Assembly: GCF_000825685.1 (NCBI RefSeq)
Contig: NZ_CCXM01000001.1
Location: 829,828-893,827, forward strand
Direction of reading: 5' to 3'
Origin: Rickettsia hoogstraalii
Lineage (GTDB): Bacteria; Pseudomonadota; Alphaproteobacteria; Rickettsiales; Rickettsiaceae
DNA: 64,000 nucleotides
The translations under genes were made by a program, and so were the position numbers. The notes beneath the pieces are model-generated. The model had not been told where the DNA came from. It ran no database searches and was given only the letters and a program-made list of their open reading frames with translations. Below are positions 1 to 64,000 of the stretch, piece after piece (the stretch's first letter is position 1; every line of letters starts with the position of its first letter).

Positions 1-2014
1 AGCAATCACTAATATCGGAATAAAAACTTTATTAGAGATAAAACATAATAATCAGCATAAGTTAGTAGAATTAAAAATCTCTCCTAATTTTAATGATAAT
101 TCAGAATTTCAGCTCGTTTCCGAAATAGATATTTTAAATGAAAATTCTGTAAATGCATATTTAAAGAAAACAAAAGCTCGAAACCTCGATTCTGAAATCG
201 AAAATAAAAATTTACAACCTCTTAAAAATTACCATGAATTGGAAAGACCGTTCATAAAGAACGGTAATAAGCTTTTAAAATTAATTGCAGAAAGCCATAA
301 TGAAATTACTAAAACAGGAAATATTATAAATAAACTAATTGTAATGGTAGGGATGAACGGAGTAGGGGCGACTACTCTTAGTTGTTTTTTAAGCGGACAA
401 AAATTAGAAGAAGATGAAGACCGCTCTTTATATGCGAAAGAACCGGAATATAATGAAAAAATACATCATCAAGCAAATAATGGATATAAGCTTGTTAATA
501 ATTTCTTTATATCTGATGATGAAGGTGGAATTAATATTATAGAATGTCCGGGGATTCATAATAAACCTATAAATTCTATTCAAACAATTCTTAATTTATA
601 TATTTACCGGCAAATATTAGAATTAGCCGAAAAAGTTAGATTTTCAGTCGTAATTAGAGATAATAGTGCAAATGATGTTGTTGACTCTACATATCAACAA
701 TTCACTAATATTTTTAGAGATAGTAATGGCCAGTTAACTCTGGAAATTAAAGAACAATTAAAAGATGCTGTATCTTATATAATTTCTGTTGCTAATTATA
801 AAACTAAAGAAGAAAAAAAAGCTAAAATTAAAGTAGAAGAAAGTAAACTCCGTAAGGATGCAAAGCGTCAAAATCTAGATGAAGGACAAAAATTTATAAT
901 TGAAGAGCTAGGAAAATCTGTAAATTTATTTAAAAAACCTAGCGGTGATACTAAATCTTTTCTAGAAACACTTGATACTAAAGATTTTTTTATTGTTATA
1001 GATGCTATTTCGTTAGTAGTTAGAACAATCGCAAATAATGAAATAGAAGCAGAACGAGAACAAATTTTTTCTTATATCGAGGCTATTTTCAGAGTAAAAA
1101 TGAAGAAGAAAAAAATGCTAATATTGTTCTAATAGATGAACGGCAACGTAAAATCTTGGATGTACTTGCTCCTTCCAAAGATACAGGAAATGTTCTACCT
1201 AATTCTGTTTCCACAAATTTTGCTACAACTATAGAAGTTATTTCTCAAAGTAAAAATGAGGAAGAAAAAAACACTAATATTACTGTAATAGATGGGCAGA
1301 AACATCCTGATTTGGATGTACTTGTCCCTTTTCCAAAGACACAGGATATGTTCTGCCTAATTCTGCTTCCAATACAAATTCTACGTATGTTTACCAAGGA
1401 GGTTAACAGAACAAAATTTTTCAGCGATACACAGACGCTAGTAAATGATTTTGTACCACTGCCAGAGCCGCAAGCCATAGAGTGGCCAAAAGTACAACAA
1501 AATCAAAATGAGCAACTACCTAATGATCAAAAAGAATTAACCAAACAGAATGATGATACGCAGCCTTAAAAACAAGAAGAAGTTTTAGTTCAGCTGCAGC
1601 AAACACAGCAGCATCAACCACCACCGCTGTCACCGGAAAACAGCCCACTTCATACTGTAGAAAATATACAAAAACCGGATTACTGGTATACTAACGATGA
1701 TATAAAAAATATATTAGAAGCAAATATATACAAAAATAAATTCTCTATAGTTACTCATGTTGATTTAGCACATCCTGAACAAGTAAGAGAGGCACTTAGC
1801 GAGGGAGTATATGAGGATTTAAAGAAAAAAGGTAAAGTTGTAATTTTTAATAGCTCAACAAGCCCAAGAACAACATGTTTATATTAACGTAGATAGTAAC
1901 GCTTCAGATGACGAAGATAATAACGGTAATAATAATGAAGTAGCCCGCCTTCCTTATGGTGATAATGGTGAAGTTGATGGGCTTGGTATTGTCTCTCAAC
2001 ATCTAGAAGTTTGA
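1..2014 (+). pseudogene. Decayed 3' part of a large P-loop NTPase-like gene
   Basis: The reading frame is open from the left edge (frame of base 2) to a stop at 1130-1132, so the 5' end lies outside the window. It shows a P-loop-like motif, GMNGVGATTL, in which the usual lysine is alanine, followed by ECPG, which resembles a GTPase G3 motif. Homology then continues in another frame from about 1090 (NEEEKNANIVLID), passes an in-frame TAA at 1567-1569, and shifts again near 1856 to end at a TGA at 2012-2014. The downstream part includes a polyproline stretch and a DYWYTNDDI motif. At least two frameshifts and one nonsense codon show that the gene is broken. I do not recognise the family. The WYTNDDI segment loosely recalls the start of CE-clan peptidase domains, but that is only a guess. 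Confidence 0.7.
1099..1375 (+). repeat. Diverged tandem repeat, period 156 bp
   Basis: The segment from 1099 (AATGAAGAAGAAAAAAA) recurs at 1255 (AATGAGGAAGAAAAAAA) with a period of 156 bp, or 52 codons. Both copies encode NEEEKN.NI..ID followed by DVL.P. The second copy carries 2 extra bases near 1325, which throws it out of frame. The repeat belongs to the decayed gene around it. Confidence 0.75.
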
Positions 2015-2020
2015 CGTTGC

Positions 2021-2194
2021 GATGTCATTCCTGCGAAAGCAGGAATCTAGAAAAAGGTATACATACAGCAAATTTTTGAAATTAAAAGCTCGATTTATCT
2101 CGCTTTATGCTGGATTCCCGCCTACGCGGGAAGGCATTGTTGTGTGGACCGGTAAACCTACTGTGTTACCCCGTGGTCAAGCTACGGGATGACA
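2021..2194. repeat. Palindromic repeat, GCGGGAAT type, with a GTGGTCAAGC arm attached
   Basis: The left arm is GTCATTCCTGCGAAAGCAGG and the right arm ends CTGGATTCCCGCCTACGCGG. It is followed by the spacer TTGTTGTGTGGACCGG and a solitary arm containing CCCCGTGGTCAAGCTACGGG. It fills the gap between the decayed gene and the Fe-S carrier gene. Confidence 0.8.
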
Positions 2195-2196
2195 CG

Positions 2197-2529
2197 TTAC
2201 ACCGAAAAAGAATTACCGCAGCCGCATTTTGCTTTAGCTTGCGGATTACTAACATTGAAATATGAACTGCCGAGTTCCTCTATAAAATCTAAAGTACAAT
2301 CTAGCATAAATTTTTGAGAGATAGGATCAATAATAATTGTAGCATTATGTTTAGTAATGACATAATCATCTTGCTCTATATTATCTTTTGAGACTAGTTC
2401 GTAATTATACATAAGTCCTGAACAACCGCCGCTATCAACAGAAACTCGCAGTACTAAATTCTTATCTTTTTCTAGCTCTATTAACTCGCAAACTCGTTGA
2501 AAAGCTCTATCCGTAATTGTTATCGTCAC
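2197..2529 (-). CDS. erpA: A-type iron-sulfur cluster carrier (IscA/ErpA/HesB family)
   Basis: The 110-residue protein delivers Fe-S clusters to apo-enzymes. The three cluster-ligand cysteines of the family are visible: GGCSG in the middle and CGCG near the C-terminus (AKCGCGNSF). I chose the GTG at 2527-2529 (VTITITDRAF) because it gives the normal family length and has an AAGG about 9 bases upstream. The longer open frame to 2649 runs into a palindromic repeat and is unlikely to be translated. The gene diverges from dgt. Whether it is ErpA or a second IscA cannot be settled from sequence alone, so the symbol is tentative. Confidence 0.85.
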   Translation of the reverse strand: MTITITDRAFQRVCELIELEKDKNLVLRVSVDSGGCSGLMYNYELVSKDNIEQDDYVITKHNATIIIDPISQKFMLDCTLDFIEELGSSYFNVSNPQAKAKCGCGNSFSV

Positions 2530-2588
2530 CAAAATTACCTTGTAAAAGTCTTGTAAATTATATAGTATAATGAATATTTTTTCAAGAT

Positions 2589-2734
2589 GGCGTTGTGTTG
2601 AGGCTACCAAATCGTCATTGCGAGGAGAGGCAAAGCCTCGACGTGGCAATCTCAGGAATTTTATACTGTTTTCTAGATTGCCACGCTCTCTACGTTCGCT
2701 CGCAATGACGATTTGGTAGCCTCAACACAACGCC
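2589..2734. repeat. Long palindromic repeat with 36-bp perfect inverted ends
   Basis: The outer 36 bp at 2589-2624 (starting GGCGTTGTGTTGAGGC) are perfectly complementary to 2699-2734. The arms include CGTCATTGCGAG and an internal hairpin, GAGGCAAAGCCTC. The element occupies the divergent promoter region of the Fe-S carrier gene and dgt. Confidence 0.95.
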
Positions 2735-2754
2735 TTTCAAAATAAAGGATAACG

Positions 2755-3906
2755 ATGCTTGCTTCATACGCTTCTGATCCTCTTAAAAGTAGGGGAAGAT
2801 TATATAAAGAAATTCCTACCTCTTATAGAAATGAGTTTGAACGTGATCGTGATCGCATTATTCATACCAATGCATTTAGGCGTTTGCAATATAAAACTCA
2901 GGTTTTTATTAATCATGAGGGAGACCATTACAGAAATAGGCTAACTCATTCCCTAGAGGTTTCGACTGTTGCACGTTCGGTTGCTAATACTTTAAACTTA
3001 TCAAGTGATTTAGCTGAGACAATAGCACTTGCTCACGATCTTGGGCATACGCCTTTCGGTCATGCGGGAGAGAGAGCTTTAAATGAATGTATGAAAGAGT
3101 ATAACGGCTTTTCCCATAATGCTCAATCTTTGAAAATATTAACACTACTTGAGAAGAGATATGCCGCTTATAACGGAGTAAATTTAACATGGGAAGTTTT
3201 AGAAGGAATCGTAAAACATAATGGTCCTATTACTGCTGAAGTAAATGAATATATAGCAGAGTATAATAAGCAAAATGATTTAGAACTGAGTACTTACGCA
3301 TCAGCAGAGGCTCAAATAGCAGCACTTACCGATGATATTAGTTATATTTCGCATGATTTGGAAGATAGTATCGGTGCTAAAATTATCGATTTTAATAGTC
3401 TTGCTGAGCTTAAATATATTGACAGCTACGTTTTTGAACTCAAGTCAAAATTTAAGAATATTAGCTCCTCTTGTCTGATTTATGAGGTAGTACGTAAGCT
3501 AATGCATGAATTGATTACCGATTTATTATGGCAAACAAAAGAAAATTTAAATAAAGAAAAAATTACTAATATAGACGAAATACGTAACTTAAATTATCAG
3601 ATAGTGGATTTTACCGAAAAAACTAATGACCGTATTAAGGAAACTAAAAAGTTTCTGCATGAGCGAGTTTATAAAAGTAATAAAATTACGGCCATCAGCC
3701 TTAAATGTACTAAAATTGTTCAAGGTCTGTTTAAGGTTTATATGGATGATATTAATTTATTACCGGTTAATTGGAAAATGCTAATAGACTCTAATGAAAC
3801 ATATAGTAAAACTAGAGTTATTGCCGATTATATAGCAGGTATGACCGACCGTTTTGCCATTCAAGAATATAATCAGCTTTGTTCGCTGAATTTTAATAAT
3901 ATCTAA
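2755..3906 (+). CDS. dgt: Deoxyguanosinetriphosphate triphosphohydrolase-like HD-domain protein
   Basis: The 383-residue protein is predicted to hydrolyse dNTPs to the nucleoside and triphosphate, which affects nucleotide pools. The HD metal-site residues are visible: H65 in RLTHS, H94-D95 in [11 protein letters not shown] and D194 in [12 protein letters not shown]. The N-terminal [10 protein letters not shown] is also typical of the dGTPase-like family. The ATG follows AAAGGAT and lies just beyond a palindromic repeat. argS begins 10 bases downstream, so the two are probably co-transcribed. The short length places it among the dGTPase-like proteins rather than the longer enterobacterial Dgt. 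Confidence 0.93.
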
Positions 3907-3916
3907 AAACTTAATT

Positions 3917-5647
3917 ATGAATATATTTAATCAATTAAAACAAGATATAATTGCGGCAAGCAGGCAATTATATAATAATCAAGAAATAGCAAATAATGCT
4001 ACTATTGAAACTCCGAAAGATAGTTTTAACGGTGATTTATCAAGTAATATTGCAATGATTATTGCTGCTAAAGAAAATATTTCTCCTCGGGAAGTGGCTT
4101 TAAAGTTTAAAGAAATTCTTATAACATTACCTTATATTGCAAGTATAGAAATAGCAGGACCCGGCTTTATTAACTTTACTATAAAAGCCGAAACTTGGCA
4201 GATAGCAATTAAAGATATTCTACAGCACGAAGAAAAGTTTTTTGAAATTGATATAGATAAAAGCAGAAATATTAACATCGAGTATGTTTCGGCAAATCCC
4301 ACCGGTCCAATGCATATAGGGCATGCTAGGGGTGCGGTATATGGTGATGTGCTAGCTAGAATTTTGCAAAAAGTAGGTTATTCCGTTACAAAAGAATATT
4401 ATGTTAATGATGCGGGCTCACAAATAAATGATTTAGTTAGTACGGTATTATTACGTTATAGAGAAGCTCTGGGCGAGAAAATTACTATCCCTACCGGTTT
4501 ATATCCAGGCGAGTATTTGATTCCGCTTGGGCAGATTTTGGCGAAAGAATACGGTAATAAATTATTAACGATGGATGAAGCTGAAAGGTTCAAAATAGTC
4601 AAAAATTTTGCCGTAGAAAAAATGCTTGATTTAAATAGAAAAGATTTAGCAAACCTTGGCATTAAACATGATATATTTTTTTCTGAACAGTCATTGCATG
4701 ATAAAGGCGAAATAGAGGAAACGGTGAAATTACTTACCGGTATGGGGCTGATTTATGAAGGAACACTCCCTGCTCCTAAAGGTAAAGTTCACGATGAATG
4801 GGATAACAGAGTTCAAAAATTGTTTAAATCTACTAACTATGGTGATAGTCAGGATCGTCCTATAGAAAAAGCTGACGGAAGTTGGTCTTATTTTGCTTCC
4901 GATCTTGCATATGCTAAGGATAAAATAGATAGGGGAACGAGTCACCTAATTTATGTACTTGGTGCTGATCATAGCGGATATGTTAAAAGAATTGAGGCAA
5001 TAGTTAAGGCTCTAGGCAAAGAGCAGGTTAAAGTAGACGTTAAAATCTGTCAATTAGTCAATTTTGTTGAAAACGGCGTACCGGTTAAAATGTCAAAACG
5101 TCTTGGGAGCTTTGCTAGTGTACAAGATGTAAACCATGAGGTAGGGAAAGATATCATAAGATTTATGATGTTAACAAGGCAAAATGATAAGCCGCTTGAT
5201 TTTGATTTAGTAAAAGTGAAAGAACAATCAAGAGAAAATCCTATCTTCTACGTACAATATGCTCATGTAAGAACAATATCGATTTTATCGAAAGCTATGG
5301 AACTAATGCCTAAATCTTATAATGACTTTGAAGAAGGCAAGTATGATTTATCGCTGTTATCGTCAGAAGAAGAAATTGAGATCATAAAACTTTTGGCTAG
5401 CTGGACAAAAACATTAGAAACATCTGCAAAATATTTTGAACCGCACCGCATTGCATTTTATTTAGTAAACTTAGCTTCAAAATTTCATTCTATGTGGAAT
5501 TTTGGTAAAGAAAATAGCGATTATAGATTTGTAATTGAGAGCAATAGAGAATTAACTACTGCTCGTCTTGCTCTTGCAAGTGCCATACAGAAAGTTATAG
5601 CTAGTGGTCTTGAAGTGATAGGTGTAGAGCCTATGAGTAGGATGTAG
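3917..5647 (+). CDS. argS: Arginyl-tRNA synthetase
   Basis: This class I aminoacyl-tRNA synthetase of 576 residues charges tRNA-Arg in the cytosol. The signature motifs are HIGH at about residues 133-136 (within PTGPMHIGHARGAVYGDV) and KMSKR at about 391-395. The N-terminal 100 residues match the Arg-tRNA synthetase N domain that contacts the tRNA D-loop, and the C-terminal helical region fits the anticodon-binding domain. The length is normal. It follows dgt by 10 bases and is followed by a palindromic repeat. Confidence 0.98.
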   Translation: MNIFNQLKQDIIAASRQLYNNQEIANNATIETPKDSFNGDLSSNIAMIIAAKENISPREVALKFKEILITLPYIASIEIAGPGFINFTIKAETWQIAIKDILQHEEKFFEIDIDKSRNINIEYVSANPTGPMHIGHARGAVYGDVLARILQKVGYSVTKEYYVNDAGSQINDLVSTVLLRYREALGEKITIPTGLYPGEYLIPLGQILAKEYGNKLLTMDEAERFKIVKNFAVEKMLDLNRKDLANLGIKHDIFFSEQSLHDKGEIEETVKLLTGMGLIYEGTLPAPKGKVHDEWDNRVQKLFKSTNYGDSQDRPIEKADGSWSYFASDLAYAKDKIDRGTSHLIYVLGADHSGYVKRIEAIVKALGKEQVKVDVKICQLVNFVENGVPVKMSKRLGSFASVQDVNHEVGKDIIRFMMLTRQNDKPLDFDLVKVKEQSRENPIFYVQYAHVRTISILSKAMELMPKSYNDFEEGKYDLSLLSSEEEIEIIKLLASWTKTLETSAKYFEPHRIAFYLVNLASKFHSMWNFGKENSDYRFVIESNRELTTARLALASAIQKVIASGLEVIGVEPMSRM

Positions 5648-5658
5648 TTAGTTGTCAT

Positions 5659-5754
5659 CGTCATTGCGAGCAGCCGTAGGCTGCGTGGCAATCTCATGAA
5701 GTAATACTCCTGAGATTGCTTCGTCAAAACTGACAGTTTTCCCTCGCAATGACG
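5659..5754. repeat. Palindromic repeat, CATTGCGAG type
   Basis: The left arm has CGTCATTGCGAG with hairpin CAGCCGTAGGCTG. The right arm, read in reverse, has CGTCATTGCGAG with hairpin AAAACTGTCAGTTTT and GACGAAGCAATC. It lies between argS and the SPOR gene. Confidence 0.9.
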
Positions 5755-5779
5755 TTTTTCTATTATCAAATTACTAATT

Positions 5780-6448
5780 ATGATCAATAATATTTTTGTT
5801 AAAATATTTCTAGTGTGTTTAATATGTATATCCGCTATTTATTTTGGTTATCAATATTACCAGAATAGCAAGCCGGTAATTACTATTTATCCTGATGAGC
5901 TGCCTACAAAAATAAAACCGTCTATAATAGAAAATAACCAAATAGCAGCAGTACATAGTAGTATATATGAAAATCTTATTGCTAAAGATACAAATATTAA
6001 AACTGTAAAATTGCTTCCTGACCCTGAGAAACCTATGAATATAGATTCTCGTAACCAAAGTCAAAGTGATGAATCTTTTGATGAAATATCTAACCTGATT
6101 GCATTAATAGAGCCAAATAGTAACTCCAAAAATGAAACGGATTTAAATATCATAAAGCGTGAAAAAGGGAGTAAAGCTAATAATATTAAGAACTGTAATA
6201 ATTATAAGAGCTATAAAATACAGCTTGGTTCGGTAAAATCTGAAACGGAAGCAATGCAAGAAGGGGAAAGAATAAAAAAGAAATTCCCAAAAATTCTTAA
6301 AAATGTTGTTATTACAACCAAAAAAGTTAAATATGACGACGGCAAATTTTTCTATTTAATCTTAGCCGGTGATTATGGTAGTCTTAGTCAAGCCAAAGCG
6401 GTTTGTAAGAAACTAGCTTATAATAAGCAAAGTTGTGTGTTGAAGTGA
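5780..6448 (+). CDS. SPOR-domain membrane protein
   Basis: The 222-residue protein has one N-terminal membrane anchor (about residues 8-24), a linker rich in Asn, Glu and Ser, and a C-terminal SPOR domain from about residue 145 ([14 protein letters not shown] through [15 protein letters not shown]). SPOR domains bind denuded peptidoglycan at division sites, so a periplasmic role in division or cell-wall remodelling is likely. The topology is single-pass with the SPOR domain outside the inner membrane. It stands alone between two palindromic repeats, after argS. The specific partner is unknown. Confidence 0.85.
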
Positions 6449-6457
6449 TACTTTAGT

Positions 6458-6612
6458 GTCATACCGTGGCTTGTCCACGGTATCCAGTTAAAAATACTAA
6501 AATTATTAGTATTTTTATTGTTTTTATGGACCTCGTGGGTTTTACTGGTCCACGCAACAATGCTACGCGGGAATAACAAACGATCCATGCAACAACAACT
6601 GCTTGTAATGAC
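6458..6612. repeat. Palindromic repeat remnant, CCGTGGCTTG type
   Basis: The left arm, GTCATACCGTGGCTTGTCCA, continues with CGGTATCCAG and forms the hairpin ACCGTGG/CCACGGT. It is followed by TTTTACTGGTCCACGCAACAA and a degraded right side. It fills the gap before parC. Confidence 0.8.
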
Positions 6613-6635
6613 TATAAATAAAAATTAAATAACTT

Positions 6636-8849
6636 ATGAAAGAAGCTAAAATAGAAAATATTGACTTTGGTAATGCGTTATCGGAGCGTTATCTTGCTTA
6701 TGCGTTGTCAACGATTATGTCACGTTCGCTTCCTGACGTACGCGATGGACTTAAGCCTGTACATCGTAGGTTATTATATGCAATGCTACAGCTAAGGCTT
6801 GAGCCGAATTCCGGTTATAAGAAATGTGCAAGAGTAGTCGGTGACGTAATCGGTAAATATCACCCGCACGGTGATGTGGCAGTTTATGATACTTTGGTAC
6901 GCCTTGCTCAACATTTTTCGCTTCGTTATCCTTTAATTGACGGGCAGGGTAATTTCGGCTCTATCGATGGCGATAATGCAGCAGCTATGCGTTATACCGA
7001 ATCACGCATGACGGAAATATGTACTTTATTAATGGTAGATATTAATAAAGATACGGTAGATTTTCGCCCTACTTACGACGATTCAGATTTAGAACCGATA
7101 ATAATGCCAGCAAGTTTTCCGAACTTACTAGCTAACGGTTCGGAAGGTATAGCAGTCGGTATGGCAACCAATATACCGCCGCATAATTTACATGAGTTAT
7201 GTGATGCTCTAATGCATTTAATCGACCACCCGAAAGCTGAAATTAACGATATAATGAATTTTATCAAAGGTCCTGATTTCCCGACCGGCGGCATAATTAT
7301 TGATAAAGCCGAAGTTATAAATGCTGCATATACTACCGGACGTGGTAGTTTTAGAGTGAGAAGCAGATGGGAGAAAGAGGAGCTAAGTTACGGTACATAT
7401 CAGATAGTCGTAACCGAGATACCTTATCAAGTTCAAAAATCAAAACTTATAGAACAAATAGCGATATTACTAAAGGATAAAAAAATCCCGCTTGTTAGCA
7501 ATATTAGAGATGAATCAACCGACATTATAAGATTGGTTATAGAGCCGAGAGATCGTAGTTGTGATCCACAAATCGTTATGGAGTCTCTATTCAAGCTAAC
7601 GAATTTAGAAAGCCGTATTCAGCTAAATATGAATGTGATCGGTAGTAATAACGTGCCGAGAGTAATGAATATTTTAGAGGTTTTACAAGAGTTTTTAGCT
7701 CATAGACAAAATATTGTTACTCGCAGGTCAACTTATCTTTTAAACAAAATCAAGCATCGTTTAGAAATTCTAGAAGGTCTTAGAATAGCTTATCTAAACC
7801 TTGATGAGATAATTAAAATTATTCGTGAAGAGGATGAGCCGAAAGCGATAATGATGGAGCGGTTTAAACTAACCGAAATACAGGTAGAAGCGATATTAAA
7901 TACAAGGCTTCGTTCACTCCGCAGGCTTGAAGAGCAGGAAATTATTAATGAGCATAGTAATTTGCACAAACAACAAGCTATATTAGAAGAAATTTTAAAT
8001 AATCCTAAGGAACTATGGAAGGTAGTTAAGAAAGAAATTAAAGCAGTACAAACGAAATTTGGATTAAATACCGTAATAGGAGCTAGACGTACAAGCTTTG
8101 AAGAAGTAACGCTTACGAATCAAGTAGTTGATATAACGGCGTTTATTACTAAAGAGCCGATTACTATTATCTGCTCAAAAATGGGGTGGGTGCGTTCGTT
8201 AAAAGGTCACAATAATGACTTATCAACTATTAAATATAAAGAAGGTGACGCAGAGAAGTTTATTTTAGAAGCTTATACAACCGATAAGATACTAATAGTA
8301 AGTTCGGAGGGTAGGTTTTTTACTTTGCTTGCCGATAATATTTCTAAAGGTAAAGGAACAGGAGAATCTATAAAGCTGCTTGTGGATATAGGCAATAACG
8401 ATATTACTAATATTTTAGTCCATAAACCTGATCAGCTTTTATTACTCGCAAGTAGTGTAGGTAAGGGGTTTTTAGTTAATTCAAACGAAGTAATGGCTCA
8501 AACAAAAACGGGAAAGCAAATTATGAATGTACCCGATGGTCATGCATGTATAGCTTGTTTACCTGTAAATGGGGATAGTATTGCTTGTATCGGTGAGAGC
8601 CGTAAATTATTGGTATTTAATATAGATGAAATACCGGAAATGAAAAAGGGGCAAGGCGTAACGCTGCAAAAATTTAAGAATGCAAAGTTACTTGATATTA
8701 AAATATTTAATAAAGAAGATGGCTTAGGTTGGAACAACAATGGAAAAGTAAAACTTGAGAAAAACATAATTGCATTTTTGGGAAAAAGAGGCAGTACCGG
8801 TAAATTACCTCCTATGGGTTTTCCTAAAAATAATAGATTTTCATCATAA
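6636..8849 (+). CDS. parC: DNA topoisomerase IV subunit A
   Basis: The 737-residue ParC subunit pairs with ParE (not in this window) to decatenate daughter chromosomes. The active-site tyrosine is Y120 in [11 protein letters not shown], the same residue number as in E. coli. The quinolone-resistance region near residue 80 reads [16 protein letters not shown]. The length and N-terminus ([20 protein letters not shown]) fit ParC better than GyrA, and the shorter C-terminal domain supports that. It is transcribed alone. A stem-loop at 8891-8921 may terminate it. Confidence 0.96.
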
Positions 8850-8890
8850 TTATAATAAAGATTGAGTGTATACAAAAAAACAGCATATTG

Positions 8891-8921
8891 TACAAGCGAA
8901 TTATCTATAAATTCGCTTGTA
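8891..8921 (+). terminator. Stem-loop after parC, possible terminator
   Basis: TACAAGCGAAT and ATTCGCTTGTA form an 11-bp perfect stem with a 9-base loop, 42 bases beyond the parC stop. The following tract is only moderately T-rich, so termination strength is uncertain. Confidence 0.65.
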
Positions 8922-9005
8922 TCGTTCTATTATTAAAAGTTTTTAAATTCATCTTACCTATTTAAATTAATAGATGTTACTATCTCCTACTCCTATAATA
9001 TCAAC

Positions 9006-9644
9006 CTAATTATCCTGATGACTTTCCTCTAACTGATAATATGTAAAATCTTCATTATTATTACCGAAAAAATTATAAGCCCCGGTTAAGAGCTTATTAC
9101 TATCTTTAAAAAATTGAATTATAGTAGAACAATCCTCTCTAATTGTATCTATTAAAGGTTTTCCGATACGCCATAAGTGCTGGTACCTTTATTGCATCAA
9201 ATTTGCTTATAACGTGGTTGGGGCTTGAAATTTTTTTTAAGGTAAAACCTATACTCATTAAATAAGGGATTGCAGTAATATATTTATCTATAATATTACT
9301 TGTTTCCATCATGTTTTTAAATACGTTTAATATAGGAGAGAAAAAATTTTCATTGTCCTCTGATGCGGATTTTTCGATGTTCTGAGTTACATCTATCTTT
9401 ATCTTGAGAGAATTATCCTGTTTCATATTAAAAAACTTCAATGCTGCCTCAAAATCCCCGTCTTTTGTATAGACTTTCTGAATATTTAAAGCATGTAATA
9501 TTGTAAATATTTTTTTAAGTTGGAACTAGAAACAAAATTATATGCATCTTTAAATAATAATTTAGAAGCGGTTGCATATCTTGTAACTGCTTTTAATCCA
9601 TTTACAAAGGAATATCTTGAGCTTGTAAATTGAGCATGATTCAT
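9006..9644 (-). pseudogene. Frameshifted hypothetical gene
   Basis: The ATG at 9642-9644 has AGGAG a few bases upstream and begins MNHAQFTSSRYSFVNG. The frame breaks at an A7 run near 9510-9516. With one more A the protein would continue through ILHALNIQKVYTKDGDFEAALKFF into the 100-residue frame at 9139-9441. A second shift near 9165 is needed to reach the apparent original end (FFGNNNEDFTYYQLEESHQ) with a stop at 9006-9008. The restored product would be about 210 residues. I do not recognise the family. The good ribosome site suggests that the loss is recent. Confidence 0.7.
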
Positions 9645-10021
9645 AGTGTTACTCCTGTTTTAAAATAATAAAAATCATATATCACATGATTACCATATAT
9701 TATGGTTGTATCACAATATATGGTAATTAAAGAAAGTCAATATCTAAAAATAAAAAAAGTAAAATATATAATCTTATTTAATCAAAAGGCAGTATAGTAC
9801 GAATTTTTTAGGATTCGCCGATACTTATGTAATTTATGCTGTGTAGACCAACTTTAAATTCATCTTGGCTGAGTAAATGATACAACATAATTTGACAAGA
9901 ATTAGAGAGCTGTAAGCTAATAGAATGGGTTTAAAGATTAGCAGAAGATAAGACAAGATTATTACAACAATGGAAAATGGAACTATAAAATTTATTGATA
10001 ATTCAATTAAGAAAATGAAAT
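9645..10021. other. AT-rich gap without a recognisable gene
   Basis: No open frame of useful length is seen. The only structure noticed is the inverted repeat at 9689-9727, upstream of the broken gene. The stretch 9840-10020 may be a very old gene remnant, but nothing in it can be identified. Confidence 0.6.
9689..9727. repeat. 12-bp perfect inverted repeat
   Basis: ATTACCATATAT at 9689-9700 is complementary to ATATATGGTAAT at 9716-9727, with a 15-base spacer. It lies about 45-80 bases upstream of the start of the frameshifted minus-strand gene, where an operator would be expected. No regulator can be assigned. Confidence 0.6.
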
Positions 10022-10054
10022 AATCAAGGCATAAGATTGCTCTAAGCCTTGATT
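10022..10054 (-). terminator. Stem-loop terminator after the porin gene
   Basis: AATCAAGGC and GCCTTGATT form a 9-bp stem around a 15-base loop, just downstream of the minus-strand porin stop. On the minus strand it is followed by ATTTCATTTTCTT, a moderately T-rich tract. Confidence 0.7.
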
Positions 10055-10085
10055 ATAATAGTAATGGGAATTAATTCGTAAATAA

Positions 10086-11405
10086 TTAAAACTTAAGTTT
10101 TGTACCTATAAGACCAACAGTACCTCGTGTTGTTTTACTAGGTGTTTCAGGGTAATATACAGGTTTACCTTTAGCTTGGAAATGAGAAATTTCAGCATAT
10201 GGTAATAAACCAGGCATGATCTTATATTCAGTAGCTAAGCTTACAGCATCGACGGTGTTTTTATATCTTGAAGTTTTAAGATATTCAAGACTTGTTTTTA
10301 TAGGTCCTTGTCCATAAGCAACTGCTCCATTGTAATAATAGGTATCACGACTGACTTTATAATATTCCTTAGCGGTTAAGCTTTTACCTAAATTACCGTA
10401 AGAAGCTCCACAAGAGAAATTACCATAAGTAAATACGGCTCCAAGATTATATGCTTTTAAATTAGAAAGCTTATAGGTATTCAATACTTCTATTACCTTA
10501 GTTCCTTCCATTTTAGCATGAACAAGACGACGAGCAGGTTTACCATACTCTCCGGTAACGGATAATTTTAAGTCTGCATCTTCGCTAATTTCATGTTCAT
10601 AAGTTAAGCCGGCAGAAAAAGCATCTCTAATATTCTGATTTATAGTCATAGTTTCGCCGTTTCCTAAGGAAACCGTCTTTATTCCGGTTCTAGAAACACT
10701 AACTCCGTTTCTTCCTGAGCTTTCAAGCGTTAAATTATTTATATCTTTGTTACCACCCGTATTAGCAGTATCGGGAGTATAAGAGATACCGGCCTGGAAG
10801 CCTTTCATTTTAGGTGTGAAAAAGTTGAGTCTTCTAGCTTTTTCAGTTTTTTCATTGACTTGATCAAAAGAGTTCGAGTATGATTCAAGATAAAAGCTAG
10901 CACTAGTATCGAAATCCGGTTTTAAACCGTTATACCTCATATATTGACCATTAAGTAGAGCATATCTATACCATCCTCCGGTACCTGCGGTTACTTGAGA
11001 GCCAGTAACACGCAATTTAGCACTTGCATCGACAGGAGAGCCTAATTCTACTTTACCGTAACTAGTTTCAATAAAGATATGTGATCCGTTATAACTTGCA
11101 GAGGTTTTTGCTCTTGTAGTAGGCTGAAGCACTATTTTAGCACCTGCTATTACATCATTGATAGTTTTAGAAATAGTTGCCGCAAACGCTGCTTCCGTGT
11201 AAAACCCTAGCTTTTTCCTGTTATCAGTTACATTCTTATCAAATAAAATTAAATGATCCTGTTTAATATAACCGCTTTCAAATAAATAAAATCCTTCTAA
11301 TTTTATTTCAGTATCAGAATTAGAAATAACAGGTGTTGGATTTTCTTCGGCAAGACCAGCCGATGCAAGGCAAATAATACTTGCAGCTAATAATAATTTT
11401 TTCAC
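10086..11405 (-). CDS. Outer-membrane porin-like beta-barrel protein
   Basis: The 439-residue protein starts with GTG at 11403-11405, preceded by GGGGG about 10 bases upstream. It has a signal peptide (MKKLLLAASIICLASAGLA, cut before EENP). The body has alternating polar and hydrophobic strands, tyrosine and glycine in abundance, and ends LKF with a terminal phenylalanine, as expected of an outer-membrane barrel. Motifs such as VYIETSYGKVELGSP-like (IFIETSYGKVELGSP) match the Gram-negative porin family. It probably allows diffusion of small solutes. A terminator hairpin follows at 10022-10054. Specificity cannot be inferred. Confidence 0.8.
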   Translation of the reverse strand: MKKLLLAASIICLASAGLAEENPTPVISNSDTEIKLEGFYLFESGYIKQDHLILFDKNVTDNRKKLGFYTEAAFAATISKTINDVIAGAKIVLQPTTRAKTSASYNGSHIFIETSYGKVELGSPVDASAKLRVTGSQVTAGTGGWYRYALLNGQYMRYNGLKPDFDTSASFYLESYSNSFDQVNEKTEKARRLNFFTPKMKGFQAGISYTPDTANTGGNKDINNLTLESSGRNGVSVSRTGIKTVSLGNGETMTINQNIRDAFSAGLTYEHEISEDADLKLSVTGEYGKPARRLVHAKMEGTKVIEVLNTYKLSNLKAYNLGAVFTYGNFSCGASYGNLGKSLTAKEYYKVSRDTYYYNGAVAYGQGPIKTSLEYLKTSRYKNTVDAVSLATEYKIMPGLLPYAEISHFQAKGKPVYYPETPSKTTRGTVGLIGTKLKF

Positions 11406-11693
11406 TTTAATAAAGCCCCCATAAACTTAAATAATAAAATTTACTAATACAAAATAAATATTTTTAGTATTAATAAATATAAATCAACTACACTAGAATA
11501 TAATAACTTTTTAGAATTGACAATAAAAAACTATTTTAATTTGTAATATATTTAATTTAAAGTATACAATGATGTATTATTATCACTATCATTATTCAAG
11601 CAGTCTCAGACTTACAGTTTTAAAGAAAAATTTTGTATTGTAAATAATTATGAGTTATAATCATTAGTTTATTAATTAAATTAAGTTTTGATT

Positions 11694-12260
11694 ATGGCTA
11701 TAATGTCAGATAAGTGGATAAAGGAAGCTGTTATAAATCAAAGTATGATAAGGCCATTTGCGGAAAAGCAGGTAAGAGTTCATAATAAAGAAAAGATTAT
11801 TTCTTACGGCTTATCTTCTTACGGTTATGATGCTAGAGTATCTAATGAATTCAAAATATTCACCAATATAAATTCTACTACGGTTGATCCAAAAAATTTC
11901 AGTGAATATAATTTAGTTGATAGAGAAGTAGATGTGTGTATTATTCCACCTAATAGTTTTGCCCTTGGCAGAACTATAGAATATTTTAAAATACCGCGTG
12001 ATGTATTAGTTATTTGTGTCGGCAAGTCCACTTATGCAAGATGCGGTATAATAGTAAATGTGACTCCGTTAGAACCGGAGTGGGAAGGACATGTAACTTT
12101 AGAGTTTTCTAATACTACTCCATTACCTGCTAAAATATATGCAAATGAAGGAGCTTGTCAGTTTTTATTTTTAAAAAGTGATCAAATTTGTGATACTTCA
12201 TATGCCGATCGCCAAGGAAAATATATGAAACAAGTAGGCGTAACTTTACCTTTAACATAA
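11694..12260 (+). CDS. dcd: dCTP deaminase
   Basis: This enzyme converts dCTP to dUTP, the main route to dTMP. I chose ATG 11694 ([13 protein letters not shown]), which gives 188 residues, the normal length. The upstream TTG at 11688 adds only two residues. Visible family motifs are [21 protein letters not shown] and the glutamate-containing [13 protein letters not shown], which holds the catalytic region. An AT-rich palindromic element follows at 12273-12434, then secB. Confidence 0.96.
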
Positions 12261-12272
12261 CTTTTTTATGTA

Positions 12273-12434
12273 AGAACCTATTCACGATCTTAATTTTAAA
12301 GCTAATTAAAATCTTTTTAGCCGCAAATTATAAGATTTTTTTGAAATAAGAATACTATTCCTACAAAAATCTTATTAATTTTCGCTTAAAAACCTGTTTA
12401 ATTATCAATCAAAATAAAATCGTGAATAGGTTCT
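12273..12434. repeat. AT-rich palindromic element, copy 1
   Basis: The ends AGAACCTATTCACGAT and ATCGTGAATAGGTTCT are perfect 16-bp inverted repeats, and the interior is also roughly self-complementary. The core (TTTTTAGCCGCAAATTATAA ... ACAAAAATCTTATTA) is shared with the element at 20988-21143, although the outer arms are different sequences. It sits between dcd and secB. Confidence 0.85.
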
Positions 12435-12468
12435 AAAAAATTATATTAAATTTTTAATAAGGATTTTT

Positions 12469-12927
12469 ATGAGTACAATAAACACCGATACTAATGAGGC
12501 AATGCCGCATATTTCCGTTAATGCACAATATATAAAAGATTTATCTCTTGAGAACCCTTCTGCCCCGTCTTCTCTTGCGGCTTTAGATCAACGCCCTCAA
12601 ATTGATTTATCTCTAGATATAAATATTACTAATTTATCGGAAGAAAATTTCTATGAAGTAGAGTTAAATATCGAAGCAACTGCAAGAAATGAAAAATATA
12701 AATTATTTCAGATAGAATTAAAATATGCCGGAGTATTTAATTTAATTAATATTGATTCTGAACAACATCTGATTTTATTATCTGTTCATTGTCCGGCAAT
12801 GATATTTCCATTTGCTAGAAAAATTATAGCTAGCTGTACTCAAGATGCAGGATTCCAGCCTTTAATGATTGATCCTATAGATTTTGGTGCCTTATATCAT
12901 AAGAAAATGTCAGAGCATCAAAACTAA
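12469..12927 (+). CDS. secB: Protein-export chaperone SecB
   Basis: The 152-residue chaperone keeps precursors unfolded and hands them to SecA for export. The alphaproteobacterial SecB features are clear: [16 protein letters not shown] near the N-terminus, [10 protein letters not shown] in the middle and [14 protein letters not shown], followed by [12 protein letters not shown]. The ATG has AAGGA about 8 bases upstream. It stands alone between dcd and the ctrA-type regulator. With secG at 21400, it is one of two Sec components in the window. Confidence 0.96.
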
Positions 12928-13085
12928 GAAAATCATTTAATTATTTAATAAATTTCGTTTTAAACGCCATGGTTTTTAAATCACAGATAGAGCTTAATAG
13001 TAAAAATTTTATCAATTTGATTAAATATTCTTTACTTATGTAATTAATGAATGTATAAAGCACTAGATAAAAAATTATAATTTAG

Positions 13086-13109
13086 TTAACAATAATTAAC
13101 TGTAATTAA
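13086..13109 (+). promoter_or_regulatory. Triple TTAA array upstream of the ctrA-type gene
   Basis: TTAA occurs at 13086, 13096 and 13106, exactly 10 bp apart, just ahead of a TATAGC that could be a -10 box. CtrA of other alphaproteobacteria binds TTAA-N7-TTAA, so this N6-spaced array is a candidate autoregulatory site. The region is AT-rich, which lowers certainty. Confidence 0.4.
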
Positions 13110-13151
13110 ATTATAGCACAATATAAAAATTGAATTTTATGGAGAAAAATA

Positions 13152-13865
13152 ATGAGAGTTTTGTTAATTGAAGACGAGCCGGAAATGGCTAACTTAATTG
13201 AGCTAACTTTAGCTTCAGAAGGTATAGTTTGCGATAAAGCTTCAGTTGGTGTAGAAGGTTTAAGGTTTGGTAAAGTCGGTGGTTATGATCTAGTGATTTT
13301 AGACCTTATGTTACCGGATATTAATGGTTTTGAGATATTATTAAGATTGCGTGCTGCAAAAATAAAAACCCCAATCTTAATTTTATCTAGCTTAACGGAT
13401 ACGGATCAAAAGATTACCGGTTTCTCTTCTGGAGCCGATGATTATTTAACCAAGCCGTTTGTAAGAGAGGAATTAATTGCTAGAATTAAAGCTATAGTTA
13501 GACGTTCTAAAGGTCATGCAGCATCAGTATTTAGGTTTGATAAGGTTAGCGTAAACCTAGATACTAGAACTGTAGAAGTTGACAGCAAAAAAGTACATTT
13601 GACGAACAAAGAATATGCTATTTTAGAGCTATTAATACTCCGAAGAGGAACTATTTTAACTAAAGAAATGTTCTTAAATCACTTATATAGTAGTGTTGAC
13701 GAGCCGGAAATGAAAATTATTGACGTATTTATTTGTAAACTTCGTAAAAAGTTAAGTGATGCTGCTGGCGGTAGAGATTATATCGACACTGTATGGGGAC
13801 GCGGTTATATGCTAAAAGAATATGATGAATTACAACAAAAAGAAATTTTAGCACAAGGAGCATAA
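13152..13865 (+). CDS. ctrA: OmpR-family response regulator, CtrA type
   Basis: The 237-residue regulator has a receiver domain with phosphoacceptor D51 (VILDLMLP), acidic residues E7-D8-E9 and K101 in DDYLTKPF, followed by a winged-helix DNA-binding domain ([20 protein letters not shown], ending [10 protein letters not shown]). These match CtrA, the essential alphaproteobacterial cell-cycle regulator. Rickettsial annotations sometimes call it czcR. Its kinase is not in the window. ATG follows GGAGAAAAATA. queF starts 3 bases after its stop, so the two are co-transcribed. A TTAA array upstream may be an autoregulatory site. Confidence 0.93.
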
Positions 13866-13868
13866 TTA

Positions 13869-14690
13869 ATGCCTTTATCTACTTCTTTACTTGGTAAAAA
13901 AAGTACTTATAAAGATAGTTATGATGCGACTTTATTATTTAAAATTCCACGTATAAATAATCGAAACGAACTTGGAATAAATAGTAATAATCTTCCGTTT
14001 TACGGTGTAGATATTTGGAATACATATGAACTATCTTGTATTAATAAGAACAGTAAACCATGGGTTGGAGTAGGCACTTTTTATATACCGACGGATTCTG
14101 AAAATATAGTAGAATCAAAATCATTTAAATTATATCTAAATTCTTTTAATAACTTTGTTGTTGAATCAGTAGAAGAACTAGAAAGAATTATCTTGCAGGA
14201 TCTAAGTAATGTTACACACGCTAAAGTAACAGGATGTATATTTCCTATAAATACAAAAATAGAATTTGGTATTCCAAGCGGTAAAAATATCGATGATTTA
14301 GATATAGTATGCAATAATTACGGTCCGCCCGATAATAGTTTAATTGAGTATGAAGATGTTTTGGTAGAAGAAGAGATTAATTCTAATTTACTAAAATCAA
14401 ATTGCTTAGTAACCGGTCAACCGGATTGGGGTACAATCGTTATAAAATATAAAGGAAGAAAGTTAAAACATGATTCTTTCCTGAAATATCTAATATCTTT
14501 TAGAAATTGTAATGAGTTTGCAGAGCAGTGTGCTGAGCGTATTTTTACAGATATTAAAAACGCTATAAATCCTGATTTTCTTTCTATTTATATAGTATAT
14601 ACTAGGCGTGGAGGAATTGATATTTGTCCCTATCGTTCTACCGATAAAAGTTATACTTTACCTAGCGATAAACGATTTATTAGGCAATAA
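13869..14690 (+). CDS. queF: NADPH-dependent 7-cyano-7-deazaguanine reductase
   Basis: QueF reduces preQ0 to preQ1 in queuosine synthesis. This 273-residue protein is the long, two-domain form. The QueF motif is [12 protein letters not shown] (82-93) in the N-terminal half, and the catalytic cysteine and aspartate are C179 and D186 in [12 protein letters not shown]. The C-terminal [12 protein letters not shown] is also characteristic. It follows the ctrA-type gene by 3 bases. No queC, queD or queE is seen here, but a YhhQ-type queuosine-precursor transporter lies at 22091. Confidence 0.96.
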
Positions 14691-14732
14691 TCACTTTTCT
14701 AATCCATAAAAAAATCCGTTTGCGAGAAAGAC

Positions 14733-14900
14733 GTTGTTGCGTGGATCGATTTTCCGTCATTGTGAGAAGAATTACGTAGTAATTCGACGAAGCAATCCAG
14801 TTAAAAATTCTGTAAATCAGAATTTTTTTATTATTTTTTCTGGATTGCCACGTCGCTTCGCTCCTCGCAATGACAATTAAGATATCTACGCAACAATGCC
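14733..14900. repeat. Palindromic repeat, CATTGCGAG type
   Basis: The left arm is CGTCATTGTGAG with hairpin GAATTACGTAGTAATTC and GACGAAGCAATCCAG. The right arm ends GGATTGCCACGTCGCTTCGC followed by TCCTCGCAATGAC. GTTGTTGCGTGGATCG and ACGCAACAATGCC flank it on the outside. It separates queF from the TrcR-like gene. Confidence 0.9.
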
Positions 14901-14991
14901 ATGCGGGACTGACATAGAATGCGTTTTTTGAGCCATGCAACAAGACCTGGAAGTGAGCTAATAGAAGTTAGTATAAGAAGTTAGTATAATT

Positions 14992-15552
14992 TTATGATTC
15001 TTTGGTAGGATTTTGTGGAGGCTTTAGGCTTTCTACTATTTTATTCAGGTCTATTTGACTACAGATTCCCAGTAATACGGGATCACGAGGACGAATAGAA
15101 TTCATATTCCAATGGCTACGAGTTCTAATAGCATCTATAGTAGTCTTAGTAGTGCCTATTAATTTAATTATTTGATGGTCTTGGATGTTCGGATAATTAG
15201 ACAATAACCAATATATAGCATCCGGTTTATCTTGACGCCTTGCTATAGGAGTGTATTTAGCACGCTGTTTTTTCTGATTTTTCATCAATTCATCAGCAGG
15301 GCTATATGAAATTTGTAAATTAGCATTAGGATCTTTACTGCAACGCTCAATTTCCTCTAAAGTTAACTGACCGTTTGCAATTGGATTTAAACCTTTTATA
15401 GATTGTGCTACTTCACCGTCAGCCATACCTTTTATTTCAAATTCATGAATACCACAAAAATCGGCAATTTGTTTAAAAGTTAAAGAAGTATTTTCAATTA
15501 ACCACATAGCCGTGGCTTTTGGCAGAAGCGGTAATGTTTTTTGCGAATTCAT
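14992..15552 (-). CDS. DUF1013 protein, TrcR-like cell-cycle regulator
   Basis: The 186-residue protein matches the alphaproteobacterial DUF1013 family, also called cell-cycle transcriptional regulator TrcR. Recognisable stretches are LPLLPKATAMWLIENTSLTF with KQIADFCGIHE, a helix-turn-helix-like N-terminus, and KPDAIYWLLSNYP followed by IIKLIGTTKTTIDAIRTRSHWN, a second helix-turn-helix-like segment. It probably binds DNA or RNA polymerase. The ATG is at 15550-15552. An RPE1 element lies just upstream. The spatial closeness to the ctrA-type gene may be incidental. Confidence 0.85.
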   Translation of the reverse strand: MNSQKTLPLLPKATAMWLIENTSLTFKQIADFCGIHEFEIKGMADGEVAQSIKGLNPIANGQLTLEEIERCSKDPNANLQISYSPADELMKNQKKQRAKYTPIARRQDKPDAIYWLLSNYPNIQDHQIIKLIGTTKTTIDAIRTRSHWNMNSIRPRDPVLLGICSQIDLNKIVESLKPPQNPTKES

Positions 15553-15610
15553 GATAATTGTTTTTTGGCTTAATTTAAGAAATTATAACAAATAGAGTTA
15601 TTTAAGTCAA

Positions 15611-15759
15611 TAGACCTCTTGCATATCGAAGCTAATAAAGAGGAATTTGAAGGAGACACGGAAGCGCTTGCTACCGCAGTGTACACTTTAGTACGTGAGG
15701 ATGCGAGTACCGGATTGACGTATAAATTACCTTTAGAAGCAAGCTATGCAAGAGGTCTA
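15611..15759 (+). repeat. RPE1 palindromic element, intergenic copy
   Basis: This 149-bp element has perfect 15-bp ends, TAGACCTCTTGCATA and TATGCAAGAGGTCTA. Its plus-strand frame is still open and encodes the RPE1 peptide pattern (EEFEGDTEA ... [22 protein letters not shown]). Its last three bases are the stop codon of the minus-strand pntB. Confidence 0.93.
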
Positions 15760-17154
15760 ATCTTCATTTAGAAACTTAACTATCTCCTCAACTACTTTCT
15801 TAGCATCGCCGAATAACATAAAAGTATTATCGTGATAAAATAGCTCATTTTCTATACCTGCATATCCTGAAGCCATAGAACGTTTAATAAACAAAATAGT
15901 ACGTGCTTTTTCAACATCGAGTACCGGCATACCGTAAATCGGGCTGCTTGGATCGTTTTTAGCAGCAGGATTAGTTACGTCATTTGCCCCAATCACAAGC
16001 ACTACGTCAGTGGTAGCGAAATCTCTATTAATTTCTTCAAGCTCAAGTACTTTCTCATAATCTATATTAGCTTCTGCAAGTAAAACATTCATATGCCCCG
16101 GCATTCTACCTGCTACCGGATGTACGGCAAAACGTACATTAATATCTGAACGTTCTAATATATCAACCATCTCTTTTATGATATGCTGAGACTGGGCTAC
16201 TGCCATACCGTAACCGGGAACAATTATCACCGATGATGCATTAAGTAGTAAATGTGCCGCATCTTCAGGGCAGCTTGTTTTTGCTATTTTATCGTCGTCT
16301 ATATCCTTGTTAATTCCGGTAGGTGCAGGCAAAAACGCTCCAAAAATAACCTTGATTAGTGAGCGATTCATCGCTTTGCACATTATATAGCTAAGTATAG
16401 CTCCGCTACTACCGACTAATGCTCCGGTAATAATAAGTAGGCTATTGCTAAGCGTAAAGCCTATACCTGCTGCTGCAAAACCTGAATAAGAATTTAGCAT
16501 TGATACTATAACAGGCATATCTGCACCGCCCACCGGTATTATTAGTAATACTCCGATGAACAGCGATAAAAAAACTATTAGATTAAATAAAAATATACTC
16601 TCTGAACGAATAAATAATATTATAAGAAGAACTAATATTATTGCCGTTAATAAGCATATATATTGCTGACCGTAGAATTTTAACGGGCTACTTTTCATTA
16701 AGCCTTGTAGTTTTAGAAAAGCTATAACCGAACCGCTAAAAGTTAATGCCCCTATAGAAACTCCAAGCGATATTTCTATTAATGAGTTAATAGGTAAACT
16801 TCCTGCTATTCCTATAGAAAAATTTTCAGGTGCAAGTATCGTAGCGTAAGCTACAAATACCGCAGCAAGACCAACAAAAGAGTGAAATCCAGCAACTAAT
16901 TGAGGCATTGCCGTCATGGAGATTTTAAGTGCAATAATCCCTCCGATTATACCGCCTAATAATATGGTTGCTATAATGGGTAATTTATGAGTAAAATCCG
17001 GGAGGAAAAAAGTAACGCCGACTGCTATCGCCATTCCCAAGATACCTATGGTACTACCTAAACGTGCTTGTTTCTGTGAGGATAAAAACTTTAGCGACAG
17101 AATAAAACAAACAGCCGCAACTAAGTATAATAACTGGATAATTTGTAGGGACAT
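15757..17154 (-). CDS. pntB: NAD(P) transhydrogenase subunit beta
   Basis: PntB is the membrane and NADP(H)-binding subunit of proton-translocating transhydrogenase, which makes NADPH from NADH using the proton gradient. The 465-residue protein has about nine hydrophobic segments up to residue 270, then the NADP(H)-binding domain with [31 protein letters not shown] and [16 protein letters not shown]. The C-terminus ends [11 protein letters not shown], and the TAG stop (15757-15759) is part of an RPE1 element. The alpha subunit is not in the window. Confidence 0.96.
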
Positions 17155-17219
17155 AGGGGAATTTATTTAATAATTTGGAAACGTCATTGCAAAAGAGTTT
17201 ATCTGCGTGAACACCAAAT

Positions 17220-17340
17220 CGTCATTGCGAGAAGAATTACGTAGTAATTTGACGAAGCAATCCAGTTAAAAATTCTGATTTACAGAATTTTTCTAATTAT
17301 TTAACTGGATTGCCACGTCGCTTCGCTCCTCGCAATGACG
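17220..17340. repeat. Palindromic repeat, CATTGCGAG type
   Basis: The left arm carries the hairpin GAATTACGTAGTAATTT. The right arm carries GAGCGAAGC (in reverse), as in the element at 14733. It lies between the divergently read ends of pntB and the OmpW-like gene, on the pntB upstream side. Confidence 0.9.
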
Positions 17341-17385
17341 GCTCAGTTCCATACGACAACGTCTGTTTGCAATGACGAGAGATTT

Positions 17386-18120
17386 TTAAAAAGTAAATCC
17401 TATACCTATAGAAACTATTAAAGGATTAAGTTTAACTTTAGAGGTCACGGTTTTATTACCTACTAAATTCGGTTTATACTCAAGTTTAGGATTTAAGAAA
17501 AATTGTCTTACGTCAATATTGATTAAAGTATCATCTTTAGCATAAAAATCTACACCTATTTGTCCTACGGCACCGTGTCCGTTTCTAATTTTAAGACCGG
17601 TAGCTTGCGTAAGCATATAAGAACCGTGATAACCTATGCCTATATACGGTCTTATTCCACCGTAAGGAGCTATATGAAATTGTCCGGTAACCGTTGCAGG
17701 AATCATATAAATAGGTTTGTTTTTTCCTAGTTTGACATTATCAACGCCATAATTATAAGCAACGGCTGCAAGGGATGTATATTTAGTGCGTAAAACATTA
17801 AAGCCAAGTGATAATTCAGTAGCTAAATAATTGTTAAAGAATATAGTAGTGGATGCATCACCTCCATAACCGTTTTTTGCAACTTCTCCTACTGGAACAG
17901 GTTGAGGAGAGGTAGGAGTAGGTAATCCTTTTTGCTTAGCACTTGAAAAAACACCTCCTAGACGCATCTTGAAAACTAAATTTCCTTCGTTTTCGTAATA
18001 CGGTGTACTATCATAGTCAGGAGCAGAATCTACATCATCATACATGCTTTTAGCAAAACTATTAATACTTATGCTGGATACAAACAAAATTATCCCTAAT
18101 TTTTTCACTATTCTTAACAT
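17386..18120 (-). CDS. OmpW-family outer-membrane protein
   Basis: The 244-residue protein has a signal peptide (cleavage near [10 protein letters not shown]) and ends SIGIGFTF, with a terminal phenylalanine as outer-membrane barrels require. The segment [20 protein letters not shown] followed by [10 protein letters not shown] is the OmpW signature region, and LATELSLGF and [12 protein letters not shown] fit two other OmpW strands. OmpW proteins form an eight-stranded barrel for small hydrophobic molecules. It diverges from the SAM transporter gene with 155 bases between them. A role as a surface adhesin cannot be excluded. Confidence 0.85.
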
Positions 18121-18196
18121 ATTAATTATAACCTTTACTTGCTTAAAATTGATTACCGTATTATTATATAAAATTTTTGTTTATATATTTATACCA

Positions 18197-18226
18197 TTGT
18201 CATAAAAGATAGAATTCTTTTATGCT
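18197..18226 (+). promoter_or_regulatory. Predicted promoter of the sam-proP operon
   Basis: TTGTCA at 18197-18202 and TATGCT at 18221-18226 are 18 bp apart. The spacer contains the inverted repeat ATAAAAGA/TCTTTTAT, which could be an operator. The start codon is 50 bases downstream. Confidence 0.5.
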
Positions 18227-18275
18227 AAAAGTCAAGACATTTAAGTAAAATTATAGAAATTATTGGAGCATATTA

Positions 18276-19160
18276 ATGAATGATGCATTAAAAACATATT
18301 TAACCGGTATAGGTTGGTTTTTACTTAGTTTAGTAAGTAGTAGTGCCAATGATGTAATGTCTAAATATCTTGGGACTCGTTTACATAGCTTTGAAGTAGC
18401 TTTTTTCCGCTTCTTTTTCAGTAGCATAGTTTTACTACCTTTTGTTTTTTATTACGGTAAAAATACCTTAAAAACAAGTCGTCCTTTTGTACATATATTA
18501 AGAGGATTATTATTATTTTTCGGTATGACTTCCTGGACTTACGGTCTTACCATAGCTCCCGTTACTACCGCAACCGTTGTAAGTTTTTCTATCCCTTTAT
18601 TTACTTTAATACTTGCCGTATTTTTTCTTAACGAAAATATTATTTGGCAAAGATGGGTAGTTACCGTAGTAGGATTTATAGGGCTTGTTGTTACGCTTAA
18701 ACCTCATGCCGAGGATTTTAACCCCGAAATTTTGTATTTTGTATTAGCGGCTATTTCATTTGCTATGCTTGACATTATTAATAAAAAATTCGTAATAAAA
18801 GAATCGATGATCAGTATGCTATTTTATTCGGCAATAGTAACTGCTGTAGTATCATTGCCTGTTGCATCGCAATATTGGCTAACCCCTAGCGGTTTTGAAT
18901 TAGCTTTATTATTTGTACTCGGTAGCAGCGGAAGCTTAATATTATTCTTCCTGCTTAAAGCTTTTTCCATGGTAGATGCAACCGCTACCGCTCCTTATAG
19001 ATATTTAGAGCTGGTGATTTCGGCAATAGCGGCATATTTCATATTTAATGAGTTTCCCGATAAAAGCACACTTCATGGAGCAGTAATAATAATTCCTGCT
19101 ACCTTATTTATAATATACTCCGAAAAAAAAGCTATGAGTAGAAAACATGAATCGCAGTAA
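18276..19160 (+). CDS. sam: S-adenosylmethionine uptake transporter (EamA/DMT family)
   Basis: The 294-residue protein has ten predicted membrane helices in two EamA repeats (about residues 8-140 and 150-285). Gene order next to proP and sca2 and the closely matching length correspond to the R. prowazekii SAM importer, which supplies S-adenosylmethionine to an organism with a decayed or decaying metK. The assignment rests on recalled synteny and length as well as sequence. ATG follows TTGGAGC. The proP start overlaps its last 14 bases, so the genes are translationally coupled. Confidence 0.82.
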
Positions 19161-20403
19161 GCTAGTATTTTCAAGCGGTATCGCTAATACTTTTGAATGG
19201 TATGATTATGTATTATTCGGTTATTTTGCACCCATAATAGGAGCAAAATTTTTTCCGAATGATGATGCTAATACTTCTTTACTGCAAGCTTTTTTAGTAT
19301 TTGCTATAGGTTATTTGGTAAGACCGTTGGGCGGCATATTTTTTGGTGTTATTGGTGATAGATTTGGACGCAAAGTAGCCTTAACTAGTGCGTTATTTTG
19401 CATGTCTGCCCCAACCGTATTAATAGGAATATTACCAATTTACCATACTATAGGTATAACTGCGACTATATTAATGATTTGTGTACGAATTCTACAAGGA
19501 TTATCAATGGGAGGAGCTTTGACCGGTTCTATTTCTTTTGTTATTGAACATGCTAGCCATAAACACCGAGGCTTTACCGGTAGTATTTCAATGTCTAGTA
19601 TATGCTCCGGTTTATTGCTTGGTTCTTTTGTTTCTTATATCGTTAAGAATATCCTAACAGCTTCACAATTTGATAGTTTTGGCTGGAGAATACCTTTTTT
19701 ACTTGGATTTTTTATTCTTTTTGCAGCATTTTATATTAAAAAAAATACACATGAAACACCGAATTTTAAAAATCTAAGAGAGCAGAAAAAGATTTTACAA
19801 TCACCGTTAAAAAAAGTCATTACCAATCATTGGTTTGATATATTAATCTCGATTTTTATCAATGCTCCCGGTTCGATAATATTCTATTTAACTACAATTT
19901 ACTTGGTATCGTTTTTAAAAATCAGCCGTAACTTTACTGAAAATGAAGTAAATAGCCTCGCTAGCGTATGTTACGTGATTATGATAGCCGTAACTTTATT
20001 AAGCGGTTATTTATCCGATATTATAGGTCGCAGGAAAATTTTTGTAATTAACCTGATAATAATTATTATAACAACGCCGTTTTTACTTAATAATTTTGAG
20101 AACGGTGGCTTTACAAGCGTAATTATCTCACAATTTATACTAGCTATACTTGCCGCTAGCTATATCGGTCCTGAACCGGTATTACAAGCAGAGTTTTATC
20201 CTACAAATATACGTAACACTGCTCTGTCTATTTCATATAACACTGCTACAAGTATTTTCGGAGGTACTACGCCTCTTGTCTTTGAATATTTAGTACAAAA
20301 AACAGGGCATGTAACCTCAGCAGTTTATTACGTCATATTAAGCTGTATTTTTGCATTGATCGCCTTATATTTTTACAAAAATAGAAGTTTAGATAAAATA
20401 TGA
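19147..20403 (+). CDS. proP: MFS transporter, ProP-like (proline/betaine)
   Basis: The 418-residue protein has twelve predicted membrane helices and the major-facilitator signature [11 protein letters not shown] after helix 2, with a second copy in the middle ([13 protein letters not shown]). The N-terminal [20 protein letters not shown] is typical of the metabolite:H+ symporter (ProP/ShiA/KgtP) group. Substrate is uncertain. Rickettsiae carry several ProP-like copies, and they may not all carry proline or betaine. It overlaps sam by 14 bases, and the next small gene by 4. Confidence 0.88.
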
Positions 20404-20786
20404 AAAAAATTACAAAACCTGCAAACCTAGTTGAATTTAATGATAAAATTGTAGTCTTGACACCTAAGAGTTCTTACTATGGCAATGCTTACGAACACAA
20501 AATAACTAAAAAAGGATTAGTTTTTGCTCGTATCTTACAGGATAGCATAAATCACTCCAAAACTGTTGAAAAAATAACTAGTAACGAGGCAATTTCAAGG
20601 ATAGATATAGACTTATTCGGTACGTGTCATAGAGTTACTACGACTGTAACGACCGACCGACTACGGCAAGAAGAAAGCGGTTCTTTAGAAATGAGGCCTG
20701 CTTCTGCAAAAGAGATAGCCCAATTACAAAAGTTAGTACAAGATAATAAAATGATATTAGCATGCCAAACCAAAGAAAAAACCTAA
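20400..20786 (+). CDS. Hypothetical 128-residue protein
   Basis: The start overlaps the proP stop as ATGA, so it is translationally coupled and probably real. It is a soluble, lysine- and threonine-rich protein with no signal peptide or membrane segment. I do not recognise a domain. The central IDIDLFGTCHRVTTTVTTDR and the C-terminal helix (SAKEIAQLQKLVQDNK) are the only distinctive segments. Its position suggests a role linked to the upstream transporters, but that is inference. Confidence 0.7.
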   Translation: MKKITKPANLVEFNDKIVVLTPKSSYYGNAYEHKITKKGLVFARILQDSINHSKTVEKITSNEAISRIDIDLFGTCHRVTTTVTTDRLRQEESGSLEMRPASAKEIAQLQKLVQDNKMILACQTKEKT

Positions 20787-20987
20787 AGATTCTAAGTGAT
20801 TATTTGCAGAAAGAATTTGGGATGTATGCTAATGAAGCTACAGTAGCATCTTTCTGATGAAGTACATATAGGTGGAGCGAATGAAAAGCTAGAATAAGAG
20901 CTTTTTTGTAAATAGTAAACGAATTTCTAAAATTCTTCTTGATTTAATAGCAAATATGTGGCAAAAAGAGTTTGAAATAAAATTCTA
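20787..20987. other. Gap with possible gene remnant
   Basis: A short frame near 20795-20850 reads LSDYLQKEFGMYANEATVASF before stops, which suggests the remains of a small gene. No family could be assigned. The AT-rich palindrome at 20988 follows. Confidence 0.35.
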
Positions 20988-21143
20988 GACTATATGAAAG
21001 AAAATTAAATTAATCTATTTTTGCTCTTTTTAGCTACAAATTATCAAATTTTTTGAAATAGGCACAGTTATTACCGCAAAAATCTTATTAGTTTGTTTAA
21101 AATATCTAAAAATATAAATAATTTAATTTTCTTTCATATAGTC
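20988..21143. repeat. AT-rich palindromic element, copy 2
   Basis: The ends GACTATATGAAAGAAAATTA (left, then AATT) and their exact complement at 21120-21143 form a 24-bp perfect inverted repeat. The interior shares the core of the element at 12273-12434. The element stops two bases before the tRNA-Thr gene, so any tRNA promoter must lie inside it. Confidence 0.85.
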
Positions 21144-21145
21144 TT

Positions 21146-21220
21146 GCTACTATAGCTCAGGGGTAGAGCACTTCATTGGTAATGAAGAGGTCGGGGGTTC
21201 AATTCCCCCTAGTAGCACCA
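21146..21220 (+). tRNA. tRNA-Thr (GGT)
   Basis: The 75-base gene folds with acceptor GCTACTA/TAGTAGC, anticodon stem CTTCA/TGAAG and loop TTGGTAA, so the anticodon is GGT. The T-arm is GGGGGTTCAATTCCCCC and the CCA end is encoded. Confidence 0.97.
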
Positions 21221-21399
21221 CTATACATCCTAAGCTTTGTGAATTTTTAACCTTTCTTGAAAAACTCATATGCTGATTTTAGTCTAGTTTCTGTCAAATA
21301 CTATTATAGTATTACGTTTATTTTATAAAGCTAAGTTGCAAATAATATAAAACTAATGTATGATTTACATTTAAAATACGGTAATGATTATTTTATTAT

Positions 21400-21702
21400 A
21401 TGATAGACATCCTCCTTTTTGTACATATTACTATTGCAATATTGCTAATTATAGTTATTCTGATGCAGCGTAGCGGATCGGATGGAATTAGTAGTATAAG
21501 CGGTGGTAATAATATGGGAGTAGTCAGTGCTAAAACAGTCGGTAATTTTCTTACTAAAAGCACTATAATACTTACAACATTATTTTTAATAAATGCAATA
21601 GTACTTGCTAATCTTTCCTCAAAAAAGAAATCAGATTTAGTTTCTAAAATTAATGAAATTGAAGAAAATCAAGCAGAAAATAGTTTACCTATAGCTAAAT
21701 AG
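21400..21702 (+). CDS. secG: Preprotein translocase subunit SecG
   Basis: The 100-residue protein has two membrane helices (about 2-20 and 50-70) joined by the glycine-rich SecG loop: [20 protein letters not shown]. It forms the SecYEG channel with SecY and SecE, which are elsewhere. The C-terminal tail is charged and cytoplasmic. It has no obvious Shine-Dalgarno sequence and follows tRNA-Thr by 180 bases. Two palindromic repeats follow it. Confidence 0.93.
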
Positions 21703-21760
21703 TTACAGCTTTATCTTAGTAATATCTCTCATACTTGTCATTGTCTATCTTTGTTGACAT

Positions 21761-22059
21761 TGTTGTGTAGACCGGTAAAACCTACTGTGTCACCTAGTTC
21801 GCTTGACCACGGGGTCCATAAATACAATAAAAAATACTAATAATTTTAGTATTTTTAACTAGATCCTGTGGTCAAGCCACGGGATGACAGAGGTAAAACT
21901 GATCCACGCAACAACACCTTGCGAGGAGCAAAGCGACGTGGCAATCCAAAAAAATAATTAAAAAAATTCTGATTTACAGAATTTTTTACTGGATTGCTTC
22001 GTTGAAACTTACAATTTCTTCTCGCAATGACGAAAAAATCGGGCCATGCAACAAAGCCG
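21761..22059. repeat. Two adjacent palindromic repeats (CCGTGGTCAAGC and CATTGCGAG types)
   Basis: The first runs from TTGTGTAGACCGGTAAAACC through GCTTGACCACGGGGTCC to GATCCTGTGGTCAAGCCACG and GGATGACA. It joins a second element, starting near 21911 with GCGAGGAGCAAAGCGACG, with a right arm ending TTCTCGCAATGACG. The outer CCATGCAACAAAGCC ends it. This fills the gap between secG and the next gene. Confidence 0.85.
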
Positions 22060-22090
22060 CATGACAATAATTCACAAAATAATTTTAGAA

Positions 22091-22753
22091 ATGTCTATAG
22101 AATTTAATATAAAAGAAAAAATTTATATCATTTTATGTACGTTTTTTACAGTCCTTATTATAGTAGGAAACTTAATATATCAAAAATTTGTTTACCTTAA
22201 TATTTTTAATTTTTATATTCTTGAATTATCTATAGGAGCAATTTTTTACCCGTTAACTTTTTTATTAACGGATTTAATAGCTGAGTTTTACGGTAAAGAA
22301 AGAGCCAATTTTTGTGTAAAACTTGCTATTATTTTTAATATAATAGTAGTTTTAATAATAAGTCTCATGGATAAATTGGAAGCTACTAATTGGTCTAATG
22401 TTGACAACATAACTTTTCATAAAGTCTTTGGTTCATACCATATATCTTTTTTAGCATCAACTTTTGCCTGTTATATAGCTCAACTTGTTGATATTAATAT
22501 CTATTTATGGATACGTAAAATTACTAAAGGTAAATATTTATGGATAAGAAATAATTTTAGTACGGCAATTTCTTTATTTATTGATACTTTTATTGTAATT
22601 GGGATTATGAGCTTATTTAATATTTTTCCTTTTGACCAATTAGGTCAGCTTGTACTTAATAGCTATTCATTTAAACTATTTTTTACCGTATTTAGTACGC
22701 CGATATTCTATTTGGCAGTTTGGTTAATAAGCTTGTTTATTAAGAAAGGATAA
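22091..22753 (+). CDS. Queuosine precursor transporter, YhhQ family
   Basis: The protein (220 residues from this ATG) has about six membrane helices and the VUT/YhhQ family motifs: IGAIFYPLTFLLTDLIAEFY near helix 2-3, and YIAQLVDINIYLWIRKIT plus WIRNNFSTAISLFIDTFIVI later. YhhQ proteins import queuosine precursors such as preQ0 and preQ1. Upstream in-frame starts at 22046 and 22061 lie in repeat sequence, so I prefer MSIEFNIKEK at 22091. With queF at 13869 it suggests salvage of deazaguanine precursors. Confidence 0.85.
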   Translation: MSIEFNIKEKIYIILCTFFTVLIIVGNLIYQKFVYLNIFNFYILELSIGAIFYPLTFLLTDLIAEFYGKERANFCVKLAIIFNIIVVLIISLMDKLEATNWSNVDNITFHKVFGSYHISFLASTFACYIAQLVDINIYLWIRKITKGKYLWIRNNFSTAISLFIDTFIVIGIMSLFNIFPFDQLGQLVLNSYSFKLFFTVFSTPIFYLAVWLISLFIKKG

Positions 22754-22785
22754 GCTCTTAGGAGAAACCTATCCTCTATTTATTT

Positions 22786-25700
22786 TTACAAATTGACTTT
22801 TAGTTTAATAAGCCCTTGATGGCTTTGATATTTTCTATGTGTGTAATAGTTATACTCAAGTAGAACATTTATATTCTTTCTACTCATAAGTATATTACTA
22901 CCAACATTATATCCAAGCTTAGGTTGTTTTGGTATAATAATTGTTTCTTGTAATGTTTGTCCTTTAAAAGTCGCTTTTGCATTAACTTTTGTATTTTTAT
23001 TATTGAAGTGATGCTCAATATTACCGTACAAACTTGGTGTTAATACTATATTATTTACGGTCGCTATAGGCTTAAACACTATTTTACCGCCAATACTACT
23101 TTCAACTGATTGATTTGATTTCTTTTGAATTATCAAATTTTCTATATCTACATTATATTCTTTATAGTTGCTAGCTCTGGAATAATCATATTTAAAACCG
23201 ATATTAGGAATAAAATGTAAATCATATTTTGTACGATATTTATAATTTAATAAGGTTTGAAAACTTAAATTATTGTTTTGATATTTTCCAATTATATTAT
23301 TAATACTTTTAGATTTATTCTTAATATAATTATGACCGTAAGATGTTATAGCCTGCAATGAGAAACCTTTAATTAGTTCTTTTAGACCGTAAATACTTAA
23401 AAGATGACCGTTAACAGCTGTTTTTCCTAGTTTTTTATTATATTTAATTTGGGATTCTAAATGGCTATAAGCTATTCCTATAACATCATGACTATTAATG
23501 AATTCAGTATCAGCTCCGATAGTTACGCCGGTGGTACGACCTTGATATTTTGGAATATTCTTCCAAGTTCCTTGTTTGTTAATGCCGTATAAGCCACTAA
23601 TCCATACCCCTCTGTTTATACTAGCTTCTTCATCACCAGCGGCAACTATAGGAGCAATATCAAGTCTGTTATTAAAAATATTACTATAAATATGTTTATT
23701 AGTAACTGAAATCGTTCTATCTACCACCTCTAATACTGCTACTTTGTTATTAGTTTCGGCAGATACCTGTTGTCTCTGTGTCGCTTCGGCAGATACCTGT
23801 TGTCTCTGTGTCGCTTTATCTTGTTCTGCGATGGCTTCAGTTTTGAAGGACACATCGATAGCTTCGTCTTCGCTTTCTAAAGCTATATCTTTTTTTGATT
23901 CTTCTTCAGTTGTATTATTGCTTTCTTCTAATTCTTCCTCAGTTTCATATCCTTTATCTTCTTCATCACTAGATCTTAAGGCTAGAAGTGATTTTTTATT
24001 ATCTGATGATTTATCATTTTTGCTATCGTTAGAACTCAATAACCTCGGTGATAAAGCGGTTTCTGAATCGGATTTCTCTGACTTTTTATTACTATCTTCA
24101 GGTTGTGTATCATCCTTTGTTGAGGATTCGTCATTTGTCGCTTCGTTTCCTTGCTGGAATAATGATTGGAATTGTTTCATATCTAAACGTCCTACTTTCT
24201 TTTCGTTGTTACTATTTTCCGGTTGAACATCACTACCGTATTTTTGTTCTAGTTCAGTAGATTCTGCTAGTAATTGTTCAACAAATAGAAACAATTCTTT
24301 ATCTTTTGCTAATTCTAAAAGTTTGGATTTATAAATATTATGTACTTCTTGTCCTATTTCAGTTCTAGGACCTATAAAATCAGAGTTAGCAGTATTAAAT
24401 GCCTCTTTTACCTCTTCTTCTGGATATTTTGTCAATTGCTGTGTATAAATATTATGTACTTCTTGTCCTATTCTAGTTCTAGGATCTATAGAATCAGAGT
24501 CAGCTGAAGTAAACGCCTCCGTTAATTTTTTGCTAAGTATAATATTATCTTCAACATATTTAATAAATTCTTTATCTTTTGTTAATTCCAAAAGTTTAGA
24601 AGTATAAATATTATGTATTTTTTGTCCTATTTCAGTTCTAGGACCTATAAAGCTAGAGTGCATAGTGTCGACTGCTTCTTGGATTTTTGCAAAATACTTA
24701 CTATTTTGATGAACTTTAGATAAATTTTTTGAATGCTCAAATGCTACTGATTCCACTATAGCTTTTTTAAACAAATCGGCATCAGAGTATTTTGCTTTAT
24801 GTCCTGCTGATTTTTGTCCTGATAAAGCAAATTCTTTATATCTTACAGCTATATCTGAGCTAAAGTTATAAATTTTTGGAGTTGTTTTAAAAATAGATGT
24901 AGATGTATTTGCATTTAATTTAGTAATTCTACTTATCCAATCTTTAGTAATCCCTAAACTTGTTAGATAAGCTAATTCCGAATCTTTTGAAGCAGGCGGT
25001 GGCGGTGGTGGTGGCATGTTTCCGGTATGGATGTGTTTTTTAGCTTTTTCTTGCGAGTACTCTTTAAGAGCTTTTAATATTGTAGTCATATTTAATTTAC
25101 TAGAAAGAATTCTTACTTGTTCATTGCTCATATCTGTAAATGAAGGCAAAACTAATCTTAATTGATCTAAATTATTATTACCTTCTAGTTTGATAGTAGT
25201 AGCTTTTAAAAACTCTTTTAATAATTCAGGTTCTTTTTCCTTTATTATAGCAAAAAACTCATTTTTAGGTAAATTTGCTGTAATTAATTCTTCAAATTTT
25301 ATTGTGCTTAAAATAGCTGTTCTTAAATCATCAAGTTTAGCCTGTGCTTGATCAGAATTAATTGTTTTTCTTAAGTTTGTATCTTCTGTTATTAAAAAAG
25401 TAGTTTGTTGTGCTATAGTTAATATATTAGGGTTGTTGATTAACTCTTCGACTCTATTGGCAAATATATCTTGATCAAGCATGCTCGTCTTCTTATAAGC
25501 AGCTTCTAATTGTTTGAATGGAGTAGATTCGTTATCAATTTCTTTAATCAATTTTAATTGATTTAATTCATGTTTAATAGGTTTCTTTATATCTTCAGAT
25601 ATTTTACATGATGATAATACGATACGTACTGCTGCATCATCAGGGTCTTCATTGAAAAGATCTTTAATTATATCTTCGCTTGTTATTGCTTTCTTACCAT

Positions 25701-28275
25701 TTACAATTATATCTTGCATATATGGGTCTTGAACAAGCTCCTTAAAAATTTCTTTAGCTTTTTCTTCGACTTCAGGATTTGTAATACTAAATAAATTTAT
25801 AAGAGTTTTCTTGTCAGCTCCTTGGTTGGCGTATGATTCTGTTAATATTTGACGTATAACATTTGTAATGTCATCTTTTCTTTTTATTATTTGGCTTTGT
25901 AAATCATTAGCTTTCTCGCTAGTTTTTTTGGTTTTAATATCTAAATTAGTCTCAGCTCTATATTCTACATATAGTTTGGCATAAGCTGTCTCTGGCTCGC
26001 TTCTTTCTATGCTGGTTGCACTAGAAGCTGTAGGTTGAAGTGGTACTTTTGGTTGAACAGTAGTATTACGAGTAAACTGAGTATATAATAAATGTATGTG
26101 AGGATATTCTGTTTGTAACTTATTTAAATCAAAATTGTTAGAGTTGCTAATAAAGCCTTGAGAATTTAAGGGAGGAGGTGGTGGTGGCATACTCCCATTT
26201 AGCGGTAGAGGTGGCGGATTTGGAATACCACCATTTAGTGGTAGAGGTGGTGGATTCGGAATGCCGCTTTGTGTTTGTTCTAAATTATTTGCATTATTAC
26301 CTACTGCTAATCCTAAAATTTTATTGGTTTCATTGCTTAGTGCGTTATTATCGGATAATATTACTTTAATTACAGAATTTAATGTTTGTTTATTTACTTC
26401 TTTGGCTAGTTTAATCATATCGTCTTTAGTTAAACTATCTATTATTAGTCCTTTATTTTTTAGTTCTATATTTATTTCTGCTACTATTTCCGGTGTTAAA
26501 ATATATTCGCTTTTTACAATATGTGATTGCATTTTATTTTTTAACTCTAATTGCAGAGCTAAAAATTTTTCTACTGAACTCTTATCTTTACTTGCTGCTA
26601 GTTTGATAAGATCTAATCGTGCCTTTTCTTTAAATTGATTATTAGATATATTTCGCGTCGCATAGTCTTTAATTCTTTCAGCAAATTTAGTTTTTTCTTC
26701 AGAAGAACTATTTTCTAATAATTCTTTTAGAATAGGTCTATTTTTAACATCAATATTGGTATTGAAATCTAATTGTCCCCTATCGTTGCTAAATAATACC
26801 CTTTGAATAGTATCATCATTAAAATCACTTAATATAGTAGTTACTGCTTTTTTTTTATAACTACTATCTACTTTAAGATTTAATGCTGCTATAGGATCTG
26901 TTTTAATAAGATTTTTAAATTCTTCAATATTTTCTTCTTGTTGTATTATTCTATTTATATTGTGTTGAGACTGTGTTAAATTACCCTTACTTTCTTTAGT
27001 ATTAAAGTAAGTTTTAAAAGTACTTATAGGATCAAAAGAATATGGTTGTTTCTCTTTTCTACCCGTGGGAACTCCCGAAGATGTTCCTGTAGTATTTGTA
27101 CCTTGATTTGATATATACCAATTATCACTTTTGGTCCCGCTCTTTTTTTGTGAGCCTCCGACAGACGGTTTAGTAGTATCATTGTTATTTAAAAGCTGGT
27201 TTGCATTTATTCCGGCTGTTATTTGCTGTATATAAGAATTTGCTTTTACTGTCCCTATCTTAAATTCTTCCTTTAATTCTTCAACTGTAGGGATAATATT
27301 ATTATTTATATAAAATGCTTTTTTATTAAGCATCTTCTGAGTTGCTATTGATGCGATATAGTTTCTTGCCTCACCTTTATCAGCACCAAATTTCTGCTCT
27401 AGCTCTTTTTCTGTAGGAATATTATTAGCAGCTATATATTGTGGCTTTTCTTTGTCCATAACTTTAAGTCTTATTGACTTAATATAATAGCCATATCTAT
27501 TATCATCAAGAGATATACCAAACCTAGTTTTTAACTCTTTTTCTGTAGGAATAAGGTTATCCGCTATATATTGTCTCTTTGCGTTTTCCATAATTTCAGT
27601 TCTTATTGATACAATAAAAGATTCTGCATCATCTTTATTCATGTTAAGAGCAGTCTTTACTTCTTTCATTTCAGGGATATTATTATTATTAACATAATGT
27701 TTGTATTTAATATCTCTGTTTATTGAGCTGATATATAGATCGATTATCGCTTTTTTGTTTTTTTCTGCACGACGTACCTTTTGATCTTTTTCTATATTTT
27801 TGTCTGTTTTTTTAGGGTCATAAATTATTTCAAAATTTTTTGCTACTTCTATATCTGTAGGAGCTACACCTCGATTAATATATTCTTGTTTTTTTGTATC
27901 AAAATTCTGTTGTTTTACTCTTTCGATGTATAATAAAATTTCAGCTCTTGCTTGTCTTGCTTTATATCTAGTTTTACCTAAAAAACCTAATAAATCTGTT
28001 TCCTTATACTTTATTCCTAGATCATCTTGTGCTTGAGTAAAACTAGGAACTAAGTTTGCTTCTTGCCATTTTTTGATTTTTTCATTTGGAGTAAAATCTT
28101 TCCAAATATTTTGTTGCTGTTGTAAATTGTGCTTTTCCCATGTCGGGGTTTTACTAAATAAATCTTTAAAGCTTGCCGCTCTAGCACTTGTACTTAAAAA
28201 GCTACTAGTCAACAAACATGTTGACATGAAAAAAGTTAAAACATATTTTTTTGAGTGGGAATTTTGTAAGTTCAT
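22786..28275 (-). CDS. sca2: Surface cell antigen Sca2, actin-nucleating autotransporter
   Basis: Sca2 is an 1829-residue type V autotransporter that, in spotted fever rickettsiae, nucleates and elongates host actin into tails like a formin and takes part in adhesion. Layout: signal peptide 1-33 (ending STSARA), a large helical repeat region, proline-rich segments near residues 665-705 (PNPPPLPLNG repeated) and near 1085-1098 (GNMPPPPPPP), with the region between them where WH2-type actin-binding motifs are described, three FIGPRTEIGQ-type repeats at about 1210-1320, an acidic Ser/Glu-rich linker, and a C-terminal barrel of about 280 residues. It appears full-length, with no frameshift. The predicted promoter is at 28321-28349. 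Confidence 0.95.
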   Translation of the reverse strand: MNLQNSHSKKYVLTFFMSTCLLTSSFLSTSARAASFKDLFSKTPTWEKHNLQQQQNIWKDFTPNEKIKKWQEANLVPSFTQAQDDLGIKYKETDLLGFLGKTRYKARQARAEILLYIERVKQQNFDTKKQEYINRGVAPTDIEVAKNFEIIYDPKKTDKNIEKDQKVRRAEKNKKAIIDLYISSINRDIKYKHYVNNNNIPEMKEVKTALNMNKDDAESFIVSIRTEIMENAKRQYIADNLIPTEKELKTRFGISLDDNRYGYYIKSIRLKVMDKEKPQYIAANNIPTEKELEQKFGADKGEARNYIASIATQKMLNKKAFYINNNIIPTVEELKEEFKIGTVKANSYIQQITAGINANQLLNNNDTTKPSVGGSQKKSGTKSDNWYISNQGTNTTGTSSGVPTGRKEKQPYSFDPISTFKTYFNTKESKGNLTQSQHNINRIIQQEENIEEFKNLIKTDPIAALNLKVDSSYKKKAVTTILSDFNDDTIQRVLFSNDRGQLDFNTNIDVKNRPILKELLENSSSEEKTKFAERIKDYATRNISNNQFKEKARLDLIKLAASKDKSSVEKFLALQLELKNKMQSHIVKSEYILTPEIVAEINIELKNKGLIIDSLTKDDMIKLAKEVNKQTLNSVIKVILSDNNALSNETNKILGLAVGNNANNLEQTQSGIPNPPPLPLNGGIPNPPPLPLNGSMPPPPPPLNSQGFISNSNNFDLNKLQTEYPHIHLLYTQFTRNTTVQPKVPLQPTASSATSIERSEPETAYAKLYVEYRAETNLDIKTKKTSEKANDLQSQIIKRKDDITNVIRQILTESYANQGADKKTLINLFSITNPEVEEKAKEIFKELVQDPYMQDIIVNGKKAITSEDIIKDLFNEDPDDAAVRIVLSSCKISEDIKKPIKHELNQLKLIKEIDNESTPFKQLEAAYKKTSMLDQDIFANRVEELINNPNILTIAQQTTFLITEDTNLRKTINSDQAQAKLDDLRTAILSTIKFEELITANLPKNEFFAIIKEKEPELLKEFLKATTIKLEGNNNLDQLRLVLPSFTDMSNEQVRILSSKLNMTTILKALKEYSQEKAKKHIHTGNMPPPPPPPASKDSELAYLTSLGITKDWISRITKLNANTSTSIFKTTPKIYNFSSDIAVRYKEFALSGQKSAGHKAKYSDADLFKKAIVESVAFEHSKNLSKVHQNSKYFAKIQEAVDTMHSSFIGPRTEIGQKIHNIYTSKLLELTKDKEFIKYVEDNIILSKKLTEAFTSADSDSIDPRTRIGQEVHNIYTQQLTKYPEEEVKEAFNTANSDFIGPRTEIGQEVHNIYKSKLLELAKDKELFLFVEQLLAESTELEQKYGSDVQPENSNNEKKVGRLDMKQFQSLFQQGNEATNDESSTKDDTQPEDSNKKSEKSDSETALSPRLLSSNDSKNDKSSDNKKSLLALRSSDEEDKGYETEEELEESNNTTEEESKKDIALESEDEAIDVSFKTEAIAEQDKATQRQQVSAEATQRQQVSAETNNKVAVLEVVDRTISVTNKHIYSNIFNNRLDIAPIVAAGDEEASINRGVWISGLYGINKQGTWKNIPKYQGRTTGVTIGADTEFINSHDVIGIAYSHLESQIKYNKKLGKTAVNGHLLSIYGLKELIKGFSLQAITSYGHNYIKNKSKSINNIIGKYQNNNLSFQTLLNYKYRTKYDLHFIPNIGFKYDYSRASNYKEYNVDIENLIIQKKSNQSVESSIGGKIVFKPIATVNNIVLTPSLYGNIEHHFNNKNTKVNAKATFKGQTLQETIIIPKQPKLGYNVGSNILMSRKNINVLLEYNYYTHRKYQSHQGLIKLKVNL
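23755..23814 (-). repeat. Exact 30-bp tandem repeat in sca2
   Basis: Two consecutive copies (unit starting TTCGGCAGATACCTGTTGTC) encode EATQRQQVSA twice in the linker before the autotransporter barrel. The copies are identical, which is typical of slipped-strand expansion that keeps frame. Confidence 0.9.
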
Positions 28276-28320
28276 TCAAACCTCGATCAGTTATTATTTT
28301 TTTAAATATAAACGAGGCGG

Positions 28321-28349
28321 ATTATATAATGTTTATTAATTTATGTAAA
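28321..28349 (-). promoter_or_regulatory. Predicted sca2 promoter
   Basis: On the minus strand TTTACA (28344-28349) and TATAAT (28321-28326) are separated by 17 bp, which is a good sigma-70 match. The sca2 start is about 40 bases downstream of the expected transcription start and has GAGG ahead of it. Confidence 0.6.
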
Positions 28350-28447
28350 TTATTAATTACTAATTTTTGTTAACTAATAGATTTTTTAACCAAAATGTGC
28401 TTAATACATCACATACTAATGGCATCTCAATTTTCGGTAAATAAAAT

Positions 28448-29827
28448 ATGCAAATTCAATTTCACTTATATAACACTTTTAGCCGTACTAAAGAGGTTTT
28501 TAATCCTCAAGATCAAGCTAACGTAAAAATGTATGTATGTGGACCGACTGTTTATGATAATCCTCATATAGGCAATAGTAGGTCGGTAGTAGTATATGAT
28601 TTACTTTATCGTATAGTTATAAAAATATTCGGCAGTAGAGCAGTAAAATATGTACGCAATATTACCGATGTTGACGATAAAATTATTGATAGAGCTGAAC
28701 TACTTGGCATTACTATTAATGAGTTGACTGATAAAGTTACACAAGAGTTTCATACAAATATGGCATATTTAGGTTGCATGCTACCGAGTATTGAGCCGAA
28801 AGCTACAGAGCATATTGATGTAATGATCGAAATAATAGAACGCTTAATAGCAAAAGATCATGCATATATTGCGGATAATCATGTTTATTTTGATGTTTTA
28901 TCAGCTCCAAATTATACGGAATTATCTAACCGAAATTTAGAAGAAATGTTTGAGGGAGTGCGTATAGAAAACAGCAAAACCAAAAAGCATCCACAGGATT
29001 TTGTATTATGGAAACCGGCAAAGCCGAATGAATCCGCAAATATGAATTTTGAAAGTCCTTGGGGGCTTGGTCGCCCTGGATGGCATATTGAATGTTCAGC
29101 CATGAGCTACAAATATTTAGGTGAGAATTTTGATATTCACGGTGGCGGAGCAGATTTAATCTTCCCGCATCATACTAATGAAATTGCACAAAGTAGATGT
29201 GCTTTTCCGGATTCTACCTATGCTAAATATTGGGTACATAATGGCTTTCTAACGGTGAACGGTGAGAAAATGAGTAAATCTCTTGGTAATTTTATTACCG
29301 TAAGGGATTTAATGGATAAAGAAATTTCAGGAGAGGTAGTAAGATTATTCTTATTAAGTAGCCATTATAGACGTCCACTTGATTATAATGATAAAGCTAT
29401 AGAAGATGCTAAAAAGACTTTAGATTATTGGTATAGAGCCATAGAAAATATTAATGTACAAAAAATAGATTTATCTCACAATTTCATGCAAAGCTTACTT
29501 GATGACATGAATACGCCGCTTGCCGTTAAAATAATTAATGACTATGCTAAAGGTGTTTTTATTTCTAAAACTGAAGAAGAAAGGCAGCTTAACGCCTCTG
29601 CTATTATTACTTGTGCTAATTTTATTGGTTTAATGAATAAGACTCCCCATGAGTGGTTTAATAGCAATGTGGATGAACTCTATATAAATGAGCTTGTAAA
29701 TAAGCGTTTGGAAGCAAAAAAACAAAAAAATTGGTTATTAGCCGATCAAATTCGTAACCAGTTATTAGAGGAAAAAATAATTCTAGAAGATAAACCTGAC
29801 GGTACTACTATTTGGCGAAAAGAATAA
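28448..29827 (+). CDS. cysS: Cysteinyl-tRNA synthetase
   Basis: This 459-residue class I enzyme charges tRNA-Cys. The HIGH region is in [19 protein letters not shown], with the zinc-ligand cysteine of the family next to it, and KMSKS is at 274-278 ([11 protein letters not shown]). WHIECSAMS and [11 protein letters not shown] supply the other zinc ligands and family motifs. Length is normal. It diverges from sca2 across 172 bases and is followed by two repeats before rpsB. Confidence 0.98.
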
Positions 29828-29881
29828 AAGCTTGTAAATTATGCAATATACGTATATAGTTTGTAGGCTTATTGTAGAACA

Positions 29882-29970
29882 TCATTGCGAGGAAATTATG
29901 TAATAATTGACGAAGCAGTCTCAGGATATTTGACGAGATTGCCACGCAGCCTACGGCTGCTCGCAATGAC
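29882..29970. repeat. Palindromic repeat, CATTGCGAG type
   Basis: The left arm has hairpin AAATTATGTAATAATT followed by GACGAAGCAGTCTCAG. The right arm has CAGCCGTAGGCTG in reverse. It is between cysS and rpsB. Confidence 0.9.
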
Positions 29971-30032
29971 GATTATTCAAAACTTAAGCAAAAAATTCAC
30001 ACGTAAGATATATGTTAGTTCATGTATAGAGC

Positions 30033-30119
30033 TGTCATTCTAGTTCCTTGATCACGGCATCCAGTAAATATATGATAATAAGTTGTTTTTGGATCCCGTG
30101 GTCAAGCCACGGGATGACA
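30033..30119. repeat. Palindromic repeat, CCGTGGTCAAGC type
   Basis: The right arm, GGATCCCGTGGTCAAGCCAC with GGGATGAC, is intact. The left arm (GTCATTCTAGTTCCTTGATC) is degraded. It is 54 bases upstream of rpsB, so it may lie in the leader. Confidence 0.85.
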
Positions 30120-30172
30120 AATATACACAATATCTTACGGAGGTATAAACTAACAATTAGGAGAATTTAAAA

Positions 30173-31060
30173 ATGTCAAAAATACCATCTGTTAACATTA
30201 AAGAATTATTGGATGCAGGCGTGCATTTCGGTCATAAGACCTCACGTTGGAATCCTAAAATGGCATCTTATATATATGGTGAACGTGATGATGTTCATAT
30301 AATCGATTTAAGACAAAGTGCCGCTTTAATGAGTGTTGCTTTGAATACAATATATGAAACCGTAAAAAAAGACGGTAAAATATTATTTGTAAGTACTAAA
30401 ATACAGGCCAGTGATATTATAGCGGAATATGCCGAAAAATGCGGACAATATTACGTAAATCATAGATGGCTTGGCGGTATGCTAACTAACTGGAAAACTA
30501 TTGTGGGTTCAATAGAAAAACTAAATAAGTTAGAAAAAACCTTAGAAAATGAAGAAGCACTTATGGGTTATACTAAGAAAGAGATACTTGATATGAGCCG
30601 TAAGAAAGATAAGTTACTTCTATCTCTTGCCGGTATTAGAAATCTTAATTCTAAACCTGATCTTCTAGTAGTTATTGACACTAATAAAGAGCATATCGCA
30701 ATTAATGAAGCGGTAAAGCTTAATGTTCCTATAGTTGCAGTAGTCGATACTAATTCTAATCCTGATAATGTAGATTATCCGATTCCGGGTAATGACGATT
30801 CTATAAGGTCAATAAGACTTTATTGTAGTTTATTTGCAGATGCGGCATTACAAGGACTTGAAGAATCAATGAAAGCTTCAGGAGTTGACATGGGTGCTAT
30901 GCAAGAGCATACAGATAAGGCGTTAACTTCTAAAAATGTTTCTAAATTAAAACAAGCTAAAAAATTCTCTAAAACGAAAAATATTGATGAAGAGACAAAT
31001 ACAGAATTTGAGCAAGCATTAAATGATGCCGATGAAAATAAAAATTCTGATAATGCATAA
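30173..31060 (+). CDS. rpsB: 30S ribosomal protein S2
   Basis: S2 sits at the head-body junction of the 30S subunit and is needed for S1 binding. The 295-residue protein begins [20 protein letters not shown], a diagnostic S2 start, and contains the motifs [14 protein letters not shown] and [15 protein letters not shown]. It carries a C-terminal tail of about 50 residues, rich in Lys, Asn and Glu, beyond the conserved fold, as in other rickettsiae. AGGAG precedes the ATG by 8 bases. tsf follows after one repeat, the usual rpsB-tsf order. Confidence 0.98.
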
Positions 31061-31090
31061 ATGTTGTTGTGTGAATTGAAGAACCTACTC

Positions 31091-31203
31091 GATGTCATCC
31101 CCGCGTAGGCGGGGATCCAAATATAGAAGCTACATAATTTGATAGAATAAAAGATAAAAATTTTCATCTGTTTTACTGGATTCCCGCTTTCGCGGGAATG
31201 ACA
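31091..31203. repeat. Palindromic repeat, CCCGCG type
   Basis: The left arm is GTCATCCCCGCGTAGGCGGG with GATCC. The right arm is GATTCCCGCTTTCGCGGGAA with TGACAT. The two arms differ in stem sequence but both pair internally. It interrupts the rpsB-tsf gap. Confidence 0.9.
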
Positions 31204-31284
31204 TAAAGAGCAATTTCCATAGCTCAGACGATTAGGTATCTACACACCCCAAGCCAAATATAATAATTAAGGAGAAAGTAAGGT

Positions 31285-32214
31285 ATGAGTGAAATAAATA
31301 TAAGTGCTGCAGCGGTTAAAGAATTAAGAGAAAAAACCGGTGCAGGTATGATGGACTGCAAAAAAGCATTAATAGAAACCAGCGGTAATTTTGAAGAAGC
31401 TATTGATTTCCTTCGTAAGAAAGGTTTAGCTGCTGCTGCAAAGAAAGCCGGTCGCATGGCTTCTGAAGGCTTAACGGCTGCAAAAGTTGATGGGCTTGTT
31501 GGAGTAGTAGTTGAAGTAAATTCTGAAACGGATTTTGTTGCTAGAAATGAGCAGTTCCAGGATTTAGTTAAGAATATTGCGAATCTTGCAGTAATTGCAA
31601 AAGATATAGATACGTTAAAAACATCTAAAATGCAAAGCGGTAAATCAGTTGAAGAAGAGATTATAGAAAATATCGCTACAATCGGTGAAAATTTAACATT
31701 ACGTCGTATGGATATATTAGAGATATCCGAAGGAGCAATCGGTTCGTACGTACATAATGAAGTTGTACCGAATCTAGGAAAAATTTCCGTATTAGTAGGT
31801 CTTGCGTCTAACGCAAAAGATAAAGCAAAACTAGAAGCTTTAGCTAAACAAATTGCTGTTCATGTAGCAGGAAATAACCCGCAAAGTATAGATGATTCAA
31901 GCTTGGATCAAGCACTCGTAGAGCGTGAGAGAAAAGTATTTTTTGAGAAATCTAAAGAAGAAGGAAAGCCTGATAATATTATAGAAAAAATGGTAGAAGG
32001 TAGAATACGTAAATTCTTCTCTGAAGTTGTATTGCTTCAGCAAAATTTCTTATTTGAGCCTAAACTTACTGTTGCGGAAGTAATTAAAAATGCTGAAAAA
32101 GAACTCGGTGCAGAAATTAAAATCGCTAAATTTATTAGATACGAACTTGGTGAAGGTATAGAACACGAAGAAAAAAATTTCGCCGATGAAGTAGCAGCCA
32201 TCACACAGGGTTAA
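31285..32214 (+). CDS. tsf: Translation elongation factor Ts
   Basis: EF-Ts recycles EF-Tu by exchanging GDP for GTP. The 309-residue protein has the N-terminal UBA-like region ([19 protein letters not shown]), the EF-Tu contact motif [10 protein letters not shown] near residues 78-87, and the alphaproteobacterial C-terminal end ([12 protein letters not shown]). ATG follows AAGGAGAAAGTAAGGT. A strong terminator hairpin is at 32235-32275. Confidence 0.98.
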
Positions 32215-32234
32215 ATTTACTTTTCAAAGTCAAT

Positions 32235-32275
32235 AAATGCGAATTTAGATAAGTGCTTATTCTAAATTCGTATTT
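32235..32275 (+). terminator. Terminator hairpin after tsf
   Basis: AAATGCGAATTTAGA pairs with TCTAAATTCGTATTT, a 15-base stem with an 11-base loop, about 20 bases after the tsf stop, followed by an AT-rich tract. Confidence 0.8.
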
Positions 32276-32416
32276 ATAATATCTCTCTAACTACAATCAG
32301 CTATCTATTAATAAATAATTTTTCGATTTTTTACTTTATAATAAAAGATTTATATTGACTTAATAATAGAAAGTCTTACATTAATCGTTATTATTAGTTT
32401 AAATGGAGAATGTTTT

Positions 32417-33425
32417 ATGTCACGGACAAAAGAGCAATATGCAGCAGAGATTTATGCTGCCGAAGAGCATCGTAGGAGACAAGCTAATTCTAGTGATAGT
32501 GATGCCGAACTGCTTGGAGTTATTATAGTATGTGCCGGTTATGCATGTTATAAAGCAGTAGAAGGAGCAGTAAAAGTTACCGTTACAGGAAGCAAAATTA
32601 TAGAAAACGCCTATAAGATAGGAACGGGACAAATAAAAGTTCTCGGCATTGAACCTGAAAGTAAGACAACCTATATAATAAAGCATCCTTCCCCTCGAGG
32701 TACTACGACTGTAACTCAACCAATTGCAGCTAATCCTGTAGATCCTTCGGAGCAAACTCCTCCTAATACTCCTACCTCTAAAAGAGAAAGGCTAAAATAT
32801 ACGGGAAAAAATTGGTAGATAGTGCAAAAACCGGTGCTAAAACTCTTTCAAATGCTTATAAAGTGACAACCGGCAAAATAGAAGTTATAGGTCCTGGAAG
32901 TGATTTTAACAGAGACGGTAAAGAAAAATTTATATTTTCTGAACCTACTAAACGTAAAGTTGTTCAAAAAGAATTTAAAAGAGAGGACGGTTATAAGTGT
33001 GGTATTGCGTTAGAAGAGATAATTGAAACTTCCTTAATGTTAAGATTAAATAACGAGCGTATAGTTAAAATTAAGGAATTTAGAAGTATGATCCTACCTG
33101 ATACTACTCAAGATGTAGGAGGGACTTTTGAACTTTCTCTAGTTTTAAAATATTCGGATGGATCAATGTCCAAAGATGATCCTGCTTTTCTAAAGATACA
33201 TTACGGTAGAGACGGAAAATTAAATAAGTTATCGTTGCCAAACACGCCTATAATTTTTATAACCAATGGTATCCTGCATTAACCGTTTATAAAGGTAAAC
33301 TATGTTCTTTGCCTGTAAGTAGTGGATATTACAAGTATTTGCATAAAAAAATACTAGAAAATAACAGGACTATAGAAATCGACCACATAGATCGCGAATT
33401 TACTATAGAACTTTTAGGGGAATAA
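32417..33425 (+). pseudogene. Broken hypothetical gene with an internal duplication
   Basis: The first frame (133 residues, ATG with GGAGA upstream) holds a hydrophobic stretch (LLGVIIVCAGYACYKAV) and KVTVTGSKIIENAYKIGTGQ followed by IKVLG. A shift near 32785 leads to a 156-residue frame whose start, VDSAKTGAKTLSNAYKVTTG followed by KIEVIG, resembles the first. This shows an internal duplication. A second shift near 33260 restores the frame NQWYPALTVYKGKL through DREFTIELLGE to a stop at 33423-33425. I do not recognise the family. As one protein it would be about 330 residues. Whether short products are still made is unknown. Confidence 0.65.
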
Positions 33426-33445
33426 AAATTCTTAGTGAAATTCTA

Positions 33446-34699
33446 TCAAAGAAACTTCGTAATTACCTGTAAATATTCATCTAGGATTTTTTGGTTATTC
33501 TCAACAAATTTTAAAGCTTTTTCACGATAAGCTTTAAGTTCTAGAGAATTATTAGGGCTAAGTAGATATGTTAGTTTGGTTAGTAAATCTTCACCGTTTT
33601 TGATTTGGATAGCTGCTTCATTTTGCAGTACGCCTTTAGCGATATCGGTGTTTTTACTCATATCGGGACCGAATATAATACAATTAGAGAAATATGCCGC
33701 TTCTAAAATATTATGCCCGCCTTGTTTAAAAGAACCGCCGATAAAAGAAATTGTAGCTACGGAAAAAAACAATCCCATTTCACCGAATCTATCAACTATA
33801 TAAAGATCGTCGCTTAATACAGGTAAATCATTTTGCGATTTAGCGGTAGCGGATAAATTATGTGACTTACAATTATCGATAATTGATTTAATTCGCTCAG
33901 GATGTCTTGGAATTAATATAATATAGCAATCTAAAAACTGCTCTTTTAGGTTTTTTATTATAGGCAAAATCACCTCTTCATCTTCGGGGTGAGTGCTGGC
34001 AAATATCACGATTCTCCTATTGTCTAAATGTAAACTTAGTTTTGATAACTCTTCTTGATTAACTGGAAGTTTTTCGTTGGCAAATTTAATATTACCTAAA
34101 TTAACTGCATCCGATACGTCAAGTTCATTGAATTTTTGTAAGTCACGCTCGCTTTGCACGATAATTTTACTGAAATTTTTGAGGATAAGCTGAAAGAAGC
34201 TTTTTCTTTTTAGCCAAGCTTTAAACGATTTATCGGAAATACGAGCATTTACTAGCAGTAATTTACACTGCCTCGCTCCTTCATTAATAGTACACGGCCA
34301 TAATTCCGATTCTATAAAAATACCTAAATTAGGTTGCCAATTTTTTAAAAATTTTCGAGTAAAAATAATATTATCTATCGGTAAAAATTGGTGAACTGCT
34401 ATTTTAGGTAATTTGGCAGTTAATATTTTAGCGGAGCTGTTAGTCCAAGAAGTTACTAAAAAACGAATGTCAGGATAGCGTTTACTTATATTACTTATTA
34501 AAGTTAAAGCTGCCATTGATTCGCCGACGCTAGCTGCATGAATCCATATTAAGAAGGAGTTGTCTTGTCGATACTTACCTATAGCAAAACGTTCTTGGAT
34601 ACGTCTTATATCTTCCTTACCTATTAATAAACGTATAAGAATTATGATAAAATAAATAGGTAATAATATAAAGCTTAGAGCATAATATAATAACATCAT
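33446..34699 (-). CDS. waaA: 3-deoxy-D-manno-octulosonic acid transferase
   Basis: WaaA (KdtA) adds Kdo from CMP-Kdo to the lipid A precursor, the first step of LPS core assembly, at the inner membrane. The 417-residue protein has a membrane anchor at the N-terminus (about 1-25), then the glycosyltransferase halves: FLIWIHAASVGESMAAL holds the proposed catalytic glutamate in SVGE, and the C-terminal half contains ASTHPEDEEVILP and GGSFKQGGHNILEAAYF. The end matches the usual length. It overlaps the upstream acyltransferase-like gene by four bases, so both may act in lipid A or phospholipid metabolism. Confidence 0.95.
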   Translation of the reverse strand: MMLLYYALSFILLPIYFIIILIRLLIGKEDIRRIQERFAIGKYRQDNSFLIWIHAASVGESMAALTLISNISKRYPDIRFLVTSWTNSSAKILTAKLPKIAVHQFLPIDNIIFTRKFLKNWQPNLGIFIESELWPCTINEGARQCKLLLVNARISDKSFKAWLKRKSFFQLILKNFSKIIVQSERDLQKFNELDVSDAVNLGNIKFANEKLPVNQEELSKLSLHLDNRRIVIFASTHPEDEEVILPIIKNLKEQFLDCYIILIPRHPERIKSIIDNCKSHNLSATAKSQNDLPVLSDDLYIVDRFGEMGLFFSVATISFIGGSFKQGGHNILEAAYFSNCIIFGPDMSKNTDIAKGVLQNEAAIQIKNGEDLLTKLTYLLSPNNSLELKAYREKALKFVENNQKILDEYLQVITKFL

Positions 34700-35349
34700 T
34701 TTAAACTCTCTGTTAAGCTTGCTAGTTGTTTTTCAAGGCTTATATGGTTTTGTATTTTATCATTTGTGAGTTCTAAAGGTGAGCCAACTATGATTTTAAT
34801 GGTACCAAACGGTAGGGGTATTATTAATTTATCCCAACTTTTTAATCTGAAACATCTAGAAGTGGAGCTGACTATAGGAATAAGTTTTTTGTTATATCTA
34901 TAGGCAATTTCGGTAATGCCGCTATTTACTTTATATACCGGTCCTTTAGGACCGTCCGGCGTGACTATTATATTTGCACCTTGAGATAACTTACCTATAA
35001 TATTACGTAAAGCTCCAATTGGATTTTTATTAGTAGAACCTACTATCACTCTGCAACCGAATTTTCCTACTAGATCGTTTAAAATTTTCCCGTCTAAATG
35101 CGGTGATATTAAAGCATAGATATTTCTATGTCCTATAAACATAGCCGGACTTAAGGCAAGCATATTATGCCAAAATGCAAAGATTACTCCTTGTTCGTTT
35201 AGGAATTTTTCCTTATTGCTGTTATCGTAAAATATAAATTTCTGCCTTGAAGTAAAATAAACAAAACGCAAATACCAATATAGTAAAATAGTAATTATAC
35301 TAAGTACGTATTTATTATTTTTTAAAAATTTTTTAAAAACTTTCCGCAT
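34696..35349 (-). CDS. Lysophospholipid acyltransferase-like protein (DUF374)
   Basis: The 217-residue protein has an N-terminal membrane helix and motifs of the DUF374 branch of the lysophospholipid acyltransferase superfamily: AFWHNMLALSP, in which a histidine motif is expected, and IIVTPDGPKGPVYKV. A role in lipid A or membrane lipid acylation is plausible because waaA follows with a 4-base overlap. The substrate is unknown. Confidence 0.85.
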   Translation of the reverse strand: MRKVFKKFLKNNKYVLSIITILLYWYLRFVYFTSRQKFIFYDNSNKEKFLNEQGVIFAFWHNMLALSPAMFIGHRNIYALISPHLDGKILNDLVGKFGCRVIVGSTNKNPIGALRNIIGKLSQGANIIVTPDGPKGPVYKVNSGITEIAYRYNKKLIPIVSSTSRCFRLKSWDKLIIPLPFGTIKIIVGSPLELTNDKIQNHISLEKQLASLTESLK

Positions 35350-35386
35350 GGTTTTTTTGTTTGTTTAGGTGGTTTTTTAGCTTTTC

Positions 35387-35479
35387 CGTCATTGCGAGGA
35401 AATTACGAAGTAATTGACGAAGCAATCTCAGAATATTTGACGAGATTGCCACGCAGCCTACGGCTGCTCGCAATAACGA
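35387..35479. repeat. Palindromic repeat, CATTGCGAG type
   Basis: The left arm has hairpin AAATTACGAAGTAATT. The right arm has CAGCCGTAGGCTG in reverse and ends TCGCAATAACG, with one mutation in the outer end. It lies in the leader of the acyltransferase-waaA pair. Confidence 0.88.
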
Positions 35480-35517
35480 TTTGGTATCCACGTAAGCCTT
35501 AAGCAGGAATGACATAC

Positions 35518-36714
35518 TCAAGCATCACAAGCTCTCTCAATCCTAATACAAGCTTCTTCTAGCTCTTCCATAGAAGTAGCGTAAGAGATTCTGAAATACC
35601 CTTCTAAGCCGAAAGCGATACCGGGTACTACGGCAACTTTTGCTTCTTCAAGTAAATATTCGGCAAAATTATTACTATTTGCAATAATTTTTCCTGATTT
35701 AGTTTTATGCCCAAATATTTTATCGCATTTAACAAATAAGTAAAACGCTCCTTCCGGCTTATAACACTCAAAATATTTTACTCTTTTCAAAATTGATAAA
35801 GCAAGATCACGCTTTTTTTGAAAATTTAAAGCATTAGGCTTTATATAACCTTGAGGACCGTTTAATGCTTCAATAGCAGCCATTTGACTTATTGAACAAG
35901 GGTTTGAAGTACTTTGCGACTGAATAATAGTCATTGCTTTAATCAAAGCTTTAGAGCCTGCACCGTATCCTATACGCCAACCTGTCATAGAATAAGCTTT
36001 AGATACTCCGTTTACGGTAAATATTCTCTCTTTTAAATCAGGTGCTATTTGGGCTAATGTATAAAATTTAAAATCATCAAAAGTAATATGCTCGTAAATG
36101 TCATCGGACATTACGTTCACATGAGGATATTTTCTTAAAACTTTAGCAATATTTTCTAGTTCTTCAAAATTATAGCTTGCACCTGTTGGATTACTAGGTG
36201 AGTTAATAATAAGCCATTTAGTTTTATCCGTAATTAGACGCTCTAAAGCTTCCGCACTTAATTTAAAATTATTTTCAATTCCGCAATTTACAAAAACAGG
36301 TGTTCCTGTGTTAAGTGCAACCATATCAGGATATGAAACCCAGTAAGGTGCCGGAATAATTACCTCATCCCCTTTGTCCAAAGATGCCATAAACAAATTA
36401 TATATAACTTGCTTACCGCCGGTGCTTACTATTATTTCATCAAGTTCGTAATCTATGTTATTTTCACGTTTGAATTTGTCTTTTATTGTTTGCTTTAAAA
36501 GCGGCATCCCCTCAACGTTAGTATATTTTGTAAAGTTGTCTTTTATAGCTTTGATTGCCGCTTCTTTGATATTATCAGGCGTATCAAAATCAGGCTCACC
36601 TGCACCGAGTGCAATAATATCAACGCCTTGTCTTTTAAGCTCAAGAGTTTTTTTTACGACTGCAAGGGTCGGCGACGGCTTTATAGAATTTAGTCTCGTA
36701 GAAATAATTGACAT
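35518..36714 (-). CDS. aatA: Aspartate/aromatic aminotransferase, class I (AatA type)
   Basis: This 398-residue PLP enzyme transfers amino groups between aspartate (or prephenate) and 2-oxoglutarate. The PLP lysine is K239 in NGVSKAYSMTGWRIGYGAG. SNPTGASYN contains the carboxylate-binding asparagine, and the C-terminal PEGAFYLFV and FRISYATSMEELEEA are standard. Whether it accepts prephenate, as AatA of related bacteria does, is not clear from sequence. It reads out toward the acyltransferase-waaA pair and is separated from it by a palindromic repeat. Confidence 0.93.
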   Translation of the reverse strand: MSIISTRLNSIKPSPTLAVVKKTLELKRQGVDIIALGAGEPDFDTPDNIKEAAIKAIKDNFTKYTNVEGMPLLKQTIKDKFKRENNIDYELDEIIVSTGGKQVIYNLFMASLDKGDEVIIPAPYWVSYPDMVALNTGTPVFVNCGIENNFKLSAEALERLITDKTKWLIINSPSNPTGASYNFEELENIAKVLRKYPHVNVMSDDIYEHITFDDFKFYTLAQIAPDLKERIFTVNGVSKAYSMTGWRIGYGAGSKALIKAMTIIQSQSTSNPCSISQMAAIEALNGPQGYIKPNALNFQKKRDLALSILKRVKYFECYKPEGAFYLFVKCDKIFGHKTKSGKIIANSNNFAEYLLEEAKVAVVPGIAFGLEGYFRISYATSMEELEEACIRIERACDA

Positions 36715-36744
36715 AATTTTGAGTCCGTATTAATGAGGTAGTTT

Positions 36745-36845
36745 GATGTCATTCCTGCGAAAGCAGGAATTCAGAGTAAAGCGAGATAAATCGAGCTTTT
36801 AAAAAGCCTTAAAATACTAGATTCCCGCTTTCGTGGGAATGACAT
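36745..36845. repeat. Palindromic repeat, CCTGCG type
   Basis: The left arm is GTCATTCCTGCGAAAGCAGG. The right arm is GATTCCCGCTTTCGTGGGAA with TGACAT. It is upstream of aatA. Confidence 0.88.
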
Positions 36846-36955
36846 TAATAATAAGCAATAATATAGCAATTTTAATCGCAATAAAATTATTTTATTTAAA
36901 AATTTATCAAGATATGCTTTATTATAGTAAGTAATATTAATTTAGTAATTAAACT

Positions 36956-37960
36956 ATGCTCGGTAAAATAAAAGACAAAATCAAACATTATTGCTTAACT
37001 ATAATAAATATACCGAATTTTATTAAGAATAAAATTTTAGAATTTAAAAATTATATAAGTGATTGTAAATATAAATTCTCTCATTTAGCCGAAACTAATT
37101 ATCAGCTTGGACTTGATCATTTATATAGAGGTAATTTAAATGATGCATTGCTTAGGTTTAAACTAGTCGATAAATTTTTTAATCCTAATGATTCTAAAGT
37201 ATATTATCAACTCGGATGGGTTTATTTTTTAAAAAATAATTACAGACAAGCTATAGAATATTTAGAAAAATCTAATGAAAAATATAAAGCTATATTTATA
37301 AATTTTTTGAAAAATTATAAGGATATTACTGAAATACCTCAAGAAATTTGGGGGAAATATCGTGATTTAACTGCACAATATTATCCTACTATTTTTAATA
37401 ACGATAAAAATATCCATCTCCCGTATAGGTTTGTTAATGATACACTCAAGCAGATATCTGATTTACCGGATAATTATTCTATTTTGGAACTTGGAAGTAA
37501 TATAGGGCTGGTAGGTTATGAAATACAAAAACGTTTTCCGGAAAATTTTACTTTAACCGGTGTAGAAATTTCTACTTTAATGAATGATTTACAAGAAACA
37601 TATTACCCGAACACTAAAATTTACGATCAAATATATAATATTGCTATCGATGAATTTTTAAAACAAAACTCTAATAAATTTGATATTATTTTTAGTTTTT
37701 GCGGATTATCGTTTACTAACAATTTAATAGAATATTTTAATTTAATATACTCATCTCTTAGTGAACAAGGGTATTTTGCTCTTCGTTTACCGAACGCCGC
37801 GAAGACACAATTCTCAGTAAAACGCAAAGAATTTATTTTTAACTTGAATGAAATAAATAATATTTTACAAAAAAATAATTTTACTATATTAACTTCGGAA
37901 GAAATAATACTAGCGGAAAACAATAAATATAGTATTATTGTTTGTAAGAAAATAACATAA
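36956..37960 (+). CDS. TPR-containing SAM-dependent methyltransferase
   Basis: The 334-residue protein has about two TPR units at roughly residues 45-105 ([20 protein letters not shown] and [20 protein letters not shown]), followed by a class I methyltransferase fold with motif [13 protein letters not shown] at 176-187 and [12 protein letters not shown] further on. The target is unknown. TPRs suggest a protein partner. The next gene, mlaA, follows after four bases, which points to co-transcription, but no functional link is evident. Confidence 0.75.
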
Positions 37961-37964
37961 ATCA

Positions 37965-38720
37965 ATGAGAATTTTAATTATACTATCTATTATACTATGC
38001 TCATTATTCGCAAGAGCTGATCTTGAATATGTTGATAATGACATATATAACTATAATGGTGGAAGAAATGAAAACGGTTGCTTAGAAGTTTACGATCCAT
38101 ACGAAAAATTTAACCGTAAAGTGTTTGCATTTAATTCTGTACTAGATTATATAATATTGCGTCCTTTAGCGATAGGTTATAAGAATATCACGAATGATTA
38201 CGTAAAAGCACGTGTTAATAGTTTCGTCAGTAATGTTGATACACCGCTTACGGCGGTAAATTACGGGCTTCAGTTAAATTACGATAAAACTATGAAAAGC
38301 GTTTGGCGGTTTCTCATTAACATGACGCTTGGCATAGGAGGTTTATTTGACGTAGCAGGTAAAGTAGGTTTGCCGTCTGATCGTCAAACTTTCGGTAGTA
38401 CCCTCGCACATTATGGAGTTGCCCCAGGTCCTTATTTAGTATTGCCGATAATCGGTAGTACTAACGCAAGAGATATGACGGATTCGGTAATTACTAATTA
38501 TGCTCTTAATCCATTAATGTACTACACTCATAATGATTTTGACTTAGGAGTACTAGCAGTTAGTAAAATAAACGATCGATATGTTGTATTACCGTTTAGT
38601 GATTATGTGATGAAGAATTCTACCGATCCTTATGTGGCTATTAGATCAGCATTACATCGTGCTCGTGAAGCATCGGTTCAATATCCTGAAAATTTTAAAT
38701 GTCCTAAACCCAAGAATTAA
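37965..38720 (+). CDS. mlaA: MlaA/VacJ family outer-membrane lipid-transport protein
   Basis: MlaA extracts surface phospholipids from the outer leaflet and passes them to MlaC. The 251-residue protein shows the family motif DPYEKFNRKVFAFNSVLDY and GVAPGPYLVLPIIG. The N-terminus has a signal peptide (SIILCSLFARA/DLE), but the one cysteine is preceded by IIL, so a canonical lipobox is not apparent. It is close to mlaC (20 bases), and mlaE and mlaF follow about 3.3 kb later. Confidence 0.9.
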   Translation: MRILIILSIILCSLFARADLEYVDNDIYNYNGGRNENGCLEVYDPYEKFNRKVFAFNSVLDYIILRPLAIGYKNITNDYVKARVNSFVSNVDTPLTAVNYGLQLNYDKTMKSVWRFLINMTLGIGGLFDVAGKVGLPSDRQTFGSTLAHYGVAPGPYLVLPIIGSTNARDMTDSVITNYALNPLMYYTHNDFDLGVLAVSKINDRYVVLPFSDYVMKNSTDPYVAIRSALHRAREASVQYPENFKCPKPKN

Positions 38721-38740
38721 TTAAATTAACGAGGATTTAT

Positions 38741-39340
38741 ATGCAAAAAATTATTACAGGTTTATTTTTATTAGTTATGACGTTTTCCGCTTATTCTAGC
38801 GAGAAAGTGCCTGCTGGTTTGAATGATTACGTTACTAATTTAGTAAATGAAGCTTCTAGTATATTAAACGATAGTAAGCTATCTGAGCGAGTAAAAATTG
38901 CTAAAGCACGTGAGTTAATGTCTCAAAACCTAGATTTTGATTGGATGGCTAAATATACATTAGGCAGAAATGGGATAAAAACTTTATCAGGTGGGCAGGT
39001 TCAGGAATTCATCAAAGTTTACTCTAAATATGTTACTAAATCTTATACTGATTTAATAAAAGATTATAAAGGTGAACAGCCTAAAATAGTAGGAGTTCGT
39101 CCTTTAAGCTCGACCGATTTTATGGTTGCTATGAATATCGTTAGTAATAAAGAGCAAGACCCTATTAAAGTAGAATATCTTGTACGTGAAATGAAAGGGA
39201 ACGGAAAAGATGTTTTTAAAGTTTCTGATATAATTACGGAAGGTGTAAGTCTTATTGGGGCTCAACAAGACGAGTTTACCGATACTTTAAAAAATCAAGG
39301 CTTTGAGGCACTAATACAAAAATTAGAAAGTCGTTCTTAA
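38741..39340 (+). CDS. mlaC: MlaC/Ttg2D family periplasmic phospholipid carrier
   Basis: MlaC ferries phospholipid between MlaA and the MlaFEDB complex. The 199-residue protein has a signal peptide (MQKIITGLFLLVMTFSAYS) and the MlaC motifs DFDWMAKYTLGRN, FIKVYSKYVTKSY and VSDIITEGVSLI. ATG follows GAGGATTTAT. It forms a pair with mlaA. A chimeric palindromic repeat follows it. Confidence 0.9.
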   Translation: MQKIITGLFLLVMTFSAYSSEKVPAGLNDYVTNLVNEASSILNDSKLSERVKIAKARELMSQNLDFDWMAKYTLGRNGIKTLSGGQVQEFIKVYSKYVTKSYTDLIKDYKGEQPKIVGVRPLSSTDFMVAMNIVSNKEQDPIKVEYLVREMKGNGKDVFKVSDIITEGVSLIGAQQDEFTDTLKNQGFEALIQKLESRS

Positions 39341-39347
39341 AGTTGCT

Positions 39348-39441
39348 GTCATACCGTGGCTTGACCACGGTATCTAGGAAACAATAAAAATACTAATAAT
39401 ATTATTATTTTTAACTGGATTCCCGCTTTCGCGGGAATGAC
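39348..39441. repeat. Chimeric palindromic repeat
   Basis: The left arm is GTCATACCGTGGCTTGACCA with CGGTATCTAG (CCGTGG type). The right arm is CTGGATTCCCGCTTTCGCGG with GAATGAC (CCCGCG type). The element therefore joins two arm types that elsewhere usually occur in matched pairs. Confidence 0.88.
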
Positions 39442-39517
39442 CATCGAGATCTTTTAAAAAACTGTCCGGTACTATGGGTCAAGCCACAGGACTCAAGCAC
39501 TTTAAAACATTATCTCC

Positions 39518-40584
39518 ATGAAGATCTTAGCAGGCAGTAGTAATAAGTTACTTGCATCTCGTTTAGCTATAGCATTAAATATATTGAGCCAAAAATTATC
39601 TATTTCAATGATTCCGAAATAAAAGTAGAAATTCAAGAATCATTTCATAATGAAGATGTAATCATAGTACAATCCACATCAAAGCCCGTTAATGTGATCG
39701 CTTAATTGAGCTGTTCTTGCTAGTAGATGCAGCAAAAAAAGCGGTAGCAAATCGAATAATTTTAGTAATGCCTTATTTCGGTTATGCAAGGCAAGATAAT
39801 ATAAATTCTCAAAATATAATTCCTGCTAAGTTAATAGCAGATTTTTTAGAGAAACTCGAAGTAACCCATCAAAGCCCGTTAATGTGATCGCTTAATTGAG
39901 CTGTTCTTGCTAGTAGATGCAGCAAAAAAAGCGGTAGCAAATCGAATAATTTTAGTAATGCCTTATTTCGGTTATGCAAGGCAAGATAATATAAATTCTC
40001 AAAATATAATTCCTGCTAAGTTAATAGCAGATTTTTTAGAGAAACTCGAAGTAACCCATGTAATTACTATTGATTTACATTCCGATAAAATAGAGAAATT
40101 TTTTAATATTCCTGTTTCTAATCTTGAACCTATAAATTTATATATCCCGTTTTTAAGAACTTATAGCAATTTCGTTATAGTTGCACCTGATAAAGGAAGT
40201 ATCAATCGAGTTCAAAAAATTAGTAATTTATTAAATATAGATTCAGCTTATATAAACAAAGAAAGGGATATAAATAATAATTGCGAGATGATATCAATAA
40301 TATGTAGTGTAGAGGGCAAAAATTGCATATTAATTGATGATATTATAGATAGCGGTGAAACAATCGTAAAAGCAGCAAGATTTTTAAAAGAACATTCGGC
40401 TTTATCGGTTAGTGCTTTTATAACTCATGCTCTGCTTGCTGCCGGTTCTAAAGATAAAATTGAAAATTCGGTAATAGATAATATTTTTATTACAGACACC
40501 ATAGAAACAAGTGACTTATCTCCAAAATTTCATATAATACCGGTAATGTCAATTATCGTAAAAGAGTTAAGAAATATACTATGA
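39518..40584 (+). pseudogene. prs: Ribose-phosphate pyrophosphokinase, frameshifted and internally duplicated
   Basis: The ATG at 39518 begins MKILAGSSNKLLASRLAIAL, the usual Prs start, but the frame breaks after about 24 residues. Homology resumes in another frame (EPKIIYFNDSEIKVEIQES) and again in a third (LVDAAKKAVANRIILVMPYF followed by GYARQD). The PRPP-binding loop DDIIDSGETI remains in the last frame. A perfect 190-bp tandem copy further interrupts the frame. At least two frameshifts plus the duplication make an intact enzyme impossible. PRPP synthesis is therefore not encoded by this locus. The alr start overlaps the stop by four bases. Confidence 0.9.
39678..40057 (+). repeat. Perfect 190-bp tandem duplication in the prs relic
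   Basis: Units 39678-39867 and 39868-40057 look identical base for base and differ only at their outer junctions (boundary ambiguous by two to three bases). The unit contains AAAGCCCGTTAATGTGATCG through GAAACTCGAAGTAACCC. It is either a very recent duplication or an assembly artefact. Confidence 0.92.
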
Positions 40585-41789
40585 GCTTGTGTACTCTAGA
40601 AATAAATCTATCTGCAATAAAAAATAATTATCTTTTATTACAAGATATTTGCAAAACCTCATTAGTTGGTGCTGCCGTTAAAGCTAACGGTTACGGTCTT
40701 GGAGCAGTGCAAATTTCTAAAGCTTTAATAGAAGAAAATTGTAGGCATTTTTTTGTGGCCTCAAGTGAAGAAGGAGTGAATTTACGCAAAGCTTTAGGGT
40801 TAGATGTTAATATTTTAGTTCTTAACGGCGTTTTTGAACATGATGCTTTAGAGCTTATAGAATATAATTTAACGCCTGTTCTAAATAACTTAAAACAAAT
40901 AGAGATTTGGCAAAAATTTAGTAATTTGAAAAACCAATTATTGCCTTGTTATTTACATTTCAATACGGGGATTAATCGCCTTGGATTAACTCATAATGAA
41001 ATAGAGCAGTTAATTAATAATCGTGATTTATTAAAAGGGCTAGATTTACAATATATTATAAGCCATCTAGCTATATCCGAGGAAATAGATAATCCTTATA
41101 ATCTAGAGCAATTAAACAGATTTAAAACTTATTTACAATATTTCCCAAACGTTAAAGCAAGTCTTGCTAATTCCGGCGGCATATTTTTAGGTCAGGATTA
41201 CCATTTTGATTTAGCAAGACCAGGGGCTGCTTTATACGGGCTTAATTCTTTAATAGACCTCTCGCATAACCTATCTTATAAAGAGGAATTTGAAGGAAAC
41301 ACGGAACGCAGCACCGCAGCGTACAAAAAAGTACGTGAGGATGCGAGTACCGGATTGACGTACAAATTACCTTTAGAAGGGGGTTATGCGAGAGGTCTAC
41401 AGAATCCTGTAACCTTAAAAGCCCCTATAATTCATTTACAGAATTTGACACTAGATAGCCATATCGGTTATAATATGACTTTTACAACTAAGCGTGATAG
41501 TGTTATTGCAACGTTACCGCTTGGTTATGCCGATGGGTTTAATCGTAATTTTAGCAATCAAGGCGAAGTATTTATTAATGGTCGCAGCGTTCCTATAGTA
41601 GGGCGAATATCGATGGATTTGATAAATATCGATGTTACCGATCTACCACCGCTTGATATTTTTCTAGGGCAGGAAGCGGAAATTATCGGAAATTATTGCA
41701 CGCCCGATAAAATAGCGAGTATTATAGGTACTATAGGGTATGAGGTATTGACTAGTCTCGGTAGTAGGTATAAAAGAATTTATAAGTAA
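40581..41789 (+). CDS. alr: Alanine racemase with an in-frame RPE1 insert
   Basis: Alr makes D-alanine for peptidoglycan using PLP. K34 ([11 protein letters not shown]) is the PLP lysine and Y297 (SHIGYNMTF) the second catalytic base. At 402 residues it is about 50 longer than usual because an RPE1 element is inserted in frame, encoding residues about 225-273 ([16 protein letters not shown] through GGYARG). The insert follows GLNSLI and precedes QNPVTLKAP, and both flanks match the uninterrupted family. The gene otherwise appears intact, so the element is presumably tolerated in a surface loop. Confidence 0.95.
41254..41399 (+). mobile_element. RPE1 rickettsial palindromic element inside alr
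   Basis: The 146-bp element has perfect 16-bp ends, TAGACCTCTCGCATAA and TTATGCGAGAGGTCTA, and is read in frame with alr. It matches the copy at 15611-15759. Where the stem bases differ from that copy (TCG versus TTG), the partner arm differs to match. Confidence 0.95.
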
Positions 41790-41815
41790 TCGTCATGAGC
41801 TAAGCAATTGAAAGC

Positions 41816-42062
41816 CTTGTTGCATGGATCGAAAAACCTACTCTATGTCATTCCCGCGTGGCATTGTTACGTGGACCTGTAAACGCTCTTTATGTCATTC
41901 CCGCGAAAGCGGGAATCCAGTAAAACCGACAAAAAACTTGTTTTTTTAGGTTTATTTTTTAAATAAATAACTCCCATATCGATATTTGAAGTTATTTTTC
42001 TGGATCCCCGCCTACGCGGGGATGACATTGAGTAAGTTTTACCGATCCACGCAGCAATGCCT
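41816..42062. repeat. Composite palindromic repeat, CCCGCG type
   Basis: The core at 41892-42028 has arms GTCATTCCCGCGAAAGCGGG with AATCCAG, and CTGGATCCCCGCCTACGCGG with GGATGACAT. It is flanked by GTTGCATGGATCG on the left and CGATCCACGCAGCAATGCC on the right. It fills the alr-mlaE gap and contains the false upstream start of mlaE. Confidence 0.88.
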
Positions 42063-42110
42063 GTTCATGACGATTTAGATAATAATTACAAAACAAAAAA
42101 ATATACACAA

Positions 42111-42890
42111 ATGTTATTAAATATAGCTAATTCGGTCGGTAAACGTACTATAAAGTTTGCACAAAGTGTAGGTAGTTTTTCTCTATTTAGCTTTGCTGCC
42201 GTTAGCAGTATAATAAGACCGCCTTTATATTTGAGTTTAATCATCAGACAATTATTATTTATCGGGTTTCACTCGCTTCCGGTTGTTGCGATGACGACTT
42301 TTTTCTCAGGTGCGGTACTCGCATTACAGAGCTATACAGGCTTTTCTCGTTTCTCGGTTGAAAGTTCCATTGCAACGGTAGTAGTATTATCGCTGACTAG
42401 AGAGCTTGGACCTGTCTTAGCCGGACTAATGGTAGCGGGAAGAGTCGGGGCATCAATTGCCGCCGAAATAGCTACGATGAGAGTAACGGAGCAGGTAGAT
42501 GCTTTATATACTTTATCTACCGATCCTATTAAATATTTAGTTTTTCCAAGAGTAATAGCAGCTATTATTACAATGCCTTGTCTTGTTTTAATCGGTGATA
42601 TAATTGGTGTTATGGGCGGTTATTTGGTTGGTGTGTATAAGCTTGATTTTAATAGTGCAGCTTATTTAACCAGTACTTTTCAGTATTTAGAACCGATTGA
42701 CGTAATTTCCGGTCTTGTTAAAGCGGGAGTTTTTGGGTTTATTATTTCTATAATAAGTTGCTATAGCGGCTATTATTCAGGTAAAGGGGCTAAGGGAGTG
42801 GGAAGAGCTACTACCTCGGCAGTAGTAAATTCTTCTATCCTTATCTTAATCAGTAATTATTTAATAACCGAATTATTTTTTAAAGTATAA
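42111..42890 (+). CDS. mlaE: MlaE-family ABC transporter permease
   Basis: MlaE is the inner-membrane permease of the phospholipid transporter. The 259-residue protein (MLLNIANSVGKRTIKF start) has about five to six membrane segments and the family signature TRELGPVLAGLMVAGRVGAS with IAAEIATMRVTEQVDAL. I prefer the ATG at 42111. The ATG at 42057 lies in repeat sequence and would add 18 residues not expected for this family. mlaF starts two bases after the stop. MlaA and MlaC are about 3 kb upstream, and no mlaD or mlaB is in the window. Confidence 0.93.
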   Translation: MLLNIANSVGKRTIKFAQSVGSFSLFSFAAVSSIIRPPLYLSLIIRQLLFIGFHSLPVVAMTTFFSGAVLALQSYTGFSRFSVESSIATVVVLSLTRELGPVLAGLMVAGRVGASIAAEIATMRVTEQVDALYTLSTDPIKYLVFPRVIAAIITMPCLVLIGDIIGVMGGYLVGVYKLDFNSAAYLTSTFQYLEPIDVISGLVKAGVFGFIISIISCYSGYYSGKGAKGVGRATTSAVVNSSILILISNYLITELFFKV

Positions 42891-42892
42891 AT

Positions 42893-43651
42893 ATGAGTAC
42901 AAAGGAAGAATTTAAAATTAAAATTCGGTCATTATATAAATCATTTGCTAATCATAAGGTGTTAGACGGAATAGATTTGGATGTAAAAAAGGGCAGTTCA
43001 TTAGTTATTTTAGGCGGTTCCGGTAGTGGCAAATCGGTTCTAATTAAAAATATAGTAGGACTGATTAAACCTGATAAAGGTAAAATTTATATTGATAATG
43101 TAGAAATCCAAGATATCTCAAGTAAACAAAAATTTGAGATTATGGACGGTATAGGCTTTTTATTTCAAAGCGGAGCATTATTTGACTCCTTAAATATACG
43201 TGATAATATTACTTTCGAGACTAAAAAATTATCTAAGAAAGAAAAAAACGACCTTGCCGGTGCAAAGCTGAATTCCGTTGGCTTATCTCCTAGAATACTT
43301 GATCTTTACCCTTCCGAATTATCGGGAGGAATGCAAAAAAGAGTAGCACTTGCTAGGGCTATTTGTAGTACACCGTCGATTTTATTTCTTGATGAACCGA
43401 CCACAGGGCTTGATCCTATAATGGCAAATGTTATCAACGAATTAATTATAAAAATCCAAGAAGAGTTAGGGGCAACTACGATTACTATAACTCATGATAT
43501 GATTAGTGCCGAAAAAATAGCTAAAGAAGTAGCTATGATTTATCAAGGAAAAATTAAATGGTACGGTAGTAAAGATGAAATGCGTAATAGTGATAATCCT
43601 TATTTAAAACAATTTATAAATGGATTAACTACCGGTCCTATAGAGGTATAA
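42893..43651 (+). CDS. mlaF: MlaF-family ABC transporter ATPase
   Basis: The 252-residue ATPase powers the MlaE permease. Walker A is [10 protein letters not shown], the signature motif is [15 protein letters not shown], Walker B is [14 protein letters not shown] and the switch histidine is in TITHDM. The sequence is normal in length and closely linked to mlaE. The next small membrane protein follows by one base. Confidence 0.95.
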
Positions 43652-43652
43652 A

Positions 43653-43901
43653 ATGTTTAAGAACTTATTATGTATAATAATATTTCTAGGTATAAACCTA
43701 AATGTTTATGCTATAAACTCTAGCTCTTATACGACAGATGATATAATAAAAATAGTAATTATTCTTGGAATAGTTATTTTAATTTTTAGTCCTGCAAAAT
43801 TCCGTATAATCGTTATCGGTACTATGTTAGGTTTGGCTTGTGCCTATTTCACATATAAATACATCGTACCTATCTTTATTTCTTCACTAAACGGACCGTA
43901 A
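43653..43901 (+). CDS. Small membrane protein with pilin-like topology
   Basis: The 82-residue protein has a signal-like N-terminus ([16 protein letters not shown]), then two hydrophobic segments separated by SPAKFR and a short C-terminus. It begins one base after mlaF and is presumably in that operon. The family is not recognised. The layout resembles a VirB2-type pilin precursor, but no residue motif confirms this. The operon position argues instead for an Mla-linked role. Confidence 0.65.
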
Positions 43902-43959
43902 ATGATTGCCAATATCTCTTGTTCACTTTAATAATACCTAAAAGTTAATTAAATAACCC

Positions 43960-43988
43960 TTGATTTAATTAAAAGTTGTAATTATACT
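43960..43988 (+). promoter_or_regulatory. Strong predicted promoter
   Basis: TTGATT at 43960-43965 and TATACT at 43983-43988 are 17 bp apart, one of the best sigma-70 matches in the window. The downstream 83-residue gene has AGGAGGT at 44011-44017, seven bases before its ATG. Confidence 0.75.
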
Positions 43989-44023
43989 TATACCTGCCTA
44001 ATTAATATATAGGAGGTATAAAT

Positions 44024-44275
44024 ATGTCTGGGCATAAGAAAGATTTTTTAAAATCACCCTCAGCAATTACTGCTGCAAGAAGAGGGCCTGCGGTAGAAAA
44101 GGTAATACAAGCTGCTCCTGTAGTAGTACAGCATGTACAGAAATGCGAAGCGATGCAAGTTGCAAACGATCCGTATTATCAACATATGCCTAAAAACAAC
44201 GCTGCGGCAGCAACAATATATGCAGCAAAAATGGGCGGAGAAAATCACGATATAAGTGGTTGTGAAATCTCATAA
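44024..44275 (+). CDS. Hypothetical 83-residue protein with strong expression signals
   Basis: The gene has both a near-consensus promoter and a near-perfect Shine-Dalgarno sequence (AGGAGGT), a combination otherwise seen only for highly expressed genes. The product is soluble, slightly basic at the N-terminus (MSGHKKDFLKSPSAITAARR), with two cysteines, and alanine-rich near the end (NNAAAATIYAAKMGG). No domain is recognised. It stands alone, so it is a monocistronic unit. The strand is opposite to the next small membrane gene. Confidence 0.75.
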   Translation: MSGHKKDFLKSPSAITAARRGPAVEKVIQAAPVVVQHVQKCEAMQVANDPYYQHMPKNNAAAATIYAAKMGGENHDISGCEIS

Positions 44276-44302
44276 CTAGAGTTAAGCGGTAAGGAGTAAA
44301 TA

Positions 44303-44668
44303 TTACTCCTTATTATTATATTTAATTACTGGTTTAATTTTTATTTCAGAAATTAAATAAATAAACATGAGTATTATATAATATAACATAGCAAATATAA
44401 TAAATGTTATAAAAAAAGAAATAAAATAAATATATTTTGTATTAGAAAAAGTTTTAAAGAAGTTAAAGTTATAAAAAAGAATATTGCTTATAGTTAAGGT
44501 AATAAATGCAAAAATTTTTTGTTTAATAATCCATTTGTCAGTATTATTGTATAATAATAAATTTAATAATACGGCTAAAATTATTAAATTTATTATCATG
44601 AATGATTTTCCTCCACAAAATAGCGAAGTCCAATAAAATACATTAATTAAATTTTGTATTTTCCACAT
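44303..44668 (-). CDS. Small membrane protein, hypothetical
   Basis: The 121-residue frame encodes about three hydrophobic segments (residues about 23-40, 50-65 and 82-105) in a Phe-, Ile- and Tyr-rich sequence, and ends KYNNKE. The base composition is very AT-rich, as in many weakly constrained rickettsial genes. No family is recognised. The opposite-strand orientation and lack of a clear ribosome site leave some doubt that it is translated. Confidence 0.5.
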   Translation of the reverse strand: MWKIQNLINVFYWTSLFCGGKSFMIINLIILAVLLNLLLYNNTDKWIIKQKIFAFITLTISNILFYNFNFFKTFSNTKYIYFISFFITFIIFAMLYYIILMFIYLISEIKIKPVIKYNNKE

Positions 44669-44861
44669 AAAGCTTAGTACAAACTATTAGTTTAATCTAA
44701 ATAACAATATAATAATTAGATAAAGCTAAGCAAATATAAAGTATATTTAAATGTTGATAAATAAAAAACGGTACCGTAAATGATTAGCTCTTGACACTAG
44801 GGTAGGATTACTTTATATTTTTTATCTATTGTATATTTATAAGTTTTAAGGTATTTAGCTT

Positions 44862-45155
44862 ATGTCACGTAAGTGCGAACTCACAGGTGTGGGTGTTTTA
44901 TACGGCAATAACGTATCACATTCTCAACGTAAAACTAGAAGACGTTTCGAGCCTAATTTAAGGTCAGTTAAGTTTACAAGTGATATAACGACCGGAGAGT
45001 ATAGGTTATCGGTTAATGCTAGATGTATTAGTTCAGTGGAAAAAGCCGGCGGTTTTGATGCATATATTCTAAAAGCCGATGATAATGTTTTATCAAGTAA
45101 CGCTAGAGCTATTAAGAAAAAAATAATTCAGACTAAAACGGCAAAATCATTATGA
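44862..45155 (+). CDS. rpmB: 50S ribosomal protein L28
   Basis: The 97-residue protein has the L28 start (MSRKCELTGVGVLYGNNVSH) and RRRFEPNLRSVKF, the usual rRNA-binding segment. It overlaps rpmE by four bases, so L28 and L31 are made from one message in this organism. Confidence 0.97.
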   Translation: MSRKCELTGVGVLYGNNVSHSQRKTRRRFEPNLRSVKFTSDITTGEYRLSVNARCISSVEKAGGFDAYILKADDNVLSSNARAIKKKIIQTKTAKSL

Positions 45156-45388
45156 AAAGCGGTATACATCCAGAATATAAAAAGTTTTTGATTAAAGTAG
45201 GAAGCGATGTTTTTGAAACAATGTCTACTCATCCTACAGGTGAAATTTTAATGGATGTTGATTTTAGAAAGCATCCGGCATGGAATAAAGATTCCGGAAA
45301 CGTAGTAAATCAATCGAACAAAAGTGTTAGTGATTTCAATAAAAGATTCTCAGGTCTTTCTTTCGGTGGTAAGAAAGAAGCTAGTTAA
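45152..45388 (+). CDS. rpmE: 50S ribosomal protein L31
   Basis: The 78-residue L31 has IHPEYKKFLIKVGSDVF and STHPTGEILMDVDFRKHPAW, the family motifs. No CXXC zinc motif is seen, so it is the zinc-free (C-minus) form. It starts four bases inside the rpmB stop. Confidence 0.95.
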   Translation: MKSGIHPEYKKFLIKVGSDVFETMSTHPTGEILMDVDFRKHPAWNKDSGNVVNQSNKSVSDFNKRFSGLSFGGKKEAS

Positions 45389-45403
45389 GCTTTGTTTGTG
45401 GAT

Positions 45404-45515
45404 ACCCAAGTCGTCTGAGCTACGGAAATTGCATAGCAATTGTACGTCCGCAATCTCAGGAGTTTATTATTATTTCATGAGATTGCCACGCAGCCTACGG
45501 CTGTTCGCAATGACT
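45404..45515. repeat. Palindromic repeat, CATTGCGAG type, degraded left arm
   Basis: The left arm holds hairpin AATTGCATAGCAATT and CCGCAATCTCAG but has lost its CATTGCGAG end. The right arm is GAGATTGCCACGCAGCCTAC with GGCTGTTCGCAATGAC. Confidence 0.8.
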
Positions 45516-45609
45516 ACTCGGTATCTATGCAAGAATGACACTAGCAATATTCGCATAGTATTGGACTAAATCACAATATAACACAGATAAATCGTCAATT
45601 CTCAATTAT

Positions 45610-45686
<77 letters not shown>

Positions 45687-45729
45687 TATTTTTTTTAATG
45701 TCATTCTAACCCATTTATAGCGTTATTGT

Positions 45730-46010
45730 ATGGTTCATTTTATGTCATTGCGAGAAGGCATTGACTGCGTGGACCGGTTTTTTTGTCATTGCGAGGAAAT
45801 TTACAATGGTAAATTGACGAAGCAATCTCAGGAGTTTTTTATTATTTCATGAGATTGCCACGCAGTCTACGACTGCTCGCAATGACGACTCGGTATTCAC
45901 GTAGGCAAAGGCCTTCAATCGCTCGTAATGACGATTTGGTATCCATGCAACAACGCCGGACAAGCCACGGGATGACACAGAGGTGAAATTGATCCATGCA
46001 ACAAAACCTA
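45730..46010. repeat. Palindromic repeats, CATTGCGAG type and fragments
   Basis: The clear element is 45785-45887, with hairpin AAATTTACAATGGTAAATT on the left and CAGTCGTAGACTG (in reverse) on the right. Fragments before (GTCATTGCGAGAAGG) and after (GCAACAACGCCGGACAAGCC) extend the block to about 46010. No gene is seen in this gap. Confidence 0.85.
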
Positions 46011-46034
46011 CAAATTTATCAAATCTAAAAAACT

Positions 46035-46679
46035 ATGACTAATAATGAGAAAGCGATAAATAATAAAAAATTAACTGATAGTATAAAGCTTTTTCGTCAT
46101 CAAGCTAAATTTGTAGCTGGTGCTATGAATATAAATCAAATCCCCAATTTTTCATTACCGGAAATTGCTTTTGTCGGTAAGTCAAATGTCGGCAAGTCAA
46201 GCCTAATAAATACGATATGTAATAATAAAAATCTTGCTAAAGTTTCTAATACTCCTGGACGTACTAGGCAAATCAATTTTTTTAACCTTGCAGATAAACT
46301 TATTATAGTTGACCTTCCCGGTTATGGTTTTGCTAATGTTCCTATATCAGTCAAAGAACAGTGGGAAGTGTTAATTAGTTATTATTTACGAAATAGTTAT
46401 AATTTAAGGTTAGTTAACTTATTGATTGATTCAAGAAGAGGTATAAAAGAAAACGATAAGAAAGTAGCAGAGCTATTACTTGCAAATAAAAGAGAATTTC
46501 AAATTATTTTCACAAAATCCGATAAAGTTACGGATCGTAAAAACCTTAACGATGAAGCACAGAATTTTCTTGCAACTTTAAACTACTCATGTAATGTTAT
46601 GTATGTAAGTAGTAGGAGTAAAGAAGGTGCAAGAGAACTTAAAGCTAGTTTGGCAAAATGCATCAAACCTCAAAGGTAA
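46035..46679 (+). CDS. engB: Ribosome biogenesis GTPase EngB/YsxC
   Basis: EngB is a small GTPase needed for 50S subunit assembly. The 214-residue protein has G1 GKSNVGKSS at 48-56, a G2 threonine in [13 protein letters not shown]3 DLPGYGFA, and G4 TKSDK. The alphaproteobacterial order engB-argB is kept here, with the argB-like frame overlapping its end by 53 bases. Confidence 0.96.
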
Positions 46680-47475
46680 AGAGGTAGATAGTATTTCTTC
46701 ATTAAATAACATTGCTATAATTAAGAATATAATAAAGTGTAGTAGTGAGCTGAAGAATCAAGCAATAGTTCTAAAATTACCTGCTACTATTATTATTGAC
46801 AATAAATTATTTACGGCTTTTATTGAATCTGTTAGATTGCTTGAGATGTGCGGTGCTAAAATATATATAGTACATGATCATATTGATTTACGAAGTTCGT
46901 CTTTAATATCACAAATAGATGAAAATTTTAGTCAGAAAATTAGTAAAATAAGCGACTATAGTTCTCTAAATAATCCTATTATTATGGAAATTTTATCTAG
47001 TTACGTTAACAAGCTTATAGTAACAAAGTTAAGTAGTATAGGTTGTTATGCAGTTGGTATTTTAGGTAAGGATGCTAATTTACTGCAAGCAAAAAAGTCA
47101 AAATTATCTCACCGAAAAATTGTAAATCATGATGTTATAAATGTGATAGCACCATTTGCTAATGATGATCAGGAAAAAACGCATTTATTAAATGTTAACT
47201 TAACGGTAGCAACAATTGCTTCTGCATTAAGTGAGGAACATTTAATATTGCCATATGAGATATTACAGGTATCCGAGACATTTCCGTATAATATAAAAAT
47301 ACGAGATATTAACTTATTGAAATCAATGTTAGATGATAGTAATAATTTCATCGAAGAAGAATTAATTAAGATAGCAGTTAATGCACTTGAAAATAATAAC
47401 GGTTACGTACATTTTGTGAATAGTGAAGTACCGAATTCAATATTGTCAACTATGTTTGATATTAATATAAATTAA
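46627..47475 (+). CDS. ArgB-like (acetylglutamate kinase) family protein lacking glycine motifs
   Basis: The 282-residue frame starts with GTG and overlaps engB. It aligns with Arg[20 protein letters not shown] corresponds to the strand that normally reads VVIKYGGNAM, and [14 protein letters not shown] matches GLTGKDGNL. The glycine-rich motifs needed for ATP and acetylglutamate are lost: YGG is LPA and the HGGGP loop is HDHID. Rickettsiae do not make arginine, so the fold probably persists without kinase activity, perhaps in another role or as a decaying gene. It is followed by virB3 after 12 bases. Confidence 0.7.
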
Positions 47476-47487
47476 TAGAGGTTTTTT

Positions 47488-47775
47488 ATGGCAGGAGCAT
47501 TAGCATCCGATCTTTTATTTGTAGGGTTAACTAGACCGCCGATGATATTTGGAGTAAGTATTAAGTTTGCTGCATTAAATATGATAATGACGATGATAGT
47601 ATTTATTTGGAATAACGGCATTATGATTTTATTCATTGCAGCTGCTTTGCATTTGGTAGCTTATATTATATGTTTTAAAGAACCGAGATTCATAGAGCTA
47701 TATTTAAATAAAATGTCAAGAACTAGCCAATGTCCTAATAAATTTTACTACGGAGCAAATTCGTATAATATTTGA
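47488..47775 (+). CDS. virB3: Type IV secretion protein VirB3 (RvhB3)
   Basis: VirB3 is a small inner-membrane component of the secretion machine, usually paired with VirB4. The 95-residue protein has two hydrophobic segments and the diagnostic N-terminal stretch FVGLTRPPMIFGVS. ATG follows TAGAGGTTTTTT. Gene order engB-argB-like-virB3 places it as the first secretion gene of the operon. virB4 follows after a 298-base gap full of repeats. Confidence 0.93.
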   Translation: MAGALASDLLFVGLTRPPMIFGVSIKFAALNMIMTMIVFIWNNGIMILFIAAALHLVAYIICFKEPRFIELYLNKMSRTSQCPNKFYYGANSYNI

Positions 47776-47811
47776 GTTTTATGTCATTCTCGCGTGGATG
47801 CTAAACCTACT

Positions 47812-48040
47812 CGATGTCATCCTCGCGCAGGCGGGGATCCAGAAAAAAGGTATAAATACAGCAAATTTTTGAAATTAAAAGTTCGATTTATCTCGCTTTA
47901 TGCTGGATTCCCGCTTTCGCGGGAATGACATAAAGAGCATTTACCGGTCTACGCAACAAGTCCTTGCGAGCAGCCGTAGGCTGACAGTATAAAATTTCTG
48001 AGATTGCCGAGTCGAGGCTTCGCCTCTTCTCGCAATGACA
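47812..48040. repeat. Two palindromic repeats between virB3 and virB4
   Basis: The first (47812-47930) has arms GTCATCCTCGCGCAGGCGGG with GATCC and GCTGGATTCCCGCTTTCGCG with GGAATGAC. The second (about 47961-48040) is a CATTGCGAG-type element with GCGAGCAGCCGTAGGCTG and a right arm GAGGCTTCGCCTCTTCTCGC with AATGAC. Confidence 0.88.
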
Positions 48041-48073
48041 AAATAAATTAAAATAGTTAAATCAGGTGAGGTA

Positions 48074-50491
48074 ATGAAGTTATTTAGAACTAGAGCAGCT
48101 AAAGAATTAAGGTCTAAACAAGAAAGACCAACTTCGCATTTTATTCCTTATAAATGTCATTGGGATAGTAATACTATTTTAACAAAAGATAATTCTTTAT
48201 TACAAGTTATTAAAATAAACGGATTTTCTTTTGAAACTGCTGATGATGAAGATTTAGACATTAAAAAGAATATCAGAAATGCCTTACTTAAAAATATGGC
48301 TTCGGGAAATATCGTTATGTATTTCCATACTATTAGAAGACGTAAAGCAGTAATATTTGACGATACGGAATTTACTTATGATCCTACCGTAAAAGTCCCT
48401 AATGATTTTATTACTTATTTAGGTGCAGAATGGCGTAAGAAACATGCGGGTGCTAGGTCATTTTTTAACGAATTATATGTTAGTATTTTATATAAGCCTG
48501 ATACCGGGGGTGCTGCTATAGTTGAGTATTTTCTAAAGAAGCTTAGACAAAAATCTAATAAAACCGCTTGGGAAAATGACATGAAAGAGATGAAAGAAAA
48601 TCTTCAAGAAATGTCAACTAGAGTGGTTAATACATTCAGAAGTTACGGAGCAAGATTACTTGGAGTTCGTCAAACGCAGTCAGGTAGTTATTGTGAAATT
48701 TTAGAATTCCTTTCATCTTTAATCAATTGCGGCGATTCACCAGGCCCTATAGCATTACCGCGTGGTACTATTGACGAATATTTACCGACTCATCGCTTAT
48801 TTTTTGATTCTCGTACTATTGAAGCAAGAAGTCCGCTTGGCAAAAAATATGCCGGAATGATTAGTATACTTGAATACGGGCCTAATACTTCGGCAGGAAT
48901 TTTTGACGGATTTCTGCAAATGCCTTTTGAATTTGTCATGACTCAAAGCTTTGTCTTTGCTAATAGAACCGTAGCGATCGGTAAAATGCAATTACAGCAA
49001 AATAGAATGATACAATCCGGTGATAAAGCTACTTCGCAAATTGCTGAAATTAATACGGCCCTTGATATGGCCACTAGCGGTGATATCGGTTTCGGTGAGC
49101 ATCATTTATCGCTTTTATGTTCTGCGAATAATATTAAAGCTTTGGAAGATATATTATCAATGGCAGCAGTTGAGCTTTCTAATTCAGGAATTCAGCCGGT
49201 TAGAGAAAAAGTTAACATGGAACCTAGCTATTGGGGACAGTTGCCGGGAAATATGGATTATATAGTACGTAAATCCACTATAAATACTCTTAATATGGCT
49301 AGCTTTGCCTCACAACATAATTATCCGCTCGGTAAAATTAGAGATAACCATTGGGGAGAATATGTCACAGTACTTGATACTACTTCAGGTACGCCGTTTT
49401 ATTTTAATTTCCATGTAAGGGATGTTGGACATACTCTAATTATCGGTCCAACTGGTGCCGGTAAAACAGTTCTTATGAATTTCTTATGTGCGGAAGCACA
49501 AAAATTCAAACCTCGTATGTTCTTTTTTGATAAAGATCGAGGAGCAGAAATATTTATACGTGCTTTAAACGGAGTTTATACGGTAATTGATCCGGGATTA
49601 AAATGTAATTTTAATCCCTTGCAGCTTGAAGATACTAGTGAGAATAGAACATTTATTTTAGAGTGGCTTCGTGTACTTGTAACTTCTAACGGTGAAAGTT
49701 TAACTGCACAAGATAATAAAATCTTATCTCAAGCAGTAAGTGGTAATTTTAGATTAGAGAAAAAAGACAGAAGGCTTAGTAATGTTATAGCATTTCTTGG
49801 TATTGATACACCAAATAGTTTGGCAAGTAGGATTGCAATGTGGGTTGGTAAAGGTTCACATGCTAAGATATTTGACAATGAAGTAGATGATATTGATTTA
49901 CAAAAAGCAAGGGTATTCGGTTTTGATATGACTGAATTACTTAAAGACCCTGTAAGCCTTGCACCGGTATTGTTATATATTTTCCATCGCATTAATATCT
50001 CTTTAGATGGGCAGAAAACTATGATAGTACTTGATGAAGCATGGGCTTTAATCGATAATCCGGTATTTGCACCTAAGATCAAAGATTGGTTAAAAGTGTT
50101 GAGAAAATTAAATACTTTTGTTATATTTGCTACGCAGAGTGTTGAAGATGCCGCAAAAAGTAGAATTAGTGATACGTTGATTCAACAAACAGCTACGCAG
50201 ATTTTTTTACCTAATTTGAAAGCTACGGATATTTATCGTAGTGCATTTATGTTAAGTCAGCGAGAATATATTTTAATTAAAACTACCGACCCTACTACAC
50301 GTTATTTTTTAATAAAACAAGGAATAGATGCCGTAGTTGCTAAAGTTAACTTAGACGGTATGAATAATATAATTAGTGTTTTATCCGGCAGAGTTGAGAC
50401 TGTAATATTGCTCGATCAAATTAGAGAGAAATACGGCAATGATCCGGATAAGTGGTTACCTATATTTTATGAAGCAGTTAAAACATTATAG
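48074..50491 (+). CDS. virB4: Type IV secretion ATPase VirB4 (RvhB4)
   Basis: VirB4 is the conserved inner-membrane-associated ATPase that energises assembly and substrate transfer. The 805-residue protein has Walker A GPTGAGKT at 458-465 and Walker B MIVLDEAWALI at 650-660, followed by FATQSVEDA and the C-terminal helical domain. The N-terminal half carries the VirB4 domain (SHFIPYKCHWDSNTILTKDN). It is the first large gene of the secretion block and is followed by a repeat and then virB6-type genes. Confidence 0.97.
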   Translation: MKLFRTRAAKELRSKQERPTSHFIPYKCHWDSNTILTKDNSLLQVIKINGFSFETADDEDLDIKKNIRNALLKNMASGNIVMYFHTIRRRKAVIFDDTEFTYDPTVKVPNDFITYLGAEWRKKHAGARSFFNELYVSILYKPDTGGAAIVEYFLKKLRQKSNKTAWENDMKEMKENLQEMSTRVVNTFRSYGARLLGVRQTQSGSYCEILEFLSSLINCGDSPGPIALPRGTIDEYLPTHRLFFDSRTIEARSPLGKKYAGMISILEYGPNTSAGIFDGFLQMPFEFVMTQSFVFANRTVAIGKMQLQQNRMIQSGDKATSQIAEINTALDMATSGDIGFGEHHLSLLCSANNIKALEDILSMAAVELSNSGIQPVREKVNMEPSYWGQLPGNMDYIVRKSTINTLNMASFASQHNYPLGKIRDNHWGEYVTVLDTTSGTPFYFNFHVRDVGHTLIIGPTGAGKTVLMNFLCAEAQKFKPRMFFFDKDRGAEIFIRALNGVYTVIDPGLKCNFNPLQLEDTSENRTFILEWLRVLVTSNGESLTAQDNKILSQAVSGNFRLEKKDRRLSNVIAFLGIDTPNSLASRIAMWVGKGSHAKIFDNEVDDIDLQKARVFGFDMTELLKDPVSLAPVLLYIFHRINISLDGQKTMIVLDEAWALIDNPVFAPKIKDWLKVLRKLNTFVIFATQSVEDAAKSRISDTLIQQTATQIFLPNLKATDIYRSAFMLSQREYILIKTTDPTTRYFLIKQGIDAVVAKVNLDGMNNIISVLSGRVETVILLDQIREKYGNDPDKWLPIFYEAVKTL

Positions 50492-50509
50492 ATTTAATGG
50501 ATACCGAGT

Positions 50510-50630
50510 CGTCATTGCGAGCAGTCGTAGACTGCGTGGCAATCCAGAAAAAGTAATAAAAAAATTCTGTAAATTAGAATTTTTTACTGGATTGCTTCGT
50601 CAAAATTTTCAATTTTTCTTCGCAATGACG
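50510..50630. repeat. Palindromic repeat, CATTGCGAG type
   Basis: The left arm has CAGTCGTAGACTG, a compensatory variant of CAGCCGTAGGCTG. The right arm holds AAAATTTTCAATTTTT and TTCGCAATGACG. It separates virB4 from the first virB6-type gene. Confidence 0.9.
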
Positions 50631-50664
50631 TTAAAAACTATCTCATACGAGGCAAGTACTAGTC

Positions 50665-53600
50665 ATGAAATTATTTCCTCGTAGTATACTTATAACATTA
50701 GTATTAAGCTTTGCCCTAAATTTAGGGCTAGTTACTAAAACCCATGCCAAGGATACTCTTGATAGCATTGTAGATATTTTGAGTGGCTTAACTTGCGAAA
50801 CCCAAGGCGTAGGCGATTTGCTGCGTACTGAATTTTCTCATACATGTATTGTTGCTCCGTTCTTTACTTTTGCGGTAATGAATCTTGTCTCTCCCGTTTT
50901 ATACATGAATACGTTTTTAAAGCTTAAAATAAACGACAGTGATTTATTTAACGATAGTAATTTTGGAAATTTCCCCGGAGGTCAATGTACTCGTGAAAAC
51001 AGAATTGATCCTAAAAATCCAGAATTACGCTTTGCTTTATGTAATAATGCTAAATTAATTGTATCTCGGGCAAAATCTGTTGCTGAATCGGCACTTGCTA
51101 TTGCTAAAGCCGTCTTAACAGGGAGCGACCCTTGGGATGATATAAAGAAGGCGTGGGAAAATAAAAAAAAGGAATATCATATTCCATATAGTGGTAAGCC
51201 CGGTGATGACGGTTTTGCATTTGATGTGGGATTCCCTGTAATATATTGGAAAGTTATTCAAGATAAAGATAGAATATGTGTCTCAACAAAAGGATTTACA
51301 GGAGACGTCCCCGTCGGCTGTAAATATATGAAAGAGCCGTTTCCGAAATCCATGTATAATAGTTTTATGGATGTAGCAGATAAGGATTTTATTGAAGATC
51401 CTAAGGAAACGCCTACCGATCCTTTAGCTTTAGTTTCCTGTAGTGCAGCAGGTGGCGGATGTTATCAAAAAGCTTATAATGCTTCAAAAACTGCAGTAGT
51501 CATGACTTCTCCTCTTATAGAATGTATGAGGCAAATGATTGCTAGATTACTAATTAGTAAAGATGTTTGTAGTTTTGATAATGTAGAACAAGTGGTTAAT
51601 TTGGCTTCAAGGCAAGATAGTGCATTATTTCAGTTCCAAGTAGGAATGTATAAAATAGTTACGGCTTTTCTAACTTTATATGTTATGTTTTTTGGCTTTA
51701 AACTATTACTTGCAGGTGAAGTACCGCCAAAAAGTGAGTATATAAATTTTATATTGAAAATGATATTCGTAACTTATTTTTCAATAGGAATTAATATAAC
51801 CCCTGGTAATGGCTCTCCGTATGACCGACTAGACGGTATGATTCAGTGGGCGTTTCCTTTCTTACTTGACGGTATAAACGGTTTAGCAAGTTGGGTTATG
51901 AATGCTGCTCCGTCCGGTTTATGTAAATTTAACAACCTTTCTTATGACGGTACTGTTTCTTATATTGCATTATGGGATGCGTTAGATTGTAGGGTAGCTC
52001 ATTATTTAGGGCTTGATATATTATCTACGTTACTTGTCGAAAATGCTTATCGAAGCCATGATTTTTTAAATTTTGATTTCTTTAGTTTTAGTGCTCCACC
52101 ATATATTTATTTGCTAATTCCGGCGATAATCTCCGGTAATATGATGTTGGTGTCACTCGCTCTTTCTTATCCGTTACTTGTGATTTCGGTTGCTGCCTTT
52201 ATGGTTAATGCAACGATTATGTGTATGATATCTATAGTAATACTCGGTATTTTAGCTCCTCTTTTTGTACCCATGTTTTTATTCACATATACACGAAATT
52301 ATTTTGACAGCTGGGTTAAGCTGATGATTTCGTTCTTGCTACAGCCTATGGTGGTAGTTACTTTTATGATTACGATGTTTTCGGTATATGATTATGGTTT
52401 CTACGGTAAATGTCAATATAAGAGCAAGTTAATTCACAATAGTATAGAAAATCTTGCACAGAGCGGCGGTACTTCAAGTCGTGATGTTTTGATATTTTAT
52501 ATTAATAATGATTGGGATGATATATCACAATATCCTGATAAAGATGCCGTAGAAAGCTGTCAAAATAGTTTAGGTTATATGTTAAATAATCCTATTACCA
52601 CGACATTTAACTTTGCAAAAGATAGTGTAAGTGAGATCGTCGATAGTAAACCGGGAGATACCCCTACCGATAAATTTCTTGCTAAATTCCAGTTTTTATC
52701 GGGAGTAGTTTTGGGACCCGGAATGTTTTTCATGTCTCCAAAAGTGCTTTTTGAGAAAATTAAAAATATTTTACTTGCATTAGTTACGGCATGTTTTACA
52801 TTGTATTTGATGTATAATTTTAGTAGTCAGCTAGCTGAATTTGCTGCAGATATGACGGAAGGAGTAGCTCTTAATAATGTTGCTATAAAACCGCAAGCAA
52901 TATTTAAGGTAGGTATGGCAGCCCTTGCTGCTGCGGGTGCGGCAACTAAGGGGGTCGATCAGATAGCAAGTAGAGGAGGAGTTGGTGATTTAAAAGCTGG
53001 TCAAGGTGGAGGAGTAAGTGATAATATTGCTACGAGCGGAGGCAGAGGAACAAATGATAATATTGCTGCAAGTGGAGGTACGTCGGCACCTACGGTAACA
53101 ACACCGACAGCTTCGTCTTCTGTAGCAACTTCTAGCCCAAAAACAGTAAGTAGTGAAGCAAGATCAGATGTTGTTATTCCTCCTGCTCCTCCGGAAGCTG
53201 TTTCACCACCGCCTGCTAGTATTAGAACTTCTATTTCTACACCTGCACCGCAAAGTAATATTGAAACTGAAAGTGTTGGAAAAATCATAAGAGATAATAA
53301 TCAAGAAAGTAAAAAAGAGATTGATAATACTCCGCCTCCACAGGAAAAAGTTGATAATGCAGCTCCACAAGAAAAAGTTGACAATACAAGTAAAGGTACG
53401 GGAGTAATTGATTATAGTTTTAACTTAAAGGAACATGAAAATCCAACGGGAGTAAAGCAAATACGGGAAAATGCAGAGATTCGGGATAAACGTGCAGAAG
53501 TAGAGAAAGCATGGAACGAATTAGTAGCAAGCGGCGGAGGAAGAATAAGAGATCAGCAAGGTGAAGAAACATCGGAGCGACGTGTGAATGCAGAAAAGAA

Positions 53601-54078
53601 ATGGAATGAATTAGTCGATAGCGGTGTAGTAACTGAGATAAGAGAAAGAGATAATAGTGTAACTAATAAATTTGATAAATTAGCTGATGAACTTAATAAG
53701 TCAGAAAAAGCAAAGGTAGAAGAAAATAAAAATATAGAAAACGACAGAAAAGAAGATAATACTACTACGTCACCGCAAGAAAAAATTGACAGTACAAGTA
53801 GGGGTTCAGGAGTAATTGATTATAGTTTTAACTTAAAGGAACATGAAAATCCGACAGGAGTAAAACAGATACGGGAAAATGCAGAGATTCGAGATAAACG
53901 TGTAAAAGTAGAAACAGCATGGAATGAACTAGTAGCAAGCGGAGGAGGAAGAATAAGAGAACAAGAAGGAGGAGAAGTATCAGAACGACGTGCAAATGCT
54001 GAAAAGACATGGGATGAGTTAGTAAAAAGCGGCGTAGTAACAGAAAAAAAAGATAATAGTTCTAATGAAAACTCTTAA
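50665..54078 (+). CDS. virB6: VirB6-family protein, first copy (RvhB6a)
   Basis: VirB6 is the polytopic inner-membrane channel component of type IV secretion. This 1137-residue copy has a signal peptide (ending VTKTHA/KD), a cysteine-rich extracytoplasmic N-terminal domain, a TrbL/VirB6 membrane core from about residue 325 to 570 with VTFMITMFSVYDYGF after GILAPLFVPMFLFTYTRNYF, then a long hydrophilic C-terminal tail rich in Ala, Gly, Ser, Asn and Glu. The tail contains a duplicated segment (see the repeat at 53368). It overlaps the next copy by 14 bases. The extended ends are characteristic of rickettsial VirB6 proteins, which may reach the cell surface. Confidence 0.93.
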   Translation: MKLFPRSILITLVLSFALNLGLVTKTHAKDTLDSIVDILSGLTCETQGVGDLLRTEFSHTCIVAPFFTFAVMNLVSPVLYMNTFLKLKINDSDLFNDSNFGNFPGGQCTRENRIDPKNPELRFALCNNAKLIVSRAKSVAESALAIAKAVLTGSDPWDDIKKAWENKKKEYHIPYSGKPGDDGFAFDVGFPVIYWKVIQDKDRICVSTKGFTGDVPVGCKYMKEPFPKSMYNSFMDVADKDFIEDPKETPTDPLALVSCSAAGGGCYQKAYNASKTAVVMTSPLIECMRQMIARLLISKDVCSFDNVEQVVNLASRQDSALFQFQVGMYKIVTAFLTLYVMFFGFKLLLAGEVPPKSEYINFILKMIFVTYFSIGINITPGNGSPYDRLDGMIQWAFPFLLDGINGLASWVMNAAPSGLCKFNNLSYDGTVSYIALWDALDCRVAHYLGLDILSTLLVENAYRSHDFLNFDFFSFSAPPYIYLLIPAIISGNMMLVSLALSYPLLVISVAAFMVNATIMCMISIVILGILAPLFVPMFLFTYTRNYFDSWVKLMISFLLQPMVVVTFMITMFSVYDYGFYGKCQYKSKLIHNSIENLAQSGGTSSRDVLIFYINNDWDDISQYPDKDAVESCQNSLGYMLNNPITTTFNFAKDSVSEIVDSKPGDTPTDKFLAKFQFLSGVVLGPGMFFMSPKVLFEKIKNILLALVTACFTLYLMYNFSSQLAEFAADMTEGVALNNVAIKPQAIFKVGMAALAAAGAATKGVDQIASRGGVGDLKAGQGGGVSDNIATSGGRGTNDNIAASGGTSAPTVTTPTASSSVATSSPKTVSSEARSDVVIPPAPPEAVSPPPASIRTSISTPAPQSNIETESVGKIIRDNNQESKKEIDNTPPPQEKVDNAAPQEKVDNTSKGTGVIDYSFNLKEHENPTGVKQIRENAEIRDKRAEVEKAWNELVASGGGRIRDQQGEETSERRVNAEKKWNELVDSGVVTEIRERDNSVTNKFDKLADELNKSEKAKVEENKNIENDRKEDNTTTSPQEKIDSTSRGSGVIDYSFNLKEHENPTGVKQIRENAEIRDKRVKVETAWNELVASGGGRIREQEGGEVSERRANAEKTWDELVKSGVVTEKKDNSSNENS
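53368..54048 (+). repeat. 91-codon direct repeat in the RvhB6a tail
   Basis: Two units about 273 bp long start 408 bp apart (53368 and 53776). Each encodes QEK(V/I)D followed by GVIDYSFNLKEHENPTGVKQ and a run through two WNELV or WDELV segments. The shared LKEHENPTGVKQIRENAEIR is nearly identical in both. Confidence 0.9.
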
Positions 54079-56050
54079 AACCTTAAAGATATTTATTATA
54101 GTTTGTATAGCGTCTGTAAGCTTAGCTAGCTTTGCCGGCTTTGGAGAATCATGTTCTAGTTTACCGACTACTTCAGATGGGTATTTAGAAACGGACACGG
54201 CATATGGCTATATAATTCGTAATATTGATATGAAAGATCCGAGAGGTAATTGTAACTCAGTTGCGTCTAGTATAACGTTTTGTTTTAAAAATGTAGAAGG
54301 TAGTAGTAGCCCTTGCACCATATATAATTTAAATGAAGGTGACTCTAAGAAGATTAGTGATTTAAGTACTGATAATAATCCTGATCTTGGAGCAAATCCT
54401 ATATTAAAGAATATCGTTTTAACGGTTAAAAAATGGGATAATGATCTATGTTTAGTTATGCCTACGTCAAGAGGACCGATGCCGGTAGCATGTAAATCTT
54501 TAAGTGCTACTCCGCCGTCTACTCCGCCTGATGATGAAAATTGTAATATAGGAAAAAGTTGCTATACGGGAGCAAATTATAGTCAATCGTTAATTAATTT
54601 TTCCGGTCTTGCAGTTCAGTGTTTGAGCGAAACGCTTAATAAAATATTTTTTGCCGGGAATGGTTGTAGCTCTCAAGATCAAAATTCTAGAATAACTAAT
54701 CTTGCTGCTTTTTCTACGTTTCAAGGTTATTTAAAGAGAATTATAGGTGCGGCATTAATTCTTTATACTATGTTTTTTGCCGTTAATATGGCTCTAAATA
54801 AAGAATATGCAAGTACTGAAAAAATAGCTCTTTTTGTAATAAAGTTCTTATTTGTTACCTATTTTTCTATCGGTCTTGGACCTTTAGATTTTAGCGGCGG
54901 TCAGCCGACAAAAGAAAACGGTATGTTAAAATATGGATTACCTATTTTGACGGGAGCAGCACCGGACTTTGCACAGATGATCTTTAATGCAGCAGGTTCT
55001 AGAGGATTATGTCAATTTGATAATTCAAAGTATAAGGACGGTTATAAATTTTACGGTTTATGGGATGCAATTGATTGCCGTATAGGTTATTATCTTGGCT
55101 TGGATTTACTTTATAATATAGATAAGAATGGAGTTTTAGGGAATTCAGTCGGTAATGGTCCCGGCGGTAATAATACACCTATACCTAATTTTGATCCTGA
55201 CGGCAAAAAAGACAGACCGAAAGATTTAAGTAAAGCAGGAGCACTTAGATTTTTTACCGTTATGTTTGGATTCTTTATGGCCGGAAACGTTATTATACTT
55301 GCAGCAGGTTTAGTATTTTCTGTAATATTTTTATCTATACTTTTATATTTTATTACGCATTATTTAGTTTGCATGATTACTATTTACGTTATGACATATA
55401 TTTCTCCTATATTCATTCCTATGGCTCTATTTACTTGTACAAAAGCTTATTTTGACGGGTGGTTAAAAGTATGTATTTCATGTGCATTGCAGCCGGCAGT
55501 AGTAGCAGGTTTTATAGCTTTATTAATAACTATGTATGATTCTGCAATATTTAAAAATTGCGAATTTCTTAGATATGATTATGAAAAAGGGGATATTAGA
55601 TTTAGCACTTTTGAGTTAAGGCTCCCTAACGGCGGAGCAGATAAATGTCAGGAAAGTTTTGGATATAAAATGTTACAATATTATGCAGGTGAAGGTTGGG
55701 AAGAGCATTTATTGATACTTTTCCCAATAAAATCAATTGTTAGAGATGTTGTATCTATTTTAGCGGAACTTTTGTGCGTATTAGTATTTTCGGTTATTTT
55801 TTATTACTTCTCTAAATCTATAGGGCGATTTGCTTCTGATTTAACTAATGGTCCTAATATGGATGCAGTAACGGCAAGTCCAACTAAAATTGTTGATTTA
55901 GTAAAGAAAGGAGCAGCTTTCCTTAAGGATGCGGCCATGGCTTCACAAGGTAAGCCGCCGGTAGGAGATAAGCCGAATGTTGGAGGTAAACGTAAAGAGG
56001 GAGAGCAGCAAGGCGGGGATTCAGAAAGCGGTGCAGGCGGAGGTAAATAA
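54065..56050 (+). CDS. VirB6-family protein, second copy (RvhB6b)
   Basis: The 661-residue protein has a signal peptide (ending SLASFA/GFG), a Cys-rich N-terminal domain (ESCSSLPTTSDG, SPCTIYNL, CNIGKSCYTG), and a membrane core including YVMTYISPIFIPMALFTCTK, which matches the VirB6 region of the first copy. The tail is short and ends SESGAGGGK. It overlaps the preceding gene by 14 bases. The parallel LFVTYFSIG and LWDAIDCR motifs are shared with the first copy, so it arose by tandem duplication. Confidence 0.93.
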   Translation: MKTLKTLKIFIIVCIASVSLASFAGFGESCSSLPTTSDGYLETDTAYGYIIRNIDMKDPRGNCNSVASSITFCFKNVEGSSSPCTIYNLNEGDSKKISDLSTDNNPDLGANPILKNIVLTVKKWDNDLCLVMPTSRGPMPVACKSLSATPPSTPPDDENCNIGKSCYTGANYSQSLINFSGLAVQCLSETLNKIFFAGNGCSSQDQNSRITNLAAFSTFQGYLKRIIGAALILYTMFFAVNMALNKEYASTEKIALFVIKFLFVTYFSIGLGPLDFSGGQPTKENGMLKYGLPILTGAAPDFAQMIFNAAGSRGLCQFDNSKYKDGYKFYGLWDAIDCRIGYYLGLDLLYNIDKNGVLGNSVGNGPGGNNTPIPNFDPDGKKDRPKDLSKAGALRFFTVMFGFFMAGNVIILAAGLVFSVIFLSILLYFITHYLVCMITIYVMTYISPIFIPMALFTCTKAYFDGWLKVCISCALQPAVVAGFIALLITMYDSAIFKNCEFLRYDYEKGDIRFSTFELRLPNGGADKCQESFGYKMLQYYAGEGWEEHLLILFPIKSIVRDVVSILAELLCVLVFSVIFYYFSKSIGRFASDLTNGPNMDAVTASPTKIVDLVKKGAAFLKDAAMASQGKPPVGDKPNVGGKRKEGEQQGGDSESGAGGGK

Positions 56051-56056
56051 TAGAAT

Positions 56057-58987
56057 ATGCAGAGTAACTTATTAAAAGTTTTAGGAGTACTCGCTATAGT
56101 AGCAACGTTAGTTTGCTTTATTTTTGCAGCACTTGGTATGATAGGAGCAGTAAAAGTCGGTGACGGCTGCTACATGAGATATGCTCCGGACGGTAAAGGA
56201 GGGTCGGATTCAATAACCGGTACTATAACCCTTAATGCTAATGCTAATTATGTAAACACTTCTAAGATGTTGCCCGACGGCACGACTCAGCTTATTCCTG
56301 ATCCTAATCGTTACGGTGAATGGTTAAATACTCAGGTGCTAGTAGAGAACAATCAACCGGTGAATTTACAAGTGGTCGGTCAGGTTAGTTTGTGTTTAGC
56401 TTATGTACCAAAGGATAATGTACAATTTACTGAAAGTACAAGACCTGGTAAATCTAATTTAGACGATAAAGGTAACATGATTCCGATTCCTCGTATTACC
56501 GATACAAATAATCCGCCTGTTTCTCTAATAATGGATGCAAAAAATAATGAATGGCGTAATATTGCTGAATTATACGCCAATGATAGAGTTTTAGTTTCTA
56601 TATCTCCTAATTTTGCCAATACGGATGCGACAGTTGAGGATGCTTTTAAAGATGATAAGGTTACGAAAGATTGTTCACAAGGTAAAACTTCTTATGAGCC
56701 GATTTGTGGAAAATATTCTATTTATTCCGGTAAATATGTTAATGCTTGCGAACTGAAGCAAAATTATTGGCAAGGTAATAAGCATCGGGAAAAATGTTAT
56801 TGTATTTTTGGATGTATTCATCAAGAAAATGTTACACAGTTGGTATGTGAGTATGCTAATGCCATTTCTCGTTGTTGCCTTGGTTTTATATGTGACTCCT
56901 TACCTGCTTGGATAAATCACGAGGGCGACATGCCGGAGGCTTATAAAGATGACGGTAGTTTTACCTTTAGCTGGTCGAATAATTCCGGTAATTTATTTAT
57001 TGATTATGCGGGACTTCAATGTTCTAATAACGCCAATATTCCTCCAAACGGTAAATGTCCTGATAGTGTCGAGAATCGTAGTCCTAAGGATAAAGATTAT
57101 ATTGGAGGTGTAAATTGTACTTCAGGAATATGTAAGGATGGAGATTTTCAAAAGAATCGAAGATTTTGGTATACGGCGGACGGTAAAGGAGGCAAAGGAC
57201 CAACTGGATTAATATATCAAATGAATGATGCGGGTTCTGTAAGTCAAGCTCTGCCTTCTAAGCTAGAATTTGCTGAGTTTGTTGCAGAGACAGATCAACC
57301 GCCTGACTATAAAGATAAAGACGGTAAATATTTATATAAAGTTATATATAATAGACCTTTTAACAGTAATATTGAAAAAAGCTATTTACAATATAGGCTT
57401 TGGTATCCCGCCTCACAAGATGCTAGTAAGAATACGGGAGGATATGTTTTAAATATTAAACAGACTAAATGTTATAGAGAGAACGGTAATAGTTTTAACG
57501 ATACTTTTGATGATCGGGGACGAGTGCAATACATAATAGTAAAGCCTTCGGAAAACCCGAATACTAGCGGTAAAACTTATTCACCTCAAGGAATTAACGT
57601 TGATAGTGAAGGTAAATATAACTTTAACGCGAATGAGGCGGGTTATATATGGATGAAAATTCTAAATGATCCTAATAATAATTTAAGGGATTATAAAGAT
57701 AGTGAAGGTAGCTATAAAGTACATTTCTCAACATCCTTAAAAGTAGGAAGTTTTACTATTAAAGTAATGAATCCGTTACTTCAGTTATTTAAAACTAAAG
57801 TACAAAGGGCTGCTACTTCTATTTTTAAAAATATGGTATGTTATAAAGCTAATGATAGCTCGTCCTGTACTAACTTTTTTACCTATATTAAAGCAATTTT
57901 AATTCTATATGTGATGACTTACGGAGCAATGTTTTTGCTTGGTTTTGCTAAGATAAACCAAAAAGAGCTAGTAACTAGAATAGCAAAAATCGGGGTAGTT
58001 AGCGGACTTATGAACGGTAATACTTTTGAATTTTTCAATAACTATCTTTTTGATGCAATTACCAATTTTTCAGACGCAATTATTGCTAATATGAGTGGAT
58101 ATAGTTTGTTTACTTCTACTAATACTATTTCTAATCCTTTCATGTTTTTAGATGCAGTAATGAGTAAAATATTTTTTAGTCAAACCTTTATCGCTCAATT
58201 ACTTTCACTTCTTTCTCTTGGGCTTAGCGGTATTATATATTTTATAATTACTTTTATTGCGGTTGGTATAGTAATTATTACGGCACTTAGAGCTGTTGCC
58301 GTTTATATTATGGCATTTATGGCAACTTGTATATTAATCGGTATAGCCCCTTTATTTATTAGTTTCTTATTATTTGATTTTACTAGGTATTTATTTGATA
58401 ATTGGGTGAGGTTTACGATCCGCTATATGATAGAACCGGTAGTTATGATGGCAGGTATTATAGTGCTAACCCAGCTATTTACCATTTATCTAGATTTTGT
58501 TTTAGGTTATAGCGTTTGTTGGAAATGTGCTTTACCGATAAAAATTCCGTTTATCGGTACTATTTTACCTATTGCATTGCTGAATGTACCTATCTTCTGT
58601 ATTAATTGGTTTGCCCCTTGGGGAATGGATTATATGTCGGGTATGATGGGAGTAAATATGCAAAATATCGTAGCTCTAGTTATTATTGCTTATGGTATGT
58701 ATGGTTATGTCGAATTTTCAGGGCGTATGGTAGCAAAATTAACTAGTGCTGTTGGACCTTCGGCTACTGAAATTGGTGGTAGAATGTCTCATGATGCAGG
58801 ACAAAAAGCATTAAGTCCAATAGGAATGGATGATAAAACAAGACAAGGTATTATCGGCAGAGCGGAAGCACGATTAAAACAACGCAGTAAGACATTAGAC
58901 CAGGCTGAGAAAAATAGGAAAAATACGCCAAAAGAAGGGGGCGAGAAGACAAATGAAGAACCGCCTAAACCTGAAACATCGAAATAG
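56057..58987 (+). CDS. VirB6-family protein, third copy (RvhB6c)
   Basis: The 976-residue protein starts with a membrane anchor (LGVLAIVATLVCFIFAALGM), has a long Cys-rich extracytoplasmic domain of about 600 residues (KCYCIFGCIHQ, SRCCLGFICDS, NCTSGICKDG), then a VirB6 core with AFMATCILIGIAPLFISFLL and FDNWVRFTIRYMIEPVVMM. The C-terminus is a charged helix (KQRSKTLDQAEKNRKNT). It follows the second copy by six bases. Confidence 0.93.
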   Translation: MQSNLLKVLGVLAIVATLVCFIFAALGMIGAVKVGDGCYMRYAPDGKGGSDSITGTITLNANANYVNTSKMLPDGTTQLIPDPNRYGEWLNTQVLVENNQPVNLQVVGQVSLCLAYVPKDNVQFTESTRPGKSNLDDKGNMIPIPRITDTNNPPVSLIMDAKNNEWRNIAELYANDRVLVSISPNFANTDATVEDAFKDDKVTKDCSQGKTSYEPICGKYSIYSGKYVNACELKQNYWQGNKHREKCYCIFGCIHQENVTQLVCEYANAISRCCLGFICDSLPAWINHEGDMPEAYKDDGSFTFSWSNNSGNLFIDYAGLQCSNNANIPPNGKCPDSVENRSPKDKDYIGGVNCTSGICKDGDFQKNRRFWYTADGKGGKGPTGLIYQMNDAGSVSQALPSKLEFAEFVAETDQPPDYKDKDGKYLYKVIYNRPFNSNIEKSYLQYRLWYPASQDASKNTGGYVLNIKQTKCYRENGNSFNDTFDDRGRVQYIIVKPSENPNTSGKTYSPQGINVDSEGKYNFNANEAGYIWMKILNDPNNNLRDYKDSEGSYKVHFSTSLKVGSFTIKVMNPLLQLFKTKVQRAATSIFKNMVCYKANDSSSCTNFFTYIKAILILYVMTYGAMFLLGFAKINQKELVTRIAKIGVVSGLMNGNTFEFFNNYLFDAITNFSDAIIANMSGYSLFTSTNTISNPFMFLDAVMSKIFFSQTFIAQLLSLLSLGLSGIIYFIITFIAVGIVIITALRAVAVYIMAFMATCILIGIAPLFISFLLFDFTRYLFDNWVRFTIRYMIEPVVMMAGIIVLTQLFTIYLDFVLGYSVCWKCALPIKIPFIGTILPIALLNVPIFCINWFAPWGMDYMSGMMGVNMQNIVALVIIAYGMYGYVEFSGRMVAKLTSAVGPSATEIGGRMSHDAGQKALSPIGMDDKTRQGIIGRAEARLKQRSKTLDQAEKNRKNTPKEGGEKTNEEPPKPETSK

Positions 58988-59039
58988 ATGGTGAATCGAA
59001 AATCGCCATTGCGAGTGGGTATTAGTGTTGTTGCATTGC

Positions 59040-59310
59040 TAGTTTTATGTCATTCCCGCTTCCGTGGGGATGACATCGAGTGCATTTTTCAAGCCATGCA
59101 ACAATGCCTTTGGTTGCTGGGTTGTTGCATGGATACCCGAATCGTCATTGCGAGGAGCGAAGCGACGTGACAATCCAGAAAAATAATTAAAAAAATTCTG
59201 TAAATCAGAATTTTTTACTGGATTGCTTCGTCGAATTACTGCGTAATTCTTCTCGCAATGACGGGAAACCGAGCCATGCAACAACGCCTTTGGTCGCTCG
59301 CAATGACAAA
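59040..59310. repeat. Palindromic repeats between the third and fourth virB6-type genes
   Basis: The main element at 59143-59263 has arms CGTCATTGCGAGGAGCGAAG and AATTACTGCGTAATTCTTCT with CGCAATGACG. Outer ends GTTGTTGCATGG (59121) and CCATGCAACAAC (about 59274-59285) are complementary. A solitary CCCGCTTCCGTGGGGATGAC arm is at 59055-59075. No gene is in the gap. Confidence 0.88.
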
Positions 59311-59354
59311 AAATAAAAACCACGGTATGACGTGTTGGATAACAATTTAAAATT

Positions 59355-62024
59355 ATGAAAATTCTTAAGAGTTTAATTTTATTAGTTTTGTTTATGGCGA
59401 TGCCAGCTAAAGCTGATGATGCTTTTTCATGGATGTCAACCAGTTTTGGTGGGTTAAAAAGCTTATTCGGTTGTTTAGAAGTGCCTGAATTTACAAGTTT
59501 TAAAGAGGGTAATATAGGAATTAGTTTATCTACAGCCGGAACTTGGCAATCAACAGGTAATACTGTTGAGAAAGGTAAATTGTTAAAAATAAACTGGTCT
59601 ACTTCAGGTATTACTCCTGAACCTAGAAAATATCTAGTATTATATAGAATTGATCCAAGGTTTAGTACGCCGCAAGTTTTCATTAAAACTTATAAATATG
59701 CTGAATCAAAGTTTGAAGCTTTAGGATTTCCTCGTTTTGTTACGGACAATAACAATGCAACACCTGGGGCTATACCGCCTGATAAAGACCTTGATGCACT
59801 TTCATTTACTAAAATGTCTGATTCTGTTAAATATTTTAACTATTCTAACGGTAATTCGAGAATTGAAGTTAAGGCCGGCGATGTAGTAAATATTAGTTTG
59901 GTTGGTAAAGATAATTTTTTTAGCCCTAATACTCTAGATAATATTTTAACGCAGGAACTTGATAGTTCGATATTCGCTGCTTCTGCACTTTATACTCAAA
60001 GTAACCTTGGAAAATTTGATAATAGAATAATTTACTCATCTGCAAAGGAGGTATGTGATCTTATAGATGCTTCAAGAGATCCTGATAAACCAAGCGGGTG
60101 TAGCGGTACTGGCTCAGCTACAAAATATAAAAGTATAAATAGTAACGAAGCATTAGTCGGCAAACCTATGATAACGAGAGCGGTACAGAATTTCATGGGC
60201 TTAATTAATTCTTGTCCTGCTAATGCCGGTATAAATACTAGCCCTGCTTGCTATTACGATCAAGGTAGAGGGATGATAATTAAAGTAGGCGGGCAGGTTA
60301 TTAAGGAACGAGATCAGAGTTTTGTAAATTCAGACAGCACTCAAAGTAGCTTTATATATTATCAAGCCACTAGCGGCGGTACTATGGATTTTACTAGCGA
60401 TTGGCAAGTTAATAACATGTTTAGTAATTCAGTTTTAATGAGTGATTGGAGCCGAAATTTTTCAAATTATGCTAATTTTGTAGATTATATAAATAAGAAT
60501 GATTGGTCAGCTAATTTTTTATATTTCGGTCGTTATTCGATGATTGTTGAAATAGGTAATGGGGCAAATTCAATTAGTCCGGGTGATCAGCAAAATATAA
60601 GTTTAGAATATTTAATAACATCTGATGGTACGTTACCTGATCCATCTGTTCGTGGTACGCTGGTAGATTATAACTTTGCGGCTGATGCACCGCAAGATGG
60701 ATATTTATGGTTAAGGGTGGTAAATCCTAATAGTGATATACAAGGGGTGGTTAGTGTAAATTATGCTAATTATACCGGTACAACTTGGTTTTCTGATATA
60801 ATATATAATGGTGCTATTAAACCTATTACCGATCAGTTTAGAACTTTTAGTCAAAACTTTTATATTAAGTTAGTTAAAAATTCTGCAGTGCAGAATATAG
60901 CTAAAGCTGCATTAACCCTTTATGTTACTATATTTGGGCTAATGTTCGTTGCGGGAGCATTAAAATTAACTGCCGTAGAAGTAATAACACGTATATGCAA
61001 AATAGCTATAGTAGCTTTTTTAATTAGAGAAGAAAGTTGGAGCTTCTTTAATACATACTTCTTTAGTGCATTTACTGACGGTATTGATTTCTTTGTAACT
61101 AACGTAGTAGGTGCTACAAGCTCTAGATCTAATATTTTTGGTTTTATTGATCCTATATTTGATAAATATACTAACGGTAGGATTTGGGGATTACTATTTA
61201 TTGAATTATTACAAATACATAATGGTTTAGCATTTATCGCTATTATAACCATTTATTCACTTATTACTTATTTTAGAGCTATTTTAGAAGTCATAATAGG
61301 CTATGTTATTGCATTCATAGGGGTAACTGTTATGATTTCATTAGCACCGTTTTTCATAATATTAATGTTATTTGAAAAAACTAAAAGTTTATTTGATAAT
61401 TGGATATCGACATTGCTTAGCTATGTAGTGCAGCCGACAATATTATTGATTTTCTTTTTATTGATAGATCAGGTTTTATCTGAGCAGCTTTTAAAAGTAG
61501 TAGTTAGAGCCTGTTGGGATACTCTGATACCAATAAAAATAGGGCTTGATTTAACAAATCTTGGTATTCCGATTAATTTCTCTTTTACATTACCGTTCTT
61601 ACCAGGAATACCTTTCTATGTACCGGATGTACCGGAAATTAGTAGCTCGAATATTCTAACGAACAACGCTAATACTTTCTTAGTATTATTTACTACGGCT
61701 TTATTAGTTTATTCATATTGCTTGATGTCATATGGTTTAGTAACTTTTGTAAATATAGTAGTCGGAATGCTTACAAATGTTACACCGGCACGAATATCAG
61801 GAAATTATCAAGAACGCTCTGATCCTGTGGGAGCCGTTATGCAGGATATAGGTTCGGTAACAAAACCGATTAAAAAGGCTGCAATGGCTCCGGCTAGAGT
61901 TTTCAAAGATAAGATAATTGATCAAAATTATAAAGCTAGAAAACCGGAAGGAGGTGGTGAATTTACAAATAAATTCCTTGCCGAGCGTAATGATGTACCG
62001 AAGAAAGAGGAAGAGAGAAAGTAA
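59355..62024 (+). CDS. VirB6-family protein, fourth copy (RvhB6d)
   Basis: The 889-residue protein has a signal peptide (SLILLVLFMAMPAKA/DD), a large extracytoplasmic domain of about 500 residues and a VirB6 core with IAFIGVTVMISLAPFFIILM and FDNWISTLLSYVVQPTIL, then a short charged tail. Several core motifs (AALTLYVTIFGLMFVAGALK) match the other copies. ATG follows AACAATTTAAAATT. A palindromic repeat block separates it from the third copy. Confidence 0.93.
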   Translation: MKILKSLILLVLFMAMPAKADDAFSWMSTSFGGLKSLFGCLEVPEFTSFKEGNIGISLSTAGTWQSTGNTVEKGKLLKINWSTSGITPEPRKYLVLYRIDPRFSTPQVFIKTYKYAESKFEALGFPRFVTDNNNATPGAIPPDKDLDALSFTKMSDSVKYFNYSNGNSRIEVKAGDVVNISLVGKDNFFSPNTLDNILTQELDSSIFAASALYTQSNLGKFDNRIIYSSAKEVCDLIDASRDPDKPSGCSGTGSATKYKSINSNEALVGKPMITRAVQNFMGLINSCPANAGINTSPACYYDQGRGMIIKVGGQVIKERDQSFVNSDSTQSSFIYYQATSGGTMDFTSDWQVNNMFSNSVLMSDWSRNFSNYANFVDYINKNDWSANFLYFGRYSMIVEIGNGANSISPGDQQNISLEYLITSDGTLPDPSVRGTLVDYNFAADAPQDGYLWLRVVNPNSDIQGVVSVNYANYTGTTWFSDIIYNGAIKPITDQFRTFSQNFYIKLVKNSAVQNIAKAALTLYVTIFGLMFVAGALKLTAVEVITRICKIAIVAFLIREESWSFFNTYFFSAFTDGIDFFVTNVVGATSSRSNIFGFIDPIFDKYTNGRIWGLLFIELLQIHNGLAFIAIITIYSLITYFRAILEVIIGYVIAFIGVTVMISLAPFFIILMLFEKTKSLFDNWISTLLSYVVQPTILLIFFLLIDQVLSEQLLKVVVRACWDTLIPIKIGLDLTNLGIPINFSFTLPFLPGIPFYVPDVPEISSSNILTNNANTFLVLFTTALLVYSYCLMSYGLVTFVNIVVGMLTNVTPARISGNYQERSDPVGAVMQDIGSVTKPIKKAAMAPARVFKDKIIDQNYKARKPEGGGEFTNKFLAERNDVPKKEEERK

Positions 62025-62060
62025 CAAAATTATTTTAGTGTCATCCCACGACTTAAAAAT

Positions 62061-62162
62061 CGTCATTGCGAGCAGCCGTAGGATGGTACGGCAATCTCAT
62101 GAAATAATAACAAATTCCTGAGATTGCTTCGTCAAAACTTACAGTTTTTCCTCGCAATGACG
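62061..62162. repeat. Palindromic repeat, CATTGCGAG type
   Basis: The left arm is CGTCATTGCGAGCAGCCGTA with GGATGGTACGGCAATC, where one hairpin position is mispaired. The right arm has AAACTTACAGTTTTT and CCTCGCAATGACG. It sits between the fourth and fifth virB6-type genes. Confidence 0.9.
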
Positions 62163-62193
62163 GTGAAATTGAGACATATAGAAATAACTTAAA

Positions 62194-64000
62194 ATGAACA
62201 AAAATATTTTTATTACATTATTAATATCGCTATTGCTGCTTTCCGGTTGTACCGGCGATACTTGTATTGACCCTGATGATTTCGGTTTTATCAAATTCAA
62301 TGTCTCTTCTAGATATAATCCGGAAGAAATTACTTCAAGACAGGAAGGTGATCAGGTAACACCATGGCGTGATAGTGCTTATAAAGTAAACGGTTATCCT
62401 TTAACCGTTATGGTAAGACCGTGGAGTTATATACTTGGTGATAAAAATACTTCAGGTCAGTTATCTGCATGGTGTCCATGGTATGGTCAAAAAAATAACA
62501 CAACTACTTTGGCTGCTTTTTGCGTTAAGCTACAACCGTGTACTTTTTGGGATAATGCTAGACTTGATATGTGTACTCCTAATCCCGCAAATCAAAATGA
62601 TGCAATGATTAGTAATCCTCCATGTATAATGACAGACGGTGTCGGGCTTTATTTTCTTATTGCCGCTAAAAATACCGATCCCAATATTTCACCGGACTCA
62701 CAGCGTAAACCGCAAGGTATAACTCAGCATTTAGGAGAGCTTACTTCGAGTGTAGGCTATGAATTTTATAGTATTAGTAGTACAGGACAATTCTTGAAAG
62801 CCGGCGGTATAAATTATCAATATAAAGGTGAAGATAAGTCAAAATATGCTCAATCTCCTCTTTATTTTAAGATTATAGATAAATTTTATGATGATAATAG
62901 CGGGCAATATAGATTAGTAATAAAGTCCGGAGTTACTGATACTAGACCCGATCCGCTACAATTTTTAACGGATTTAATAAAAGGAGTATTATTTGGTAAG
63001 GATGGGATTGTAAAGAAAACTTATCAACAAATAATTGATACGCCGGGTTATAGGATGAGTGTCTCGGCTATTTTAACTCTATATATAATGTTTACGGGCT
63101 TTTCCTTTTTAATAGGTAATATAAACCTTACTCATGTCGAACTTATAGTTAGAATATTAAAAGTTAGTATAGTCTCAATATTATTAAGTACGGATAAAGC
63201 TTGGACATTTTTTCATGATTATTTATTCGTATTTTTTATTGACGGGGTTCAGCAAATACTGCAAATAATTAATGAAGCTGCGGCTACCGGTCCCGGTTCT
63301 CAAAGTTTGCTGGGGTTACTTATTTCTCCTCAAACTTTATCTAAATTATTTTCTTTACTATTTGTTGATTGGCTTGGTTTTATATATATCATTCTATATT
63401 TAATAGCCCTATATTTTATTTTCTTTCTTATATTTAAAGCTACTATTATCTATCTAACCGCTCTTATAACTATCGGTATGATTATAATTATGGGACCGAT
63501 ATTTATTTGTTTCATGTTGTTTAATATAACTCGTTCGTTATTTGAGAATTGGTTAAGACAATTAATATCATATGCATTACAGCCTATAATTTTATTTGCC
63601 GGTATCGCTTTTATTTCAATGATCATCAGAACCGAAATATATTCAACGCTTGGTTTTGGGGTATGTAAACATGATTTTCCTAATTTAGGTCCGATAAATG
63701 AAATATTCGGTAGTTTTCTTGAGGATATAGATCCAAGCCTTGGTAATTCAATATTTTATTGGTGGTTCCCTGTACCAATGAAAGGAGGTATAAATAATTT
63801 CCACAAAGCAAAGATATTAGTTCCCGAAGATCATATAATGGTAGATGATTCTTGTAAGAATGACCCTGATAAATGTAAGCATTGTGCTGCGTATGAGTGT
63901 ATAGATGAACGCTATATTGAATTACCGTTTTTAGATTTAGTTAAAGATGCAAAAAGGATTAGTAATTTTATAAACGGGAAATTTGTCCAACTTGATGGGA
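62194..64000 (+). CDS. VirB6-family protein, fifth copy, cut by window edge (RvhB6e)
   Basis: The ATG at 62194 opens a frame that runs to the window end (602 codons, C-terminus missing). It starts MNKNIFITLLISLLLLSGCT, a lipoprotein signal with lipobox LSGC, unlike the other four copies. Cysteines are frequent in the N-terminal domain. The membrane core starts near 63050 (AILTLYIMFTGFSFLIGNI) and includes YLTALITIGMIIIMGPIFIC and FENWLRQLISYALQPIIL. It continues past the window, so no length or tail can be given. Confidence 0.9.
   Translation, partial: MNKNIFITLLISLLLLSGCTGDTCIDPDDFGFIKFNVSSRYNPEEITSRQEGDQVTPWRDSAYKVNGYPLTVMVRPWSYILGDKNTSGQLSAWCPWYGQKNNTTTLAAFCVKLQPCTFWDNARLDMCTPNPANQNDAMISNPPCIMTDGVGLYFLIAAKNTDPNISPDSQRKPQGITQHLGELTSSVGYEFYSISSTGQFLKAGGINYQYKGEDKSKYAQSPLYFKIIDKFYDDNSGQYRLVIKSGVTDTRPDPLQFLTDLIKGVLFGKDGIVKKTYQQIIDTPGYRMSVSAILTLYIMFTGFSFLIGNINLTHVELIVRILKVSIVSILLSTDKAWTFFHDYLFVFFIDGVQQILQIINEAAATGPGSQSLLGLLISPQTLSKLFSLLFVDWLGFIYIILYLIALYFIFFLIFKATIIYLTALITIGMIIIMGPIFICFMLFNITRSLFENWLRQLISYALQPIILFAGIAFISMIIRTEIYSTLGFGVCKHDFPNLGPINEIFGSFLEDIDPSLGNSIFYWWFPVPMKGGINNFHKAKILVPEDHIMVDDSCKNDPDKCKHCAAYECIDERYIELPFLDLVKDAKRISNFINGKFVQLDG

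What the first reader, a model, noticed from the sequence alone, without database searches (positions are those of the whole stretch)
2021..62162. One modular superfamily of palindromic elements with covarying hairpin arms
The repeats usually seen as three separate kinds (CATTGCGAG, CCCGCG and CCGTGGTCAAGC) share one arm plan read outward to inward: GTCAT, a variable hairpin, then ATC(C/T)AG. Each element is two such arms facing each other. The hairpins differ between copies, but the two sides change together: CAGCCGTAGGCTG becomes CAGTCGTAGACTG (45785 and 50510 elements), TCCCGC/GCGGGA becomes TCCTGC/GCAGGA (2021, 36745), ACCGTGG/CCACGGT becomes CCCGTGG/CCACGGG (39348, 30033), and the long arm uses AAATTACGAAGTAATT, AAATTTACAATGGTAAATT or AAACTGTCAGTTTT. 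Paired changes in both sides imply selection for pairing, or copying of whole arms. This argues for function at the RNA or DNA-hairpin level rather than simple decay.
Basis: partly seen in the sequence, partly recalled or inferred. Interest (0 to 1): 0.8.

Follow-up and report, generated by a model that had tools for sequence, protein, structure and literature searches.

The report
Rickettsia palindromes as self-nesting transposons
The three kinds of small palindromic repeats in this Rickettsia-like genome look like interchangeable insides of one family of tiny transposons, which share their ends with a full-size jumping gene found in a related genome and often land inside older copies of themselves.

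Summary
In detail: all three repeat kinds share one arm, GTC-[AT stem AT]-C, usually two facing inward, and stem differences between copies are paired. The superfamily idea is largely in print (CGTC-tagged REPs, Di Nocera 2013; common origin of RPE-4/-6/-7, Matsutani 2013). What I did not find in print is the outer boundary. Arm dimers of all three kinds lie inside units with 18-bp terminal inverted repeats (GGCRTTGTTGCRTGGMTC) and 9-bp target duplications: 9 of 37 units in the own-genome sample and 20 of 97 in relative G020 match at 8 or 9 of 9 bases, 0 of 5000 permutations each. One unit sits in frame in the alanine racemase gene of relative G005, with empty sites in this window and G022. 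G020 carries a 1150-bp IS5-family element with the same ends. Units lie preferentially in older arms. Across species stems decay by one-sided changes at about the unselected rate, plus a minority of paired changes; one site keeps its flanking repeat in 7 genomes while its interior changes kind. The covariation reflects copying and exchange of arms; selection for pairing in each copy is not shown.

The parts
2589..2734 (.). Complete unit, kind A (CATTGCGAG) dimer, 36-bp perfect terminal inverted repeat, 9-bp flanking repeat tttcaagat/tttcaaaat (8 of 9)
   Evidence: same site in 6 relatives with interiors of other kinds in 3 of them
2614..2651 (+). Arm, kind A
2676..2709 (-). Arm, kind A
2024..2047 (+). 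Arm, kind B (CCCGCG type, variant CCTGC/GCAGG)
5660..5753 (.). Kind A dimer (CAGCCGTAGGCTG arm and AAACTGTCAGTTT arm), no recognisable outer ends
6458..6484 (+). Arm, kind C (CCGTGG type); an end-like sequence stops at 6564
14730..14900 (.). 171-bp unit (both ends) with kind A dimer; flanking 9-mers match at 2 of 9 only
17221..17339 (.). Kind A dimer; the same site holds kind B or C arms in other genomes
21756..21918 (.). 163-bp unit with kind C dimer, abutting a kind A arm; flanking 9-mers 2 of 9
21992..22031 (-). Arm, kind A, with an end-like sequence at 22041-22058
29883..29970 (.). Kind A dimer without recognisable ends (left arm altered)
30092..30118 (-). Arm, kind C, CCCGTGG/CCACGGG; facing arm at 30033 decayed
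31094..31202 (.). Kind B dimer with different arms (GTAG loop and GAAA loop)
35388..35474 (.). Kind A dimer (right arm with one altered base)
36748..36843 (.). Kind B dimer
39348..39441 (.). Mixed dimer: kind C arm facing a kind B arm
40787..40795 (.). CAAAGCTTT in the alanine racemase gene (40581-41789): the empty site; in relative G005 a 171-bp unit sits here between CAAAGCTCT and CAAAGCACT
41860..42061 (.). Unit whose left end abuts the half arm GTCATTCCCGCGT (41847-41859); kind B dimer inside; flanking 9-mers 3 of 9
45744..45886 (.). Half arm GTCATTGCGAGAA + end-like sequence + complete kind A dimer (45785-45886)
47816..47963 (.). Kind B dimer with right end at 47963 abutting a kind A arm; absent from G005
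50511..50629 (.). Kind A dimer; the same site holds kind B or C arms in other genomes
59118..59288 (.). 171-bp unit, kind A dimer, flanking repeat TTTGGTTGC/TTTGGTCGC (8 of 9)
62062..62161 (.). Kind A dimer (short and long arm), no recognisable outer ends

Best explanation
The arms are the interior of non-autonomous transposons (MITEs) of one family. A complete unit is an 18-bp terminal inverted repeat, a linker, two CGTC-type hairpin arms facing each other across a spacer, a linker, and the second terminal repeat; 29 of 37 units in the own-genome sample are 150-179 bp long. An IS5-family, IS903-like DDE transposase cuts at the terminal repeats and inserts the unit with a 9-bp target duplication, preferentially in an arm of an older unit, so that copies nest. 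Shown: the shared ends, the 9-bp duplications, one insertion with empty sites in two other genomes, an IS5-family element with the same ends in a related genome, the preference for arms. Inferred: that this transposase moves the units; that nesting with later loss, and recombination between copies, swap interiors at fixed sites; and that most paired stem differences arose in source copies and spread by copying and conversion, not by repair of each copy under selection.
For: Ends and duplications: adjacent convergent ends give 37 units in the own-genome sample (window, L039-L048, and 20 small loci picked because an exact end lies there); flanking 9-mers match at 8 or 9 of 9 in 9 of 37 (permutation mean 0.90, 0 of 5000 reach it); G020 20 of 97 (mean 0.70, 0 of 5000); G009 3 of 11 (18 of 5000); G005 2 of 12 (177 of 5000); at the other lengths from 5 to 13 only 0-3 units reach 80%. 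All three kinds lie inside such units. Clean event: a 171-bp unit plus 9-bp duplication (180 bp, 60 codons) in frame in the alanine racemase gene of G005 (462 against 402 aa), one copy of the target in the window and in G022. Source element: two 99.9% identical 1150-bp copies in G020, 321-aa product hitting NF033579 transpos_IS5_2 at 1.6e-67, PF13737 and PF01609; ends GGCTTTGTTGCATGGCTC and GGCGTTGTTGCATGGCTG; one side of each copy abuts an arm. Fragments (60-85% identical) with such ends 63 and 132 bp from the reading frame in G013. IS903B: inverted repeat GGCTTTGTTGAATAAATC and a 9-bp repeat (PMC10569121, passages); 14 of 18 end bases agree with the G020 left end by my count. Target choice: GTCA(T/C) within 25 bp outside on at least one side of 29 of 37, 74 of 97, 7 of 11 and 8 of 12 units against 4-7% of random placements; rejoined targets form a stem of 6 or more pairs over the duplication in 13 of 34 against 3.7%. 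Changing interior at one site: 2589-2734 in 7 genomes. In-place stem changes.
Against: Most units lack a duplication at the 8-of-9 level (28 of 37, 77 of 97). Neither intact G020 transposase copy has matching 9-mers at its two sides (1 of 9 each); an 887-bp inverted duplication beside them shows rearrangement. The own genome has no match to the transposase, PF01609 or PF13737. G017 has 173 exact ends but no transposase match. Only 13 of 32 window arms have an end-like sequence outside (random 3.2%), so some dimers may have moved or decayed otherwise. An odd-centre symmetry test around the duplication found no excess; only the hairpin test with other loop sizes did. On stems: 11 paired in-place changes exceed the about 0.7 expected, and unpaired arm positions change faster than paired ones (84 of 1144 = 0.073 against 0.032 per site in G009/G010), which could be read as constraint on pairing beyond the ascertainment effect.
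Confidence: 0.82

Rival explanations
1. One reading: the arms are functional RNA or DNA hairpins in each copy and compensatory substitutions keep them paired.
For: Strong covariation across copies; 11 two-sided changes that keep Watson-Crick pairs at orthologous sites against about 0.7 expected; unpaired arm positions change faster than paired ones.
Against: One-sided changes in stems accumulate at about the rate expected without selection (67 against about 65 summed over six comparisons; my sum); interiors of other kinds replace each other at fixed sites; no Rfam match to the arms; kind A counts range from 6 to 536 per genome.
Confidence: 0.08
2. REPIN-type spread: the arms are moved as single-stranded hairpins by a Y1/IS200-like (RAYT) transposase.
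For: CGTC-tagged hairpins in head-to-head dimers resemble REPINs; Y1 genes exist in 10 of 23 genus genomes.
Against: Y1_Tnp is absent from the five genomes richest in kind A arms (G000 536, G005 512, G012 343, G022 337, G020 320) and abundant in poorer ones (G011 121 arms and 89 Y1 matches, G019 100 arms and 121); 9-bp duplications and 18-bp inverted ends are not a Y1 signature (established knowledge, recalled).
Confidence: 0.04
3. The paired stem changes come from hairpin-templated correction (template switching inside the quasi-palindrome) at each site, not from copying between sites.
For: Paired changes occur at orthologous sites, including one hairpin one base shorter on each side in G007 than in G009 at the site of window 59000; 4 of the 11 two-sided Watson-Crick changes leave loop and length as they were.
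Against: 7 of the 11 also change the loop or length, and 5 of these turn one hairpin into another that is seen elsewhere in these genomes, which suggests a donor copy.
Confidence: 0.1
4. The terminal repeat belongs to a separate small element that happens to sit beside arm dimers; arms and ends are two unrelated repeat families.
For: 19 of 32 window arms lack an end; 2 of 37, 11 of 97, 3 of 11 and 2 of 12 units show no inner arm head by loose motifs.
Against: 35 of 37 and 86 of 97 units hold inner arm heads; unit lengths cluster, 25 of 37 at 160-179 bp in the own-genome sample; in the alanine racemase event ends and dimer arrived as one piece.
Confidence: 0.08

Closest known systems
CGTC-tagged REPs, families CGTC-1 and CGTC-4 (Di Nocera et al. 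2013, PMC3733652; passages, two sections and the first part of the Discussion; figures not held)
   Same: Tag CGTC or TGTC, AT as first stem pairs, 8-9 bp stem with loop 4-5, CCA-like tail, head-to-head dimers; R. conorii CGTC-1 = RPE-6 and CGTC-4 = RPE-4. By stem and loop length I equate kind B with CGTC-1 and kind C with CGTC-4.
   Different: [quoted passage not shown] kind A, with its bulged stem, does not fit the 8-9 bp stems described.
Rickettsia palindromic elements RPE-4, -6, -7 (Ogata et al. 2000, recalled only; Matsutani et al. 2013, PMC3767692, passages and one section)
   Same: Same elements as far as can be told (kind A = RPE-7 is my inference); shared ATGAC and a common origin proposed; different kinds at one site in different species tabulated; in-frame insertions in genes.
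   Different: No terminal repeat, target duplication or transposase in what I read; a 2007 review lists the RPE target duplication as '?' (PMC2229807, passages).
IS903B and the IS5 family (PMC10569121, passages)
   Same: 18-bp end similar (14 of 18), 9-bp target repeat, IS5-family transposase.
   Different: The G020 protein is 35-36% identical to the best plasmid matches listed; here the abundant products are MITEs with hairpin dimers inside.
IS elements that target REPs, such as IS1397 and IS621 (PMC1525189, passages)
   Same: Insertion into palindromic repeats; that paper reports REP-targeting in five IS families, IS5 among them.
   Different: Here the target repeats are parts of the same element family, so the family nests in itself; that paper found no IS in its R. 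conorii genome.

Membership tests
MITE mobilised by an IS5-family (IS903-like) transposase | Terminal inverted repeats | tested here: met
MITE mobilised by an IS5-family (IS903-like) transposase | Fixed-length target duplication, 9 bp | tested here: met
   9 of 37 and 20 of 97 units; the rest without it
MITE mobilised by an IS5-family (IS903-like) transposase | Insertion against an empty site with one target copy | tested here: met
   one clean event
MITE mobilised by an IS5-family (IS903-like) transposase | Ends shared with an autonomous element of the family | tested here: met
   intact in G020, fragments in G013; not in the own genome
MITE mobilised by an IS5-family (IS903-like) transposase | 9-bp duplication at the autonomous copies themselves | tested here: inconclusive
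   1 of 9 at both intact copies, flanks rearranged
MITE mobilised by an IS5-family (IS903-like) transposase | Transposition of the unit by the enzyme | not testable with these tools
   needs an experiment
CGTC-tagged REP superfamily | YGTC tag, AT-initial stem of 8-9 bp, loop 4-5, CCA tail, head-to-head dimers | tested here: met
   kinds B and C; kind A has the tag and AT start but a 5-bp outer stem, a bulge and an apical hairpin
REPIN (RAYT-dependent) | Y1 (HUH) transposase in the genomes rich in the repeat | tested here: not met
Known structured RNA | Match to an Rfam family at gathering score | tested here: not met
   only two tRNAs in the window

The most novel reading that the evidence does not exclude
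A self-homing MITE family: the hairpin arms carried inside each unit are the preferred landing sites for further units, which keeps most insertions out of genes, builds nested composites, and lets recombination through shared ends and arms exchange whole interiors at fixed chromosomal sites. The 'three RPE families' would then be exchangeable cassettes of one transposon, and CGTC-tagged REPs elsewhere in Alphaproteobacteria may have spread with IS5-family elements too.
Probability: 0.45. Interest if true: 0.85.

Novelty: new variant of a known kind. Interest (0 to 1): 0.74.

Why it matters
[quoted passage not shown] Defining the unit, its 9-bp duplication and a candidate transposase makes the spread of these elements directly testable, suggests why one site holds different kinds in different species, and warns that hairpin covariation among repeats need not mean a selected RNA structure.

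Tried and rejected
RAYT/IS200 mobilisation: Y1 genes do not track arm number. 8 Y1 loci and 30 PF01609 loci (of 139 PF01609 matches) scanned for the end sequence with up to 6 mismatches of 18: three loose convergent pairs (L082, L093, L103), judged chance; a generic terminal-repeat scan of the same loci turned up, among others, a G005 element with ends GGCTTTGTTCGGAAGG that I set aside. Of 33 long convergent end pairs in 11 genomes, 17 stretches were read for ORFs: no transposase that I recognised. Genome-contig scan with the transposase: 63 pattern matches, none confirmed. First own-genome pattern used a wrong spacer and is not used. Terminator-like scan of 28000-47999: 15 sites against 10.0 expected (sd 3.4), one of them in an arm (36821-36840); a general terminator role gets no support from it. 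Odd-centre symmetry around the duplications: 4.12 against 3.84 pairs of 14, no excess. A first count of 100 end pairs included overlapping pairs and is replaced. A first arm-likeness score for end flanks (120 of 126 and 120 of 325 ends, loose ends included) gave only 27 and 19 of 120 against 3 and 1 of 150 controls; one search looks at units only and at the GTCA(T/C) motif. Synteny of the own genome with G005 broke about 70 kb from the window start, so the orthologue test there rests on few arms.

In the orthologue test arms under 80% identity were dropped before counting: 7, 2, 4, 0, 7 and 7 in the six comparisons. The comparisons are not independent: G009, G000 and G005 each occur in two.
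Full report
What was checked. The window lies at C1:829828-893827 of an unnamed 1,484,812-base genome. The arm plan is real: 35 hits in the window against 4 in the reversed window and 0-7 in 20 Markov sequences; 3 of the 35 are long and spurious, leaving 32 arms. The genome holds 536 arms of the CATTGCGAG kind, none for the reversed pattern.

Arm anatomy. Kind A (CATTGCGAG): GTC-[ATTGC]-GAG-{apical hairpin}-(CGTG or GACGAA)-[GCAAT]-C. Kind B (CCCGCG): GTC-[ATTCCCGC]-GAAA-[GCGGGAAT]-CCAG. Kind C (CCGTGG): GTC-[ATACCGTGG]-CTTGA-[CCACGGTAT]-CCAG. In the own-genome sample kind A dimers pair one short with one long arm in 40 of 47 (23.5 expected from random pairing) and 0 of 47 have identical apical hairpins; facing kind B and C dimers have identical arms in 1 of 10 and 1 of 8. 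In G020, 27 of 32 kind A dimers are short-short, so this is a habit of some lineages, not a rule.

Covariation between copies. Arms were collected by anchors only. In the 40-nt class (32 copies) pair 15-25 reads A-T 17, T-A 13, C-G 2 and never one-sided; pair 17-23 is Watson-Crick in 31 of 32 with 19 two-sided changes. In kind B pair 8-17 is C-G 18, T-A 11, T-G 1 of 30; in kind C pair 5-23 is C-G 12, A-T 8, other 2 of 22. Other pairs hardly vary. Distinct sequences are fewer than copies (22 of 36, 15 of 32, 8 of 15, 16 of 30, 16 of 22 in the five classes), as sub-families would give (all).

Evolution in place. Six comparisons of orthologous arms (72, 48, 14, 11, 8 and 6 arms used) give 67 one-sided and 13 two-sided changes, 11 of the latter Watson-Crick, with about 0.7 such expected by chance. 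One-sided changes per stem site are 0.029 (G009/G010) and 0.025 (G007/G009), close to half the flank rates of 0.045 and 0.053; half is expected because stems were defined in one genome. Summed over the six comparisons, 67 are seen and about 65 expected on that basis; single comparisons vary (3 against about 6 in G000/G005, 0 against about 3 in G022/G005). So loss of pairing is not visibly opposed, while paired changes do occur. Against this reading, unpaired arm positions change faster than stems or flanks (0.066-0.115). Of the 11 paired changes 7 also change the loop or length, and 5 of these turn one hairpin into another seen elsewhere in these genomes. At the site of window 47775 the interior is inverted between G009 and G010/G007 (my reading).

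The outer boundary. Comparing syntenic stretches showed insertions longer than the arm dimer, ending in GGC.TTGTTGC. This end occurs in convergent pairs around arm dimers of all three kinds. Flanking direct repeats exist at exactly 9 bp: 9 of 37 units in the own-genome sample, 20 of 97 in G020, 3 of 11 in G009, 2 of 12 in G005 at 8 or more matches, permutation reach 0, 0, 18 and 177 of 5000; other lengths from 5 to 13 give 0-3. The own-genome sample and part of the G020 stretches were chosen where ends had been listed. Some duplicated targets are not arms, for example TATCTTTTG and AAGGTTCAG in G020, so the repeat is not an artefact of arm symmetry.

A clean event. In G005 a 171-bp unit lies between CAAAGCTCT and CAAAGCACT inside the gene whose window counterpart (40581-41789) matches alanine racemase; the window and G022 have the empty site. 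Unit plus duplication is 180 bp and the G005 frame stays open at 462 aa against 402. Unit lengths in general show no bias to frame-keeping.

The likely enzyme. G020, which has the most exact ends of 23 genomes (232; G017 173, G013 64, own genome 24), holds two 1150-bp elements, 99.9% identical, with these ends and a 321-aa protein matching NF033579 (IS5 family), PF13737 and PF01609. G013 shows 11 fragments 60-85% identical, at least 7 of them at a contig end, and where I looked the same ends lie beside them. The own genome has none. A related match in the phage collection carries the annotation IS903.B. IS903B's published inverted repeat and 9-bp repeat fit.

Target choice and nesting. GTCA(T/C) lies within 25 bp outside on at least one side of 29 of 37, 74 of 97, 7 of 11 and 8 of 12 units, against 4-7% of random placements. 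Rejoined targets with at least 8 of 9 matches form a hairpin of 6 or more pairs over the duplication in 13 of 34 against 3.7%; in 5 of these the loop centre coincides with the centre of the duplication, in 8 it is offset by 1.5 to 4.5 bases. This would explain 'half arm + end' composites such as 41847-41877 and 45744.

Exchange at a fixed site. At 2589-2734 the flanking 9-mers tttcaagNN and ttt(c/t)aaaat are shared by 7 genomes (6-8 of 9 matches) and end-like borders by all but G008, whose right end is not recognisable; the interior is kind A in G000, G009, G010 and G007, kind C in G021, and a single decayed kind-B-like arm in G004 and G008. Sites 17215 and 50508 likewise hold different kinds. 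Matsutani 2013 tabulated such replacements in genes.

Prior art and novelty. The tag, stems, dimers and common origin are in print, and so is REP-targeting by IS elements, the IS5 family included. I found no report of the terminal repeat, the 9-bp duplication or an IS5-family partner for these elements in the held library (searches; sequence searches 12, of which 30 of 150 papers were listed, and 53). Ogata 2002 and the R. felis genome paper are not held and Ogata 2000 was not looked up, so print outside the library is not excluded. A 2007 review marks the RPE target duplication '?'.

Limits. Most units lack a duplication; both intact transposase copies lack one; 19 of 32 window arms have no recognisable end; the window's own genome has no such transposase. 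Whether pairing is selected during multiplication remains open.

Noticed in passing
L126 (G020 about 275612-277241): A 1630-bp stretch between two convergent ends with a 491-aa ORF between a kind A arm and a kind-A-like arm, flanking 9-mers 7 of 9 alike: a captured gene or two neighbouring units.
   Followed up: partly
window 41254-41399: A different palindromic insert (TAGACCTCTCGCATAACC ends) inside the same alanine racemase gene, also in G005, absent from G022.
   Followed up: no
window 20987-21144: A 158-bp insert with 26-bp perfect inverted ends (AGACTATATG...), absent from G022.
   Followed up: no
window about 39823-40060: A tandem duplication of about 190 bp in the own genome, single copy in G005 and G022.
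   Followed up: no
34-nt kind A arms of the own-genome sample: 17 and 16 of 36 copies carry G-A then A-G in place of two Watson-Crick pairs, flanked by Watson-Crick pairs: looks like tandem sheared G.A pairs of DNA mini-hairpins (motif recalled; counts).
   Followed up: no
L174 (G016:C26, contig end): A weak transposase fragment (36% identity, E 2.3e-4) with a GGCATTGTTGCGTGGAT end 90 bp before it that abuts a kind C arm head.
   Followed up: no
G019 and G011: 121 (search-limited) and 89 Y1 (IS200-like) transposase matches per genome.
   Followed up: no
site of window 47775, G009 against G010/G007: The interior dimer lies inverted in place between close relatives.
   Followed up: partly
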